A stretch of 64,000 nt of DNA from Arctopsyche grandis (Eukaryota > Arthropoda > Insecta > Trichoptera > Hydropsychidae). The stretch's first letter is position 1; each line of letters begins with the position of its first letter. This document shows positions 1-64,000 of this stretch, piece after piece. The translations under genes and the position numbers were made by a program. The notes beneath the pieces are model-generated. The model did not search any database and was not told the DNA's origin. It worked only from the letters and a program-made list of their open reading frames with translations. Location of the stretch: NCBI RefSeq assembly GCF_051622035.1, contig NC_135365.1, forward strand, positions 3,772,501-3,836,500, in the 5' to 3' direction.

Positions 1-1560
1 TTTTTAATTCAATTATCTCCTCAACCGCTAACTGAATCAGACAAAATTATTTTTGTATGTAATATAAATTATAAATTTATAAGCTGATATTTTTTAAATA
101 TTTTTATCTGAACCGCAAGTAGTACTTCTACTTAAGAGAATTGAGGTTTTACTCAGAAACCTTTTAATTTATTGAACTGAAAATTCATATCTAAAAGTTT
201 GAATTTAATATCAAGTTATGTATAAAATTTGGTAAGCATTTGTCAACCAGAAGTGGCAGTTTACTCTTTTTAGATTTTTCTTCCACTATTTTTTTCGACC
301 TCTTAAACATGTGTGCTCTTCACGAAAATCAATTTGATGAAAATAAAAAAAAATCACAAAATTTAAAAAACTGGAAGTGGGATTTTTTCGTCTTAGAAAG
401 GTCAAAAATGTTGTTATTAAAAACTATTCTGTCCACACCTCTGAATGTATCGAACTGAAAATTTATATTTGTATTTTTTGTGTACTAACTTAGAACTGAT
501 AAGGTTTTGGTCAGAATTTGTAAACCGGAAGTAGAATTTTTTTTTTAAACAATATTTCGTTATTTTATTTTGACCTTTTAAATTATTTTAATCTTCTTGA
601 TATGTATTGTGTAAAATAATGATAGTGATTTTAAGTGATAAAAAAAAATTGAACCAAATCCGACAGCCGGAAGTAGAACTTTTGTCTTGTGCAAGTTTCC
701 ATACATTTGCGCTCAATTGTATCGAAAATACTATCATAACTATTAGTATTTCATAATGCTGCTGGTATGTGTGAATGTGTCTGTACGGTTAAATATTGAA
801 TTTTGTATTGTGTCCTTTTTATATTCCTCAAAAACATAATTTAAGTCATGGGTTGGTCACATCCAAATTTTTTTTAAAAGTTGACTGGATTTTTTACATA
901 CCTAATCAAGGGATCGAGGTTTTTTATGTTTTTCTCGGAAATTTTTCAACGTTTTTTAAACTGAGATTTCATAACTACATAGAAGGTTAAGTTTAATACC
1001 AAGTTATGTATAAAATTTGGTGAGCACCAGACAATTGGAAGTAACAGTTTATTTTTGCTAGATTTTTCTTCCACTAAAAATTTACCCTTTAAACATGTAT
1101 GCTCTTCGCAAGCAAATTCGAGTATAGTTCTTGTATCAATGTGTTGAATATAAAAAATCATTAAATTTAATTAACCGGAAGTGGGAATTTTCCTCTTAGA
1201 AAACTCAAAAATATTGTGACCACTCGATTTCTTTCATAGCCCTGAATTTATCAAGCTGAAAATTTATATTTGTATTCTAATAACTTAGAGCTGATAAGGT
1301 TTTTAAAACAATATTTCATTATTTTATTTTGACCTTTATTTATAATATTATTTTAATCTTCTCAATATTTAATATATATGTATAATATAACATATAAAGT
1401 GATTTTAAGCAATTAATTTGTTTTGAACAAATTCCAACAACTGTAAGTAGAACTTTTGTCTTGTGCAAGTTTCCCTACATTTGCGCTGAAGTTATATAGA
1501 AAATGCTCTCAAATACATAGAAAAAGTCGTGGGTTGATGTCATTCGAATTTTTTTACACG
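1..1560. repeat. Satellite-like array of ~140-bp monomers (GGAAGT family)
   Basis: A short core resembling AACCGGAAGTNG recurs near 113, 247, 371, 525, 668, 1035, 1174 and 1440, mostly 125-155 bp apart. A larger period of about 780 bp is also visible: the stretch around 241 returns near 1025 and the stretch around 666 near 1446. No coding frame is preserved. Related pieces occur at 8990-9180 and 29060-29640. The parent repeat is not recognised. Confidence 0.6.
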
Positions 1561-1645
1561 AAACTATTATAAAACTTGTTTTAAAAAAAAACTATTTTTT
1601 TACTAATGTTTTTAATATGTAAACATTTATGAATGTAAAACCATT

Positions 1646-1861
1646 TCAATAGCATTGTAAAGTCGATCTTAAGTTTCCAAGATCGTTATTAATACCCTCA
1701 TCTGCCACTAATTTACATGTATCATCAGCAAATTGAAATATTTCACAATTTACGATTAAATTAGTAAGGTTGTTCACATATGTATGTATGTACATATATA
1801 CATAGATCAGGTAATGTAAGGGTCCAAGCATTGAGCCCTGTGATGTACCTATAATAGTCAT
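1646..1861 (-). mobile_element. Non-LTR retrotransposon (LINE) reverse transcriptase remnant
   Basis: On the minus strand a short open stretch contains QGSMLGPL, followed about 35 residues later by FQFADDT. These match reverse transcriptase motifs of jockey/CR1-like LINEs: the QGSxLGPLLF block and the F-A-D-D catalytic block. The spacing between motifs is normal for the family, although the start of the segment has been replaced by TATG/TACA microsatellite. It is only 71 codons and lacks the rest of ORF2, so it is a dead fragment. Confidence 0.7.
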
Positions 1862-1888
1862 TTAAGACATTTTATAGCGAAAAGCCTT

Positions 1889-2335
1889 ATGATGGAAGTT
1901 GAAAACGACAATTTTCCAATTTTATCTTCTGTTAGTAATTTCATAGATAATATGACAGATACAACTTCAAACTTAAAATTAAAACCTAAAATAATAGATT
2001 TTCTTAAATCTCTGAATCTGGAACTTGATAAAGAGTTGAGCTTTTTTAAAACTGTTTCTTTTGTATCTTCCCCTTTTATTATGACAAATGAAAATTTCAG
2101 AGTACTACAAAATATATTAACATCATTTTCAGTACTAAGATTAATTAACTGGGCTAAAGTAAAATATGCATTATTAGAAATTCGTCATGATCAAGTACTT
2201 GAAAACCATTTTAATAATATTTTGTTTCAAAAATTTTGGACGGAAATATACGTTAACAATGAAACAAAAAAATATAAAGATTTGACAACAATTTATTATT
2301 ATTGTCTATTTTACTTTTACTTATTTATTAATTAA
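1889..2335 (+). CDS. Hypothetical open frame of 148 codons, unrecognised
   Basis: The frame opens with two adjacent ATGs and encodes a protein rich in Leu, Phe, Asn and Lys, with no motif I recognise. The first ~115 residues have mixed, protein-like composition. The last ~25 become low-complexity (Tyr/Phe/Leu) and run into a TTAA repeat before the stop, so if real, the coding part probably ends earlier, for example at a splice donor. No signal peptide is evident and no second copy exists in the window. It could be a lone exon or a chance frame. Confidence 0.25.
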   Translation: MMEVENDNFPILSSVSNFIDNMTDTTSNLKLKPKIIDFLKSLNLELDKELSFFKTVSFVSSPFIMTNENFRVLQNILTSFSVLRLINWAKVKYALLEIRHDQVLENHFNNILFQKFWTEIYVNNETKKYKDLTTIYYYCLFYFYLFIN

Positions 2336-3330
2336 TTAATTAAATAAATTATTTCGGTCTATTTTTCTAGCGGAAACATTGGCATCGAACAGAATATATA
2401 GAATTGTTTAAATTTGTTCTTATACGTATTACATACATTTGTACGTCATTTTGTTGGAAGCGGTTTGGCTTCAGCACACATGTATGTATGTCGAATCGAA
2501 ACGACTATTATAGTACGGCGAGCGTTATCTCCGACAGACAGACACATAGGCACAAACGGAATATCGATATTATACATATGATATATATGTACCTATATAT
2601 GATATGATTATGCGGAGCTCGATTTAATAGGAATAAAAATATTTTCTTTTATATTTATGTATTTTTTTCGATCTACATTTTCTCTTTTGTTGTTTTTTTT
2701 CTTTATGTGTGCCATTATATTTAGAAAAAAAATAAAATGAAAACAGTTCCCCATTCCCACCCTAATTAGAAATAATGTGTATGAATAAATATATATTTTC
2801 TATTATTAGAATAAGTGTATAAAGCACATAATATTCGATGGTCATTTTATTCAAAAATGTATACATATTGCAGATAATTGAATTTCATCTCGCCAACCAC
2901 ATCCCGCCAGAATCCCTTAAATGATTTCATAAATAATCCAAAGGTATGTATGATATTATTTTTATAATCAGTTATTTTATTTCTATTCCCAGCTTCCCAT
3001 ACATATGTATGTACATATATGTAATGTTCACCAAACTTCACTAAATGACAAAATAATGTGAAATATAATTTAGCCTGATCTGTTGATTTTTGTCATATAA
3101 ACGATGTCAGATATTATTGTGAGGAAAATTTTCCATTTTAGATAAAATAAAATGAAGTGTTTTGGCCATTTTAATTTAATCCGTTATTTTCAATCTCTCT
3201 TACTGTTAACAGCCTATTAGTAAAAAATATTTAGTAAAAAATCACATAATTTTTAAAATTTGAAATTTGTATATGATATATTTTAAAAATAAACACATGA
3301 TGTATTATAATCGAGAACGCTTCTAAAGTC
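2336..3330. other. AT-rich intergenic DNA
   Basis: Short TATG/TACA microsatellite runs and A/T tracts. I see no convincing gene or complete element here. Confidence 0.5.
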
Positions 3331-3334
3331 AACT

Positions 3335-3370
3335 TCTTTTTAAAAATTAAACTCTTTAAATTTTTCAGCA
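3335..3370 (+). promoter_or_regulatory. Candidate core promoter / start site of the first NB-ARC-ankyrin gene
   Basis: An A/T-rich TATA-like stretch (about 3335-3350) lies ~25 bases before TTTCAGCA (3364-3370), which resembles the arthropod initiator TCAGT. The same arrangement precedes the second family member at 24042-24047, and the following bases (TCNAAACGAA) are also shared. The alternative is that TTTTTCAG is a 3' splice site of a longer 5' UTR. Confidence 0.4.
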
Positions 3371-3444
3371 GTCCAAACGAAGAGAGTTTCTGACATCTTC
3401 AGTCTTCATAATATTCATGACTCCTTGTCAACTATAAATATTTG

Positions 3445-3541
3445 GTAGGTATTCTTTATAAGTTCATATTATTAATATTTAAAGGAATATTGATGTACTT
3501 AAAGGCAATAAATTAAGCTTGGATTTTTCTTTCCATTTCAG
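3445..3541 (+). other. 5'-UTR intron of the first NB-ARC-ankyrin gene
   Basis: GTAGGT donor at 3445 and a TTTCCATTTCAG acceptor ending at 3541 give a 97-bp intron about 107 bases before the start codon. The paralogue has an 89-bp intron at the matching place (24136-24224), and the exon sequence just after both acceptors is similar. Conservation of splice signals in non-coding sequence supports real transcription and splicing. Confidence 0.6.
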
Positions 3542-3648
3542 CGATACTCAAAAATTCAGACATCGTTTAAAAATACCCGTAATTCCCGATATAATCAGAA
3601 TAAATTTATGAATTTTTAATCTCCACTTGATTTTCTCCAAAAAAAAAT

Positions 3649-6600
3649 ATGGCATCTGGTAGCAACATTGTTCCCGAAAAATGTTCAGAATATCTATTTC
3701 CGCTGTCCATGGAAATGTCACTAGACGAAAGATTATCGAATTTTGTTAAATATTTTGTAATCGAACTGGAATCAACGTTGCAGTTTCATTTTGATATTTT
3801 AGAGGGTATTAATTCCACAGAGGGAAAAATTCCACAATCCCTTAGTAGTGAAATGGGACTTAAAGAAATAGAAAAAGTGGTTAAACCTTTTCAAATCCCC
3901 CTGCTAAAGCCAATTGAGGTTATTGAGAAAAACATATCTTTCGAGTATTACCGAATAGTCTACAGCTTCCAAGAATCAAAAGAAAGAGGAAGGCAACTGT
4001 TTGTGGACATCGCCATTGACGTCTTTGCAAGTTTCGAATTTCAATTTGCCGGCATCACTTCTAAGAGAGGAGATAAAAAGGCGATTCAAAGAGTGGCGAG
4101 GGATGCAGCACAACGATTCTTAAACGCATTCAAAAGTAAAGAAGAGTCTAATAGAGAGAGAATATTAAATAAATTTGAAAAACTAAGGATTCCATTAAAA
4201 AAAAAAAAAAAACCTAAATTACCTGTTGCAAAATTCGGCTACGAAATGAACGCTCTAAATGTAGTAAATGGGAAATATTTCAATTCCAAATTCATTCCTG
4301 ATAAAATTTGGAAACCTGGTTTTGACATTTCATTCAAATGTAGAAAACTTCACGTAGAATGTAAGAACGAAGTAATTCACGATTGGAATACATCAGATCT
4401 TTTCGTAAAAGCTGGTATCGCAAAAAAAAAAAAAGATTCGGATGAATATGATCTGTATATCACGAAAGAATCAAATTGCGAAAAATACGGCTTTCGGCTT
4501 CCTTTGCCTGGTGAAAATTTAAAAAAGTACATTCCTTATAATTTAATTACAAAAACTTGCATGCATCCACAGATTTTAAAAAGTAGAGACTTCTATGAAT
4601 CAAAACGAGAGATATTATTAAAATTAATTAATGACAATGGCGAAATTTCACTCAATTGCAGATGTTTGGATTTGGTGGAAGAAATGAGGATTGAAATTGC
4701 CCAAATTAAAAATAAACTTCAAGAAAATCAAGATACAAGTTTGAAGGACATTTATAGTGATATTCAGACCAAGAATTATAATGATATTCAGAAAGAAATC
4801 ATAGAAATAAAGAGACGCAGTGAGTCAATAATAACTAATTTCGAAAAACCATTTGAACAAGACAATGAACGATTTTTATTCCGCGTGAGGAATCCTACCA
4901 CATCATTTGAGGGAAGAAAAAATGAATTGAAAGAATTACACGAAGCTCTTATCAAGGAAACAAAGGGTGTGATTTCAAAAACAGTCTCAATCGTTGGTCT
5001 GGGTGGGATTGGGAAGACCGAATTAGCCAATCAATACATGGAAAAATACAAGGAATTTTATAATAATATTGTATTCATCAATGCGGAAAATAGTGAGACT
5101 GTACTGGAATCGTTTAAGACGCTGGCGGCTGAAATTGGAATGAAGTTGATCTCAAATGACGTAAAAGAACAAGACATAGCCGATGTTGTAAAAGATATTT
5201 ACAGAAATCTAATCAAACGTGGAAATACAATTGTGGTTTTTGATAATGTTGAAAAATACAAGCAAATAAAAAATTTTATTTTCGAAAACAATTCCAAATA
5301 CAATAATCACGTATGCACGTTGATCACGTCCAGATGTAAATTGTGGGACGTAGGAGATATGGGCGAGATTAAAGTGATTGAGTTGAATTTATTCACAGAA
5401 GATGAAGCTATGAAGTATTTAATAAAACTTTTAATAAACGAAGATGAAGATGATCTGAAATCATTGATATCTTTATTGCAAAGCCTTCCGTTGGGGCTCA
5501 AACAAGCTGTCGGGTGTATTAAACAGCAAAATCAAAAAGTTAGCATTAGAAAAAATTGCGAACCCTTTAAAGTTAAAAATTACATTAATTTGTATAAAGG
5601 AAAATGTGAAGATGTACTACGGAAGGGACTTGGTGAAGTTGACGATTTGTATGAACAAACAATAGCGACTACATGGAGAATTACGATGCAAAAAATTGAA
5701 GAGAGTGGCGAATGTGGTATATTGGCTTTTTCGGTATTAAAAATCATTGCATATCTAGCTCCCGAAGATATTGATATTGATGAGATATTTTTAAAACCAG
5801 AAGAAGATAATGAGAAACTATATGAAGCTGTTGAATTACTCCATAATTACAGTATGATAAACATTGAAAAAGGGATAGTAAATGTGCATCGACTGGTTCA
5901 GAAAGCTATTCAAATATATTTAATCGAGACGAATGAAAATGAAAATATTCTGTGTGAAGCTTTAGAGCTGTTAAAATGTTGTTATTTTAAAGAGCATATC
6001 ATGAGTGTATGGGAACATTCTTCTGATTACAAGGAAATTGTCGTAAATAATTATAATGATTCCAAGTATGGTTCATCGGAATTGTCTATTATTGATCTAT
6101 TTATAGCCTATTGTAATGATACGACTGCGATCAAAAAATTATTAAAACACCTTTTTTGTAATTACAATGCTTTAATGCACCTTGCCTGTAGTTACGGCAA
6201 TTATGAAATGTTTATTTTTTTTATTGAAGAAGGTGCTGATTTCGATTATAAAAATAGTTGGAATAAAACATCGTTACACTGGGCTGCAAAGGGGGGTAAT
6301 GTTAAAATTCTGAAATGGCTTATCAATAATGGTTTGGATGTGAATTTGACTGACAAAGACGGTGACACACCACTATTCATTGCTGCATCGAACGATAATC
6401 CTGAAACATTTAAGTATTTGATGACATCACATGCCAATCCAAATGCAAGAAACGCAAGAGAAGAATCAGTACTTCACCATCTCGCAAGAAATGATGCTGT
6501 GGAGGGATTCGAATCGCTTCTGAGGGCGATAGTGGATCTAACAAATATTCAAGATATATATGGTCGCTCGCCATTACATTGGGCTGTAATATATGACAGT

Positions 6601-7383
6601 GTGAGGATTCTAAATTTGCTAGTTGATAAAGGTCTTGATGTCAATATGTCTGACAAAAATGGTGACACACCATTCCTTTGTGCTGCTGAATACAATAGAA
6701 CTGAAGCATTTAAACTTTTTTTGAAATCGGGAGCACATCTTAATGCGAAAAACTCAAGAGGAGAAACAGTACTCAACCATCTCATACGAAATGCTGCTGT
6801 TGAAGAATTTGAATTGACTCTGAATCAGGGAGCCGATCCCGCAACTCTAGATAAATATAATCGCTCACTATTACACCATGCTGCAATATATGGCGAAATT
6901 AGTATTCTGCGAATTCTAATCAATAAAAATCTTGATGTAAATATGACAGACAAAGAAGGTGACACACCACTCCACTATGCTGCTAAGTATAATGAAATTG
7001 AAGCAATAAAGCTTTTGTTGAGTTCGGGAGCACGTCCAAACAGAACAAATGCAAATGGTGAAACAGTGCTATATGCTGTCGTATTAAATGATGCTTTGGA
7101 TACATTTGAATTGCTTCTGAGAAATGGGGCTAATTTCAATGTTCGAGATAAATATGATCGCTCGCTATTACACTATGCTGCAATGTATGGAAAGCTTAGA
7201 ACTCTGCAAATACTAATCGATAAAAAGCTTGATGTAAATATGACTGACGAAGAAGGTAACACACCACTCCACTATGCTGTTAAGTATAATATAATTGAAG
7301 CAAGAGAGCTTTTGTTGAAATCAGGGGAATTCCCGAATACAACCAACTCAAAAAGAGAACAAGTATTCCACCATTTCGCATAA
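3649..7383 (+). CDS. NB-ARC (STAND) ATPase with C-terminal ankyrin repeats, NLR-like, C-terminally truncated
   Basis: A 1244-residue protein from one uninterrupted exon. Order of parts: an unrecognised, largely helical N-terminal domain (about 1-165); a Cys/His segment (about 215-320) with C-x3-H-x2-C and later T-C-M-H-P; a coiled linker; NB-ARC with P-loop VGLGGIGKTEL (about 448-458), Walker B IVVFDNVE (about 528-535), sensor TLITSR (about 555-560), SLPLGLKQAVG (about 612-622) and an MHD-position VHRLVQ (about 746); then ankyrin repeats from about 840 to the end. NB-ARC proteins are nucleotide-driven switches and ankyrins usually bind protein partners, so a sensor or signalling role is inferred. 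The start follows a shared 5'-UTR intron and aligns with the paralogue at 24322. The stop lies within a repeat that continues as decayed sequence to 7766, so the gene is a shortened allele or an early pseudogene. No transmembrane segment or signal peptide is seen; a cytoplasmic location is inferred. Confidence 0.85.
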   Translation: MASGSNIVPEKCSEYLFPLSMEMSLDERLSNFVKYFVIELESTLQFHFDILEGINSTEGKIPQSLSSEMGLKEIEKVVKPFQIPLLKPIEVIEKNISFEYYRIVYSFQESKERGRQLFVDIAIDVFASFEFQFAGITSKRGDKKAIQRVARDAAQRFLNAFKSKEESNRERILNKFEKLRIPLKKKKKPKLPVAKFGYEMNALNVVNGKYFNSKFIPDKIWKPGFDISFKCRKLHVECKNEVIHDWNTSDLFVKAGIAKKKKDSDEYDLYITKESNCEKYGFRLPLPGENLKKYIPYNLITKTCMHPQILKSRDFYESKREILLKLINDNGEISLNCRCLDLVEEMRIEIAQIKNKLQENQDTSLKDIYSDIQTKNYNDIQKEIIEIKRRSESIITNFEKPFEQDNERFLFRVRNPTTSFEGRKNELKELHEALIKETKGVISKTVSIVGLGGIGKTELANQYMEKYKEFYNNIVFINAENSETVLESFKTLAAEIGMKLISNDVKEQDIADVVKDIYRNLIKRGNTIVVFDNVEKYKQIKNFIFENNSKYNNHVCTLITSRCKLWDVGDMGEIKVIELNLFTEDEAMKYLIKLLINEDEDDLKSLISLLQSLPLGLKQAVGCIKQQNQKVSIRKNCEPFKVKNYINLYKGKCEDVLRKGLGEVDDLYEQTIATTWRITMQKIEESGECGILAFSVLKIIAYLAPEDIDIDEIFLKPEEDNEKLYEAVELLHNYSMINIEKGIVNVHRLVQKAIQIYLIETNENENILCEALELLKCCYFKEHIMSVWEHSSDYKEIVVNNYNDSKYGSSELSIIDLFIAYCNDTTAIKKLLKHLFCNYNALMHLACSYGNYEMFIFFIEEGADFDYKNSWNKTSLHWAAKGGNVKILKWLINNGLDVNLTDKDGDTPLFIAASNDNPETFKYLMTSHANPNARNAREESVLHHLARNDAVEGFESLLRAIVDLTNIQDIYGRSPLHWAVIYDSVRILNLLVDKGLDVNMSDKNGDTPFLCAAEYNRTEAFKLFLKSGAHLNAKNSRGETVLNHLIRNAAVEEFELTLNQGADPATLDKYNRSLLHHAAIYGEISILRILINKNLDVNMTDKEGDTPLHYAAKYNEIEAIKLLLSSGARPNRTNANGETVLYAVVLNDALDTFELLLRNGANFNVRDKYDRSLLHYAAMYGKLRTLQILIDKKLDVNMTDEEGNTPLHYAVKYNIIEARELLLKSGEFPNTTNSKREQVFHHFA

Positions 7384-7766
7384 AATGATGGTATGAAGGA
7401 ATTCAATAATTGCTTCTGAATGAGGGAGCCGATCCTTAAATACGAGATAAACGTGATCGCTTACCATAACGTTATGATGCAGTGAGTGGTAGTGTTTATA
7501 TTTTGGAACTGCTTATTTATAAAGGTCTAGATGTAAAAATGATTGATAAAGACGGTAAAACACCATTTCAATTGGCCGTCTCTTCTGCTAAATTTGAGGC
7601 AGTAAAATTTCTACTTAAGAACAATACCAATCCAAAAATTGACTCTTCACAAAGATATACTTTTATAGATATAGCCGCTTATGGATTTGACCTCAATATC
7701 TTTAAATTTTTCATAATATTGAGCTTCCTTGAACATCCTTATATCTTTCTAAATATCCATTTATAA
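7384..7766 (+). pseudogene. Decayed ankyrin continuation of the first NB-ARC gene
   Basis: Directly after the TAA at 7381-7383 the sequence still matches the family's ankyrin repeats, but with further stops and a frame change. The clearest part (7482-7690) reads as two ankyrin units with LDVKMIDKDGKTPF. It resembles the unit order of the fragment at 19428-19600. A poly(A) signal AATAAA sits at 7767-7772 and could now end the shortened transcript. Confidence 0.75.
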
Positions 7767-7772
7767 AATAAA

Positions 7773-8229
7773 GTTAAAAATCGTTCAGAGTATTTAACAA
7801 TGATAAATAGTGAATGTGCAAGTGTTAATAATGGAAACTGACTTTGGTTTTGAAACATATAAAAAAAATGCAGACCTACATATGCAAGTTTATACATACG
7901 TAGATTGTTTTGTTCAAAAAAAAAGCGAATCGTAAGTAAAAAATCATTTTGAAAATGGAGTGCTAATTAATTGAACTTTAATTTTGAGCGTATTCACTTT
8001 TTGTTGAGTGAACATTATTATAAAAATAATTGAATGTAATAATGTGCACGAAAAACAAATTATCCAACTTTAGTTTAACATTAAATTAATTTAATGTATC
8101 ATTTTTAATTTTAAAATTTGTTTATTTTTTTCTTGATTTGTTAACAATTTTTAAAATGTTTTTTATCTTTTTTTTTATTATTTATGTATTCTTTCTTTTC
8201 ACCTGAATTATTATTTTTTTGTTAAAATG
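7773..8229. other. AT-rich non-coding DNA between ankyrin pieces
   Basis: No gene or clear repeat seen apart from A/T runs. Confidence 0.4.
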
Positions 8230-8312
8230 TTTGGCCATACTGTCGTTTTGGGCAACTGTAAAGATACTGTGGCAAAAAAATCTTTTAAAATAAAATAAAA
8301 TAAATTATTCCA
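8230..8312 (+). mobile_element. 3' tail of a LINE ending in TAAAA repeats
   Basis: A GGGCAAC...CTGTGG segment followed by a run of AAAATAAAATAAAAT. It matches the end of the better preserved LINE fragment at 32855-32915. Only the tail is present, as expected of a 5'-truncated insertion. Confidence 0.5.
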
Positions 8313-8639
8313 ACATTTAACAAATATATTGCACAAGGGAAAATTATTATCAATGCAATAAATTTTTTTACACTATAAAATCACTAAATTAAAGTATCGT
8401 CAGTATTTCTTTTTCCCATGTCTGTATTTTTTTTCTACTAAAATTATTTTTTGTGATATATTATTTATACCTTGCTCATTTTTATTTGTTAAAAAAGGAC
8501 CGAAAATGTTACTTACCAGAAAATAAATTCTAAATATTGCAATCAAACATTTTTCTTGTGATTTTATTATTTATTCAATCCTTTATTTATTTAATAAAAT
8601 ACCTCATTTAATTTCAGTCCATAATCAACGTTCCCTCTA

Positions 8640-9180
8640 ATTTTTACTTTATCTATGTATGTACGTAGTAACAATAGATGAAGTTTTGTGATCATGCGAA
8701 AATTCGAACTCGAGATTTTGACTGATTCGAACTCAGAATCGATTACTGATCACGTTTTTATGATCTAGAAAAAATGTGTGTTTGTCTGTGTGTCTGTGTG
8801 TGTCTGTGTATTTTTTGAACACCGTTAGTCCTATCGAACTGAAACTTAGTATCGGTTACTGAAATTGTTATCGACACGACGTAAATTTTTTTCAAATTCT
8901 TAAGTTGACTTCCAGTTATAGGTGTCAGTTATAGGTGTCAGGTACCTCCCCTTATAGGTGTCCTCTTTTTTTTAAGTTTTCGAATTCAATTTTCTACCAA
9001 ACTACTAACTGAATCGGACTGAATTTTTTTTACATGTATGTACTAGAAATAATAATTTTTATAATTTTATATTTTTTAAATATTTTTATCTGAACCGGAA
9101 GTAGTACTTTTTAGTTACTCTAGAGAATCGAGGTTTTTTTTATGTTTTTCTCAAAAGCCTTTTGGTTTATTTTTTTATTG
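8640..9180. repeat. GT-rich tract plus a piece of the GGAAGT repeat family
   Basis: A TGTGTCTG-type tract at 8771-8815 is followed by sequence that, from about 8990, parallels positions 1-170 (including the GAACCGGAAGTAGTAC core). The block starting with ACGTAGTAACAATAGA at about 8664 also recurs near 15400 and in the 18.1 and 19.0 kb inverted repeat. Non-coding. Confidence 0.5.
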
Positions 9181-9689
9181 TTTGTGCGGATAATCATCGC
9201 ATCTGAACAGTAAATTTTAGAAGAAAAAAATTGTGGAAATAAATACCATACCTACATACTCACTTACTTTGCATTGATAAATGGATTCGCCATATTTTCA
9301 TGCAGCAAAATAAAAACACTTCAGTCAACCAATTTTTTGCATAATTTCAAAAACAGCACTTATTCATTTGTCTCATCGAAAATACGAGGTAAAAACTTAT
9401 GAACTATTTTTTGAAAAATGCTACAATACCCACATTTAACACACATAACATTCAGTTAATTAGTTAATCCATAAGAAAAATTACCGTAAGCCGGTTTCCA
9501 TTATGTTTTGGTTTTTTGGAACCCCTTCCACATACATACATACATACATACTATGAACATATATGCAAATGATTTTTATTTAGAAAATGTCACGTGGATA
9601 CATATTTATGTATGCATATCCTTTCCTTTCCATCATTTCAAAAGATGCAAGAACAATATCAATTTCTTAACTTGTTTTCCTCCTTTATT

Positions 9690-10038
9690 AGTTGGAAAAA
9701 TATAGAGTGAAAAAAGAAAAAGTTATAGGCGTTTGAACAATTAAAATCTGACACCGTGAGATGGTGACGAAAAGGGATATAAAATAAGAAGAGGCTTAAA
9801 CGAACAAACTGGACGTACAGTCTGAACGATCTATTCGGACAATGCAGTATTATCAAACGTGTCTATTACGATTTTTTTTCACCATCGTAATGGTGGACGT
9901 CGTTTCCACTTTTTTCATTTTCACGTTTGTTCATATTTATGAACAAACCGAGCACAATGGCAATGTATGAAAACGATCGGATAAGAACCCAAACTTCATC
10001 ACACGACAAAATCATTTCTGAACTAAGAAGAGGTTTGT
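9690..10038 (-). mobile_element. Non-autonomous transposon piece (TTATCCGATCGTTTTC family)
   Basis: Shares, in reverse orientation, the block containing the GATCGGATAAGA and CACCATCGTAATGGTGGA segments with copies near 18830-18960, 30000-30130 and 57100-57407. The 57.1 kb copy shows terminal inverted repeats ACATACCTC/GAGGTATGT. This copy ends directly against the ankyrin remnant at 10040, so it marks the break in the first NB-ARC locus. Confidence 0.5.
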
Positions 10039-10039
10039 A

Positions 10040-10365
10040 ATAAAAAAAAGCTGGAACATGGCACCGATCCCCGCAACTTGGATAAAGCAGGACACTCGTT
10101 ACTGCACCTGGCCGCCGTGCACTTTCGATACCAGGCTGTTAATTATATTATCAGAAACGCAGAGGGCATTGACGTGAATGGCCGAGATGTCAAGGGCAAA
10201 ACCCCTCTGCATTTGGCAACCAAGTGTGGAAAAGTCTCCATCGTTGGTCTTCTCGTCCGAAACGGGGGCGACCTAGCGCCACGAGCAAAAGCGGAAATAA
10301 GACTTGGCAACTAAATTTAACCGTGCCAAGATCATGGACTTCTTAAATTTAGGCCTTAAAATTGA
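10040..10365 (+). pseudogene. 3'-end ankyrin fragment of the NB-ARC-ankyrin family
   Basis: Encodes the last ankyrin repeats of the family (reading through DKAGHSLLHLAAVHFRYQ and DVKGKTPLHLATKCG) and closely matches the 3' end of the gene at 24322 (about 28425-28715). A frame break near 10290 destroys the last 20 or so codons. No start or promoter belongs to it. It most likely represents the original 3' end of the first gene, separated from 7766 by ~2.3 kb of repeat DNA. Confidence 0.8.
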
Positions 10366-10399
10366 TTGATATATTTTTAACTGTGTGTTTTGTTTTCTT

Positions 10400-10475
10400 A
10401 TTATTGGTCTAATCGTCCCGAATGAAGGCAGCACTAACCCCATGGGCAAAAGTGGAAACACGCTTCGAATTTAAT
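10400..10475 (+). pseudogene. Short duplicate of the last ankyrin repeat
   Basis: A ~70-base echo of the terminal repeat (LIVPNEGSTNPMGKSGNTL-like reading). A similar echo lies behind the second gene at 28835-28915, followed in both places by related A/T-rich sequence with TATGTTTNATTTTATT. The shared tail shows the two loci derive from one duplicated unit. Confidence 0.55.
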
Positions 10476-10599
10476 TGTTTTAGTAAATATTTGTATGTTT
10501 TATTTTATTTGCATATTTTAATTCTTTGATATTTTGTTGTTTGTAATTATTTATAGAAAATTTCATTTTTATATTCCATAAATTATCGATCAACTTCTT

Positions 10600-10792
10600 A
10601 ATTCAGTCGTGTCAAAGTCGTGGACTTCTTCGATTCGTTCTTGTGAGGTGATTTGAATACGTCATTTTGATGTACATATTTTTATATTACTTTCAATCAA
10701 ATGGATAAATATGATTTTAACGATTTTTTTTCTTTTTATTTGATTACAGCCACTCGATAATCTCAGCGTTGAAATTTCTTCACCATTCTAAT
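10600..10792 (+). pseudogene. Terminal splice unit of the NB-ARC-ankyrin family (donor, intron, last exon)
   Basis: Begins with GTCAAAGTCGTGGACTTCTT (end of the last ankyrin exon), then a GTGATTTGAATACGTC donor region and a TTTGATTACAG acceptor at about 10750, followed by CCACTCGATAATCTCAGCG. The same intron and last exon occur at 20380-20501 and 22078-22160, where they encode a short tail reading about LDNLN-EISAPN. This tail is absent from the gene at 24322, which stops just before the donor. Confidence 0.6.
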
Positions 10793-10799
10793 TCTACAT

Positions 10800-11460
10800 T
10801 CATACGAATGCCATTTGCAAGGAGGAAAAACGCTTGTGTGAAGATGTTTCTTAAATAATAAAATAATTTCCTGTGATTTCATTTGCATTATTATAAAAAA
10901 CATACTATAAATATAAACGTATACATGTACATAAATTATGTTTATTTTGATATGATTTTATGTATCTAATCTTGGTAAAATGCTTACATCATGTTTGAAT
11001 TAACTTTTGCTTTATGTCAATTATTTATGCAAAATTTTATTCAATAAAAAATATTATCGGGTATACTCGTATAACTGAAAACTTTTTCGTTTGATATTTT
11101 GAAATTACGTATTTTTCCTATATTTCACTTCGCTTATTGGGCCGACACTATTTCTACATTCTTTTGATCGTTTTGAAACTATGCCATTTTGCGAACATAA
11201 GAATAATTAGTTTAATTTAGTTTAATAAACATCTTATGCTAAAATCTTCAAAATTATACAATATTTGTTAACTTACAGATAAGCTTGAGTTTATTGAAAA
11301 ATATTGATACGGTCAATTTTGAATTAATCTTAGAAATTTAAAATCGTATTATTTAACAAGAAAAATTATAAGAAATGAAATATAAAAATTTCTGAATTGA
11401 ATAAATGTGTGTTTTTAATAATTTTATATAATTGTAATCATGATTTAAGGATATGAAATA
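10800..11460. other. AT-rich intergenic DNA
   Basis: No gene seen. A weak match to the TTTTGATCGTTTTGAAAC transposon family near 11165-11205. Confidence 0.4.
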
Positions 11461-11464
11461 TATA

Positions 11465-11925
11465 CCAGCAGCGTGGTCTAGTGGTGAATGTTGAATTATT
11501 TCGTACTTGATGTTACGAGTTCGATTCCCCGCTAAGTCTCGTTGTTGGTCAGACCTTGATATGTCTAGGTCGATCGTTTCTTATCAGAATTTGACATTTT
11601 TTCTGATTTTCATTGAAACGATTCCTGTAAAATTGGCGTTTCCTTCCCAATTTTCTGTTGCAAACCTTTAGTTATTGTTATATCTTAGGTTTCGCCATAT
11701 TGCTCACCATAGATGTCTCTGTGGTTGTTTATCGAATATAAAATTCGTATTGTTACATGAAAGTTATTTATCGTTATTTATCGTATTAATACGATGTTTG
11801 TAATATATGTATACTGACCATAGATGTCAGATATTTAGATTTACATGTATCTATATAATAATTATGTGGACCAGGAAGGCGCATTTGGGTTTTACCTGTT
11901 AAGCCTTCCTGGTATATTTGTATAT
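11465..11925 (+). mobile_element. tRNA-derived SINE, copy 1
   Basis: The head has an A-box-like GTGGTCTAGTGG and a B-box GAGTTCGATTCCC, the internal polymerase III promoter of a tRNA-related SINE. The body contains TCAGACCT..GGTCGATCGTTTC and the end reads CCAGGAAGGCGCATT...AAGCCTTCCTGGTATAT, a short hairpin-forming tail. Further copies lie at 15563-15973 (-) and 36193-36612 (+). Confidence 0.75.
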
Positions 11926-12233
11926 ATGTATGTATGTGAAAATATGTATGTAAATAAATAAATAAATGTTTGTATTAAATTTTAGCAACTGTCTCATTGA
12001 TCAGCTCATTTGGATAGTATTATTTATTTATGTAAGAGCTTAGTAGCTAATTATTTGAAAAATCAACATTAAATATTCACAGAAAAATAAAATATATTTC
12101 GAGAAGTTGTTGCATATTATTTATTTATTCAAACATTTAAATACAAGGTTTAGACACATTAAAAATCCAAATATTACAAAAAACTGTACTTTAAATACAT
12201 TTAATGATTATTTTATGTTAAAAATAAAGTCGA

Positions 12234-14659
12234 TCAAATAATGGAATCATATGGAATGATATGTGCAACTGCGTTACTTCTCCATCTGCTAAGACTTGTT
12301 GAGGCTTTCCAAGATTTGCTTGTTTCGTCGTATTCCCAAACATCTTCGATAAATCCACCTAAAAATCAAAACAACAAATTAATTCCACAAGGCATGTAAA
12401 TTCAAATTAAATTATATAAAAACTCACCCATGCTAAGTAGTTTGTTTTGGAAACAGCAGAGACTGATTCCTTTTGCAGGTTTTGGTAGTTTGGTGAATGC
12501 TGTCCACAGATTTGCAATCGGATCGTAATACTCCACACTGTCTAAAATAGTACCATTTAGCTCGTTCCACCCACCAACGACAAAAAGTTTCCCTTTGAAT
12601 TCGGCGCTCTAAAATGGTGAAATCAAAATTGAGTTAATTTTATTTTGGAGAGTTTTCTATTATTTGCGAGAGTTGTCAATAGAACTAATTGATATTCACC
12701 GAATGGCGTTGTCTTGCCTGAATCATCTGAGCACGGTAAGTCCAAGAATTGGTCTCCACTGAATACATCTGCACTTTATTCGTTATTATATGTGTATTTT
12801 CAAATGAAACCCCACCTGTGACAAATATTTTGTCGTTGACAACAGAAACACTATGAAAAAAAACAGACACCAACAATGGAGCGATGATCTCCCAATCCCC
12901 AGTATTGCTGTTCCACCTAATCGAATTCAATAAGCATTAACTTCTCTTTCAATCGATCTGATTAAATGATTGCAATTGTATCACCTTTCCACTGAAGATA
13001 AAATGCCACTATTATAACCACCAATGGCATAGACATCTGTGGACGAATCGCGACGAAGTGTCACTGCTGAGAACCTATGACGAGCTTGATTTAAAGGTTT
13101 CAATGGATATTTCCTACCGCTTTTCAAATCAATGTATTCCACCTGAAAACAAACTAATTTGTTATATTCCGATTTCTCTAACCAGGTACTTCACAACACT
13201 GGAAAACGTTACTGAAGTCGCTGATTGTAATGCAGAATTCTTTCCGCCGATGGTAACGATCCAATCTCCTACGAGGACAGACGCAAAATCAGTTTTATTA
13301 ACTCCAATATCTTTGGATAGAGTCCAACTTTTCATTAGTCCGTCAAATATATCGATGGTATTTGCCTCCTGAAAATACGAAATGCAATAAAATAATTAAT
13401 TTACAATCCAATCAATATATTATACTTGTAATATAAAACTCACATCTATATTATGCCCCCCAACCAGTACTATTTTTTGTTCCTTTTTTCTACGAGGAGT
13501 GTCCTCCTGAAAACACAAAATGTAATAAAATAATTAATTTACAATCCAATCAATATATTCTACTTGTGATATAAAACTCACATCTATATGATGCCCCCCA
13601 ACCAGTGCTATTTTTTTTTCTTTTTTTCTACGAGGGGTGTCTCTTTGAATGGAAGATTTATCATCCTTGTCTAAAATTGCTTGACTAATAGTGGTCATAC
13701 ACTCTGCACACAAAAGACAGAACGTCATTACTTCGCTGACGAGAAACTGAAAATATAATGTATTATTTGAATGATTTTTATTAATAAACTGTAACGTTCA
13801 TTTAATTTAAAATACCTTCATCGAAAGCAAGGATAGCCTCACGGATGTCATCAGCTGTGCCAAGTATTTTTTACGGTTTGCATCGTCACTATTTATCCAC
13901 AATGTCACAGCATTGAATACATATTCTTCGGAAGGCACGATCAAATAGTCCGATTTCAAGATTTCGATCACATTGAAGGCTGGCAGATTGAGAAAATCTT
14001 GAGTTTTGTGCAGCTAAAACAGAAATGGAATTGAAAAATATTAAAGTGACATATTTTTTTATTTAATCAATACTCACCGTCTCGAAATTGTCCAAAGTCA
14101 AATCCATTGCCTTTTTTATTAATTCGGAATCTCCCGATATTTTCAAAACGTCCAGACAGTTTGAAAGATCGACTGTTTTAAATTGCTTTGGAATTTTCAC
14201 TTCGAGTCGGTTGGCTAGTTCCATTAATTTTTCGAAGTGATTTTCGTCAATACCTAAAATTATATTTCAGATTATTATATTTGAAGACGAAAATAATTGA
14301 TTACTTTAGATGTTTATGAACTCGTACTTATTTCTCCAGTGTAACAATACTTCAGGATTGCTTCGATAACTTCGAAGTCAAAATCTGACAAGATGTCTTC
14401 CACTTCACCTTCGTTTGTCCCGAAGAATTCGCTGCAGGCCGTTAAAACGATCAAGTGCGCATATAATCTGTAATTATGAAAAAGTACCTATAGCTAAACT
14501 GACAACAATTTGGATTTTAAATATTTTTGGATTCGAATTAAGATACTTTCGGTCTCGAACAATAAATCCGGTGTCGTAACTCTTATCTCGTGTCATGGCA
14601 TCATACAAATATGCTACACGTTTTGCAGCATAATCGGACTTCGGCTTCTTTACGAACAT
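12234..14659 (-). CDS. BTB-BACK-kelch (KLHL-type) protein, ten exons plus a duplicated mini-exon; 2-bp frameshift
   Basis: Kelch-like proteins are usually substrate adaptors for Cullin-3 ubiquitin ligases: BTB binds the cullin, the kelch propeller binds the target. Exons in coding order (all -): 14547-14659, 14328-14467, 14078-14253, 13816-14013, 13582-13746, optional 13444-13506, 13195-13370, 12985-13142, 12700-12916, 12428-12608, 12234-12358. All introns are GT-AG and phases agree. BTB is in exons 1-2 (shortened at its N-terminus), BACK in exons 3-5, and kelch blades with GG..E-Y/W patterns follow (VGGHHID, TIGGKNS, AIGGYNS, VTGGVS, VVGGWNE, SMGGF). Exon 13195-13370 has an extra AG pair near 13319-13322 that shifts the frame and gives a stop about 20 codons later. 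Without it the total is a clean 570 codons including the stop. The start is the first ATG after a 74-bp 5' intron (14688-14761). So this is a recent pseudogene, a polymorphism or a sequencing error. Confidence 0.85.
13371..13643 (-). repeat. Tandem duplication creating a 63-bp kelch-gene mini-exon
   Basis: Segment 13371-13506 and segment 13507-13643 are near-identical, covering an intron and the end of exon 5. The copy has its own acceptor (13507-13508) and donor (13439-13443), leaving a 21-codon exon at 13444-13506 that reads EDTPRRKKEQKIVLVGGHN then ID. It is phase 0 at both ends, so it can be included or skipped without changing frame. Confidence 0.75.
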
Positions 14660-14761
14660 CTTGTTTGTGATTTTCTCTTAGTTTCCTCTTGAAAAAAAAG
14701 TTTAAAATTAAACATCATATGGAAGAACTATAGGTGCTTAACAGGATAAAGTTAGACTTAC

Positions 14762-14825
14762 CAATTAGACGGAACAGCAGCGAATGATTAGAAGGACCGT
14801 CATTCCGCGGTTTTATTACCATAGA
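14762..14825 (-). other. 5' non-coding exon of the kelch gene
   Basis: A TAATTG/GTAAGTC donor at 14755-14761 faces an acceptor ending at 14688, leaving a 74-bp intron just upstream of the start codon. The right edge of the exon (transcription start) is a guess. Confidence 0.45.
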
Positions 14826-15468
14826 TAATAGATAAGGATATTTTAACCCTGCTGTTGCATTGAAACGTACATATATCAATTATTTACTGAATCCGACATT
14901 CAAAATAACCTTTTTTATTTCTCATAAATGCCAAAACAGTGCCATGACAGGTGATCCTAAATTGACAATATGAGCAACATATATATTATATAAGAGTTGA
15001 ATAATTAAACGTTAGTTTAGATCAGCGCCGTGGAGTCGGATCAAAATGTATCGACTCTGACTCAGTGGCGTACCTACCGCGCCCGCAGACTCCGCAATGC
15101 GGGGGGGCGCCGAGTCTCGGGGGGCGCCACAAAGCGGCGCGCCTTTTTTACGGATTATTTAATTTGTTCTGTAATTTCTTTGTAATATTTTTTTAAAAAC
15201 CTCTTATTTTTCTACCTATTTGCATCTCGTTTTATTGTATGTACTATATGTACATACATTATTATATTTTGAATTCATCCTCATTGTGTAATTGATCTAT
15301 GCCAATAGGGCTAGAAGACTGCCGTCTTTTTCCATTTTTTGAACGTCAGTGCCATTTTTCAAACTATTTTCTGAGAATTCTCTCTTATTCTTGTATATTT
15401 ACGTAGTAACAATAGATGAAGTTTTGTGATGATGCGAAAATTCCCCTGCTTTTAACAGATTGTGCACT

Positions 15469-15470
<2 letters not shown>

Positions 15471-15535
<65 letters not shown>

Positions 15536-15560
15536 TTATTTTTTATTTTTTTTTTTTATA
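15471..15560. repeat. (TA)n microsatellite with T-rich tail
   Basis: About 29 TA units (15471-15528) followed by a T-rich run next to the reversed SINE. The T run probably includes the SINE's A-tail on the other strand. Confidence 0.85.
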
Positions 15561-15562
15561 TA

Positions 15563-15973
15563 TACCAGGAAGGCCTTACAGGTAAATCCCAATGCGCCTT
15601 CCTGGCCAATTACAAATGAATTGCGAGACACTGAATTGAATGAAGTCGTTGAATTGCGAGACACTGAAAAAACTCGCAAATTAACGAGACATCTATGAAT
15701 TGTACATAAATTTTTATTGTACATCAATCAAATTTTTCAAATAGTGGTGACATAGTAGGTAGGAAGGATTTTTAGCCAATTTTTTTTTCCAGGAACCGTT
15801 TCAACAATGAAATCAGAGAAAATTGGCAAACTCTGATAGGAAACGATCAGCCTGGAGTCACAAATCCAGGTCTGACCAACAGCATACTCTGAAAAATTCA
15901 TTTTCATTCAGGGATAGAACCCGGCACCTTCTTGACGGTAAGCAGAAGCTTAACGTCCGAGCTATGCTGCTGG
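15563..15973 (-). mobile_element. tRNA-derived SINE, copy 2, inside the hAT element
   Basis: Reverse-strand copy: tail TACCAGGAAGGCCTTACAGG at the left, B-box complement GGATAGAACCCGG and the head ...AGCTATGCTGCTGGC at the right. It matches the copy at 36193-36612 over its whole length. Confidence 0.75.
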
Positions 15974-16170
15974 CTATATATATATATGTAGGTATATGTA
16001 CGTAAAAAGGTTTGAATTATTAATTTGGAAATTTATTTTACGGGACCGAAAGTGAAAAGGTCGAAAAAGCAAATATCGGAAGGCAAAGTTCGAAAATCAA
16101 AAGATCTTAAGTCGAAAGATAAAAAAATGGGTGCATGGTAAACGGTACTATGTACATATATCATATATAT

Positions 16171-16341
16171 CAGTGGCATGCGGTGAAATTATATCTCTTT
16201 TGTCATACAGCCTTGTTTGATGTGCGCGCGTAGATACGGGAGGAAAAGCCTGCTCCTCTTGTTCCTGTTGTATCCTGCTCGCGAAAATTAAGCGAGGATG
16301 TACGAGGGGGGGGGGAGAGAGAGTTTTACCGCACGCCACTG
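16171..16341. mobile_element. Small hAT MITE (171 bp)
   Basis: CAGTGGCATGCGGTGAAA at the left, TTTTACCGCACGCCACTG at the right. Flanked by ATATATAT on both sides (16163-16170, 16342-16349), consistent with an 8-bp duplication, though the flanks are low-complexity. Confidence 0.75.
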
Positions 16342-16499
16342 ATATATATACTAACCGTTTTTCATATGTATGCATGATAAACGAATATTTTCGACTTTTT
16401 CACGGTCACCCAAATATATGGGGGGGGGGGGGGCGCCTTAAAATATTTTGCGGGGGGGCGCCTGGAATTCACGCTACGCCACTGCTCTGACTTCTTATA

Positions 16500-16895
16500 A
16501 TTTGACTCCGATTCCAACACGAATGATTATAGTAAGATCAACTTTTCTTTCTAACGTATAAAATTATTAGTAATGAAAATAATAACGATATTAAAAATTT
16601 AAAAAATGAAAGGAATGAAAAAAATCACTAAAAATTGATATGTTATCCAATTTATTGAATTATTGGTAATAAAATAGGTATACATAAAATACAAATAAGT
16701 ATGTAAGGACATTCAAATACGTGCAATTCAACGATTTTATTTAGAATGTAATTAGAAGAAGGTTAAAATAAACAAAGTAACGTTTATTTTGAAAGATAAA
16801 AAAATAGGTTTGAGTATCCTTTTTCGAGTTTAAACAAATTATTACATGTGATTAATATGATTCAAATTAAAGTTCAACGTTCAATTAAATATCAC
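16500..16895. other. AT-rich non-coding DNA
   Basis: No gene or clear element seen. Confidence 0.4.
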
Positions 16896-16899
16896 CTTT

Positions 16900-17125
16900 T
16901 ACATATTATACGTCACTGGCTAAGGATTTTAAATAGGTTTTTGATCTCTCTTTCCTATTATGCTGTACATTAACATTATTATAATATAATACTATGATTA
17001 CTAACCAAATTAAATTAAAATTGTAAAATAGAAAATGACCAGTATATCAGTACCTATTAAAATAGATATAAAATGTATTGTGAACATAATTTCGTAATAA
17101 TAAAAAGCATTAAAAAAAAAAAAAA
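16900..17125 (+). mobile_element. LINE 3'-UTR copy
   Basis: Matches, in the opposite orientation, 31411-31600 and 62390-62480 (shared blocks such as CCTATTATGCTGTACATTAAC and AATTTCGTAATAATAAAAAGC). Ends in a poly(A) tract at about 17112-17126, as expected for a LINE tail. Confidence 0.55.
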
Positions 17126-17126
17126 A

Positions 17127-18115
17127 TACGTCACTGGTTGAAACATCGTTGTTATAAGCTGCTGGCCAGATCTGGACTATATGTATCTGGTTTTTATTAA
17201 TTGTATTTATAGATTTTTACCTATGATAAATCATGTTTATATTATGCTTTAAAGTAATCAATGGATTTGGAATTGCCAAATTCGCAAGAGAAAGGGGATT
17301 TCGATTATATTGAAACCGTTACAACAATAAGTTTGCAAACTCTAACAGGAAACTGTCGATCTGGATTTATTGATTTGAATACAAATCAATAAATACTGGA
17401 TTTATTGACCGTCCACATCTTGCCAGGAGCGAAATATTGAGAAAATCGAGATACGTTGTGAATCAACTTTATAATAAACGTATAAACGTAATAAAATATA
17501 TTATGTCTGGATTGGTATTGGGATTTATGAAATTTCAAATGATTGAATTGTTAATGCGATATTAATTTTTTTTAAACCAACTTCTTCTTTAAACCAAGAT
17601 TATTACACAGATGTGAAATTATAACACAGAAAAACATGTTTTTACAATACTATACCTTTGTACTATTTTGTTTACAATAATAATGAAAAACCACATAAAA
17701 ATAACCACTCATCTGATATTAAAACCATCGTCTTTTCACATATTACACACATTTTGGAATTGAAAATAAGATAATTGATAAGGAAAATTAAAAAGTTAAA
17801 AAGAGAATTCATTAATAACTGCAAAAATGTGTTTTCTTCAAGACAATTTCAATGACATTGAAAAACCGCACAAAAAAACAACCGACTATTGTTGATACTG
17901 ATTTTAATTCAAGTATGTGTTATATTATACTAAATTCAATGCTTCAATGTTCACTCATTTTATTTTTATTTATTTAGCACATGTAAAATGCAACGTAACA
18001 ATCCTTGAAATGATTTGATAAACTGAGAAAAAAGTTTTCATCCCGAAACAAATCAAGACATTTGGCAAGGTTTAAGGCAATTAAACAACTAAACTTCACT
18101 TTAAATGTTTGAACC
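17127..18115. other. AT-rich DNA with an old SINE trace
   Basis: Around 17320-17375 a reversed SINE body is recognisable (AACTCTAACAGGAAAC..TCGATCTGG). Otherwise nothing identified. Confidence 0.35.
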
Positions 18116-18235
18116 TTGACTTGAAAGTTTAAAATGGAACTTTACGTTTTTATTTTATATATGTACGTAGTAACAATAGAAATTTTGAACTCGGGATTGA
18201 TGAATGATCCGTTTTTACTTACCTCCTTTACGTTT
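18116..18235. repeat. Left arm of a perfect 120-bp inverted repeat
   Basis: Read base by base, this is the exact reverse complement of 18942-19061, separated by 706 bp. It contains CTTACCTCCTTTACGTTT, related to the MITE family whose best copy is at 57100-57407. Confidence 0.85.
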
Positions 18236-18941
18236 ATAAAATTTCTAGCTATTACAATTTATTCTTAAATTTTTTTTTTTTTAAATTATTTTTTTTTTAT
18301 TTAATTAATCTAATTTTGTATTCAAATATTCTTCAAATATCAATATTTGTAGGTATATATACACAATGTGACATCTATGACGGTAATGTGACAATGTGAC
18401 ATCTAAACGGTGACATCTATGACGGTACGGCAAGCTACCATAATCTATCTTCAACCTTTTCGCCTTGATATGGCCATTTTAGATTTTAATTCTTTAAACG
18501 CCTATAATTCACTCTATATTTTATAAAATTTGCTCTATAGGTTCTTGTTATCTCTAATATTTAAATATTTATAGTTTTAAATCTCATATGTATATATAAA
18601 CTTCAAATTTGGCGTCTAGCTTCATGTAATGTAATACACGATATATGTATATTGATTTATGGCCAAATATGTCAAATCTGACATTTCACGGCTAAAAGTA
18701 TATCTCTTCACGGAGTATTATCTGCGAGAAGTTATGTTGTATCTAATTGTTAATATGATTTACAATAAGTCACCGTACCCGAGATTCTGGATATTTGATA
18801 AGCATTGTATACGATATTTTATCTCCAACGTAATGGCAGACGATACACTAACGTATATTGAAGACCAAAATGAGCAATATGGCAAAGTATGAAAACGATC
18901 GGATAAGAGACAAAAATGACCACTAACACGAAAGCCATGTG
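18236..18941. mobile_element. Interior of the inverted-repeat element
   Basis: Contains the same GATCGGATAAGA/GCAATATGGCAAAGTATG block as the transposon family at 9690, 30000 and 57100, and a short TGACATCTATGACGG direct repeat (18371-18430). No transposase frame. Confidence 0.5.
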
Positions 18942-19061
18942 AAACGTAAAGGAGGTAAGTAAAAACGGATCATTCATCAATCCCGAGTTCAAAATTTCTA
19001 TTGTTACTACGTACATATATAAAATAAAAACGTAAAGTTCCATTTTAAACTTTCAAGTCAA
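18942..19061. repeat. Right arm of the 120-bp inverted repeat
   Basis: Exact reverse complement of 18116-18235. Its end abuts the first recognisable base of the ankyrin fragment at about 19057-19062, so the element and the fragment share a boundary. Confidence 0.85.
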
Positions 19062-20501
19062 ATACGGTGACACGCCACTCCTCTGTGCTGCCATGACATA
19101 TAATAGAATTGAAACATGTGATTCATTCTTTGAATTGGGAGCATATCGTAATAGAGCAGAAGCACTAAAGCTTTTGTTGGAATCGGGAGCTAATCCAAAG
19201 GCAATAAACGCAAGAGGTAAAACAGTACTCTATCATCTCGTGAATAACGATGCTGTGGAAGACTTCAAATTGCTTCTTAAAGAAGGAATCAATCCCAAAA
19301 TTACAGATAAAAATAATCGGTCGCTATTACACCAGGCTGCAATATTTGATAATGTTATCATTCTGCAATTGCTTATCGATAGTGGTCTTGATGTCAATAT
19401 GACTGACAAATACGGTGACACACCACTTCTTTTGGCTGCCTCTTCTGGGAAATTTGAGGCAATAAAATACCTACTTGAGAACGATGCTGATTCGAAAAAC
19501 GTCTCAAAACTAGGAGAGACCTTAATACAAAAAGCTGCTCATAGATGTGATCTCAATGCCTTTAAATTTATCTTGGAATTGGGTTTCGATCTAACAGCTG
19601 TTGATTTAATGGGAAATTCTTTGTTGCATTCAGCTGTACATGGGAGAAATGCAGATATCATTGAGTTTTTGATAGAAAAATAAATCCTTCCAAATACTGC
19701 TAATACATTTGGATGCACTCCACTACATGCTATTTCTTCAAGCAGCCAGTTCGTCACACCCCATATAGTTAAATTACTAATTAAAATGGGCGCTAACCCA
19801 AATGCAATGAGCAAATCGAACTGCACGCCTCTGCACTTCGCATCAATCGGAAATAATTTTACAGCAGCAACTGTATTGATTGAAAAAGGTGCTAAAATCA
19901 ATATCCGTAATAAATTAGGCCGATCTGCTTTACACTACGCTTCATCAAAATGCCATTGGAAAATTATGCGACTTCTTCTGCAAAATGCGGCTGAAGTTAA
20001 CGTGTTTGATTCTAAAGGACGAACACCACTACATCATCTTTCACGTAACGGTAAAATTGAAGATGTGAAACGATTGCTGAAATATGATGCCGATCCTTGC
20101 AACTTAGATAAATCAGGCCTCTCACTGCTGCATCTGGCCGCCGTGCACTTCAGATACCAGGCTGTTGCTTATGTTATCAAAAATGTAGGAGGCATTGACG
20201 TGAATGGCCGAGATGTTAAAGGCAAATCTCCCTGCATTTTGCAGCCAAGTGTGGAAGAGTATCCATTGTTGGCCTTCTTGTGCGAAATGGAGGCGACACT
20301 ATCGCCATGGACAAAAACGGAAGCACGCCTTTAGATTTAGCAAATAAATTTAACCGTGACAAAGTTATAGACTTTTTGGGAGGTGAGTTTAATACGTCAT
20401 TAAGATTTTCTTTGCGTCAAATTGATTTTTGATTTTGATTAATTTATTTTCTATTTACAGCCCTCGATAATCTAAATACTGAAGAATCTGCACCAAACTA
20501 A
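19057..20501 (+). pseudogene. 5'-truncated ankyrin-only copy of the NB-ARC-ankyrin family
   Basis: Starts in mid-repeat (tacggtgacac) and carries about 12 ankyrin repeats, ending in the family's terminal intron and last exon (acceptor about 20460, last codons to 20501). The N-terminal domain and NB-ARC are absent. Two lesions are seen: an in-frame TAA at 19681-19683 and a one-base loss near 20230 (three C's where relatives have four). The second open part (19786-20230) is 85-90% like 28126-28560 by eye. It has no promoter of its own, so it is probably a pseudogene; expression from an upstream promoter cannot be excluded. Confidence 0.8.
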
Positions 20502-20509
20502 TTCTTCAT

Positions 20510-20740
20510 ACGTATTTCTTACCAAATGCATTAAAAGGAACAATGACATTGTCTAACATTATTTAAAGATATGTACATAGCTGTAGTGTGAAAATGTTTC
20601 TATCTTTGTTAAATAATTAGGTTTTAATGTATAATTTTTACATTTTGACCACAGAAGTGAAACAAAGGACTCTAGCATGCATTAGAAATTTGAACATAAA
20701 CAATAAATAATGTGTACATAATTTTTGCTTTATTTGACAC
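20510..20740. other. 3' flank of the ankyrin pseudogene
   Basis: Resembles the region after the next fragment (22200-22275: GCTGTAGTGTGNAAATGTTTC shared), so the duplication unit extends past the last exon. No gene. Confidence 0.45.
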
Positions 20741-20741
20741 T

Positions 20742-21125
20742 AGCTGAACCTGGCATGCGTTGCAATGCCAAAATAGCCCATTCAATTCCCGTTCCCATTC
20801 TCGTTCCTGTTCCCATTTGACGGGAAAACGCAGGCAGCGAACACATTTGAAATTATTCAATTATTTATTTATTTTACCCTAAAAACATTTGAAATTATTG
20901 CGTTGCAATGCCATTCATTCCCGTTTTCCCGTTTTTCCCGTTTCCGTTCCTGTTTTTCCACGAATAAAGTAGATGTTTTTCCGATGCGTGAGCAGACCAC
21001 ATATTCCGGTTATTTTCATAAACTGCTTTGCAGTAAAAGAGTTTCCAGTCTTGCATCCCGTTGTTCGTCTGTTTCTTTCGTGCTTGAGGTGTAAATTGAC
21101 CAATCGCTTTTCGTTTGGGTGGCAT
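20742..21125 (-). mobile_element. Helitron-like fragment (N-terminus of Rep/helicase protein)
   Basis: On the minus strand a frame opens MPPKRKAIGQFTPQARKK, then after a frame change continues ETDEQRDARLETLL. Basic MPPKRK starts followed by ETxExxxARLE repeats resemble the N-terminal part of Helitron proteins in animals; this is from memory and moderate. The adjacent CTGGCATGCGTTGCAATGCC segment recurs at 58660-58685 and may be an element end. No Rep or helicase motifs remain. Confidence 0.4.
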
Positions 21126-21167
21126 AATTAATTGAATGTTTGAATTGGTATTGTAAATATTCCTTTG

Positions 21168-22160
21168 TTTTCAATATGTCTGACGAATACGGTGACACAC
21201 CTCTCCTCTGTGCTGTGAAGAATAATAGAAATGAAGCATTAAAGTATTTGTTAAAATCGGGAGCACATCTGAATACAAAAAACCTAATCGGAAAAACAGT
21301 ATCATTTCGTAGAAAAACGTGCCGTGAAGGAATTAAAGCTGCTTCTGAGTGAGGGAGTCGATTCCAATATTAGAGATAATAATAATCAATCGCCATTACA
21401 TTCGGCTGCAAAGAGTAGTTGTGTTGAAATTCTGCAATTGCTAATAGATAAAGTTCTTGATGTCAATATGGTTGACAAATTCGGTGACACACCACTTTTC
21501 TGTGCTGGTAAGAATAAAAAAATTGAAGCATTAAAGTATTTATTGAAAGAGCCCATCCAAATATAATAAATCCAATAGGGGAAACACTACTACATCATTT
21601 CGCAGAATTTCATGCTGTGGAGGGATTCAAATTGCTTCTGAGTGAAGAAGCTGTTCCCAATATTCGAGATAAAAATGATCAATCGCCATTACATTCGGCT
21701 GCAAAGAGTGGTAGTGTTGAAATTCTGCAATTGTTATTCAATTGTAGGTCAATTTCAAAATATTAAACTCTTACTGGAACATGGTGCCGATCCTCGCAAC
21801 TTGGATAAAGCGGGTCACTCGCTGCTGCATTTAGCCGCCATTCACTTCAGATACCAGGATATTCTGTATGTTATCAAAAACGTAGGAGGCATTGACGTAA
21901 ATGATCAAGATGTTAAGGGAAAAACTCCCCTGCATTTTGCAGCTGAGTGTGGAAGAGTCTATTGTTTGTCTTCTTGTGCGAAATAGAAGTGACATTAGCG
22001 CCACGGACAAGAGCGGAAGCACGCCTTTGGATTTGGCAACTAAATTTAACCGTATCAAGGTTATGGACTTTTTGGGAGGTGATTTATTTGTGATATTCAT
22101 TTTTTTAATTTTCTATTTACAGCCCCTCGATAATCTAAATGCTGAAATTTCTGCACCAAA
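21168..22160 (+). pseudogene. Second ankyrin-only fragment with several frameshifts
   Basis: Starts at CAATATGTCTGACGAATACGG (mid-repeat) and runs through about six ankyrin units to the terminal intron (donor about 22079, acceptor about 22121) and last exon. At least three frame changes or stops are visible (near 21310-21350, 21550-21570 and 21740-21760), and several repeats are missing between 21745 and 21760, where the sequence jumps to the final three repeats. Clearly non-functional as one protein. Confidence 0.8.
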
Positions 22161-22389
22161 TGAATTATTTATACGTTTTAAAAGGAACAATAACGTTGTC
22201 TAACATTATTCGCAGATATGAAGCTGTAGTGTGGAAATGTTTCTTTGATTTTAAAATAATTATTTTTTAATGTTCAAAAATACATTTATATACCTATACA
22301 TGTGTATATATAGGTATGTGTGTGTTGTGTTTATATATAGATTATATCTTATCTAAAGTTGATATGTCTTCGATCGTGTCAGAAATATT

Positions 22390-22985
22390 TTATATAATCT
22401 GGCGCTACTCAGGGGTCTACTTTAGGACCCCTATTACTTACCTGATAGCTTTACCAAAGAGTTATTTAAATCATCTCATATTTGCTTATCACTTTTTATC
22501 CTAAACTTGCCATTCACAACCACATAAAGATGTTTATTTTCGTCAACTTTCTCGATCTCCTCGTCGATTTTTCTTGAGTTATGTATGACTATTCCCTAAT
22601 CCGTTGTCTTCTCGTTTGATTTTCAAATCGCTAGTGTGAAGCCAGCTAGAGTATAATGCTATTGTGTGGAATCTACATATGTATGTATGTATATTGAAAA
22701 GAGTAGGGTTATTATCCATATATCTATCCCACTCCTTTCTTTTGGGAATAATTCCCACAAACTTGGGAGAATATTCTCATAAATTTGTTTTGCTTTCCAG
22801 TTTCTACGTGAACAGGTGTCATGTCCTTCCTTGCTGGGAAAGTTGGGACTTTCATGTCTCTATAAATGAAATCGTCACTACCGTGCCTGAATGTGATTCT
22901 TTCAACCCCAGCAATCGAAGGTTATCAGAGATTATTTTTACTTATGGATTTGATAAACAAACATCCATAATCTTATCAACTGAAA
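22390..22985 (+). mobile_element. LINE reverse transcriptase remnant
   Basis: Reads ATQGSTLGPLLL at about 22409-22444, then LPKSYLNHLIFA (22464-22495), matching RT blocks QGSxLGPLLF and FADD of jockey-like LINEs. Further on (22630-22670) SQLEYNAIVW matches the C-terminal thumb region. Stops and frame changes throughout, so it is dead. Confidence 0.65.
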
Positions 22986-24000
22986 AGTAAATAAGAAAGG
23001 GTCAAAATAACGTTTTTCATCGACGATAAATTTCAATTTAGTTACTCCAGTTTTTCTTTTGAAGTAGATCATTCAGTGGTGTTACTAATGTAATAAGGCT
23101 TTTAATTGAGTTTTTAAATGTAGTTTTTAAAATAATTACAAAATCATGGATTAAGTGGAATACATAAAAATTAATTAAATAAATACATATTTACATACAA
23201 TTAAGTGGTATAGGGTAAATAAAATCCTTACTCTTGTAAATATTATATTAATCAACATACGATGTAATTAAAAACATTAACGATTACGTATGTAATTAAA
23301 AGCATTAATAATAGAATTGTAATAAAAATATCATTGAGGTTGTGACAGTACATATATAAATATTAAGGATTAAAAATCAACATAGTGAGAGTTATATAAA
23401 ATTTTATTTCCAAATAAAAAGTGCACGAAGTCATCTGCCTGGCTCTCCTGAAGAAGAAATATTTAAATTGCAAAATTATGACAAAGGTGAATACTTCAGA
23501 ATATTTCTAATAATAATTTAAATTTGAATCAAGTAAAATTCGGTGGCCGTATATGTTCCATAGAAAGATTACAATTTCTAACATATTATAATAATCTATT
23601 ATGATACGTGTGGAATGATTACCAATCTTAAATGTATATATGTAAATTCGTACATGCATATAATAATATGGGCTGAAATTCTTTGCAGTTAGATAAATCT
23701 AGCCGTTTTTTAGCCAACTGTTGATCATTTATGAAGAATGCTCTAACTAAGGTGGCTCAACACCGTGCATGATAACGATTTTTAAAAAAGGGGAAAGCTG
23801 CGAAATAATAATTACATATAATCATCTATTGTATGCCCTAGTTCTCGAGCTCTTTTTTTATAAATTAAGTTAAAAACTCTTTGCAGCTGGGTAACATCGC
23901 TCTATCGGAAATGCAAGAATGCGATATGATAATTATCCATTCTAATCAGTTTAATGTGAGCTTTGGATCACTAAAAAGCGTGAAATAAATAAAATGTAAT
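22986..24000. other. AT-rich intergenic DNA upstream of the second NB-ARC gene
   Basis: No gene or identifiable element. Confidence 0.45.
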
Positions 24001-24011
24001 AAAAAAAATTT

Positions 24012-24047
24012 ACTTTTAACCAATAAAACATTTCAAATATTTCAGCA
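24012..24047 (+). promoter_or_regulatory. Candidate core promoter / start site of the second NB-ARC-ankyrin gene
   Basis: CAATAAAACA (about 24021-24030) precedes TCAGCA (24042-24047) by about 20 bases; the following TCTAAACGAA matches the first gene. Same caveat: it might be a splice acceptor. Confidence 0.4.
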
Positions 24048-24135
24048 ATCTAAACGAACTGAATTCCTCTCAACTTCAAAAGGTCAACTTAAGGTTTCAA
24101 AAGTTTCAAGAATCCTTATCAGCGTTCACTAGATG

Positions 24136-24224
24136 GTACGTATTTTTAATGAATACCTTAAGAATTAATGAATAAAACATGTCTTTGAAGGCTGTAAACT
24201 AATCGCGAACTTTTATTTCCATAG
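24136..24224 (+). other. 5'-UTR intron of the second NB-ARC-ankyrin gene
   Basis: GTACGT donor and TTTCCATAG acceptor, 89 bp, matching in position the intron of the first gene (3445-3541). Confidence 0.6.
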
Positions 24225-24321
24225 CATTGATATGAAAAAATTAAGACACCGTTTGAAAATACACGTCATTTTCGAGATTTTCAGCTGCATTTCTTAATCT
24301 TCAATTGATTTTCTGCAAAAT

Positions 24322-27300
24322 ATGGCATCCAACAGCAGCATTGCTCCCGGAAAGGGTTCTGAAAATCTATTTCTGCTGCCTATGGAATTGTCATTTGGCG
24401 AAAGATTAACGAATTTTGTCCGACATTTTGTAGTTGAATTGGAATCGACGTTACAGTTACATTATGATATTCTAGAGGGTAATATTAACAAATCGGGACT
24501 TATGCCAAAAGTTATTGAAACGACAATAGGATTGTTTGCGAATCACTATATCGGCAAGGGAGCAGATAAAGTAGTTAAACTTTTTCAAACACCCTTGAAA
24601 AAGCCATTTGAGGTTATTGAAAAAAATAAATCTTTGGAGTATTACCAAATAGTCTACAGCTTCCAACAATCAAAAGAAAAAGGAAGGCAACTGTTTGTGG
24701 ACATCGCCATTGACGTATTTGCATGTTTCGAATTTCAATTTGCTGGCATCACTTCTAAGAGAGGAGATCAAAAGGCGATTCAAAGAGTAGCGAGGGATGC
24801 AGCACAACGATTCTTAAACGCGTTCAAAAGTAAAGAGGAGCCTAATAGATATAGTTCAATTTTTAATAAATTTGAAAAAGGATGGATTAAATTTAGAGAA
24901 TTAATCACACCTAAATTGCCTGTTGAAAAAATCGGCTACGAAATGAACGCCCTAAAAGCAGTAGCGGGAAGATCTAAGCCAAAATCGGAATTAATTCCTG
25001 ATGAAATTTGGAAACCTGGTTTTGATATATCTTTCAAATGTATTAAGTGCCATGCACAATGTCAAAACAAAATAATAAGGGATTGGAATACATGCCATTT
25101 GTTCGAAAAGGTTGGAGTCGCAGAAAAAAGCATATCTTCGGATGAATACAAAGTGTATTCCACAAGTAAATCTGATTGTGACAAATACGGCTATCGGCTT
25201 CCTTTTCCAGATGAAAAGTTAAATGAAAGCAATGTCTCTAAAATGTGTGAAAATACTTGCATGCATCCAGAAGTTTTGAAAAGTAGTGAATTTTACAAAT
25301 CAAAACGAGAAATAGCATTCAAATTAATTAATGATGATGACCAAGTTAGAATTCAGCGGAGAATTTTAATATTGGCTGAAGAAATTAAGACAGATTTTGT
25401 ACAATTCAAAGATACACATAAAAATGAAAACCGAGATCTATTGATGACAATAGACACATTTAATGCCGAATTGACGAAAATCATTACCAGACATCATAAT
25501 GATATTCTGAAACAATTCACAACGGCAGAAGCACACCGTAACTTAATAGCAATACAAAACAAAGCGCTTCTTCAACTAAATAAAAGGGAAATCGTATCAC
25601 AAATGACAGAAGTATTCGCATCACAATTCAAAGATTTGAAAGAAACATTTAGAAAAAAAACTGTAAAGATTGAACGAGTTTTATTCCGCGTGAAGAGTCC
25701 TGCAATATCATTTGAGGGAAGAATAAAAGAATTGGGAAAACTACACCAAGCATTGGGAAACAAAATAACCGCTGTGATTTCACAGACAGCCTCAATCGTT
25801 GGTCTGGGTGGGATTGGGAAAACGGAATTAGCGAACAAATACATTGAAGGATATATGGAATATTATCATAATATTGTATTCATCAATGCGGAAAAGAGTG
25901 AAACTATATCGGAGTCGTTTAAGACGTTAGCGAAAAAAATTGGAATTAAGTTGATTTCTAATGACGCAAGAGAACGAGATATAGCAGATGTTGTGGAAGA
26001 TATTTACAGAAATCTTATCAATGGCGGAATCACACTTGTGGTTTTTGATAATGTTGAAGAATACAAAGACATAAAAAGTTTTATTTTCGAAAATAATTCC
26101 AAAAACAGTAATCATGTATGCACGTTGATCACGTCTCGATATAAAATATGGGATATAGGAGATAAGGGCGTTATTAAAGTGATTGAGTTGAATATATTTA
26201 CAGAAGATGAAGCTATGAACTATCTAAGAAAATCCTTAGAAAACGAAAATGACGATGATTTGAAAACATTGATGACTATGTTGGAAAGATTTCCGTTAGG
26301 GCTCAAACAAGCAGTTGGATATATTAAACAGGAAAGTCAAAAATCAAACACTATGAAAAATTGCAAATCCTTCAATGTTCAAGATTACGTTTATTTATAT
26401 AAAGAGAAATGGAAAGAAGTATTCCAAAAGGGATTTGGTATAGATGACGATTTGTATGAAAAAACAATAACCACTACATCGAGAGTCACGATGCAAAAAA
26501 TTGTAGAGTTCGGTGAATGTGGGAAATTAGCTTTATCGGTATTAAATATCATGGCATATCTGGCTTCCGACAACATCGACATTGAGGAAATATTTTCAAA
26601 ACTTGAAGAAGATATTGACAAATTATATGAAGCTGTTTATCTACTTCATGGTTACAGTATGATCAACAATGAAAAGGGGATAGTGAGTGTGCATCGGCTG
26701 GTTCAGAAAGCTATTCAAATATACTTAATCGAGATGAAGGACGAAGAAAATACTCTGAGTGAAGCGTTAAAGCTATTAAAATGTAGCGATTTTGAAGAGC
26801 ATGTGGTGAGTGTATGGGAGCATTCGTCTAATTACCCTCAAATTGTGAAAAGCAATTATAATCATACTGAGTATGGTCCCTTCGAAAAAACTCCAATTGA
26901 ATTATTCATAACTTACCGTTATGATACTGCTGCGATCAGAAGAATATTGAGACATGTTAAATGTGATTTAAATACTTACATGCACATTGCTTGTCAATAT
27001 AGCAATTATGAGGTATTTCGATTTTTGATCGAAAAAGGGGCTGATGTCAATTATAAAAATAGAAACAACGAAGCATCGCTACACCAGGCAGCATTGGGTG
27101 GTAATGTTAAAATCCTACGATTGCTTATAAATAAAGGCTTAGATGTTAATGTGTCTGAAAAACACGGTAATACACCACTCATCTTTGCTACTAATTATAA
27201 CCGAACCGAAGCAATAAAGTTTTTGTTGAAATCAGGAGCCAATCCAAATGCAATAAATTCAAGAGGAAAAACAGTTCTCCATAATCTAGCATTCAATGAC

Positions 27301-28722
27301 GCTGTGGAAGAATTCAATTTTTTTCTCAGCCAGGGAGTCGATCCCAATATTCGAGATAAAAAATATCGCTCGCCTTTACATTTTGCTGCAATGGTTGGTA
27401 GTGTTAATATTCTGCAATTGCTTATCGACAAAGGTTTTGATGTCAATATGGCTGACACATACGGTAGCACACCACTCCTCTATGCTGCTATTTATAATAG
27501 AACTGAAGCATTTAAGTTTTTGTTGAAATCGGGAGCCAATCCAAATACAATAAATGCGAAAGGAAAAACAATATTGTATCAAATTGCAGACAATAATGCT
27601 GTGGAGGAGTTCAAATTGCTTCTGAGTGAAGGACTTGATCCTAATATTCAAGATATAAATGGTCGATCTGCATTACATTGGGGTGCAATTGGTGGTAGTG
27701 TTAACATTCTACAATTGCTGATCGATAAAGGTCTCGATGTCAATATGGTTGACAAAAATGGTGATACACCACTTCACTGTGCTGCTGAGGAAAATGTGAC
27801 TAAATCAATAAGTTTTTTGGTAAAATCAGGAGCCAATCCAAATGCAATGAACTCCAAAGGAAAAACAGTACTCCATAATATCGCATACAATGATGCTGTG
27901 GAGAATTTTAAATTATTGCTGAGTGAAGGAGCTAATCTTTATATTCGAGACAAAAATAATCACTCGGCATTACATTGGGCTGCAATGGGTGGTAGTGTGA
28001 ACATTCTGCAATTGCTAATTGATAAAGGTTTTGATGTCAATATGACTGGTAAAGACGGTGAAACGCCACTCTTCTGTGCTGTTAAGAAAAATAGAGCTGA
28101 AGCATTAAAGTTTTTGCTGAAATCGGGAGCCAATCCAAATGCAATGAGCAAATCGAACTGCACGCCTCTGCACTTCGCATCAGCTGGAAATAATCTAGAA
28201 GCAGCCACTGTATTGATAGAAGAAGGTGCTGAAATCAACACCCGAAACAAATTAGGCCGATCTGCTTTACACTATGCTTCAACAAAATGTCATTCAAAAA
28301 TTATGCGACTTCTACTGGAAAACGGGGCTAAAGTTAACGTTTTTGATTCCAACGGACGAACACCACTACATAATCTTTTATGTAGCGGTAAATTTGAAGA
28401 TTTGAAACTATTGTTGAAATATGACGCCGATCCTCGCAACTTGGATAAAGCAGGTCACTCACTGCTGCATATGGCCGTCGTGCATTTCAAATACCAGGCT
28501 GTTGTTTATGTTATCAGAAACACGGCGGGCATTGACGTGAATGGCCGAGATGTCGAGGACAAAACCCCTCTGCATTTGGCAGCCGAGTATGGAAGAGTGT
28601 CCATTGTTAGTCTTCTCGTCCGAAATGGAGGCGATGTTAGCGCCATGGATAGAAACGGAAATACGCCTTTAGAAGTTGCAAATAAATTTAACCGTGCCAA
28701 AGTCATGAATTTCTTCAATTGA
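24322..28722 (+). CDS. NB-ARC (STAND) ATPase with about 17 ankyrin repeats, NLR-like, apparently intact
   Basis: A 1466-residue protein from a single coding exon. Layout: an unrecognised N-terminal domain (about 1-180) with the best conserved stretch RQLFVDIAIDVFACFEFQFA; a Cys/His segment (about 225-330) with C-x3-H-x2-C and TCMHP; a helical, probably coiled linker (about 340-460); NB-ARC with VGLGGIGKTEL (about 492-502), LVVFDNVE (about 571-578), TLITSR (about 598-603), FPLGLKQAVG (about 657-666) and VHRLVQ (about 789-794); ankyrins from about 886 to the end. The middle ankyrins form a 99-residue super-repeat of three units. NB-ARC modules switch between ADP and ATP forms and oligomerise; a cytoplasmic sensor role is inferred. 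The start is after a conserved 5'-UTR intron. The stop lies a few bases before the conserved donor used by relatives, so this copy lost the short terminal exon. Closest relative is 3649-7383. It is not Apaf-1-like: there is no CARD and no WD40. Confidence 0.88.
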   Translation: MASNSSIAPGKGSENLFLLPMELSFGERLTNFVRHFVVELESTLQLHYDILEGNINKSGLMPKVIETTIGLFANHYIGKGADKVVKLFQTPLKKPFEVIEKNKSLEYYQIVYSFQQSKEKGRQLFVDIAIDVFACFEFQFAGITSKRGDQKAIQRVARDAAQRFLNAFKSKEEPNRYSSIFNKFEKGWIKFRELITPKLPVEKIGYEMNALKAVAGRSKPKSELIPDEIWKPGFDISFKCIKCHAQCQNKIIRDWNTCHLFEKVGVAEKSISSDEYKVYSTSKSDCDKYGYRLPFPDEKLNESNVSKMCENTCMHPEVLKSSEFYKSKREIAFKLINDDDQVRIQRRILILAEEIKTDFVQFKDTHKNENRDLLMTIDTFNAELTKIITRHHNDILKQFTTAEAHRNLIAIQNKALLQLNKREIVSQMTEVFASQFKDLKETFRKKTVKIERVLFRVKSPAISFEGRIKELGKLHQALGNKITAVISQTASIVGLGGIGKTELANKYIEGYMEYYHNIVFINAEKSETISESFKTLAKKIGIKLISNDARERDIADVVEDIYRNLINGGITLVVFDNVEEYKDIKSFIFENNSKNSNHVCTLITSRYKIWDIGDKGVIKVIELNIFTEDEAMNYLRKSLENENDDDLKTLMTMLERFPLGLKQAVGYIKQESQKSNTMKNCKSFNVQDYVYLYKEKWKEVFQKGFGIDDDLYEKTITTTSRVTMQKIVEFGECGKLALSVLNIMAYLASDNIDIEEIFSKLEEDIDKLYEAVYLLHGYSMINNEKGIVSVHRLVQKAIQIYLIEMKDEENTLSEALKLLKCSDFEEHVVSVWEHSSNYPQIVKSNYNHTEYGPFEKTPIELFITYRYDTAAIRRILRHVKCDLNTYMHIACQYSNYEVFRFLIEKGADVNYKNRNNEASLHQAALGGNVKILRLLINKGLDVNVSEKHGNTPLIFATNYNRTEAIKFLLKSGANPNAINSRGKTVLHNLAFNDAVEEFNFFLSQGVDPNIRDKKYRSPLHFAAMVGSVNILQLLIDKGFDVNMADTYGSTPLLYAAIYNRTEAFKFLLKSGANPNTINAKGKTILYQIADNNAVEEFKLLLSEGLDPNIQDINGRSALHWGAIGGSVNILQLLIDKGLDVNMVDKNGDTPLHCAAEENVTKSISFLVKSGANPNAMNSKGKTVLHNIAYNDAVENFKLLLSEGANLYIRDKNNHSALHWAAMGGSVNILQLLIDKGFDVNMTGKDGETPLFCAVKKNRAEALKFLLKSGANPNAMSKSNCTPLHFASAGNNLEAATVLIEEGAEINTRNKLGRSALHYASTKCHSKIMRLLLENGAKVNVFDSNGRTPLHNLLCSGKFEDLKLLLKYDADPRNLDKAGHSLLHMAVVHFKYQAVVYVIRNTAGIDVNGRDVEDKTPLHLAAEYGRVSIVSLLVRNGGDVSAMDRNGNTPLEVANKFNRAKVMNFFN

Positions 28723-28824
28723 CCAGAAAGGTGATTAGAATCATTTTGATTTATATTTTTTGCATTTATTTTCTGATTGCTGTGATTTTAATGGTTTGCT
28801 TTATTTTTCTCATTACATATGCAT

Positions 28825-28925
28825 ATGTAGGTCTGCTCGTTTGAAACGAAGGCAACACTAGCACCTTGGAAAAAAGAAGAAATATGTCTTTGGATTTATT
28901 TTTTTATTCAATATTGGTATGTTTA
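28825..28925 (+). pseudogene. Duplicate of the last ankyrin repeat behind the second gene
   Basis: GGTCTGCTCGTTTGAAACGA and following bases echo the codons for LLVRNGGD...G, with frame damage. The same echo plus similar A/T-rich tail follows the first locus at 10400-10560. Confidence 0.55.
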
Positions 28926-29059
28926 ATTTTATTCGCATGTTTTGAATATTTTTATTAACCTTTTGTTATATTAAATTATTTATTGTAATTTTCACTTCGA
29001 AGTGATTTTTTCCCATACATAATATCGATTAAAATAATATTTTGACTGTGGTTGATTTT

Positions 29060-29640
29060 AACTCCACGTTTTTCGATTTTTCTTCCACTATTTTTTTCGA
29101 CCCCTTAAACATTAATGTAATAAAAATAAAAATAAAAGTCACTAAATTTATTAAACTGGAAGTGGGATTTTTTCCTCTTTATTGAACTGAAATTTTATAT
29201 ATAACTTGTTGTATATAAAATTTGGTAAGCATCCGTCAACCAGAAGTGGCAGTTTACTCTTGTTCGATTTTTCTTCAACTTCACGAAAAAATTCAAGTAT
29301 AATTTCTTTTCACACCCCTAAACTATGTACTAACTTAGACTTGGTATGGTTTTGGTCAAAATTTGCAAACCGAAAGTAGTATTTTTTTTTAAAACAATAT
29401 TTCATCGTTTTATTTTGACCCTTAAATTGTTTTTATTTTCTTGATATTTATTGTGTATAATACTGATAGTAATTTTAAGTATTAAAAAAAAATTAACAAA
29501 ATCGGACAAACGGAAGTAGAACTTATGTCTTGTTCAAATTTCTATACATTTGCGCTCAATTTGTATCAAAAATGCTATCATAACCGGTATGTGTGAACTT
29601 GTATGTACATATGTTTAATTATCAAATTTTATTTTGTATA
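29060..29640. repeat. GGAAGT-family repeat copy
   Basis: Cores near 29158, 29236, 29368 and 29513 and long similarity to 240-780. Non-coding. Confidence 0.6.
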
Positions 29641-29979
29641 ATAAATTTCCGTTATATTATTATATTTTTTTTCTTTTTATTTTTCTCATATACATATACG
29701 AAAGCACACACACATATATAACCATTTTTATTTATTTATTTTTTTATTATCGTCTATGATTTCTCCCTCTTCACGATCTTCCCTTACAAGAATCCCCACA
29801 TATGTATATACAGGCAAAAATAAATTAATAAATAATCATAAAAAACAGAAGTATTAACATTATAATAAAATATAAGTAATAACATTATATAAGAAATATC
29901 AAATAAGCAATACATAATATGAAATTTCTTACATCTATGTACAGCCAGCATCAGTCGTAAGAATCAGTCTCGTGACAAA

Positions 29980-30390
29980 ATCGAAATTTGGTTTGAATCC
30001 GATCTGATGAAGTTGAAGTTTGGGTTCTTATCCGATCGTTTTCAAACTTTGCCATTTTGCTCGGTTCGGTCATCAATATAAGTGGAAATGACGTCCGCCA
30101 CTACGATGGTGAAATTTAATCCTAATAGACACGTTTTAAAATACTGCGTCTTCGTTCAAAGTGACGTCTAACGTCCACACTGTCGCATTTGTCCACATTG
30201 TTCTGATCGCTTTTTCCCTTTTTGCCCCCCTCTCGCTATGGCAGATTGAGAACTTTACCATACTCATGATCAAAGTTTACGAAGAGAATTGGTGATTCCT
30301 CAATTAGGTTTTTTTATATAAATTTATTTTTTATATATCTTAATATTATATACAAAACTTAGATGAGGTTAGTTTTTAAAAAACTTTTTT
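29980..30390 (+). mobile_element. MITE-like repeat (TTATCCGATCGTTTTC family)
   Basis: Shares TTCTTATCCGATCGTTTTCA, GCCATTTTGCTC and the ATCAATATAAGT...CCGCCA.TACGATGGTG block with 57100-57407, and its right end TTAGTTTTTAAAAAAC is also alike. The left end is not clear. Confidence 0.55.
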
Positions 30391-30659
30391 TTACTACGGT
30401 TTTTTTATAAAATATTTTTATCCTTGACGGGGAGGTTATTTGCACGGAGGCTTTTTGACCGGGGGTATGTGCCCAGGGTGTAAGTGTCTTAGAACCGATA
30501 TACATATATGAATATATGTATGTATGCAATAAGACTGTTCAGTATAAGTTATATATGAAAGAAGTTTTGAGTAATGTAAAATAGTAACCTTATTTAAAAA
30601 AAATAACAAAACCTTCGGATAAATTTTCTCAAAAATCGCATCTATAGGTACATACATTC

Positions 30660-30925
30660 AGCAATCATTTTGTAAGAGCAGTACGTGCAAAATTTTCCAG
30701 GTGGGATAGTGGCAGTCTCATAACGGACAGCCAGTCTTGTCCCACAGGGAATTGTTCTCGGAAAGCGACGTCAAATCTCTACGATAAAGCCTTTCAAAAT
30801 TACGCCACGACGCTTTTAATTACAGCCGCAGACGACAAAACTTTCCCTCGACGTTTTGTCTATTAAATTTTGCATATGAGCTCACGGTGTTGTATCGCGA
30901 GTCCCGAATACTACCTGATATATAT
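30660..30925. other. GC-richer non-coding island
   Basis: More complex and GC-rich than its flanks (e.g. CCACGACGC, GCCGCAGACGAC). No open frame of note. Candidate regulatory or conserved non-coding DNA; unproven. Confidence 0.3.
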
Positions 30926-31410
30926 ACATATGTACACATGTATATAATATGTAAAATAAACTAGTCAGTCTGCGATTACACACCGTCGTAATATCATCTG
31001 TTTACTTGGCGTCTATCCTGGTGCAGTGTGCTATTGCATGTTAATAATGCATCCGTGAAAACCATTACGTTGCGTTGCATTGGCATAACAACGTGCATAA
31101 TACATACATATGTAGATGCACTGGGTATCGATCGACGTAATTGTAATGGAAATGAACTTAAAAGCATATTTATACGGAATGAATTGCAAAAATGTAAAAA
31201 TCTCATGTAAATTTATCAAACACATACATACATAAGTATGTTGCATTAAAAGATTCATCTCAATTCGTATGCCATGTATTTACCTGAAAGGTTATGGATT
31301 CAATTGACTAAAAAATATGGGCATATTAAAACACTATTATGATTGATATTTTAATATCAAATGAAAGGTACATATGTACATATGTACATAATGCTAAATT
31401 TGATTTTTGA
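30926..31410. other. Non-coding DNA with TATG/TACA runs
   Basis: Short open frames on both strands overlap one another and look like chance. Nothing identified. Confidence 0.35.
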
Positions 31411-31700
31411 TTTTTAAATGCTTTTTATTATTACGAAATTATGTTCACAATACATCTTATATCTATTTTAATAGCTACTAATCTACTGATCATTTTCTAT
31501 TTTACAATTTAATTTAATTTGGTTAGTAATCATAGTATTATATTATTCTAATGTTAATGTACAACATAATAGGAAAAAGAGCTCAAAAACTTAATTACAA
31601 TTCTTATAAATGCTCATAATACATCTAATACATAATATTAATTAAAGACTCTCTAAAGTCGATGACATAAAGCAGATTGTCTTTAGGTAATCTGTGTTCA
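31411..31700 (-). mobile_element. LINE 3'-UTR copy
   Basis: Long match to 62390-62560 in the same orientation (shared AAAAAGAGCTCAAAAAC, TAATTAAAGACTCTCT, AAAGCAGATTGT), where it continues into LINE coding sequence. Confidence 0.6.
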
Positions 31701-32200
31701 TAATGCTAAATAAAAATGACCATTGACTTACAAATTGACAAATAAGTCTAGAAAACTGCAACGTAAATGTTTGACAACGACTAGCACCGTGACTTCCAAC
31801 AGTTTTTATTTATAATACAATACATTTGGTCAAATGATCTTAATTATGTGTAATCATCGCTGTCTTTCAAGTATGCATCGTACTATTAAATAATAGACAA
31901 TACTTTATTTGTGGACAATAAGATATGTACGTGCTTTAGATCGTCGATTGCAGTGGAAAATGTTTAATAGAAATATATGTAGTCTAATGTTTTGACTTTC
32001 TGTGTTGGATTTTTTCGAAATCAACGAGACTTTATTAATACAAGGTCTCATTAATTATTCTATCCTGAAAAGACTATATGTAGTTCTTAAATAAAATTAT
32101 GTCGTAGTCGTAGATATTATTATTAGCAAATTACCCAGAAGATAAAAGAATCACTACAGCTATACTAATGAACTTATGAATATCTCCTCAGATATTACAT
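31701..32200. other. AT-rich non-coding DNA
   Basis: No gene or element identified. Confidence 0.35.
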
Positions 32201-32206
32201 ATATGT

Positions 32207-32915
32207 ATGTACATATATGTAATACCTGAACTAGGGCTCACTGCCATTCGTCTCTTATATTGTACATTAGTTCGCAGTGTGCTCGAGTTTGGCTCCATTA
32301 TATGGTCTCCCTATCAACTTCGTTACTCTCTTATGTTGGAACGAGTCCAAAGGAAATTCCTTAGATTTTTATATCTGAAGACATTTGGATTTTATCCATA
32401 TCTGTCCCTAGTGCTTTTGTCTTGGGATCTTTGGGTTTCAACTCCCTGGCAAAGAGAAGAGATTTATTTCTTGGAAAACATTTCGTAAAATTACTTAGAG
32501 GAGAGATTCACAATCCCGCTATCCTGGAGAAACTAAAATTCTGGGCCCCGGAAAATCATAGAGTTTTAAGAAAACATGATATATTTTTGCCAATAAGGGC
32601 TAAATCAAACGTGCTCATGAACTCCCCCCTCTCGAGAGCTGTTCGACTTCTTAATTTACTGGCACATTACTTGGACCTCTTCGATGCCAGTTATGTTGAG
32701 TTGGTGGAACACATCCTAAATAGCACGATATAAATTTTTCAATCTTATTTCTTTGTTTTTATTTTGTGTACATATTTATTACTTGATTTTTATTATTTTT
32801 TTATGATGTTTTTTTTATAATTTTTATAATTTGTATTATAATCACATTGACGCTTTGGGGCAACCTGTCAAGTCTCTGTGGTATTGATTTTTTTTAAATA
32901 AAATAAAATAAAATA
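32207..32915 (+). mobile_element. LINE C-terminal ORF2 fragment with 3' tail
   Basis: Two overlapping frames, offset by one frameshift around 32425-32480, read TLVRSVLEFGSIIWSPYQ (thumb region), then LGFNSLAKRRDLFLGKHFVK and end SPLSRAVRLLNLL. This is the C-terminal part of a jockey/CR1-type reverse transcriptase protein. After the stop at 32733 a ~160-bp 3' UTR ends in AAATAAAATAAAATAAAAT. It is 5'-truncated and frameshifted, hence inactive. Confidence 0.75.
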
Positions 32916-32919
32916 TGTA

Positions 32920-34260
32920 CATACATATAAACAAAAATGACCAAATTACTATTTGCTTTAGATCGTCAACTTCTATGAGACATCAGTTAAAAATATTATA
33001 TATAAAATAGAAAATGTATTATGAAAATTTATAAGATTTGTATGTATGTATGTATGTGTTGTAGCAATTGAAGTATTTTCAGATGTAATATATTCCAACT
33101 GGCGTTTTGGATCATTCATATTCGAATCCAATTCAACTAATAAATTATATATCTATGTACATGCGCAAATATAATTTGTAATATAGCAGTTGGTTTTGAC
33201 ATGTTTTTATGAATGTATTAGAAATCTATAATGCGTTAGTATTATATTTGCTAGGTATTACAAATAAAGGTAATGAGTATCGTATTATATATGTACATAG
33301 CTCTTAGAATGTGTTCAGAACAAAAATGTGACTTTCACTAACACTAACATTAAAATAAGATAATAGATACTATAAATACTAACTAGAAAAATAATGTATG
33401 AAATAGATAATGATCACTAGATCAATAATAGTTATCAGAATATACTTTATATCTATTGTGAAAAAAGTATTTATGAACAATAAAAAGCAGACAAATGTAT
33501 TATATATAATGAGGTAGTTTTATTTATCTTTCAATGTGGTCACAAAATTATATCAGAAAAAAAAAAATTCTGTAAATAAAAAGGCTATCAGAAATAAATC
33601 CAAAAGTTTTTCGCTCAGTATGAATATCGTAATATTGTAAAGACTTGTTAGCATAAGTACTATTAGTGTACGCCTCATTTAATAATTTCAAAACCGTATC
33701 TGTATATAAGATACTAATATTAGCATAATATCTGGGATAAATGTTTGCTAAGAGCAATGGTTTATAGTTATTTTATACAAAAACCAATTTGGAAGAGGTA
33801 TAGTTGAAATCATTGTTAGGAAAATTGATAAATGAACGTACATATGTATGTATGTATATTTAGGAAATTAATGAATTAATGTAAGTTCAGTATTTGTAAG
33901 TATTTTAAAAATGTTCATTCAATATTGTATAATACTCGGAATTGTTCAAGGATTTATTTAGGTACAAAAGTTTAAGATAGCTATGAACCATGTCACAATT
34001 TAGGTTTATGCATTTAAAGCGATATATCCAGAATAGAACGTAGCATTACCAGAATTGTAAATTATATTTATACCTAAGACACAGTTCCAACATCGACGAT
34101 TTTGAGAAACTAGAACGTCTACAATTATTTTAATCCGACTTTGCATCGCGAAGCCTGGACTGGAACGAATGGCGTAATTTAAATAGGAAAACAACTCCAG
34201 GAGATATAATTTTATACATTTCGCACGATACTGCAGGGGAGATGTTAAATTATACTATGA
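32920..34260. other. AT-rich non-coding DNA
   Basis: TATG/TACA runs; no gene or defined element seen. Confidence 0.4.
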
Positions 34261-34264
34261 ACTT

Positions 34265-34545
34265 TTCCCAACAAAAAAGTGTAAAAGTGGGAACACAACG
34301 TAGTGTGTGGCGGTCGGATTAGGGGAAAAGTTTAAAGAGAAACAAACGGCATCCCCGTACGGAACAATAAAACCCCAGTTGGACCCTTTTTCATCATTTT
34401 ATTGGCTTTGCGACCCCTCCTAGTGTCCTTTTTGGACCCTGGAACGAGATGACATTTGACTGGAATATGATAATATTCCATCTTCAACACGAGAACCTTT
34501 CAAAATCCCCATCATCTCGCGTCCACATACATATTACGGGTATCA
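34265..34545. other. GC-richer non-coding island
   Basis: Contains GTGTGTGGCGGTCGGATTAG and GGACCCTTTTTCATC...TGGACCCTGG, unlike the flanks. No credible coding frame. Candidate regulatory DNA. Confidence 0.3.
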
Positions 34546-34549
34546 CAAT

Positions 34550-35690
34550 AACATTTTCAAGGCGTGCACGCGTATGAATAGTATAATAGATATATATATT
34601 TTCGGAAATTTATTGATAGATCGGAAAATGCAAAGGAAAAGAAGACGGAAAAAAAGAAAAACACTCTCTTGATAAAGGCATAATGTGTATAGTACAAAAC
34701 ATGCCTTTCCGTTCAAAAGGATCCACCGTTTTACGAGGCCTTTGAAATAAGAAATTTCGTAGTACTGTTTTTTTTTTTTCTAAAAAAAGAAAAAGATTAC
34801 GAAGCGATTTTCCTTTGATCTTTCTTTTTATGATGAAACATTTTAAGGCATTAAATAATACCGGAGAAAAGTCTGAAACGTTTATGTAATGAATATAACC
34901 ACTTGATAATCGTATTGCTCGAATTTCATAATTTACAATACGCTTCCAGACGTGGCGCGTTTTCGAAAGTGTGCTGTTTATGTAATTTGAATATACGCGA
35001 AAAAAAAAACACAATACCCAAAGTCATTTTAAATTCAAATAGGTTCTGAGATGAATATTATTATGATTTATGCGATTGAAAAACTCAGTGAATAAAGAAA
35101 TTTATGAAACATAGTTTACATTTTTGTTTATTCAAAACATTTGTTATGAGGAAAATGTAACAGAGGTATTATAACAAATATACATACGTATATATTTTTT
35201 ACGATAGTATAATGTAAAATTGACATATTAACAAGATAAAAAATATTATGTTAAATTTAATAACACAAGATTTCACTATGTCGATTTTTTTTGGCTTTCC
35301 ATATATACATACATATATAATAGGTTTCTTGGTGAAAGTTTTTCATTTGAAGTATGTTGAATAAGCATAAAAAATGAAAACCTAGAAATGAGAAAATTTC
35401 GAAGAATTTTGGGAAAATCTTATCTGGCTATGGAGATTTTTTAGAAAATGTATGAAATAAGTAAGCTTTTCTAACTTTTGGTATGACCTTTAATGGAATC
35501 AGGAGTTATATAGTATACATGTAGCTTATATGTAAGTATAGGGAGTGATATATTACATACATATATGTATGTATATTTTCAGATCTGGTGTGAAAAAGTT
35601 AAATTTAGAAAAAAACTGTGATAAAAGTTTACTGCATTGGCAATTTTCTTAATTGGGAAACAAATTAAGCCATTGCTTTTATTAAATAAC
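34550..35690. other. AT-rich non-coding DNA
   Basis: A 134-codon minus-strand frame at 34610-35014 has no recognisable motif and a biased Phe/Arg/Lys composition; I treat it as chance. Nothing else seen. Confidence 0.35.
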
Positions 35691-35691
35691 T

Positions 35692-36145
35692 AGTGGTTTT
35701 ACCCGGCTTCGCTCAGTATTTGTAATATAAACCGCTTAAACATGACTAATCTAATAGTAAACATTTTATTAAATTTATTTAAATAGTTTTATTTTATATA
35801 AATTTATTTGAATACTCATTTGTTTTTTTTTTATTAAATTGACTGTCACGAACAAACGAACATATGTATATATTATTGTCTCTTTCGAAATTATATGTAC
35901 ACCATAATCCGGCGTCTTCGCCCCCTAAGGCTTTGCCCCTCAGGGCTCCACCCATGGCGCCTGTGCCCCCGGAGCCTGCACCCACGGTGCCTGCGCCCTT
36001 GGCGCCTTCGCCCCCGTGGACTTCGAATCCTTTGAATCGAAAAAAATCGAATCGGCGCCTATGAATCGAAAAAAAAATCGAACGTGTCATCTACGAACCA
36101 ACGAACGAAGGTCACATACATACATATATACAAAGTCTCTTTCGA
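35692..36145. repeat. Interspersed repeat with a GC-rich 15-bp minisatellite core
   Basis: Begins with GTGGTTTTACCCGGCTTCGC, a motif echoed at 54075-54095 (GGCAAAGCCGGGTAG). The core 35905-36025 is built of degenerate GCGCCTGTGCCCCCGGA-like units. TCTCTTTCGAAATTATAT occurs on both sides (35879 and 36136), suggesting an internal direct repeat. The proline-rich reading frame across it is a by-product. Confidence 0.5.
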
Positions 36146-36192
36146 AATTATATATTAGATGTGTGCCAATTTAAATAAAATAAATAAATTTG

Positions 36193-36612
36193 CCAGCAGC
36201 ATAGCTCGGTCGTTAAGCTTCTGCTTGGCGTTGAGAGGCGGCGGGTTCGATCCCTGGGCCGAGCCTCGAATGAAAATGGATTTTTCATAGTATGCTGTTG
36301 GTTAGACCTGGATTTGTGACTTCAGGTTGATCGTTTCCTATCAGAGTTGGCCAATTTTCTCTGATTTCATTGTTGAAACGGTTCCCGGAAAAAAAATTGG
36401 CTAAAAATCCCTCCTATACGATATGTCACCTATAATTTGTTATTAATTAATATACAATAAATAAGTTTGTGTACAAATTAATAGATGTCTCATTGATTTA
36501 CAAGTTTTACAGTGTCTCGTAATTCAGTGATTTATATAAAAAAAAAAAAACTGATTTGTAATTGGCCAGGAAGGCGCATTGGGGTTTACCTGTAAGGCCT
36601 TCTTGGTATATA
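36193..36612 (+). mobile_element. tRNA-derived SINE, copy 3 (best preserved)
   Basis: A-box region AGCTCGGTCGTTAAGC, B-box GGGTTCGATCCC, body GACCTGGATTTGTGACTTCA, and tail GGCCAGGAAGGCGCATTGGG ... AAGGCCTTCTTGGTATAT. Full length about 420 bp. Confidence 0.85.
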
Positions 36613-36659
36613 TGTAAAATAAATTGAAAACTATAAATTCACAAAACTATATTTGTATA

Positions 36660-37345
36660 AATAGAACTTTTCCATCTCACGCAAAACAGCCAGCAGACAC
36701 AGAACACGAGAACGCAGACACTTTCCAAAACGTCAACCCGAAACCGAAATTTTTCACCCATAACTTAAAGCGGCCTCATTAGTTTTATAATCGCCACACA
36801 TAAAGCAGTGCGATTAAACGCAGACGCGAACACTAAAACCTCAGTTTGAAACAGCAATCCGAACCTCGTTGTCTGGCGCCCTTCAAACTTGCGCCCCGGG
36901 GCAACAGTCCGACCCCGTGACCCCGTGACGAGCGGTCCCCCACCCAACCCCACCCCTAAGGGTCCACGGGGAAAAAATACGAGGCCGTTCAAAAGTGTGT
37001 AAGGGGGGTCAGAGAGGAGGTGGGGTCGGCGTTGTCCGACGGCCATCCCCGGAGCCGTAATTTAGCCATTCGGTTGTGTTGTCGCGCCCCAGTCTCCCCG
37101 GGAATGGCTCAGTCCCGTGGCTGGGAATTGAAATGGTCTGGGTAGCCGTATAAGCCACAGCCGTGGCCATTGTCGCCAGTTGCCTTTTACTCCCCCCGCA
37201 TAGAGATCGCTTACTTGAGACAAATAAACCGCGCAGATTTATACCGGATCCCCCCCCCTCCCCTCCTAGCTCCCCGGTCTACCTAGCCATCATCCCTTAT
37301 TTCACCTATTGTGCGCTGTGGGTCTGATGAATGATTTTGGCGGCA
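36660..37345. other. GC-rich island
   Basis: The most GC-rich stretch of the window outside transposons, with CCCCGGGG, CGGAGCCG, many CpGs and poly-C. A 93-codon minus-strand frame exists but has low-complexity Gly/Arg content. No splice pattern found. Candidate promoter or regulatory region, or part of an unrecognised repeat. Confidence 0.35.
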
Positions 37346-37974
37346 GATTTTACTTCGGATATTTTTTTAGTTCCTCACTAAATTGTACAAATACATTTTT
37401 GATTTTTAAATGCTTATTATTATTACTAAATTATGTTCACATCTAGAGGTTGTGATCGAGAAATCTGATCTCGAGATTTCTCGAGAAATTTTGATTCTCG
37501 TTTGTCGAGAATATTTTATTATGAAAATTCGAGATTCTCGTATCTCGAGAAATTGTTTAATAGAATCTGGAAAATATCGAGAATATTCTTAATTTATCAC
37601 GGCATGTTTTTGTTCAATAAACTGACTGATTTGTATACTTGTTAACTCGTAAATAATTTTTTGAAGTATTGTAATATGTATAGATGGTCAGTATTTTTAT
37701 TATTTATCCGGTAAGTTATTATTCGGTCATCATATAAGTACATATACACATGTTACAACGAAATCACACCATTTTTAAGTTACATATACATATGTATGTG
37801 CATGTACATATGTAGGTACTAGTCACTAGTGCGAAAGTATTCGGTTATGATATCACTAAAACGCTAGTGAAAATATATTTTCACTGACAATATGACCCCA
37901 CTTAACACACATAAAACAAAGATTTTTGATTTATTATTTATTTATTCCTTAGATATTAATCAATTTATAGTCAG

Positions 37975-38205
37975 TGGAAAAGACTTCGATAATGGTTTGA
38001 TGTAGTTTATTGAAATGTAAAATTTGCACGTGGTGGTTCAGCGGAGCGTACGGAACACAAGTTGTCCGTACGCCGTCTGCTCGCTGACTCTGTCGACCGT
38101 CGCGTATTTCCGCTTGGGCCGACACTAATGCCAACTCGTCAATAATGCCAATCGACAATCAGTTAATAAGACTGTTTGCCACACGTCATTACAAAAGTCG
38201 GAACA
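37975..38205 (-). repeat. 3' LTR of the outer BEL element
   Basis: 231 bp, TG...CA ends (sense TGTTCCGACT...TCTTTTCCA), with a sense AATAAA near its 3' end serving as poly(A) signal. Preceded in sense by TATGTGGGACTA, the likely polypurine-type primer site. Confidence 0.9.
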
Positions 38206-39242
38206 TAGTCCCACATAGGAAAACTGTTGAACAATACAGTTATTCTACAGAGTTACAGCATTACTGACGAGTCGTTTACAATAAATCATAGCTCTTAAAA
38301 TAATTAAATAGAGGGTGAATAATGAAACCTTTGCCTCATCCAGTGTGAGGATAAAATCAATTTATTGGTTCAGTAATATTTCAACTTATAGGTATACCTC
38401 TGGTGAATGTTGTTTCTATTTACATTAAAATTTTTGAAATCTCCTTTGAAGCTGTGAATAAGCATTACAAGATAAGTTTACTTTAAAGAAGAGAGAGTGG
38501 ACTGTATATGGTTTAAAACTTAAGCATTCCTCATCTTGATGTTAACTTAGACAATACAATGTTGACACTGTTACAGTTGTCAAGACAGATCAGCTATTAC
38601 CGATCAACTAAACTTGATTAGTGAGTGTAATGCTCCTAAGTTAACTTGATTTCATCAACAAGTAGCACAAACATTGCTAAATTAAAAGTAAATTGGAAAG
38701 TCATTCATTCATTCCTACAAGCAGGAAATGAAGGCGAACTATGATTATAGATGTCTCTACGTTAAACATCGAAATGTTCAGTATTATAATATTTACTTAT
38801 TCTATGATTCACATAAATACTATAAACAGTAAGAGTTAACTTATGTTTTCATAACAAGAAACATAAGACCTGCGGATGACTCCCGGCAGGTTATAATTAA
38901 GTAGACATGAAATAATTTAAGATGCTCCATTAAGTGTGGCTTGGAGACTAACATTAACAAATCATGAATCTAATTTTAACTGTCAAATTTGAACAGTTTA
39001 TTTTAAACTCGGATATAATCCTTCCGAGTGATGACATGAGACAAGTCTTATATTATAAAGACAAAATGATTAGATTAAATTCGGAGATATATACTGCCGA
39101 ATGTTAAAATGAAAATAGCTTAAATTATACACACAACACAATTAAAGTGAATTACGGAGTACTACTATTAACATTGAATGATTTAAACTCATGATTACAT
39201 CTAATAAGTAATATGAGTTGGGGGTAGTGTCTTCGGGTTAAA
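38206..39242 (-). other. 3' non-coding region of the outer BEL element
   Basis: 1,037 bp between the pol stop and the 3' LTR, nearly identical to 43535-44571. Unusually long for a 3' UTR; no open frame resembling an envelope gene. Confidence 0.8.
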
Positions 39243-42200
39243 CTAAGCTACCGAAGTTGACGGAATTGAAGCTGCTGTTTCTCCTCCCTCTTGCTGATCT
39301 TCCTTCCTGTCAAGTGGTCCTTGTGGTAGAATCGGCAATGGCGCCACTAGATGACTGGACCGACGAAACTCTCCGCTGGCAGTAAAGACGTCGACGACTC
39401 GAACTCTGCCATCTGGTCCGGGATACAATTTAGTGACTCGACCCAAGACCCATCGGGTTGGCAGCATGTGTTCCTCCTTTAACAGGACCATTTGACCCAC
39501 ACTCAGATTGTTGCTCGAGTCCTTCTTCCATTTGTGTCGTAACTGCAAAGAATGTAAATATTCCGCCGACCAACGTTTCCAAAATGCTGCTGTGGTCAAT
39601 TGTATCTGAAGCAGATTGGCATGGACATTAGTGTTATATTTAACCTCCATTGGAAGAGCGAGTAAGGATCTGCCAATTAAGAAATGTCCAGGTGTGAGGG
39701 GTAAAAGGTCTAGTGGATCCGAAGACAAGGGACTAAGAGGACGGGAATTCATGCAAGCTTCTATTTGAGTCAATACCGTACAAAATGATTCGAAATTTAA
39801 GGTGGTGGCCTTTAACACCTTGTTTAAATGAATCTTCATGGATTTAACCGCTGCTTCCCACAGCCCTCCCATGTGAGGCGCCCTTGGCGGGTTAAACTTC
39901 CAACGAATCCCTTCGGAGGCTACATACCGTAGTAGCTTCTCCTCATGAGGACGTTCGTAAATTAATTTTACTAAATTAACGAGTTCACGACTTGCACCGA
40001 CAAAATTAGTAGCATTGTCGGAATATATCGTATTGGGCCTGCCACGTCTGGCTACGAATCTTCTTAAACAATTTAAGAAATTTGAACTCGTTAAGTCTCC
40101 GACAAGTTCCAAGTGAACTGCCTTACTGGAAAAACACACAAAGACACAAACGTAACCCTTAATTATCTTAGAATTCTTATTGCAACCACTCTTCACAGGA
40201 AAAGGTCCTGCGAAATCTATCCCCACATGACTGAAAGGAAAATTCGCAGTGGTACGTTCAAGCGGGAGTAATCCCATTAATCTATTGTGTGACAGTGGTT
40301 TATTTCTGAAACAAATGACACATGAACGCACCACTCCTTTGACAGTATTATGTCCGGCCAATGGCCAATAGGTCTGCCGCAATAACGACAGTAAGGCTTG
40401 AGTACCCAAGTGAATATATTTCAAGTGCGCATCTCGGACAATCATGTGTGTAAATTTATGCTTATTTGACAAGATAATGGGTGACGTTGATAGAGTTGTT
40501 CCCAGAGGAAGTCTACTTCCAACACAAATTAAATTCTCGTGGAATAGAGGGGACAATTTAGCTAATTTACTGCTACTGGGAATTGGATGTCCCTTGCTCA
40601 GCAAACGATATTCCAATGGAAATGATTCCATTCGCGATAACCTTATCAAATTATTTAAAGCATCTTTTAATTCTAAAGCGGACGGTTCGTTATTTTCTTT
40701 AACGTTTAATTGTTTATTCCTTAGTGGCCGACGAACATATGATAAAACTCGAAGGAGTCTTGGAAGATGAGAATGTTTATCTATCCAATTATTTTCCCTC
40801 ACAAGGGTAGCGTTAGTGACTACCCTTCTCTCTGGAAGATCTATTGTGATCTCAGGAGGTCTTCGAGGCCATCGTGATTCGTCTAATTTCAACCAACTAG
40901 GGCCGTCCCACCATAACGAATTATGATTTAATTCTGATGGTTGAGTCCCTCGAGAAATTAAATCTGCTGGATTGTCTGTAGAGGAGACATGGTACCACTC
41001 AATGGGTTGAGATATTGATTGGATTTCGGCCACTCGATTGGCAACGAAGGTGGTCCATTTACATGACTCTCCTCTAATCCAATGCAATGCGACGGTTGAA
41101 TCCGTCCAATAATATTTTTCATTAATATGAATTGTTAATTGGTCTATTGTTGACTTCATTAACTTTGATAATAACATAGCGGAGCACAGCTCTAAACGCG
41201 GAATAGTTACAAAACTGAGCGGAGCGACTCTCGAACGAGAACACACAAGATGACATTTGGAATTTCCCAATTGATCAGTACATTTTACATAAATACAAGC
41301 ACCATAAGCTTTCTCGGATGCGTCACAAAATCCGTGTGCCTGTATATTAATGACATTATTTAGTATTATCAATCTAGGAATTTTATAAAGTTTCATGACT
41401 GTATTGGATAATTGACAATCTTTCCATTTTTTGAAGATTGTCTGAGGAATGAATTCATCCCAACCAATGGTTTGTTGCCAGACAGATTGCATTAATATCT
41501 TATAATTAATTAACAATGGAGATAATAGTCCTAATGGGTCGAAGATCTGACTAATTACTGATAAAAAGTTTCTTTTTGTTATATTTTCAGTCTCGACTTC
41601 GGTTTGAACCTTAAATACAAAAACGTCTTCCCGCGGTTTCCAAAATAAACCTAAAGTTTTGTGTGATTCGTTAGAGAAGTTAAAATCTGAACAATCGTCA
41701 GCTTTAACATCCGTGATTATATCGGAGTTGTTCGATGTCCATTTGCTTAAGGGCATACCGGCTGATAATAATATGGTTTCCAGTTGAACCTTTAATAATT
41801 TACCAGCTTCAATAGTATTAGTTCCCGTGAGCAAATCATCAACATAAAAATCACGTTCGATCACTTTACTAGCGATGGGATATTTGTTTCTATTCTCCTC
41901 TGCTAACTGATTTAGACATCTAGTAGCTAAAAATGGGGCTGAAGCAGTTCCGAATGTTACTGTATTAAGCTTGTAATGCTTGAATTTACTCTGGGGATCT
42001 GTTCGCCAAATGATTCGTTGTACATTTTTATTTTTCTCTGCTATTTGAATCTGTCGGTACATCTGCTTAATATCCGCAGTAATCACGTATTTATGGAGTC
42101 GAAAGTTGAGTAGTAAACTTAACAAATCTGATTGGACACTAGGTCCCACCATCAAAATATTATTTAGTGAGATATTAGACGTTGTCTTTGCGGACGCATC

Positions 42201-43303
42201 AAAAACTACACGATATTTAGTGGTAAGGCTAGACTCCTTAACCACGACGTGATGAGGTAAATAACAATGAACCTCATGTGCCTCCGGAGGTCCACACTCT
42301 GACATGTGTCCTAAATTTATATACTCTTCTAAAACTTTATTGTATTCCATTTTTAAATTATTATTGGCTAAAAAATGTCTTTCCAAAGTTTTGTGTCTTT
42401 TCTCCGCAATGTGTAATGAACTTCCTAATACTACCGGGGAATTTTTATATGGTAAAGCTACACAAAATCTACCGTTTTTATCTCGTGATGTGTGTGCTTG
42501 GAAATGTTCCTCACATCTTTTCTCCTCAAGAGATTGATGTTTTACCATAGGAACCTGGTCGATCATCCAAAAGTTTTGAATGTGACTGTCTAATTGACTT
42601 AAGCCTATGTGGCTCTTCCCTGGAGCATTATTTACTTCGGGATATGGACCAACTATTGTCCATCCGAATTCGGTATCCTTTAAGATAGGCATACCTTTTC
42701 CTAACTGGATGGTTCCTGCTTTCATAGCATGAACGCAAATCTCGGCGCCGAGCAATAAATCGATTGGCGTCGGTTTATTCCAAAGGGGATCTGATAACTT
42801 GATTCCCGCTGGTATTGAAATTAACTGTTGATCCAGTTTCACAGTTGGAATTTCGCCAGTAATTTCTGGTAATACCAAACACAACACTTTGGTTGAGTAA
42901 TTAGTGGTTGAAGACCTTATGGTCACCTTGGTGATGTGACGAATGCTACTTTCTTGATTAGCGATACCTACAATTTTTTGAGAGATTTTCTCTAATTTGA
43001 AGTTATTCTTCTTAGCGAAAGATGTGGTAACATAGTTGACTTGTGAGCCGGAATCTAATAATGTGCGACCCTTAACGACCGTTCCATTGGACGCTATAAT
43101 GTCTACTTGTACCGTCGGTAAAATTATCTCCCTTTGAGAGAAATGAGTAGAATGAGCATTAATTGACTTCCTTCCCGTATTATTGGAACTAAATGTATCG
43201 TCCTGATGCAACAAAGTATGATGGTTTTGTTTGCACCTTAAGCAATTATAGTTAGACTTGCAATTTGTTATCTTATGCGATGAATTTAAACATTTAAAAC
43301 ACA
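39243..43303 (-). pseudogene. pol part of the outer BEL element (separated from its gag)
   Basis: Continues from the gag zinc knuckle (CFKCLNSSHK) through protease, reverse transcriptase, RNase H, integrase and the C-terminal DUF5641-type region, nearly identical to residues 401-1753 of the inner polyprotein. It is cut off from its own start by the inner element. The open frame extends rightwards through the adjoining LTR to an ATG at 43487, adding about 61 LTR-encoded residues. No stops were gained, so the disruption is recent. Confidence 0.85.
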
Positions 43304-43534
43304 TGGAAAAGACTTCGATAATGGTTTGATGTAGTTTATTGAAATGTAAAATTTGCACGTGGTGGGCCAGCGGAGCGTACGGAACACAAGCTGTCCGTAC
43401 GCCGTCTACTCGGTGACTCTGTCGACCGTCGCGTATTTCCGCTTGGGCCGACACTAATGCCAACTCGTCAATAATGCCAATCGACAATCAGTTAATAAGA
43501 CTGTTTGCCACACGTCATTACAAAAGTCGGAACA
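43304..43534 (-). repeat. 3' LTR of the inner BEL element
   Basis: 231 bp, TG...CA. Differs from the outer LTRs at five bases clustered in one ~50-bp stretch (about 43364-43412). Confidence 0.9.
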
Positions 43535-44571
43535 TAGTCCCACATAGGAAAACTGTTGAACAATACAGTTATTCTACAGAGTTACAGCATTACTGACGAG
43601 TCGTTTACAATGAATCATAGTTCTTAAAATAATTAAATAGAGGGTGAATAATGAAACCTTTGCCTCATCCAGTGTGAGGATAAAATCAATTTATTGGTTC
43701 AGTAATATTTCAACTTATAGGTATACCTCTGGCGAATGTTGTTTCTATTTACATTAAAATTTTTGAAATCTCCTTTGAAGCTGTGAATAAGCATTACAAG
43801 ATAAGTTTACTTTAAAGAAGAGAGAGTGGACTGTATATGGTTTAAAACTTAAGCATTCCTCATCTTGATGTTAACTTAGACAATACAATGTTGACACTGT
43901 TACAGTTGTCAAGACAGATCAGCTATTACCGATCAATTAAACTTGATTAATGAGTGTAATGCTCCTAAGTTAACTTGATTTCATCAACAAGTAGCATAAA
44001 CATTGCTAAATTAAAAGTAAATTGGAAAGTCATTCATTCATTCCTACAAGCAGGAAATGAAGGCGAACTATGATTATAGATGTCTCTACGTTAAACATCG
44101 AAATGTTCAGTATTATAATATTTACTTATTCTATGATTCACATAAATACTATAAACAGTAAGAGTTAACTTATGTTTTCATAACAAGAAACATAAGACCT
44201 GCGGATGACTCCCGGCAGGTTATAATTAAGTAGACATGAAATAATTTAAGATGCTCCATTAAGTGTGGCTTGGAGACTAACATTAACAAATCATGAATCT
44301 AATTTTAACTGTCAAATTTGAACAGTTTATTTTAAACTCGGATATAATCCTTCCGAGTGATGACATGAGACAAGTCTTATATTATAAAGACAAAATGATT
44401 AGATTAAATTCGGAGATATATACTGCCGAATGTTAAAATGAAAATAGCTTAAATTATACACACGACACAATTAAAGTGAATTACGGAGTACTACTATTAA
44501 CATTGAATGATTTAAACTCATGATTACATCTAATAAGTAATATGAGTTGGGGGTAATGTCTTCGGGTTAAA
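43535..44571 (-). other. 3' non-coding region of the inner BEL element
   Basis: 1,037 bp, near-identical to 38206-39242. No gene seen. Confidence 0.8.
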
Positions 44572-47500
44572 CTAAGCTACCGAAGTTGACGGAATTGAAG
44601 CTGCTGTTTCTCCTCCCTCTTGCTGATCTTCCTTCCTGTCAAGTGGTCCTTGTGGTAGAATCGGCAATGGCGCCACTAGATGACTGGACCGACGAAACTC
44701 TCCGCTGGCAGTAAAGACGTCGACGACTCGAACTCTGCCATCTGGTCCGGGATACAATTTAGTGACTCGACCCAAGACCCATCGGGTTGGCAGCATGTGT
44801 TCCTCCTTTAACAGGACCATTTGACCCACACTCAGATTGTTGCTCGAGTCCTTCTTCCATTTGTGTCGTAACTGCAAAGAATGTAAATATTCCGCCGACC
44901 AACGTTTCCAAAATGCTGCTGTGGTCAATTGTATCTGAAGCAGATTGGCATGGACATTAGTGTTATATTTAACCTCCATTGGAAGAGCGAGTAAGGATCT
45001 GCCAATTAAGAAATGTCCAGGTGTGAGGGGTAAAAGGTCTAGTGGATCCGAAGACAAGGGACTAAGAGGACGGGAATTCATGCAAGCTTCTATTTGAGTC
45101 AATACCGTACAAAATGATTCGAAATTTAAGGTGGTGGCCTTTAACACCTTGTTTAAATGAATCTTCATGGATTTAACCGCTGCTTCCCACAGCCCTCCCA
45201 TGTGAGGCGCCCTTGGCGGGTTAAACTTCCAACGAATCCCTTCGGAGGCTACATACCGTAGTAGCTTCTCCTCATGAGGACGTTCGTAAATTAATTTTAC
45301 TAAATTAACGAGTTCACGACTTGCACCGACAAAATTAGTAGCATTGTCGGAATATATCGTATTGGGCCTGCCACGTCTGGCTACGAATCTTCTTAAACAA
45401 TTTAAGAAATTTGAACTCGTTAAGTCTCCGACAAGTTCCAAGTGAACTGCCTTACTGGAAAAACACACAAAGACACAAACGTAACCCTTAATTATCTTAG
45501 AATTCTTATTGCAACCACTCTTCACAGGAAAAGGTCCTGCGAAATCTATCCCCACATGACTGAAAGGAAATTTCGCAGTGGTACGTTCAAGCGGGAGTAA
45601 TCCCATTAATCTATTGTGTGACAGTGGTTTATTTCTGAAACAAATGACACATGAACGCACCACTCCTTTGACAGTATTATGTCCGGCCAATGGCCAATAG
45701 GTCTGCCGCAATAACGACAGTAAGGCTTGAGTACCCAAGTGAATATATTTCAAGTGCGCATCTCGGACAATCATGTGTGTAAGTTTATGCTTATTTGACA
45801 AGATAATGGGTGACGTTGATAGAGTTGTTCCCAGAGGAAGTCTACTTCCAACACAAATTAAATTCTCGTGGAATAGAGGGGACAATTTAGCTAATTTACT
45901 GCTACTGGGAATTGGATGTCCCTTGCTCAGCAAACGATATTCCAATGGAAATGATTCCATTTGCGATAACCTTATCAAATTATTTAAAGCATCTTTTAAT
46001 TCTAAAGCGGACGGTTCGTTATTTTCTTTAACGTTTAATTGTTTATTCCTTAGTGGCCGACGAACATATGATAAAACTCGAAGGAGTCTTGGAAGATGAG
46101 AATGTTTATCTATCCAATTATTTTCCCTCACAAGGGTAGCGTTAGTGACTACCCTTCTCTCTGGAAGATCTATTGTGATCTCAGGAGGTCTTCGAGGCCA
46201 TCGTGATTCGTCTAATTTCAACCAACTAGGGCCGTCCCACCATAACGAATTATGATTTAATTCTGATGGTTGAGTCCCTCGAGAAATTAAATCTGCTGGA
46301 TTGTCTGTAGAGGAGACATGGTACCACTCAATGGGTTGAGATATTGATTGGATTTCGGCCACTCGATTGGCAACGAAGGTGGTCCATTTACATGACTCTC
46401 CTCTAATCCAATGCAATGCGACGGTTGAATCCGTCCAATAATATTTTTCATTAATATGAATTGTTAATTGGTCTATTGTTGACTTCATTAACTTTGATAA
46501 TAACATAGCGGAGCACAGCTCTAAACGCGGAATAGTTACAAAACTGAGCGGAGCGACTCTCGAACGAGAACACACAAGATGACATTTGGAATTTCCCAAT
46601 TGATCAGTACATTTTACATAAATACAAGCACCATAAGCTTTCTCGGATGCGTCACAAAATCCGTGTGCCTGTATATTAATGACATTATTTAGTATTATCA
46701 ATCTAGGAATTTTATAAAGTTTCATGACTGTATTGGATAATTGACAATCTTTCCATTTTTTGAAGATTGTCTGAGGAATGAATTCATCCCAACCAATGGT
46801 TTGTTGCCAGACAGATTGCATTAATATCTTATAATTAATTAACAATGGAGATAATAGTCCTAATGGGTCGAAGATCTGACTAATTACTGATAAAAAGTTT
46901 CTTTTTGTTATATTTTCAGTCTCGACTTCGGTTTGAACCTTAAATACAAAAACGTCTTCCCGCGGTTTCCAAAATAAACCTAAAGTTTTGTGTGATTCGT
47001 TAGAGAAGTTAAAATCTGAACAATCGTCAGCTTTAACATCCGTGATTATATCGGAGTTGTTCGATGTCCATTTGCTTAAGGGCATACCGGCTGATAATAA
47101 TATGGTTTCCAGTTGAACCTTTAATAATTTACCAGCTTCAATAGTATTAGTTCCCGTGAGCAAATCATCAACATAAAAATCACGTTCGATCACTTTACTA
47201 GCGATGGGATATTTGTTTCTATTCTCCTCTGCTAACTGATTTAGACATCTAGTAGCTAAAAATGGGGCTGAAGCAGTTCCGAATGTTACTGTATTAAGCT
47301 TGTAATGCTTGAATTTACTCTGGGGATCTGTTCGCCAAATGATTCGTTGTACATTTTTATTTTTCTCTGCTATTTGAATCTGTCGGTACATCTGCTTAAT
47401 ATCCGCAGTAATCACGTATTTATGGAGTCGAAAGTTGAGTAGTAAACTTAACAAATCTGATTGGACACTAGGTCCCACCATCAAAATATTATTTAGTGAG

Positions 47501-49833
47501 ATATTAGACGTTGTCTTTGCGGACGCATCAAAAACTACACGATATTTAGTGGTAAGGCTAGACTCCTTAACCACGACGTGATGAGGTAAATAACAATGAA
47601 CCTCATGTGCCTCCGGAGGTTCACACTCTGACATATGTCCTAAATTTATGTACTCTTCTAAAACTTTATTGTATTCCATTTTTAAATTATTATTGGCTAA
47701 AAAACGTCTTTCCAAAGTTTTGTGTCTTTTCTCCGCAATGTGCAATGAACTTCCTAATACTACCGGGGAATTTTTATATGGTAAAGCTACACAAAATCTA
47801 CCGTTTTTATCTCGTGATGTGTGTGCTTGGAAATGTTCCTCACATCTTTTCTCCTCAAGAGATTGATGTTTTACCATAGGAACCTGGTCTATCATCCAAA
47901 AGTTTTGAATGTGACTGTCTAATTGACTTAAGCCTATGTGGCTCTTCCCTGGAGCATTATTTACTTCGGGATATGGACCAACTATTGTCCATCCGAATTC
48001 GGTATCCTTTAAGATAGGCATACCTTTTCCTAACTGGATGGTTCCTGCTTTCATAGCATGAACGCAAATCTCGGCGCCGAGCAATAAATCGATTGGCGTC
48101 GGTTTATTCCAAAGGGGATCTGATAACTTGATTCCCGCTGGTATTGAAATTAACTGTTGATCCAGTTTCACAGTTGGAATTTCGCCAGTAATTTCTGGTA
48201 ATACCAAACACAACACTTTGGTTGAGTAATTAGTGGTTGAAGACCTTATGGTCACCTTGGTGATGTGACGAATGCTACTTTCTTGATTAGCGATACCTAC
48301 AATTTTTTGAGAGATTTTCTCTAATTTGAAGTTATTCTTCTTAGCGAAAGATGTGGTAACATAGTTGACTTGTGAGCCGGAATCTAATAATGTGCGACCC
48401 TTAACGACCGTTCCATTGGACGTTATAATGTCTACTTGTACCGTCGGTAAAATTATCTCCCTTTGAGAGAAATGAGTAGAATGAGCATTAATTGACTTCC
48501 TTCCCGTATTATTGGAACTAAATGTATCGTCCTGATGCAACAAAGTGTGATGGTTTTGTTTGCACCTTAAGCAATTATAGTTAGACTTGCAATTTGTTAT
48601 CTTATGCGATGAATTTAAACATTTAAAACACATGTTATTAGATTTAACGAATTCATTTCTTTCCATACTGGATTTTGCTTTGAATTTATCACATTTGCCT
48701 ATGAAATGATTATTTCGACAGAATGCGCATGCGTTTACCTTACTTGATGGGTTTTTGTTCGCGACATGAGTTCTCATGATTCTTTGACGACTATGAGGGA
48801 ATTCCTTCACCGTAGTTACAGATGCAGTAGATTGTAATACATTACATCTATTCTGCAAGAATGTCTCTAAACTTTCATATGGTGGCATTTCTCTGCTAAC
48901 CAGCGATATTTCCCAGTCTCTTACTATATTAAAAGGTAATTTCCTTAGAACTAAACATGTTACCCATGGATCTAAAATTTCTCTCGCGTAACCCAACGAT
49001 TCAATGTTTTTAATACACACTGTTACCTGATTCAATAGATTTCTCAATTCGATATGTGATTCTCTTGTGATTAATTTTAAGTCACAAAGTGAATTAATCC
49101 TAGTTTTGAGATTAAGTCTTGGTAAATTATATTGCTTGTCTAAAATACTCCAAGCTATTTCGTAATTGTCTGAGCTAATATCTAAACCTGATACAGCTGC
49201 CAAAGCGGGACCGATTAAAGATTGATGCAAATATTGCAATTTCGTGACATTCGAATATTCCGTTTTGTTTCCTATTATATTCTTAAAAGCTTGTTGAAAC
49301 GATTGCCATTCAGATGGATCTCCCTGAAATGTGGGAATGGTTAACGTCGGTAACTTATCTCTAGCAAATTTAATTGTTGCTTGCTCTACCTTTAGTTTAC
49401 TATCTTGAAAGGATTGGCAATCTAATGCTGCTTTAAGATTTTTAACTGTTATTGTAATTGCATCGTACTCTTCGTTTATTTTGGCCGCTTTCGGTATGTC
49501 TGTAAGGTTATCTAAATATTCGTAATGGAGTTTTCGGACATAATCGTATGCTTCTTTAATGGTTTGATACTGTCCTTCATCTAATTCGGAGGATTTATCT
49601 ATTTTTCCTTTTAGTCTTTGTACCGCGCCTGAATACCTTAATTCTATTGACGTCATTATAACTTCTACTTTATTTTCCTTCGCTAATATTTCTATCGATT
49701 GAGTCTGACTTCGAGTCTGATGTATTCTAGAGCTTGACCTGTCTCTAATAGGTTCTACGTCCCTAGTTGGATTTCGACCTTTATGCGACTGGGAAGTCGA
49801 AGCTTCTATTTCCTCGTTTTCAGCACTTGACAT
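44572..49833 (-). CDS. gag-pol: BEL/Pao gag-pol polyprotein, intact
   Basis: 1753 residues in one frame. Gag part (about 1-400) with a DUF1759-type region (PTLTIPTFQGDPSEWQSF, about 158-175), zinc knuckles CAFCRNNHFIGKC, CFKCLNSSHKITNC and CLRCKQNHHTLLH (about 370-435). Aspartic protease with LLDSGSQ (about 480). Reverse transcriptase with FDASAKT and the catalytic FYVDDLL (about 888). RNase H with FCDASEKAYGA (about 1062) and TDSTVALHWI (about 1135). Integrase with an H-C zinc region ending SCVICFR (about 1400), catalytic Asp in GIDFAGPF (about 1427), Asp in YSDNATNF (about 1498) and Glu in GGLWEAAVK (about 1546). C-terminal DUF5641 region. It copies element RNA to DNA inside virus-like particles and integrates it. 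All catalytic residues I can check are present. The start ATG follows the leader and aligns with the outer copy. Confidence 0.92.
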   Translation of the reverse strand: MSSAENEEIEASTSQSHKGRNPTRDVEPIRDRSSSRIHQTRSQTQSIEILAKENKVEVIMTSIELRYSGAVQRLKGKIDKSSELDEGQYQTIKEAYDYVRKLHYEYLDNLTDIPKAAKINEEYDAITITVKNLKAALDCQSFQDSKLKVEQATIKFARDKLPTLTIPTFQGDPSEWQSFQQAFKNIIGNKTEYSNVTKLQYLHQSLIGPALAAVSGLDISSDNYEIAWSILDKQYNLPRLNLKTRINSLCDLKLITRESHIELRNLLNQVTVCIKNIESLGYAREILDPWVTCLVLRKLPFNIVRDWEISLVSREMPPYESLETFLQNRCNVLQSTASVTTVKEFPHSRQRIMRTHVANKNPSSKVNACAFCRNNHFIGKCDKFKAKSSMERNEFVKSNNMCFKCLNSSHKITNCKSNYNCLRCKQNHHTLLHQDDTFSSNNTGRKSINAHSTHFSQREIILPTVQVDIITSNGTVVKGRTLLDSGSQVNYVTTSFAKKNNFKLEKISQKIVGIANQESSIRHITKVTIRSSTTNYSTKVLCLVLPEITGEIPTVKLDQQLISIPAGIKLSDPLWNKPTPIDLLLGAEICVHAMKAGTIQLGKGMPILKDTEFGWTIVGPYPEVNNAPGKSHIGLSQLDSHIQNFWMIDQVPMVKHQSLEEKRCEEHFQAHTSRDKNGRFCVALPYKNSPVVLGSSLHIAEKRHKTLERRFLANNNLKMEYNKVLEEYINLGHMSECEPPEAHEVHCYLPHHVVVKESSLTTKYRVVFDASAKTTSNISLNNILMVGPSVQSDLLSLLLNFRLHKYVITADIKQMYRQIQIAEKNKNVQRIIWRTDPQSKFKHYKLNTVTFGTASAPFLATRCLNQLAEENRNKYPIASKVIERDFYVDDLLTGTNTIEAGKLLKVQLETILLSAGMPLSKWTSNNSDIITDVKADDCSDFNFSNESHKTLGLFWKPREDVFVFKVQTEVETENITKRNFLSVISQIFDPLGLLSPLLINYKILMQSVWQQTIGWDEFIPQTIFKKWKDCQLSNTVMKLYKIPRLIILNNVINIQAHGFCDASEKAYGACIYVKCTDQLGNSKCHLVCSRSRVAPLSFVTIPRLELCSAMLLSKLMKSTIDQLTIHINEKYYWTDSTVALHWIRGESCKWTTFVANRVAEIQSISQPIEWYHVSSTDNPADLISRGTQPSELNHNSLWWDGPSWLKLDESRWPRRPPEITIDLPERRVVTNATLVRENNWIDKHSHLPRLLRVLSYVRRPLRNKQLNVKENNEPSALELKDALNNLIRLSQMESFPLEYRLLSKGHPIPSSSKLAKLSPLFHENLICVGSRLPLGTTLSTSPIILSNKHKLTHMIVRDAHLKYIHLGTQALLSLLRQTYWPLAGHNTVKGVVRSCVICFRNKPLSHNRLMGLLPLERTTAKFPFSHVGIDFAGPFPVKSGCNKNSKIIKGYVCVFVCFSSKAVHLELVGDLTSSNFLNCLRRFVARRGRPNTIYSDNATNFVGASRELVNLVKLIYERPHEEKLLRYVASEGIRWKFNPPRAPHMGGLWEAAVKSMKIHLNKVLKATTLNFESFCTVLTQIEACMNSRPLSPLSSDPLDLLPLTPGHFLIGRSLLALPMEVKYNTNVHANLLQIQLTTAAFWKRWSAEYLHSLQLRHKWKKDSSNNLSVGQMVLLKEEHMLPTRWVLGRVTKLYPGPDGRVRVVDVFTASGEFRRSSHLVAPLPILPQGPLDRKEDQQEGGETAASIPSTSVA

Positions 49834-50964
49834 TTGTTTCAGAAAGTTGCACTATTTCGTCTCATAAATACAGTTATTCTCTACTATAGCTGTCAATTGA
49901 ACTATTCGTAGAGATAAGGTAATAATATTCAATGATTCACCGTGAATCTTAATATTCTACTTTAACTATTATCACCAGAATCTATCCAACATATTTTGGA
50001 AGAAATTACAACCCTAAATTGGTGGGTGCTTGATTTAAACCACTTTGGGGCTACAAGTCTTGTGATTTATTTTAAATCACCACTGTTTCATCACACATTA
50101 TGAAACAAAGAGATCTACCGATGTATGAATATGCCGGTATGTACTTGATTTAATCCACTTTGGGGCTACAAGTGTAATTCCACATTTATCGTGGAAGGGG
50201 GGGGGGGGAGGGTGTTTCTACACACATTAAGAAACAAAGATCTACCGATATGCATATACCGGTATGTACTTGGTTTAAGCCACTTTGGGGCTACAAGTAT
50301 AATTCCACATTTATCGTGGAAGGGGGGGGGGGGGAGGAGGGTGTTTCTACACACATTAAGAAACAAAGATCTACCGATATGAATATACCGGTATGTACTT
50401 GATTTAATCCACTTTGGGGCTACAAGTATAATTCTCCACGTGCTTTGCTAATTTTACACTACATCTGATTTTACACTTTTAATACGAAATTCGATGCGAC
50501 CGATGAAACATTCCTTCGTAGCGCGATATTATTTTATACAATCGCGTTAATTAATTGTTATACTTTAAAACATATTTTAAAACTGACCTACCCACATGAT
50601 TGCCTTTTGAACAGATTGCCTGAGATTGAATACATTCACTTACTTGAATATCCTTTACGATGTTTATGTGATCGTTCCGATAATTTTGGATTACCTCTGT
50701 GTCCCATGCGTCTTTGTAGGTTATGTTTTTATTTATATATTTTCTGCGTCAATCACGCGGTCATGTACCTCTGTACATCAATCAATATATTGCTGAAATA
50801 GAAGCAAACATGTTATTAGTATTGGAAAGGTATGGATAGTAACAAAGGAACGATACCGATTTCTTAATTGACATCCATTTTTTCTCGACCACGTTTTTTC
50901 CTATTGGTTTGTCCGTTTGGTGTTGTGGCCTAGGTTACTGGTGTCCGGTTCGAAGTGACCATCA
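49834..50964 (-). other. 5' leader of the inner BEL element
   Basis: 1,131 bp between 5' LTR and gag. Holds a tandem array of ~125-bp units (50030-50440). Next to the LTR the sense strand reads TGATGGTCACTTCGAACCGG, the likely primer-binding region; the tRNA cannot be assigned by eye. Confidence 0.75.
50030..50440 (-). repeat. Leader minisatellite, about four units
   Basis: CCACTTTGGGGCTACAAGT occurs four times (near 50041, 50157, 50280, 50410). Units of ~120-130 bp also contain an ACCGGTATGTACTTG block and a poly-G run of 9-13. Confidence 0.85.
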
Positions 50965-51193
50965 TGGAAAAGACTTCGATAATGGTTTGATGTAGTTTAT
51001 TGAAATGTAAAATTTGCACGTGGTGGTTCAGCGGAGCGTACGGAACACAAGTTGTCCGTACGCCGTCTGCTCGAACTCTGTCGACCGTCGCGTATTTCCG
51101 CTTGGGCCGACACTAATGCCAACTCGTCAATAATGCCAATCGACAATCAGTTAATAAGACTGTTTGCCACACGTCATTACAAAAGTCGGAACA
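50965..51193 (-). repeat. 5' LTR of the inner BEL element
   Basis: 229 bp; a CTG-to-A change removes two bases relative to the other LTRs near 51072. Otherwise matches the outer LTRs. Confidence 0.9.
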
Positions 51194-51198
51194 ACACA

Positions 51199-52399
51199 TG
51201 TTATTAGATTTAACGAATTCATTTCTTTCCATACTGGATTTTGCTTTGAATTTATCACATTTGCCTATGAAATGATTATTTCGACAGAATGCGCATGCGT
51301 TTACCTTACTTGATGGGTTTTTGTTCGCGACATGAGTTCTCATGATTCTTTGACGACTATGAGGGAATTCCTTCACCGTAGTTACAGATGCAGTAGATTG
51401 TAATACATTACATCTATTCTGCAAGAATGTCTCTAAACTTTCATATGGTGGCATTTCTCTGCTAACCAGCGATATTTCCCAGTCTCTTACTATATTAAAA
51501 GGTAATTTCCTTAGAACTAAACATGTTACCCATGGATCTAAAATTTCTCTCGCGTAACCCAACGATTCAATGTTTTTAATACACACTGTTACCTGATTCA
51601 ATAGATTTCTCAATTCGATATGTGATTCTCTTGTGATTAATTTTAAGTCACAAAGTGAATTAATCCTAGTTTTGAGATTAAGTCTTGGTAAATTATATTG
51701 CTTGTCTAAAATACTCCAAGCTATTTCGTAATTGTCTGAGCTAATATCTAAACCTGATACAGCTGCCAAAGCGGGACCGATTAAGGATTGATGCAAATAT
51801 TGCAATTTCGTGACATTCGAATATTCCGTTTTGTTTCCTATTATATTCTTAAAAGCTTGTTGAAACGATTGCCATTCAGATGGATCTCCCTGAAATGTGG
51901 GAATGGTTAACGTCGGTAACTTATCTCTAGCAAATTTAATTGTTGCTTGCTCTACCTTTAGTTTACTATCTTGAAAGGATTGGCAATCTAATGCTGCTTT
52001 AAGATTTTTAACTGTTATTGTAATTGCATCGTACTCTTCGTCTATTTTGGCCGCTTTCGATATGTCTGTAAGGTTATCTAAATACTCGTAATGGAGTTTT
52101 CGGACATAATCGTATGCTTCTTTAATGGTTTGATACTGTCCTTCATCTAATTCGGAGGATTTATCTATTTTTTTTTTTAGTCTTTGTACCGCGCCTGAAT
52201 ACCTTAATTCTATTGACGTCATTATAACTTCTACTTTATTTTCCTTCGCTAATATTTCTATCGATTGAGTCTGACTTCGAGTCTGATGTATTCTAGAGCT
52301 TGACCTGTCTCTAATAGGTTCTACGTCCCTAGTTGGATTTCGACCTTTATGCGACTTGGAAGTCGAAGCTTCTATTTCCTCGTTTTCAGCACTTGACAT
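51199..52399 (-). pseudogene. gag part of the outer BEL element
   Basis: About 400 gag codons, differing from the inner copy at only a handful of residues (e.g. Lys for Gln near residue 15, KK for GK near 76, Asp for Asn in the KIDEE stretch). Cut in the second zinc knuckle by the inner element; the frame runs ~25 codons into the LTR before stopping. Confidence 0.88.
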
Positions 52400-53787
52400 T
52401 TATTTCAGAAAGTTGCACTATTTCGTCTCATAAATACAGTTATTCTCTACTATAGCTGTCAATTGAACTATTCGTAGAGATAAGGTAATAATATTCAATG
52501 ATTAACCGTGAATCTTAATATTCTACTTTAACTATTATCACCAGAATCTATCCAACATATTTTGGAAGAAATAACAACCCTAAATTGGTGGGTGCTTGAT
52601 TTAAACCACTTTGGGGCTACAAGTCTTGTGATTTATTTTAAATCACCACTGTTTCATCACACATTATGAAACAAAGAGATCTACCGATGTATGAATATGC
52701 CGGTATGTACTTGATTTAATCCACTTTGGGGCTACAAGTGTAATTCCACATTTATCGTGGAAGGGGGGGGGGGGGGGGAGGGTGTTTCTACACACATTAA
52801 GAAACAAAGATCTACCGATATGAATATACCGGTATGTACTTGGTTTAAGCCACTTTGGGGCTACAAGTATAATTCCACATTTATCGTGGAAGGGGGGGGG
52901 GGGGAGGGTGTTTCTACACACATTAAGAAACAAAGATCTACCGATATGAATATACCGGTATGTACTTGGTTTAAGCCACTTTGGGGCTACAAGTATAATT
53001 CCACATTTATTGTGGAGGGGGGAGGGGGGAGAAAGTTTCTACACACATTAAGAAACAAAGAGATCTGCCGTTATATGAATATACCGGTATGTACTTGATT
53101 TAATCCACTTTGGGGCTACAAGTGTAATTCCACATTTATCGTGGAAGGGGGGGGGGGGGGAGGGTGTTTCTACACACATTAAGAAACAAAGATCTACCGA
53201 TATGAATATACCGGTATGTACTTGGTTTAAGCCACTTTGGGGCTACAAGTATAATTCCCCACGTGCTTTGCTAATTTTACACTACATCTGATTTTACACT
53301 TTTAATACGAAATTCGATGCGACCGATGAAACATTCCTTCGTAGCGCGATATTATTTTATACAATCGCGTTAATTAATTGTTATACTTTAAAACATATTT
53401 TAAAAACTGACCTACCCACATGATTGCCTTTTGAACAGATTGCCTGAGATTGAATACATTCACTTACTTGAATATCCTTTACGATGTTTATGTGATCGTT
53501 CCGATAATTTTGGATTACCTCTGTGTCCCATGCGTCTTTGTAGGTTATGTTTTTATTTATATATTTTCTGCGTCAATCACGCGGTCATGTACCTCTGTAC
53601 ATCAATCAATATATTGCTGAAATAGAAGCAAACATGTTATTAGTATTGGAAAGGTATGGATAGTAACAAAGGAACGATACCGATTTCTTAATTGACATCC
53701 ATTTTTTCTCGACCACGTTTTTTCCTATTGGTTTGTCCGTTTGGTGTTGTGGCCTAGGTTACTGGTGTCCGGTTCGAAAGACCATCA
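52400..53787 (-). other. 5' leader of the outer BEL element
   Basis: 1,388 bp, like 49834-50964 but longer because of extra tandem units (52600-53260). The sense primer-binding region reads TGATGGTCTTTCGAACCGG, slightly different from the inner copy. Confidence 0.75.
52600..53260 (-). repeat. Leader minisatellite, about six units
   Basis: CCACTTTGGGGCTACAAGT occurs near 52609, 52725, 52850, 52976, 53108 and 53235. Poly-G runs vary from about 6 to 15. Confidence 0.85.
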
Positions 53788-54018
53788 TGGAAAAGACTTC
53801 GATAATGGTTTGATGTAGTTTATTGAAATGTAAAATTTGCACGTGGTGGTTCAGCGGAGCGTACGGAACACAAGTTGTCCGTACGCCGTCTGCTCGCTGA
53901 CTCTGTCGACCGTCGCGTATTTCCGCTTGGGCCGACACTAATGCCAACTCGTCAATAATGCCAATCGACAATCAGTTAATAAGACTGTTTGCCACACGTC
54001 ATTACAAAAGTCGGAACA
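53788..54018 (-). repeat. 5' LTR of the outer BEL element
   Basis: 231 bp, identical as read to 37975-38205. Confidence 0.9.
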
Positions 54019-54532
54019 GTCAGTATTTTATTATGCATAGATTGTCAGTATTTTTATTATTTATCCGGTCACAATAACACGGGCAAAGCCGGGTAGTAAC
54101 ACTGGGAATTTTATAAAATTATTTTTTACATATTGTTATTTTTACTATTTTAAATTACTTTTGTTTATTTTTATTTTCTTTTCATGCCTTCTTTTAAAAT
54201 ATATATTTTTTTTAATTTTACTTTTTTTTTCTATTCAATCTTCTATTGTATCTTTCTTTCGTCATCGTCATGTCAAATGTAGTGTTTGTGTCCTTTTGAT
54301 TTTTGTATGTTGTCAAAAAAATCAATTCACTATATTAAAAAAAAAATTATACTTTCTCGAGAATTCTCGAGAATCTCGAGAAACAAAAAAAGAAAATCTC
54401 GAATTCTCGAGATTCGAAATATTTCGAGAAAATAAGATTCTCAAATCTCGAGATTCAAATATTCCGAGAAAAGGAGATTCTCGAATCTCGAGAATCAAAA
54501 AAAGTCGAGAAATCACAACCTCTATTCACATC

Positions 54533-54980
54533 TACATAGTTCAACAGCTACTGATCTATTGATCATTTTATATTTTATAATTTTATTTAATCATGGGATA
54601 GTATTATCATATTATTATTTTTATTACATTATTATTTTTATTATATAATTATTTTTTATTTTTGTGTTTTATTTGCTTAATTTGAATATTTATTATTATT
54701 AGTTTATTTTTGTTACAACTATAATCTAAGTTATTATTTTTATTATTATTAATATTGTTATCTTACCACTTTCACTGATACTATTTTATTGTTATTTTCT
54801 ATTTTTTTCTAAATTTTTGTTTTTTAATGTTTAATGTTTAAATCACCTTCATACATATATGCGAAATTATTTAAAAATGGTTTATCTTCTAATAATTATT
54901 TTTTATTATCAATTTTGTAATTAATAAAACTGTAAATTTTCCTAACAAAATAAAATAAATAATAGAATTAAATAATATTT
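54533..54980. other. AT-rich DNA, right half of the LINE-tail repeat then microsatellite
   Basis: 54533-54600 continues the repeat interrupted by the hAT element (compare 31460-31500). The rest is TTATTATTT-type low complexity. Confidence 0.5.
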
Positions 54981-54982
54981 TT

Positions 54983-55109
54983 GGCACGGCTGTAAAATAA
55001 ATTACACGACAAATGTCAAAACTACATTTAATGTCACATTAACATCTCTAAAATAGCTCGGTTGACAGAATCGGTGTTCGTCCAACAAACCACATGTCAA
55101 ACGGGTTGC
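54983..55109. mobile_element. MITE half copy (GGCACGGCTGTAAAATAAAT family)
   Basis: Matches the left part of 62200-62376 up to the GGGTTGCCAG segment; the inverted right end is missing. Confidence 0.6.
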
Positions 55110-55210
55110 CAGTAACAAAAATAATAATAATAATAATAAAAATCATAACCAGTTACATTTTCACTAGGTAATCGCAATATCTTAGCGGCCAACACTTATT
55201 TATTTAAGAG

Positions 55211-55227
55211 TTAGGTTAGGTTAGGTT
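55211..55227. repeat. Interstitial TTAGG repeats
   Basis: Just over three units of the arthropod telomere motif, followed by GGCCCTAACTGTTCC. Too short for a telomere; probably part of a dispersed repeat. Confidence 0.6.
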
Positions 55228-55299
55228 GGCCCTAACTGTTCCAACCCCTTCACGGTTCGGGCCTTATCGTGGCCAGGGGACTTAAGGGTCTTTGGACAT

Positions 55300-55925
55300 A
55301 AGCTCTTTTCCGTTTTTTTTTTTTATAGCTTCTTTGGATAGATCTATCTTTATTTTAAACAAAAATGTCGAAAAAAAAAAGAAATATACACGGGTCAAAA
55401 TGTCATATTTTGACGTATTGGAACTCAATAGCAAATAATATATAATACAATATCACATTCTGAAATCTACTTATTTTTATATACAATGTCATAATATTAT
55501 ATGTGCACATCCAAATGGAATATTAAAGAAAATACAGTAATATGATTTATTGGCATTAAAATTTATAAAAAAAATAACATTGTACGGCTTTAAGACGCAA
55601 ATACGTTCGTCATTAGCAATCGTCAGTTGGCATCATTCATCATGGAAAATCACAAATTCCCATCGAGATAGTCCTTCTATCCCACAGTGTTCCAGTTTCG
55701 TTTCGCAGGCACGGCTCTGTGCACACGTGCTGTGCCGCCGCACTGACCGTACTTTCACCGGACGAGACAGGTGTTTTAATTAAGCACGTTTTTCCGAGGT
55801 TTTTCCCCTTGCGGAAAACTCCTCTTGTGTCTGAAATATTTTCATTAAAATTATGTAGCGCTTAAACGCTCCCCTAACCGCGCATCTATTTATTATACCC
55901 GAGCCACGTGACGCAACTATCAATT
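55300..55925. other. Non-coding DNA with a GC-richer core (55600-55925)
   Basis: The core contains CACACGTGCTGTGCCGCCGC and GAGCCACGTGACG (E-box-like CACGTG twice). A 77-codon + frame spans part of it without known motif. Candidate regulatory region. Confidence 0.3.
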
Positions 55926-57095
55926 GCTTACCTTGAATTTATAAATTGAATAAAACGCGTATATGTACAGGCATAGCTTAAACAGCGTCATAGCGTAATA
56001 AAACACGGTGGGAAATGCTTGCAATCCCGAGAGAACACGTCATGCTTCGATGAACGATTAAACGCAAGACAGGAGAGCGTCGACATTAAATGCAGGCGAG
56101 TTTCATTACACATGGATGTTTACTGTGTATACTCCGATATATGTACCATGTAGTATAACTTATTTTAACTGACAGTACTGTATACTGATTGAAAATTATA
56201 CGCATTTTAATATCCCAAAGGTATGTTAGTATAAAATATAAAATATTGTGAACCGTAAGATAAGATAAACATTAAAAATTCATTACATTTCTAATAAATT
56301 AATCAAATTCTGCGTAAAAAAACGTATTAAACAGGTATACAAAGAGATTAATTAAAAAAAGTATGTATTCAAAGCGGAAGACTATTAACGAAATATTAAA
56401 TTCTTTTACGGAATGAAACCTTTATTAATCCCGAGTCGAGTCGAAATTTTAATATGCAAATTTCAGATTTGCAATAATTTACTTAAAATTTAAAAATTAC
56501 TCATTTTTTATTCAATGATTATGACACTACATATAAAAATAATAAGATATATAGAAATCTTTTACAATATTTAAATGTTTGCTAAAAGATATAGAAACTT
56601 TTTAAATATTCGTCGCAGTTGATGGCATAAGAAGTTGCAAATTCCAGACACACTGAACTGATTATATTCAAACCTTTAAAATGTGCTAAGGCTGAATTGT
56701 TTTGGAAATATATACTAAAATTTTACCCAATCATAAGATGCAAGTCAGGTCAATGGGTAGACACGTCAAGTTAAAAGTGAAAATCAGCATGTCAATTTGT
56801 ACTTGACATCTCTAATTATTATTGTTTTTGTTTCAAAGTAATTTTTAAGACCTAATTTATTATTTAAAATTAAGATATATTACATTTTATGTATGAATTA
56901 GATGATTACATAGGTTCATGGTCGTTTAATATTAAAAACCTCTTACAAAAATGTATGAAAATCAGACATGAACTTATGCAATCAAACAAAATAAGTTTTT
57001 GTCACACTCATAGATATAATTCTATATGGTCACATTACTATAAAAATTTATTGCAATGAAATCGTTTTTTTTTTTTTAATTGAGTTAAGTTGATT
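55926..57095. other. AT-rich non-coding DNA
   Basis: Nothing identified. Confidence 0.4.
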
Positions 57096-57099
57096 TTTT

Positions 57100-57407
57100 A
57101 CATACCTCCTTTACGTTTCACTTACGAATACAATTCAGGAAAAAGTTTGCCTCTTATCCGATCGTTTTCATACTTTGCCATATTGCTCATTTTGGTCATC
57201 AATATAAGTCAATGGAGCCTCCGCCATTACGATGGTGGAAATATATCGTGTAAGACGCGTTTGTAATTTGCCCGCCGACATCATATTTGACGTTTACCGT
57301 TGACGTTTGTTTATTAATTTTAAACATAGATGGCGATAGTAAAAAAAAATTATTGGTGTTTTTATTCAAAATAATAATTTTATATACAAATTATAGAAGA
57401 GGTATGT
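57100..57407. mobile_element. MITE with ACATACCTC terminal inverted repeats (308 bp)
   Basis: Left end ACATACCTC, right end GAGGTATGT. Contains CTCTTATCCGATCGTTTTCA and CCGCCATTACGATGGTGG. Best delimited copy of the family seen at 9690, 18236 and 29980. No coding capacity; superfamily not assigned. Confidence 0.6.
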
Positions 57408-57409
57408 TT

Positions 57410-58200
57410 TTAAAAAACTTTTTTTTTATGTATTTTTTTCTCTTTTTTTAATGTTAAGTTTAGTTTAAGTTCGATCAATGATTTATTGATAAAAATTTCA
57501 CTTACTTTATCTTTCTTTATTACATACTTTCAAGTAAAAACTGGCGTTTGACTCCAAATTCACTTTTCACAAACACATAATCTTTAATACGAACTCAATT
57601 TTATTATTTTTATTGAATTTAAAAATCAATTTTGTTGAAAAAAATTAATTTTGTTTGAAATAAGTGAAATATAAAAGAGGTTTGTAAAAAAAAACAAATG
57701 ACGAAATATATTTTTTTCCTAATGTAAATTTACATCGAATATATTAAATCAATGTAACTAAACAACGAACAACAAAACCTCATAAACAATTAAAAAATAC
57801 GTATAACGACTTTAATATTGAGAAGCAAAAACAATTAAAACCGTTTGAATATCGTCGATTTAAGTCGAATAATGTACGACCGAAACTAACTATTTATGTA
57901 GATACAATCGAAATCACCGGTTGATAGGTAACTTAGTAACTTTAAAAGGCAGAATTTGATTTAAAAAAAAAGCTATTAAAAAACTTGAAATAAAAAAAAA
58001 TGTTCAAGGATTTTATAAAAATATTAAAACAAGCACATCATGAAAATAGCTAAAATATACAACGAAAAAAAAATTACACGAAAATTTATACACTTATATC
58101 CTTGGGCTCGTCCGGCGCACGACAACGACGCTTATATGAAAATTTTATTAAAAAACACAAATTTTAAATAATTGCAAGGCATCATCGCACGTGCAAAAAT
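57410..58200. other. AT-rich non-coding DNA
   Basis: Nothing identified. Confidence 0.4.
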
Positions 58201-58204
58201 ATTA

Positions 58205-58545
58205 ATTTCGCCGAGCGATATCTCAGCAGGGGGTGGGCGGGAGGGATGCTCCTCGGCAAGAACAAAGAGTTCAGCTCGGCAATATGAGGGGGCGGCAGGG
58301 GCTGTTGGCTCGCAGTAGGCAGTCCTTTAATATCCCACTAATACTTGGTTAGCAGGCCGCAATAAACTGAAGATGGATGCTGGGTCATCTGCGAGCCAAC
58401 TAATATATAGCCGTGGACCAGATTAAACGACCTCTGTTATTTATGGCGTGGCTATCGGCGATCATTGCACGCGAACGAGTGCACGCCCACCCACCCACCC
58501 ACCCACAAATCCACCCAACCCCACCCACCCACCTCTGACTGCAAC
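58205..58545. other. GC-rich island ending in a CCCA microsatellite
   Basis: Contains GGGGGCGGCAGGGGC, TTATTTATGGCG and a CCCACCCACCCA run at 58487-58535. Non-coding. Candidate regulatory region. Confidence 0.3.
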
Positions 58546-58651
58546 ATGGTAATGCGACGACGTGTTGTGGTGTTTTGTGATGTTCAGTAGATTTCAGTCA
58601 CGGTTTAATCATGTCCTTTTTGGAATTTGGTTCAATTATGTCCTTATAATA

Positions 58652-58830
58652 GACTAACTGAACCCGGCATGCGTTGCAATGCCAGAATAAGGCATGCAAT
58701 TCCCGTTCCCGTTTCAAGTGATGGTTGGACATCAAATTGCGTATCTTCAAAGTCGTGTCGTCATAAACCAACTGGTAACGTGGTTGCCAACAAACACATT
58801 TACTTGAATACACAAAGGCGCTTCAAACTT
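58652..58830. repeat. Copy of the CCCGGCATGCGTTGCAATGCC repeat
   Basis: The start matches 20745-20800 next to the Helitron-like fragment, including CAATTCCCGTTCCCGTT. No coding sequence. Confidence 0.5.
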
Positions 58831-58839
58831 TCACGTCAG

Positions 58840-59690
58840 TAAAATTGTAATTAAGAATATTATTAAGAGGGTTTTTCCCAATTTTTTTTTTCACGCTAAT
58901 CTTCCCGGACATGCTTACAACAAATCCTGAAAGTTCCATCTTTCGTAATCGTTTAGGAGCCTATACGAGACAGAAAAACAAACCTACAGACATTCAATTT
59001 TATATATATACATATAGATATAAAAACGGACGCGATGTGGGTATGTTTGTGGCAGATGCGTAGACAAGTATGGGGATTTAAAAAAAAACAAATTTTAGAA
59101 TACCAGGAGTATATATATGTTGTGCCCAGAGATATATAATAAAATAAATACACGTGAACAAGGCCCACAGTCAATCAGAGTGAAGTGGTCCATGTGGACT
59201 AAAATTTTTGGCCAATTTTTTGGCCAAGGAACGTATCGTCATTCTGACCAATGGGTGCATTTTAAGCATCTGCTATAAGGATGTGGCGTGATGAGAAATC
59301 GTGTCGAAGAGATGCGGAGAAGCGGGGTAGCGGGGAAATGGGGACCTGAGCGTCTGACATTTGCTCCTGATATTGAACGCTGAGCAACGGATGACGTAAG
59401 CGTCATATGCACTGCGCGGGAGCATACACCCATACACACATCCACGAAGATGATGATGAAACACATACATTCATTCATCATTTTGAATGGCTGAACGGGT
59501 TGTATCGGTAAGTGTGTTATGCACATTCAACTTTTTCTATTAATAAGTGCGCATGCGCACCTATAAATTACCTTACATTATATTAATATATAATATATAA
59601 CATTATTTTAATTCGTATATCAACTCATTTCCAAAACCACCCGTTGAAATCAACGGGCACAACACTAGTTGTTCATAATATTGTGACGTG
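58840..59690. other. Non-coding DNA
   Basis: Overlapping short frames on the minus strand at 59239-59526 lack motifs. CCCGTTGAAATCAACGGGCA at 59640-59659 is a perfect 8-bp-arm hairpin (CCCGTTGA/TCAACGGG), part of an interspersed repeat. Confidence 0.35.
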
Positions 59691-59691
59691 G

Positions 59692-59960
59692 GAACATGGT
59701 AGAGAATATCCACTGTCTAAGTGCATTTGTGGGTGAAAAATAGAAGCCCCGGATTACGCTAACGGGATTAAGTAAGTGCCCGAACAAAGGATACGCTGGG
59801 GTTCTCATAGAACGGGGCGAGTGCGGATAGACCTACGTGCCTACATATTCTGTATTCTGGAGTGAGCGGTGGTTACGTGTGGACCTCCTGAATCGTTGAA
59901 TAAATGCTGTGAAGCGACTTTGGCCTTTCATTTGGATCCTGAACCCACCCCTACGCAGCA
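59692..59960 (+). repeat. Solo-LTR-like segment
   Basis: TGTGACGTGGGAACATGG start, AATAAA at 59899-59904 and a CTACGCAGCA end, about 269 bp, with no internal region beside it. I could not see a convincing target duplication, so this is tentative. Confidence 0.35.
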
Positions 59961-61135
59961 TTATACGTAATACATCTGTTTTGATAGCTACTGATCTAGT
60001 GATTATTATCTATTTATCTGACAATGATTTGTACACTAAAATCAGACAAGTTTGTTGTATAGTGTATCCGAATGTACTATTTTGATTGTGATAACCTTGC
60101 TTTTTGTACATTAGAAGCTTCCCCATTCACTGTATTTTTTTTTAATCATATCTTTCCATTTGAAAGAATTATCTAGGCAAATATACGCCTCTAAACGTTC
60201 ATAGGTATGCTTTGTGTAAATATGCTTCGAGGATATGTGTGTTCAGTGTTTTAAAGTTGTGTGTTTAGTCTGTGTTGGTTTTGTACTTGAGTGTGTCCGT
60301 TGAATTAATTAGTCGATGCTAATTGTAAAATTTCAATATGTGAATGTCTGTCGAGGATTATGTGTACTTCTTCCAATTTATAGGATCATTGTTCAATTTG
60401 TTGTTTGTTTTGAATTAATGTATATATGTATATCTATGCTTAGCTGAACTGGCTTTAAACCCACACGAGTAATATTTTAGATAAAGTAGACTTCATAAAT
60501 AATTTTATTACAATGTAAAAGTAACCTTTTCAAATTTAGTATTGTAATATAAACGCAGACAAGAGCAACAAACATATAATAATAAACATTATATTTAATT
60601 TTATGAGTCTGCTTAAAATTTAATTTAATACCGCATATGTATGAATTATATGAATAATTATAAAATCTAGGGTAATAGCTGAGCCATAAACTTTTTCTAT
60701 TATATACTGACAATATGAATGTATATTTGAAATAAAATGAAAAATATATATACATATGTACATATGTATGTACATATCCCAGCCTTACAATGCAATGGTG
60801 ACAGTTCAAAGACTTGCCTAATTAATGAAATTTGTTCCCAATTTAATTTTCTATCAAAGCACTATTAAAACTTCCCATTTACTTTCGGGAAATATGTATA
60901 ATGAACAGAAGTAATAACTCAAATATATCGAATAATTTCAAAAATCACGCATTGAAGTGTCAACGGGCAAACGGTTAGTAGAAAATAAAAATTAAAGGAA
61001 CTTGCATATAGTTGAATTTAAGCTTTCTTTGGTATGTAGGTTTTGTACAATAACATATGAAGGATAATTATTTTTATATCCAGCCCCCCTGGTTTTGATT
61101 TGAAATTAGAAATCTTTTCTTATTGATGCTAATGC
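59961..61135. other. AT-rich non-coding DNA
   Basis: A LINE-tail trace at 59972-60010 (GATAGCTACTGATCTAGTGA). Otherwise nothing recognised. Confidence 0.4.
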
Positions 61136-61139
61136 ACTA

Positions 61140-62075
61140 AATCCTCAAGGAATAGGAATTCTTCCTTTCGAGAAAATTTCAGAGTCCCTTACGAAATCAG
61201 CAAGGTGCAAGGATCTGGCAACTTTAGCTACATATTGATTGATTTTGATTAAATACTGAGAAATCAAATTCAGAATCTATTTTTAATGATAAGTAAATAC
61301 CTTCAGGAGAAAACTTATTTTGGAGTAAATCTGAAATGCTCTAACAAAATAAATATGATGCAATAAAATGATTTGATAAGATAAGAAAATGATTTGATAA
61401 GAAAACCAAAATTTAAACTATTCAATTGTAATTAACATTGACTAATGAGCGAGAACTCACATTCAAAATCTCTTTTAATTAAGACTAACGAATAAAATTT
61501 TCAGGAGTCGCATTCCTTGGAGAAAATCTCAAAGGCCCTAACGAGATCACCAAGATACAAAAAACCATTATACGGTAAGTGAACCTCTAGCTTATGTACA
61601 TATGTACATATTGCAATTAAAATTATTAAAATTTTGAATAATTTAAAGCAATAACAGGGAATTTTAATTTGAAATCTCTTATTAATAATACTAACGCACT
61701 GAGTTAAAGTTTCCAGGAGAACATTTTCTTTGGAAAAAAGACTAATAAAATGCAAGGATCTGGTAAGTGATACATATTAAAATTGAAATGATCAATTGTG
61801 ATAAATTTTAAATAATTACTCACATAAGAAATTTCTTCTTATTTAAACTAACGCATTGAGTAAAAGCCCCCACGAGAAAACCTGTTGCAAAAAATCTCAA
61901 AGAACTCAACCTTTAGCTATATTTTGCAATTGAAATTATTTGATTGTGATTGACTTTGACTAATAAGCCAGAGCCACTTTCGAAATCTCTTTTTATTTCT
62001 ACTAACGCACCGAATAAAAGCTTCAAGGAAAACACTTCAGAAAGTTTCAAGGGCCCTAGTGAGATATAAGGAAAT
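61140..62075 (+). pseudogene. Tandem array of six decayed exon-like units
   Basis: Units begin near 61149, 61307, 61505, 61717, 61873 and 62027, 150-210 bp apart. Each has ACTAACGCACTGA-type sequence, then a CAG or AAG acceptor-like site, then a short frame. Several end in GGATCTG or TACG followed by GTAAGT (61575, 61763). Translations share a pattern: FEKISESLTKSARCKDL, LEKISKALTRSPRYK, LQKVSRALVRYK. Others have stops. Parent gene unknown. Confidence 0.45.
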
Positions 62076-62199
62076 CTCTAGTGCATATTACAATTCGATG
62101 ATAAGTTACGACACATACTTGATGCGTCACACTTTGAAATTTTAATTTTTCTCCCCTACTTAGAAATATTGATATATGTACATGTTATATAAGGGATAA

Positions 62200-62376
62200 T
62201 ATTTTTGGCACGGCTGTAAAATAAATTACACGACATATGTCAAAACGATATTAAATGTCAAATTAACATCTCTAAAATAGCTCGCACGACCCGATCGACG
62301 TTCGCCCGGCAAATCAAACGTCAAATGGGTTGCCAGGACACCGATTGGGTCGTGCGAGATATTTTAGGGAGGGGAA
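62200..62376. mobile_element. MITE with a long imperfect hairpin
   Basis: CTAAAATAGCTCGCACGACC near 62271 and its near-inverse GGTCGTGCGAGATATTTTAG near 62347 form a stem. The left part recurs at 54983. Confidence 0.6.
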
Positions 62377-62389
62377 CTCATTTTATTAA

Positions 62390-63130
62390 TTTAATTTTGT
62401 TAGTAATCAAAGTATTATATTATTTAATGTAAATGTACAGCATAATATGAAAAAGAGCTCAAAAACCTATTTACAATTCTTATAAATGCTCCTAATACAT
62501 AATATTAATTAAAGACTCTCTTAAGTCGACGATCTAAAGCAGATTGTGTTTCGGTAATCTGTATTTATACCTGAAGAGTATAGACATTTTGTTGTAAACA
62601 CCGAGACTGTTCACAAGTGTATTAGTATGGTTATTAGTGGTTCTGTTACAGAATCTACTGGTTAGTTTGTTAGTAATGTCTGTAACTAACCGAATATTAT
62701 TTATGGCATGCAGTTTTTTCAAGTAGGTATATATGGATGTATTATAAATTGTTTTTAGGGATTTATTTTGTATTATTTGGAGCTTGGAAAGGTTAGTATT
62801 CGAGGCGTTGTTCCATACAGGTGAAGCATAGGTTAATAATGGTAATATGAGCGCGCGATATTGTTATATTTTGTTTTGAGTTGATAATGAACTATGGCGA
62901 TTAAATATTGGGTATATTGAGGATATACCCAATCTATGCATTTCGTTGCCTCAATGTGAGGTGCCCATCTCATTCTTTTATCGAACTATACTCCTAAACA
63001 TTTTATTACTGATTGCCATTTCAGACTTTCTCCAGAGGGGATCTTCAGATCTGAACTTGGCTTGTGCTTTCTAACACTAAAGAATATCACGTCTGTTTTG
63101 GTTTGATTAATTCGTACTTTTTATGAAAAG
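62390..63130 (-). mobile_element. LINE fragment: C-terminal reverse transcriptase and 3' UTR
   Basis: On the minus strand LTYASPVWNNAS, then LKKLHAINNIRLVTDITNKL, match the end of jockey-like ORF2. Frame changes are present further upstream. The 3' UTR (62390-62530) is shared with 31411-31700 and 16900-17125, so the family is active or was recently. Confidence 0.65.
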
Positions 63131-63209
63131 CTTCATTATATCTAAACAAAGCGATATTGACAAGTGACTGTAAATTTAAACAACATCATGTAATGCGCTG
63201 AAAACTTAC

Positions 63210-63348
63210 CGTGCGCATTTTCAATTTTCCAACTTATGTATTTATTCGCCATAGGTTTTGAAATGTCGTACCATTCTTTATATCCGATTCTACGGCACAT
63301 ACATTTTCCCCTGAAGAGCAAAGCACGTAATACTTTGATGCGGGACAT
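63210..63348 (-). CDS. Possible first coding exon of an unrecognised gene
   Basis: From an ATG at 63346-63348 the minus strand reads MSRIKVLRALLFRGKCMCRR, then about 26 more codons to a GTAAGTTTT donor at 63205-63209. The N-terminus is basic with no acidic residue in the first 20, like a mitochondrial targeting peptide. The upstream region is GC-richer with TATCGA motifs. No matching downstream exon was found; LINE DNA fills the following 700 bp, so the intron may contain it. Identity unknown. Confidence 0.35.
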
Positions 63349-63359
63349 TGCAGTTTGCG

Positions 63360-63640
63360 GTAAGACGACGAAGAAAATATCATACGAACACAACGACAAC
63401 ACAGAGAGGCAAATGCCTTTGTTTTGTAGACACACGACATTATGCTCGAGTGCTTTCGAAAAATACACACACACACACAGAGACTTCACAGACCTCAATC
63501 ACGCGAGATGCTCCATTGTTTTTAACCGGTTGGTTATCGACGGATGTATTGTTATCGATTAAGCGGAAACTTTCCGCGTGGAAGAAGAGAAAAAAAAGGC
63601 ATTCTCCGATAAAGTTAAAGTTTGTAACCCCGAGCGCACG
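63360..63640 (-). promoter_or_regulatory. Candidate housekeeping-type promoter
   Basis: Two TTATCGA motifs (near 63534 and 63552, the latter TTATCGATTAA) resemble the insect DRE element TATCGATA. They lie 190-210 bases upstream of the possible start at 63348. Higher GC than flanks. Confidence 0.3.
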
Positions 63641-64000
63641 TGCTCCAAATATCGTATGAGTTAAGATTATATACTACCCGACATGATTACTTAATGAAAA
63701 GCAAACTTTTCTCGGTAAACGACAAACTTTAATATGACTAACTAAATAATACGAAAAAATAAAGCACACACGTTGAAAGTTTTCCGGTTGTACTGAATAT
63801 ATGGATACGACGCTTTAAGCGGTTTTTCGCCCCGGTAGCAACATGTGTGTTCAATTGTGATGAAGTGATTATGTTCGGTATGAATAAATATACAGAATTT
63901 TATTTTATCTATTTATGTGTGTATTGTTATGTACCTCGCTTATCAATGTTATTCCCACATTAATCAAATTTACTTTCTCACATTCATATACGTGAGTAAC
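63641..64000. other. Non-coding DNA at the window edge
   Basis: No gene identified. Confidence 0.35.

Follow-up and report, generated by a model that had tools for sequence, protein, structure and literature searches.

How far an insect may be furnished with NLR-like proteins is the question raised by a locus of the net-spinning caddisfly Arctopsyche grandis (genome 476 Mb); to our knowledge, insects are usually described as almost without NLR-type proteins. We analyzed a window of 64,000 nucleotides, meaning the whole stretch of DNA, for which the original prediction had proposed two long paralogues joining an NB-ARC ATPase to an ankyrin array. Both ORFs were confirmed where they had been placed (3649-7383 and 24322-28722), but the first ends at 7383 inside its ankyrin array. 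The second is intact and encodes 1466 amino acids in a single unbroken coding frame. Neither is a chance ORF, as the frames span 1250 and 1474 codons and carry full domain matches. Three ankyrin remnants sit between them, and the features are as follows.

3361..3648, plus strand: 5' leader of the truncated paralogue, with an acceptor-like TTTTTCAG and a donor-like GTAGGTA
3649..7383, plus strand: truncated paralogue (N-domain, NB-ARC, partial ankyrin array), terminated by a stop
7384..7745, plus strand: decayed continuation of the truncated paralogue's ankyrin array
9916..10453, plus strand: family remnant with ankyrins only
18997..20405, plus strand: family remnant with ankyrins only, from the C-terminal repeats
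21029..22109, plus strand: family remnant with ankyrins only, spread over more than one open frame
24040..24321, plus strand: 5' leader of the intact gene, with splice-like signals TTTCAG/CAATC and then G/GTACGTA, kept in close paralogues
24322..28722, plus strand: intact gene (N-domain, long helices, NB-ARC with following helical region, ankyrin array)
24379..25257, plus strand: N-domain core, residues 20-312, homologous to part of Wolbachia and Rickettsiella proteins
25285..25659, plus strand: predicted long helices, residues 322-446, a coiled-coil-like linker
25684..26961, plus strand: NB-ARC ATPase with the region after it, residues 455-880
26968..28704, plus strand: ankyrin array, with Ank stretches by Pfam from residue 883 on

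The leader of the truncated paralogue may hold a non-coding exon (3369-3444), and a second acceptor-like TTTCAG ends at 3541. The best match of this paralogue among 157 proteins compared reaches 58%, so the comparison showed no database protein identical to it. The ankyrin array of the intact gene consists in part of 297-bp tandem units (three repeats).

The proposed combination of domains held in both ORFs: Pfam places NB-ARC in each above the curated cut-off of 23.5 bits (43.4 bits, E 3.3e-11, in the first; 34.3 bits, E 1.9e-8, in the second), with a long ankyrin array behind it. Both contain five motifs, the P-loop, Walker B, sensor TSR, GxP-like, and MHD-like motifs, and those named in the original prediction are in both; the intact gene has the P-loop GLGGIGKT at residue 494 and also FDN, LITSR, FPLGL, and VHRLVQ. 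Strict patterns applied to 26 database paralogues recovered the P-loop in 25, Walker B in 18, TSR in 20, the GxP-like motif in 21, and HRLVQ in 25. With the domain over its cut-off and these motifs, the window proteins are STAND NTPases of the NB-ARC class. Pfam at E 1 gave neither LRR families, the array being ankyrin, nor CARD or WD40 for the window proteins, and Pfam likewise gave no OTU-like domain, TPR, or latrotoxin-type tail; a search of PDB sequences with the full-length protein gave 483 matches, and the best 60 run through the ankyrins.

The region in front of the NB-ARC had been described as unassignable, and indeed Pfam at E 1 names nothing before residue 420 in the first ORF or residue 460 in the second. 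Its supposed novelty to insects did not survive. A profile of 14 caddisfly N-termini found the Wolbachia protein P0038 (E 1.6e-26, among 120 proteins) and others, and an extended profile picked out 8 loci among the 82 fetched (the locus search behind this set kept 80 of 208); they come from Rickettsiella, Coxiellaceae or uncultured Gammaproteobacteria, and one Wolbachia. In the Wolbachia, Rickettsiella, and Coxiellaceae proteins the N-domain stands before the NB-ARC as in the caddisfly, which rules out an insect-specific new domain; it is present in both alpha- and gammaproteobacteria. No other named insect appeared among the matches listed in three protein searches, one covering the best 120 of 260 matches, many without a name, and another scoring 7983 candidates. 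The N-domain core is predicted to be a helical bundle with a small beta part. It gave no significant fold match in Foldseek against PDB and BFVD or in a second look with VIA-align, and a first model of 460 residues had matched structures through its long helices alone; Pfam, Foldseek, and VIA-align thus recognized no known domain here. A hydrophobic stretch reaching 1.6 was seen in 0/23 caddisfly N-domains versus 9/27 others, and this weaker stretch in the caddisfly sequences does not support a membrane action common to all N-domains. It should be noted that the N-domain tree is unrooted and leaves out L005 and P0030, which are too short, that the sequences tagged bacterial in it include unnamed contigs, such as P0025, P0026, and P0039, whose bacterial origin is not proven, and that P0045, P0053, and P0056 equal the named loci L002, L006, and L004 in the N-domain.

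Phylogenetic analysis of the NB-ARC places all caddisfly sequences of this N-type in one clade, both in a first tree (25/25, support 99/97) and in a larger one (41/41, 99/95). They are nested in a larger clade, supported at 100/100, that also holds endosymbiont, springtail, and unnamed sequences; other NB-ARCs fall outside. The first tree omits outgroup sequences above P0085 and short matches (e.g., P0061 and P0062); for the larger one, fifteen sequences were thinned, eight loci identical to database proteins were dropped, and L092 and L111, short NB-ARC pieces, were left out. As L108 is 97% identical to P0018 over 774 amino acids, it may be the same gene, and the 41 caddisfly sequences may be 40 genes. 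The label "cap4" in the larger tree is a guess; Pfam did not name the region so labeled. The closest named non-caddisfly relatives, among the best 120 of 260 matches, are Wolbachia proteins. Horizontal sharing of the STAND module between the caddisfly and symbionts is well supported.

The direction of this sharing is less constrained. An old arthropod family with N-domain and NB-ARC might instead have been captured by Wolbachia or its phage WO and by Rickettsiella, and there made into effectors. An AU test does not reject a topology keeping the caddisfly N-type apart from the 35 other ingroup sequences held together (p 0.358), as such a capture would allow, and for one phage WO gene shared with arthropods a published study suggests transfer from arthropod to phage by parsimony, while calling the reverse plausible (PMC5062602). 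Set against it are the outgroup NB-ARC sequences, which come from named bacteria or unnamed contigs (with two fungal proteins in another listing), the presence of the N-domain in two proteobacterial classes, its absence from any other named insect in the match lists described above, and the mostly unbroken caddisfly frames. We consider capture from the arthropod improbable, and transfer from bacteria to insect is favored but not forced. A clade uniting the caddisfly N-type with the springtail was rejected (AU p 0.0045). A second caddisfly type also exists: 4 of 30 fetched caddisfly places bear another N-terminus, and one of them, L091, is collinear with Wolbachia P0028 from the N-terminus into the TPRs (32% over 1208 positions). 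A single clade for both caddisfly types is marginally disfavored, not rejected (p 0.056).

Wolbachia proteins being the closest named relatives, bacterial contamination or an assembly artefact has to be weighed. The NB-ARC places lie on 10 contigs, however, and the 9 of known size measure 29.5-42.7 Mb; the genes share the 64 kb with a BEL/Pao element, a retrotransposon of insect type, as well as with a kelch fragment; the leaders are splice-like; and NB-ARC identity between caddisfly and Wolbachia is at most 40%. On contig size, retrotransposon, and leaders we reject contamination, whose probability is practically negligible, and the insect source is supported together with the NLR-like layout.

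The original prediction spoke of a small, expanding family; expanded it is, but not small. The NB-ARC model of Pfam has 73 matches in the A. grandis genome, which contradicts the near-absence of NLR-type proteins for at least one insect lineage, and 38 of them lie within 100 kb of another (random placing gives a mean of 2.2). Among the papers listed in searches of the open-access literature, none treats such a family in insects. The clustering of the NB-ARC places, the nearby retrotransposons, and the truncated and remnant copies would suit a gene that is shared horizontally and multiplies by tandem duplication or with transposons, retained for some everyday task in cell death or scaffolding or else drifting, and the four broken copies within the window do indicate that part of the family is decaying. 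Yet at 62 of the 73 places the frame runs for at least 800 amino acids without a stop, and the splice-like leader is conserved in 5/5 close paralogues, the pattern being correctly placed in 5 of 12 loci examined and missing from seven. The NB-ARC dN/dS is below 1 in all seven computable pairs of eight (0.10-0.50, bootstrap upper bounds 0.15-0.76), as is that of the N-domain by bootstrap in 5/6 pairs, one ratio having a bound above 1. For the ankyrins, 2/6 ratios have bounds above 1, where misaligned repeats may inflate divergence; dS exceeds 1, near saturation, for L093/L095, L114/L117, and part of L103/L114. The ratios indicate purifying selection on the NB-ARC and, mostly, on the N-domain. 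Leaders, chromosome-size contigs, and selection together point to working host genes, and we judge a non-sensor family unlikely.

The explanation we prefer, at about even chances, is that these STAND proteins were shared horizontally with, and probably derived from, symbionts and then expanded into an NLR-like sensor repertoire. The N-domain and NB-ARC module would have come from Wolbachia- or Rickettsiella-type bacteria, possibly by prophage WO-type elements, come under host control, and grown to dozens of copies. The ankyrin array would keep an ADP-bound NB-ARC closed until it binds an intracellular ligand, for example a protein of a symbiont, parasite, or virus, or the host target of such a protein; ATP would then enter and the NB-ARC oligomerize, and the clustered N-domains with their long helices would form the signaling or killing part. 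Arrays that change and vary in length, set on conserved front halves, would fit a receptor repertoire, and immune sensing is a possible role. The stronger proposal, which we put forward tentatively and would lean against, is that an NLR-type immune repertoire was rebuilt from symbiont genes: two different Wolbachia-type STAND architectures would have entered the caddisfly genome, and from one of them a large, clustered family would have grown. In that family the effector and switch halves would be conserved and the ankyrin sensors changeable, and its targets would be bacteria inside the cell or effectors of such bacteria. As the front half is common with insect-infecting bacteria, the insect may have built a sensor family from genes shared with its parasites. 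The common N-domain, structurally unassigned and present in insect genes as well as in endosymbiont proteins, suggests that exchange with intracellular bacteria supplied what may be an immune repertoire of an animal, and the caddisfly family offers a testable system for the origin of NLR-like families.

The tail of P0038 matches the phage family phrog_9049 (PHROGs, E 6.7e-256), and the window protein had weak PHROGs matches only. A phage collection matched neither the window protein nor P0038; an anti-phage library gave no match for the window protein and weak, repeat-type matches for P0038 and P0032. On viral contigs, three loci were found, with NB-ARC only.

Among known systems, P0038 (Wolbachia of Laodelphax striatellus, 2494 amino acids) has the same N-domain and the same NB-ARC type, 40% identical in the NB-ARC, but carries a short ankyrin part in front, a TPR array after the NB-ARC, and a long tail with a Latrotoxin_C match below cut-off (Pfam), whereas the caddisfly protein has only ankyrins there. 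Such extra parts (TPR in P0038, OTU in P0025, both by Pfam) are not universal among bacterial members. The Rickettsiella and Coxiellaceae proteins (P0056, P0059, L001-L004, L006, and L007) keep the caddisfly order of N-domain and NB-ARC; they have additional front regions, protease-like by eye and without Pfam match, and, unlike the ankyrin-bearing caddisfly protein, P0056 and P0059 have no ankyrins, TPRs, OTU, or Latrotoxin_C in the Pfam list. The eukaryotic association module of phage WO holds ankyrin, TPR, NACHT, or NB-ARC proteins, some common to arthropods (PMC5062602), and WOCfeF1 has a CDS with ankyrin and NB-ARC (PMC10438800); the available portions of these two sources describe no comparable large host family. 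The springtail Orchesella dallaii has arthropod NB-ARC-TPR proteins (P0041, P0050, and P0051) whose NB-ARC falls in the caddisfly's clade; they carry TPRs by Pfam and, unlike the caddisfly N-type, do not match the N-domain profile. The caddisfly NB-ARC region also matches the TPR proteins of the bacterial FxSxx-COOH system (NF040586; 147 and 123 bits, below its 300-bit cut-off), with ankyrins in place of the TPRs. In insect cells, Apaf-1/Dark has the NB-ARC switch flanked by CARD and WD40, where the caddisfly protein has the N-domain and ankyrins. Animal and plant NLRs have the layout of effector, switch, and repeats in clustered, expanded genes; their repeats are LRRs, whereas the caddisfly protein combines ankyrins with an unrecognized N-domain and a module it has in common with symbionts.

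Pfam NB-ARC was found at 73 places at E 0.001, each over the curated cut-off, in the Arctopsyche grandis genome (475,669,232 bases in 189 contigs, the window being C11:3772501-3836500), where the original prediction had envisaged a small family. Two of these places are adjacent pieces on contig C3 near 22.178 Mb, which brings the loci slightly below 73, and the count does not imply that every place belongs to the family of the two window proteins, whose region before NB-ARC is here called the N-domain. At 62 of the 73 the frame runs without a stop for 800 aa or more, and at 54 for 1000 aa or more; three have an internal stop. The places are spread over ten contigs, with 23 on C11; 38 have an NB-ARC neighbor within 100 kb, where 200 random placings gave 2.2 on average and 10 at most. 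At least 26 database proteins of A. grandis, one from the window and 25 bearing the name Arctopsyche, were among the matches listed, and eight fetched caddisfly loci are the same as named Arctopsyche proteins.

The window holds the following features:
3649-7383, plus strand: long ORF, 1244 aa from its own ATG
9916-10453: ankyrin-only remnant
12685-12936, minus strand: kelch-repeat fragment of another gene
13365-13641: 138-bp tandem duplication adjoining the kelch fragment
18997-20405: ankyrin-only remnant
21029-22109: ankyrin-only remnant
24322-28722, plus strand: long ORF, 1466 aa
39243-43487, minus strand: long BEL/Pao retrotransposon frame
44572-49851, minus strand: long BEL/Pao retrotransposon frame, Pfam-checked
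50084-50434 and 52650-53258: 129-bp tandem repeat arrays adjoining the retrotransposons
51113-52399, minus strand: gag-like frame

The two predicted NB-ARC and ankyrin frames are indeed present on the plus strand, with Pfam NB-ARC in both (E 3.3e-11 and 1.9e-8), NB-ARC motifs intact and numerous ankyrin stretches. The first ORF, whose top match is 58% among the 157 proteins compared, meets a stop inside its ankyrin array, and broken similarity continues to 7745. Within the arrays, tandem units of 297 bp (6849-7390 and 27087-28145), each comprising three 33-residue repeats duplicated together, suggest how ankyrin arrays grow. The retrotransposon frames across 39243-52399 on the minus strand are closely similar by eye, and because of this likeness the BEL/Pao copies are probably recent.

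As predicted, the N-terminal region has no Pfam assignment: the HMM search names no domain in the first 420-460 residues of either ORF. A search with residues 1-470 retrieved 14 proteins: one from the window and 13 listed under the name of A. grandis, a hydropsychid caddisfly. The NB-ARC search returned caddisfly, Wolbachia (31-40% identity), springtail and Rickettsiella proteins and unnamed contigs among 120 listed of 260 matches. Among the 120 proteins, a profile of the 14 caddisfly N-termini matches the stretch before NB-ARC in the Wolbachia protein P0038 (E 1.6e-26) and many others, and the alignments show common blocks including DAxxR, WNTxxLF and YGYR. The domain called new is without a Pfam name, but the same stretch precedes NB-ARC in Wolbachia P0038, Rickettsiella and Coxiellaceae. 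Extended with relatives such as the non-caddisfly matches, the profile was positive in eight of 82 fetched loci (79 kept of 208 confirmed stretches plus three viral contigs), from Rickettsiella, a Coxiellaceae bacterium, an uncultured gammaproteobacterium and Wolbachia of Fragariocoptes, and silent at E 0.01 in the other 74; some of the eight are genes that also went into the profile, which makes this a survey and no independent test. In the structural comparison proposed for this region, AlphaFold2 predicts a bundle of helices with a small beta part, followed by long helices, for residues 1-460 (mean pLDDT 75.6; residues 20-312, pLDDT 79.5, pTM 0.79), and no hit in PDB or BFVD was as strong as E 0.001. 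The original observation stands, and what is novel about it is how large the family is and that it shares ancestry with proteins of intracellular bacteria, not the point first put forward. Among the matches listed in the open-access literature, as distinct from subscription journals and preprints, there was no account of an N-domain-NB-ARC-ankyrin family in caddisflies or other insects.

In an NB-ARC tree of 82 rows, the 25 from the caddisfly group together as a clade (99/97). They lie inside a larger clade of 60 rows (100/100) that also holds Wolbachia, Rickettsiella, springtail and unnamed rows and leaves 22 rows outside. With 87 rows, the 41 caddisfly rows carrying the N-domain (N-type) form one clade (99/95), the two ORFs of the window pair as sisters (100/92), and the four caddisfly rows whose N-terminus differs make up a separate clade (100/100) amid Wolbachia and springtail rows (94/91). 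A single clade of caddisfly N-type and springtail rows was rejected (p 0.0045); constraining both caddisfly types to one clade gave p 0.056, and constraining the other 35 ingroup rows to one side gave p 0.358. The N-domain tree, which cannot be rooted, puts the 23 caddisfly rows on one side and the 27 remaining rows on the other (100/99). The tree and topology tests thus support sharing between caddisfly and bacteria and separate springtail and caddisfly N-type lineages, and do not force a nesting of the caddisfly N-type inside the bacterial rows. The NB-ARC-TPR proteins P0041, P0050 and P0051 of the springtail Orchesella dallaii are placed among Wolbachia proteins in the 82-row tree, possibly reflecting a separate transfer.

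We fetched 30 of the 73 NB-ARC places, one being the first window ORF. The frame contains the N-domain profile at 19 (weakly at L098), a different N-terminus at four (L091, L102, L104 and L118) and neither at seven, one of these cut by a stop; in ten short stretches a more distant exon would escape detection. L091 (residues 6-1176 of 1329) aligns collinearly with Wolbachia P0028 from the N-terminus across NB-ARC and into the TPRs (32% over 1208 positions). Pfam finds both NB-ARC and TPRs in L091, NB-ARC in L102 and TPRs in L104, and leaves this N-terminus, which may be nuclease-like, unnamed.

The leader of five close paralogues carries TTTCAG, then GGTA[CG]GTA, then a second AG ahead of the ATG (5/5 by alignment); the donor pattern is at the right place in five of 12 loci examined and absent from seven more distant ones. 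Ratios of dN/dS are 0.10-0.50 for NB-ARC (bootstrap upper bounds 0.15-0.76; computable in seven of eight pairs), 0.17-0.70 for the N-domain (six pairs; bound above 1 in one, L106/L107) and 0.29-1.39 for ankyrin (six ratios; bounds above 1 in two). In the caddisfly pairs L106/L107 and L097/L098 (the latter with just 76 N-terminal codons aligned), the N-domain and NB-ARC are 88-98% identical and the arrays 62-66%; this difference is only suggestive, since arrays that differ in repeat number may have been aligned wrongly.

In the excerpts consulted, phage WO genes with eukaryotic-like domains are described as shared with arthropods, with one mention of NB-ARC (PMC5062602), an ankyrin and NB-ARC gene is located in a Wolbachia prophage region (PMC10438800), and toxin-domain fusions are described for symbiont cif genes (PMC12445526). 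The phage collection searched gave no match, despite the match of the P0038 tail to phage family phrog_9049, a match in keeping with a prophage link. Three caddisfly paralogues (P0003, P0012 and P0013) have a strongly hydrophobic, transmembrane-like C-terminal segment (all >2.3), not seen in the window proteins, that could be a membrane anchor. STAND proteins follow an established scheme of sensor, switch and acting domain; by analogy, the ankyrin array would be the sensor, NB-ARC the switch that oligomerises, and the N-domain the acting part.
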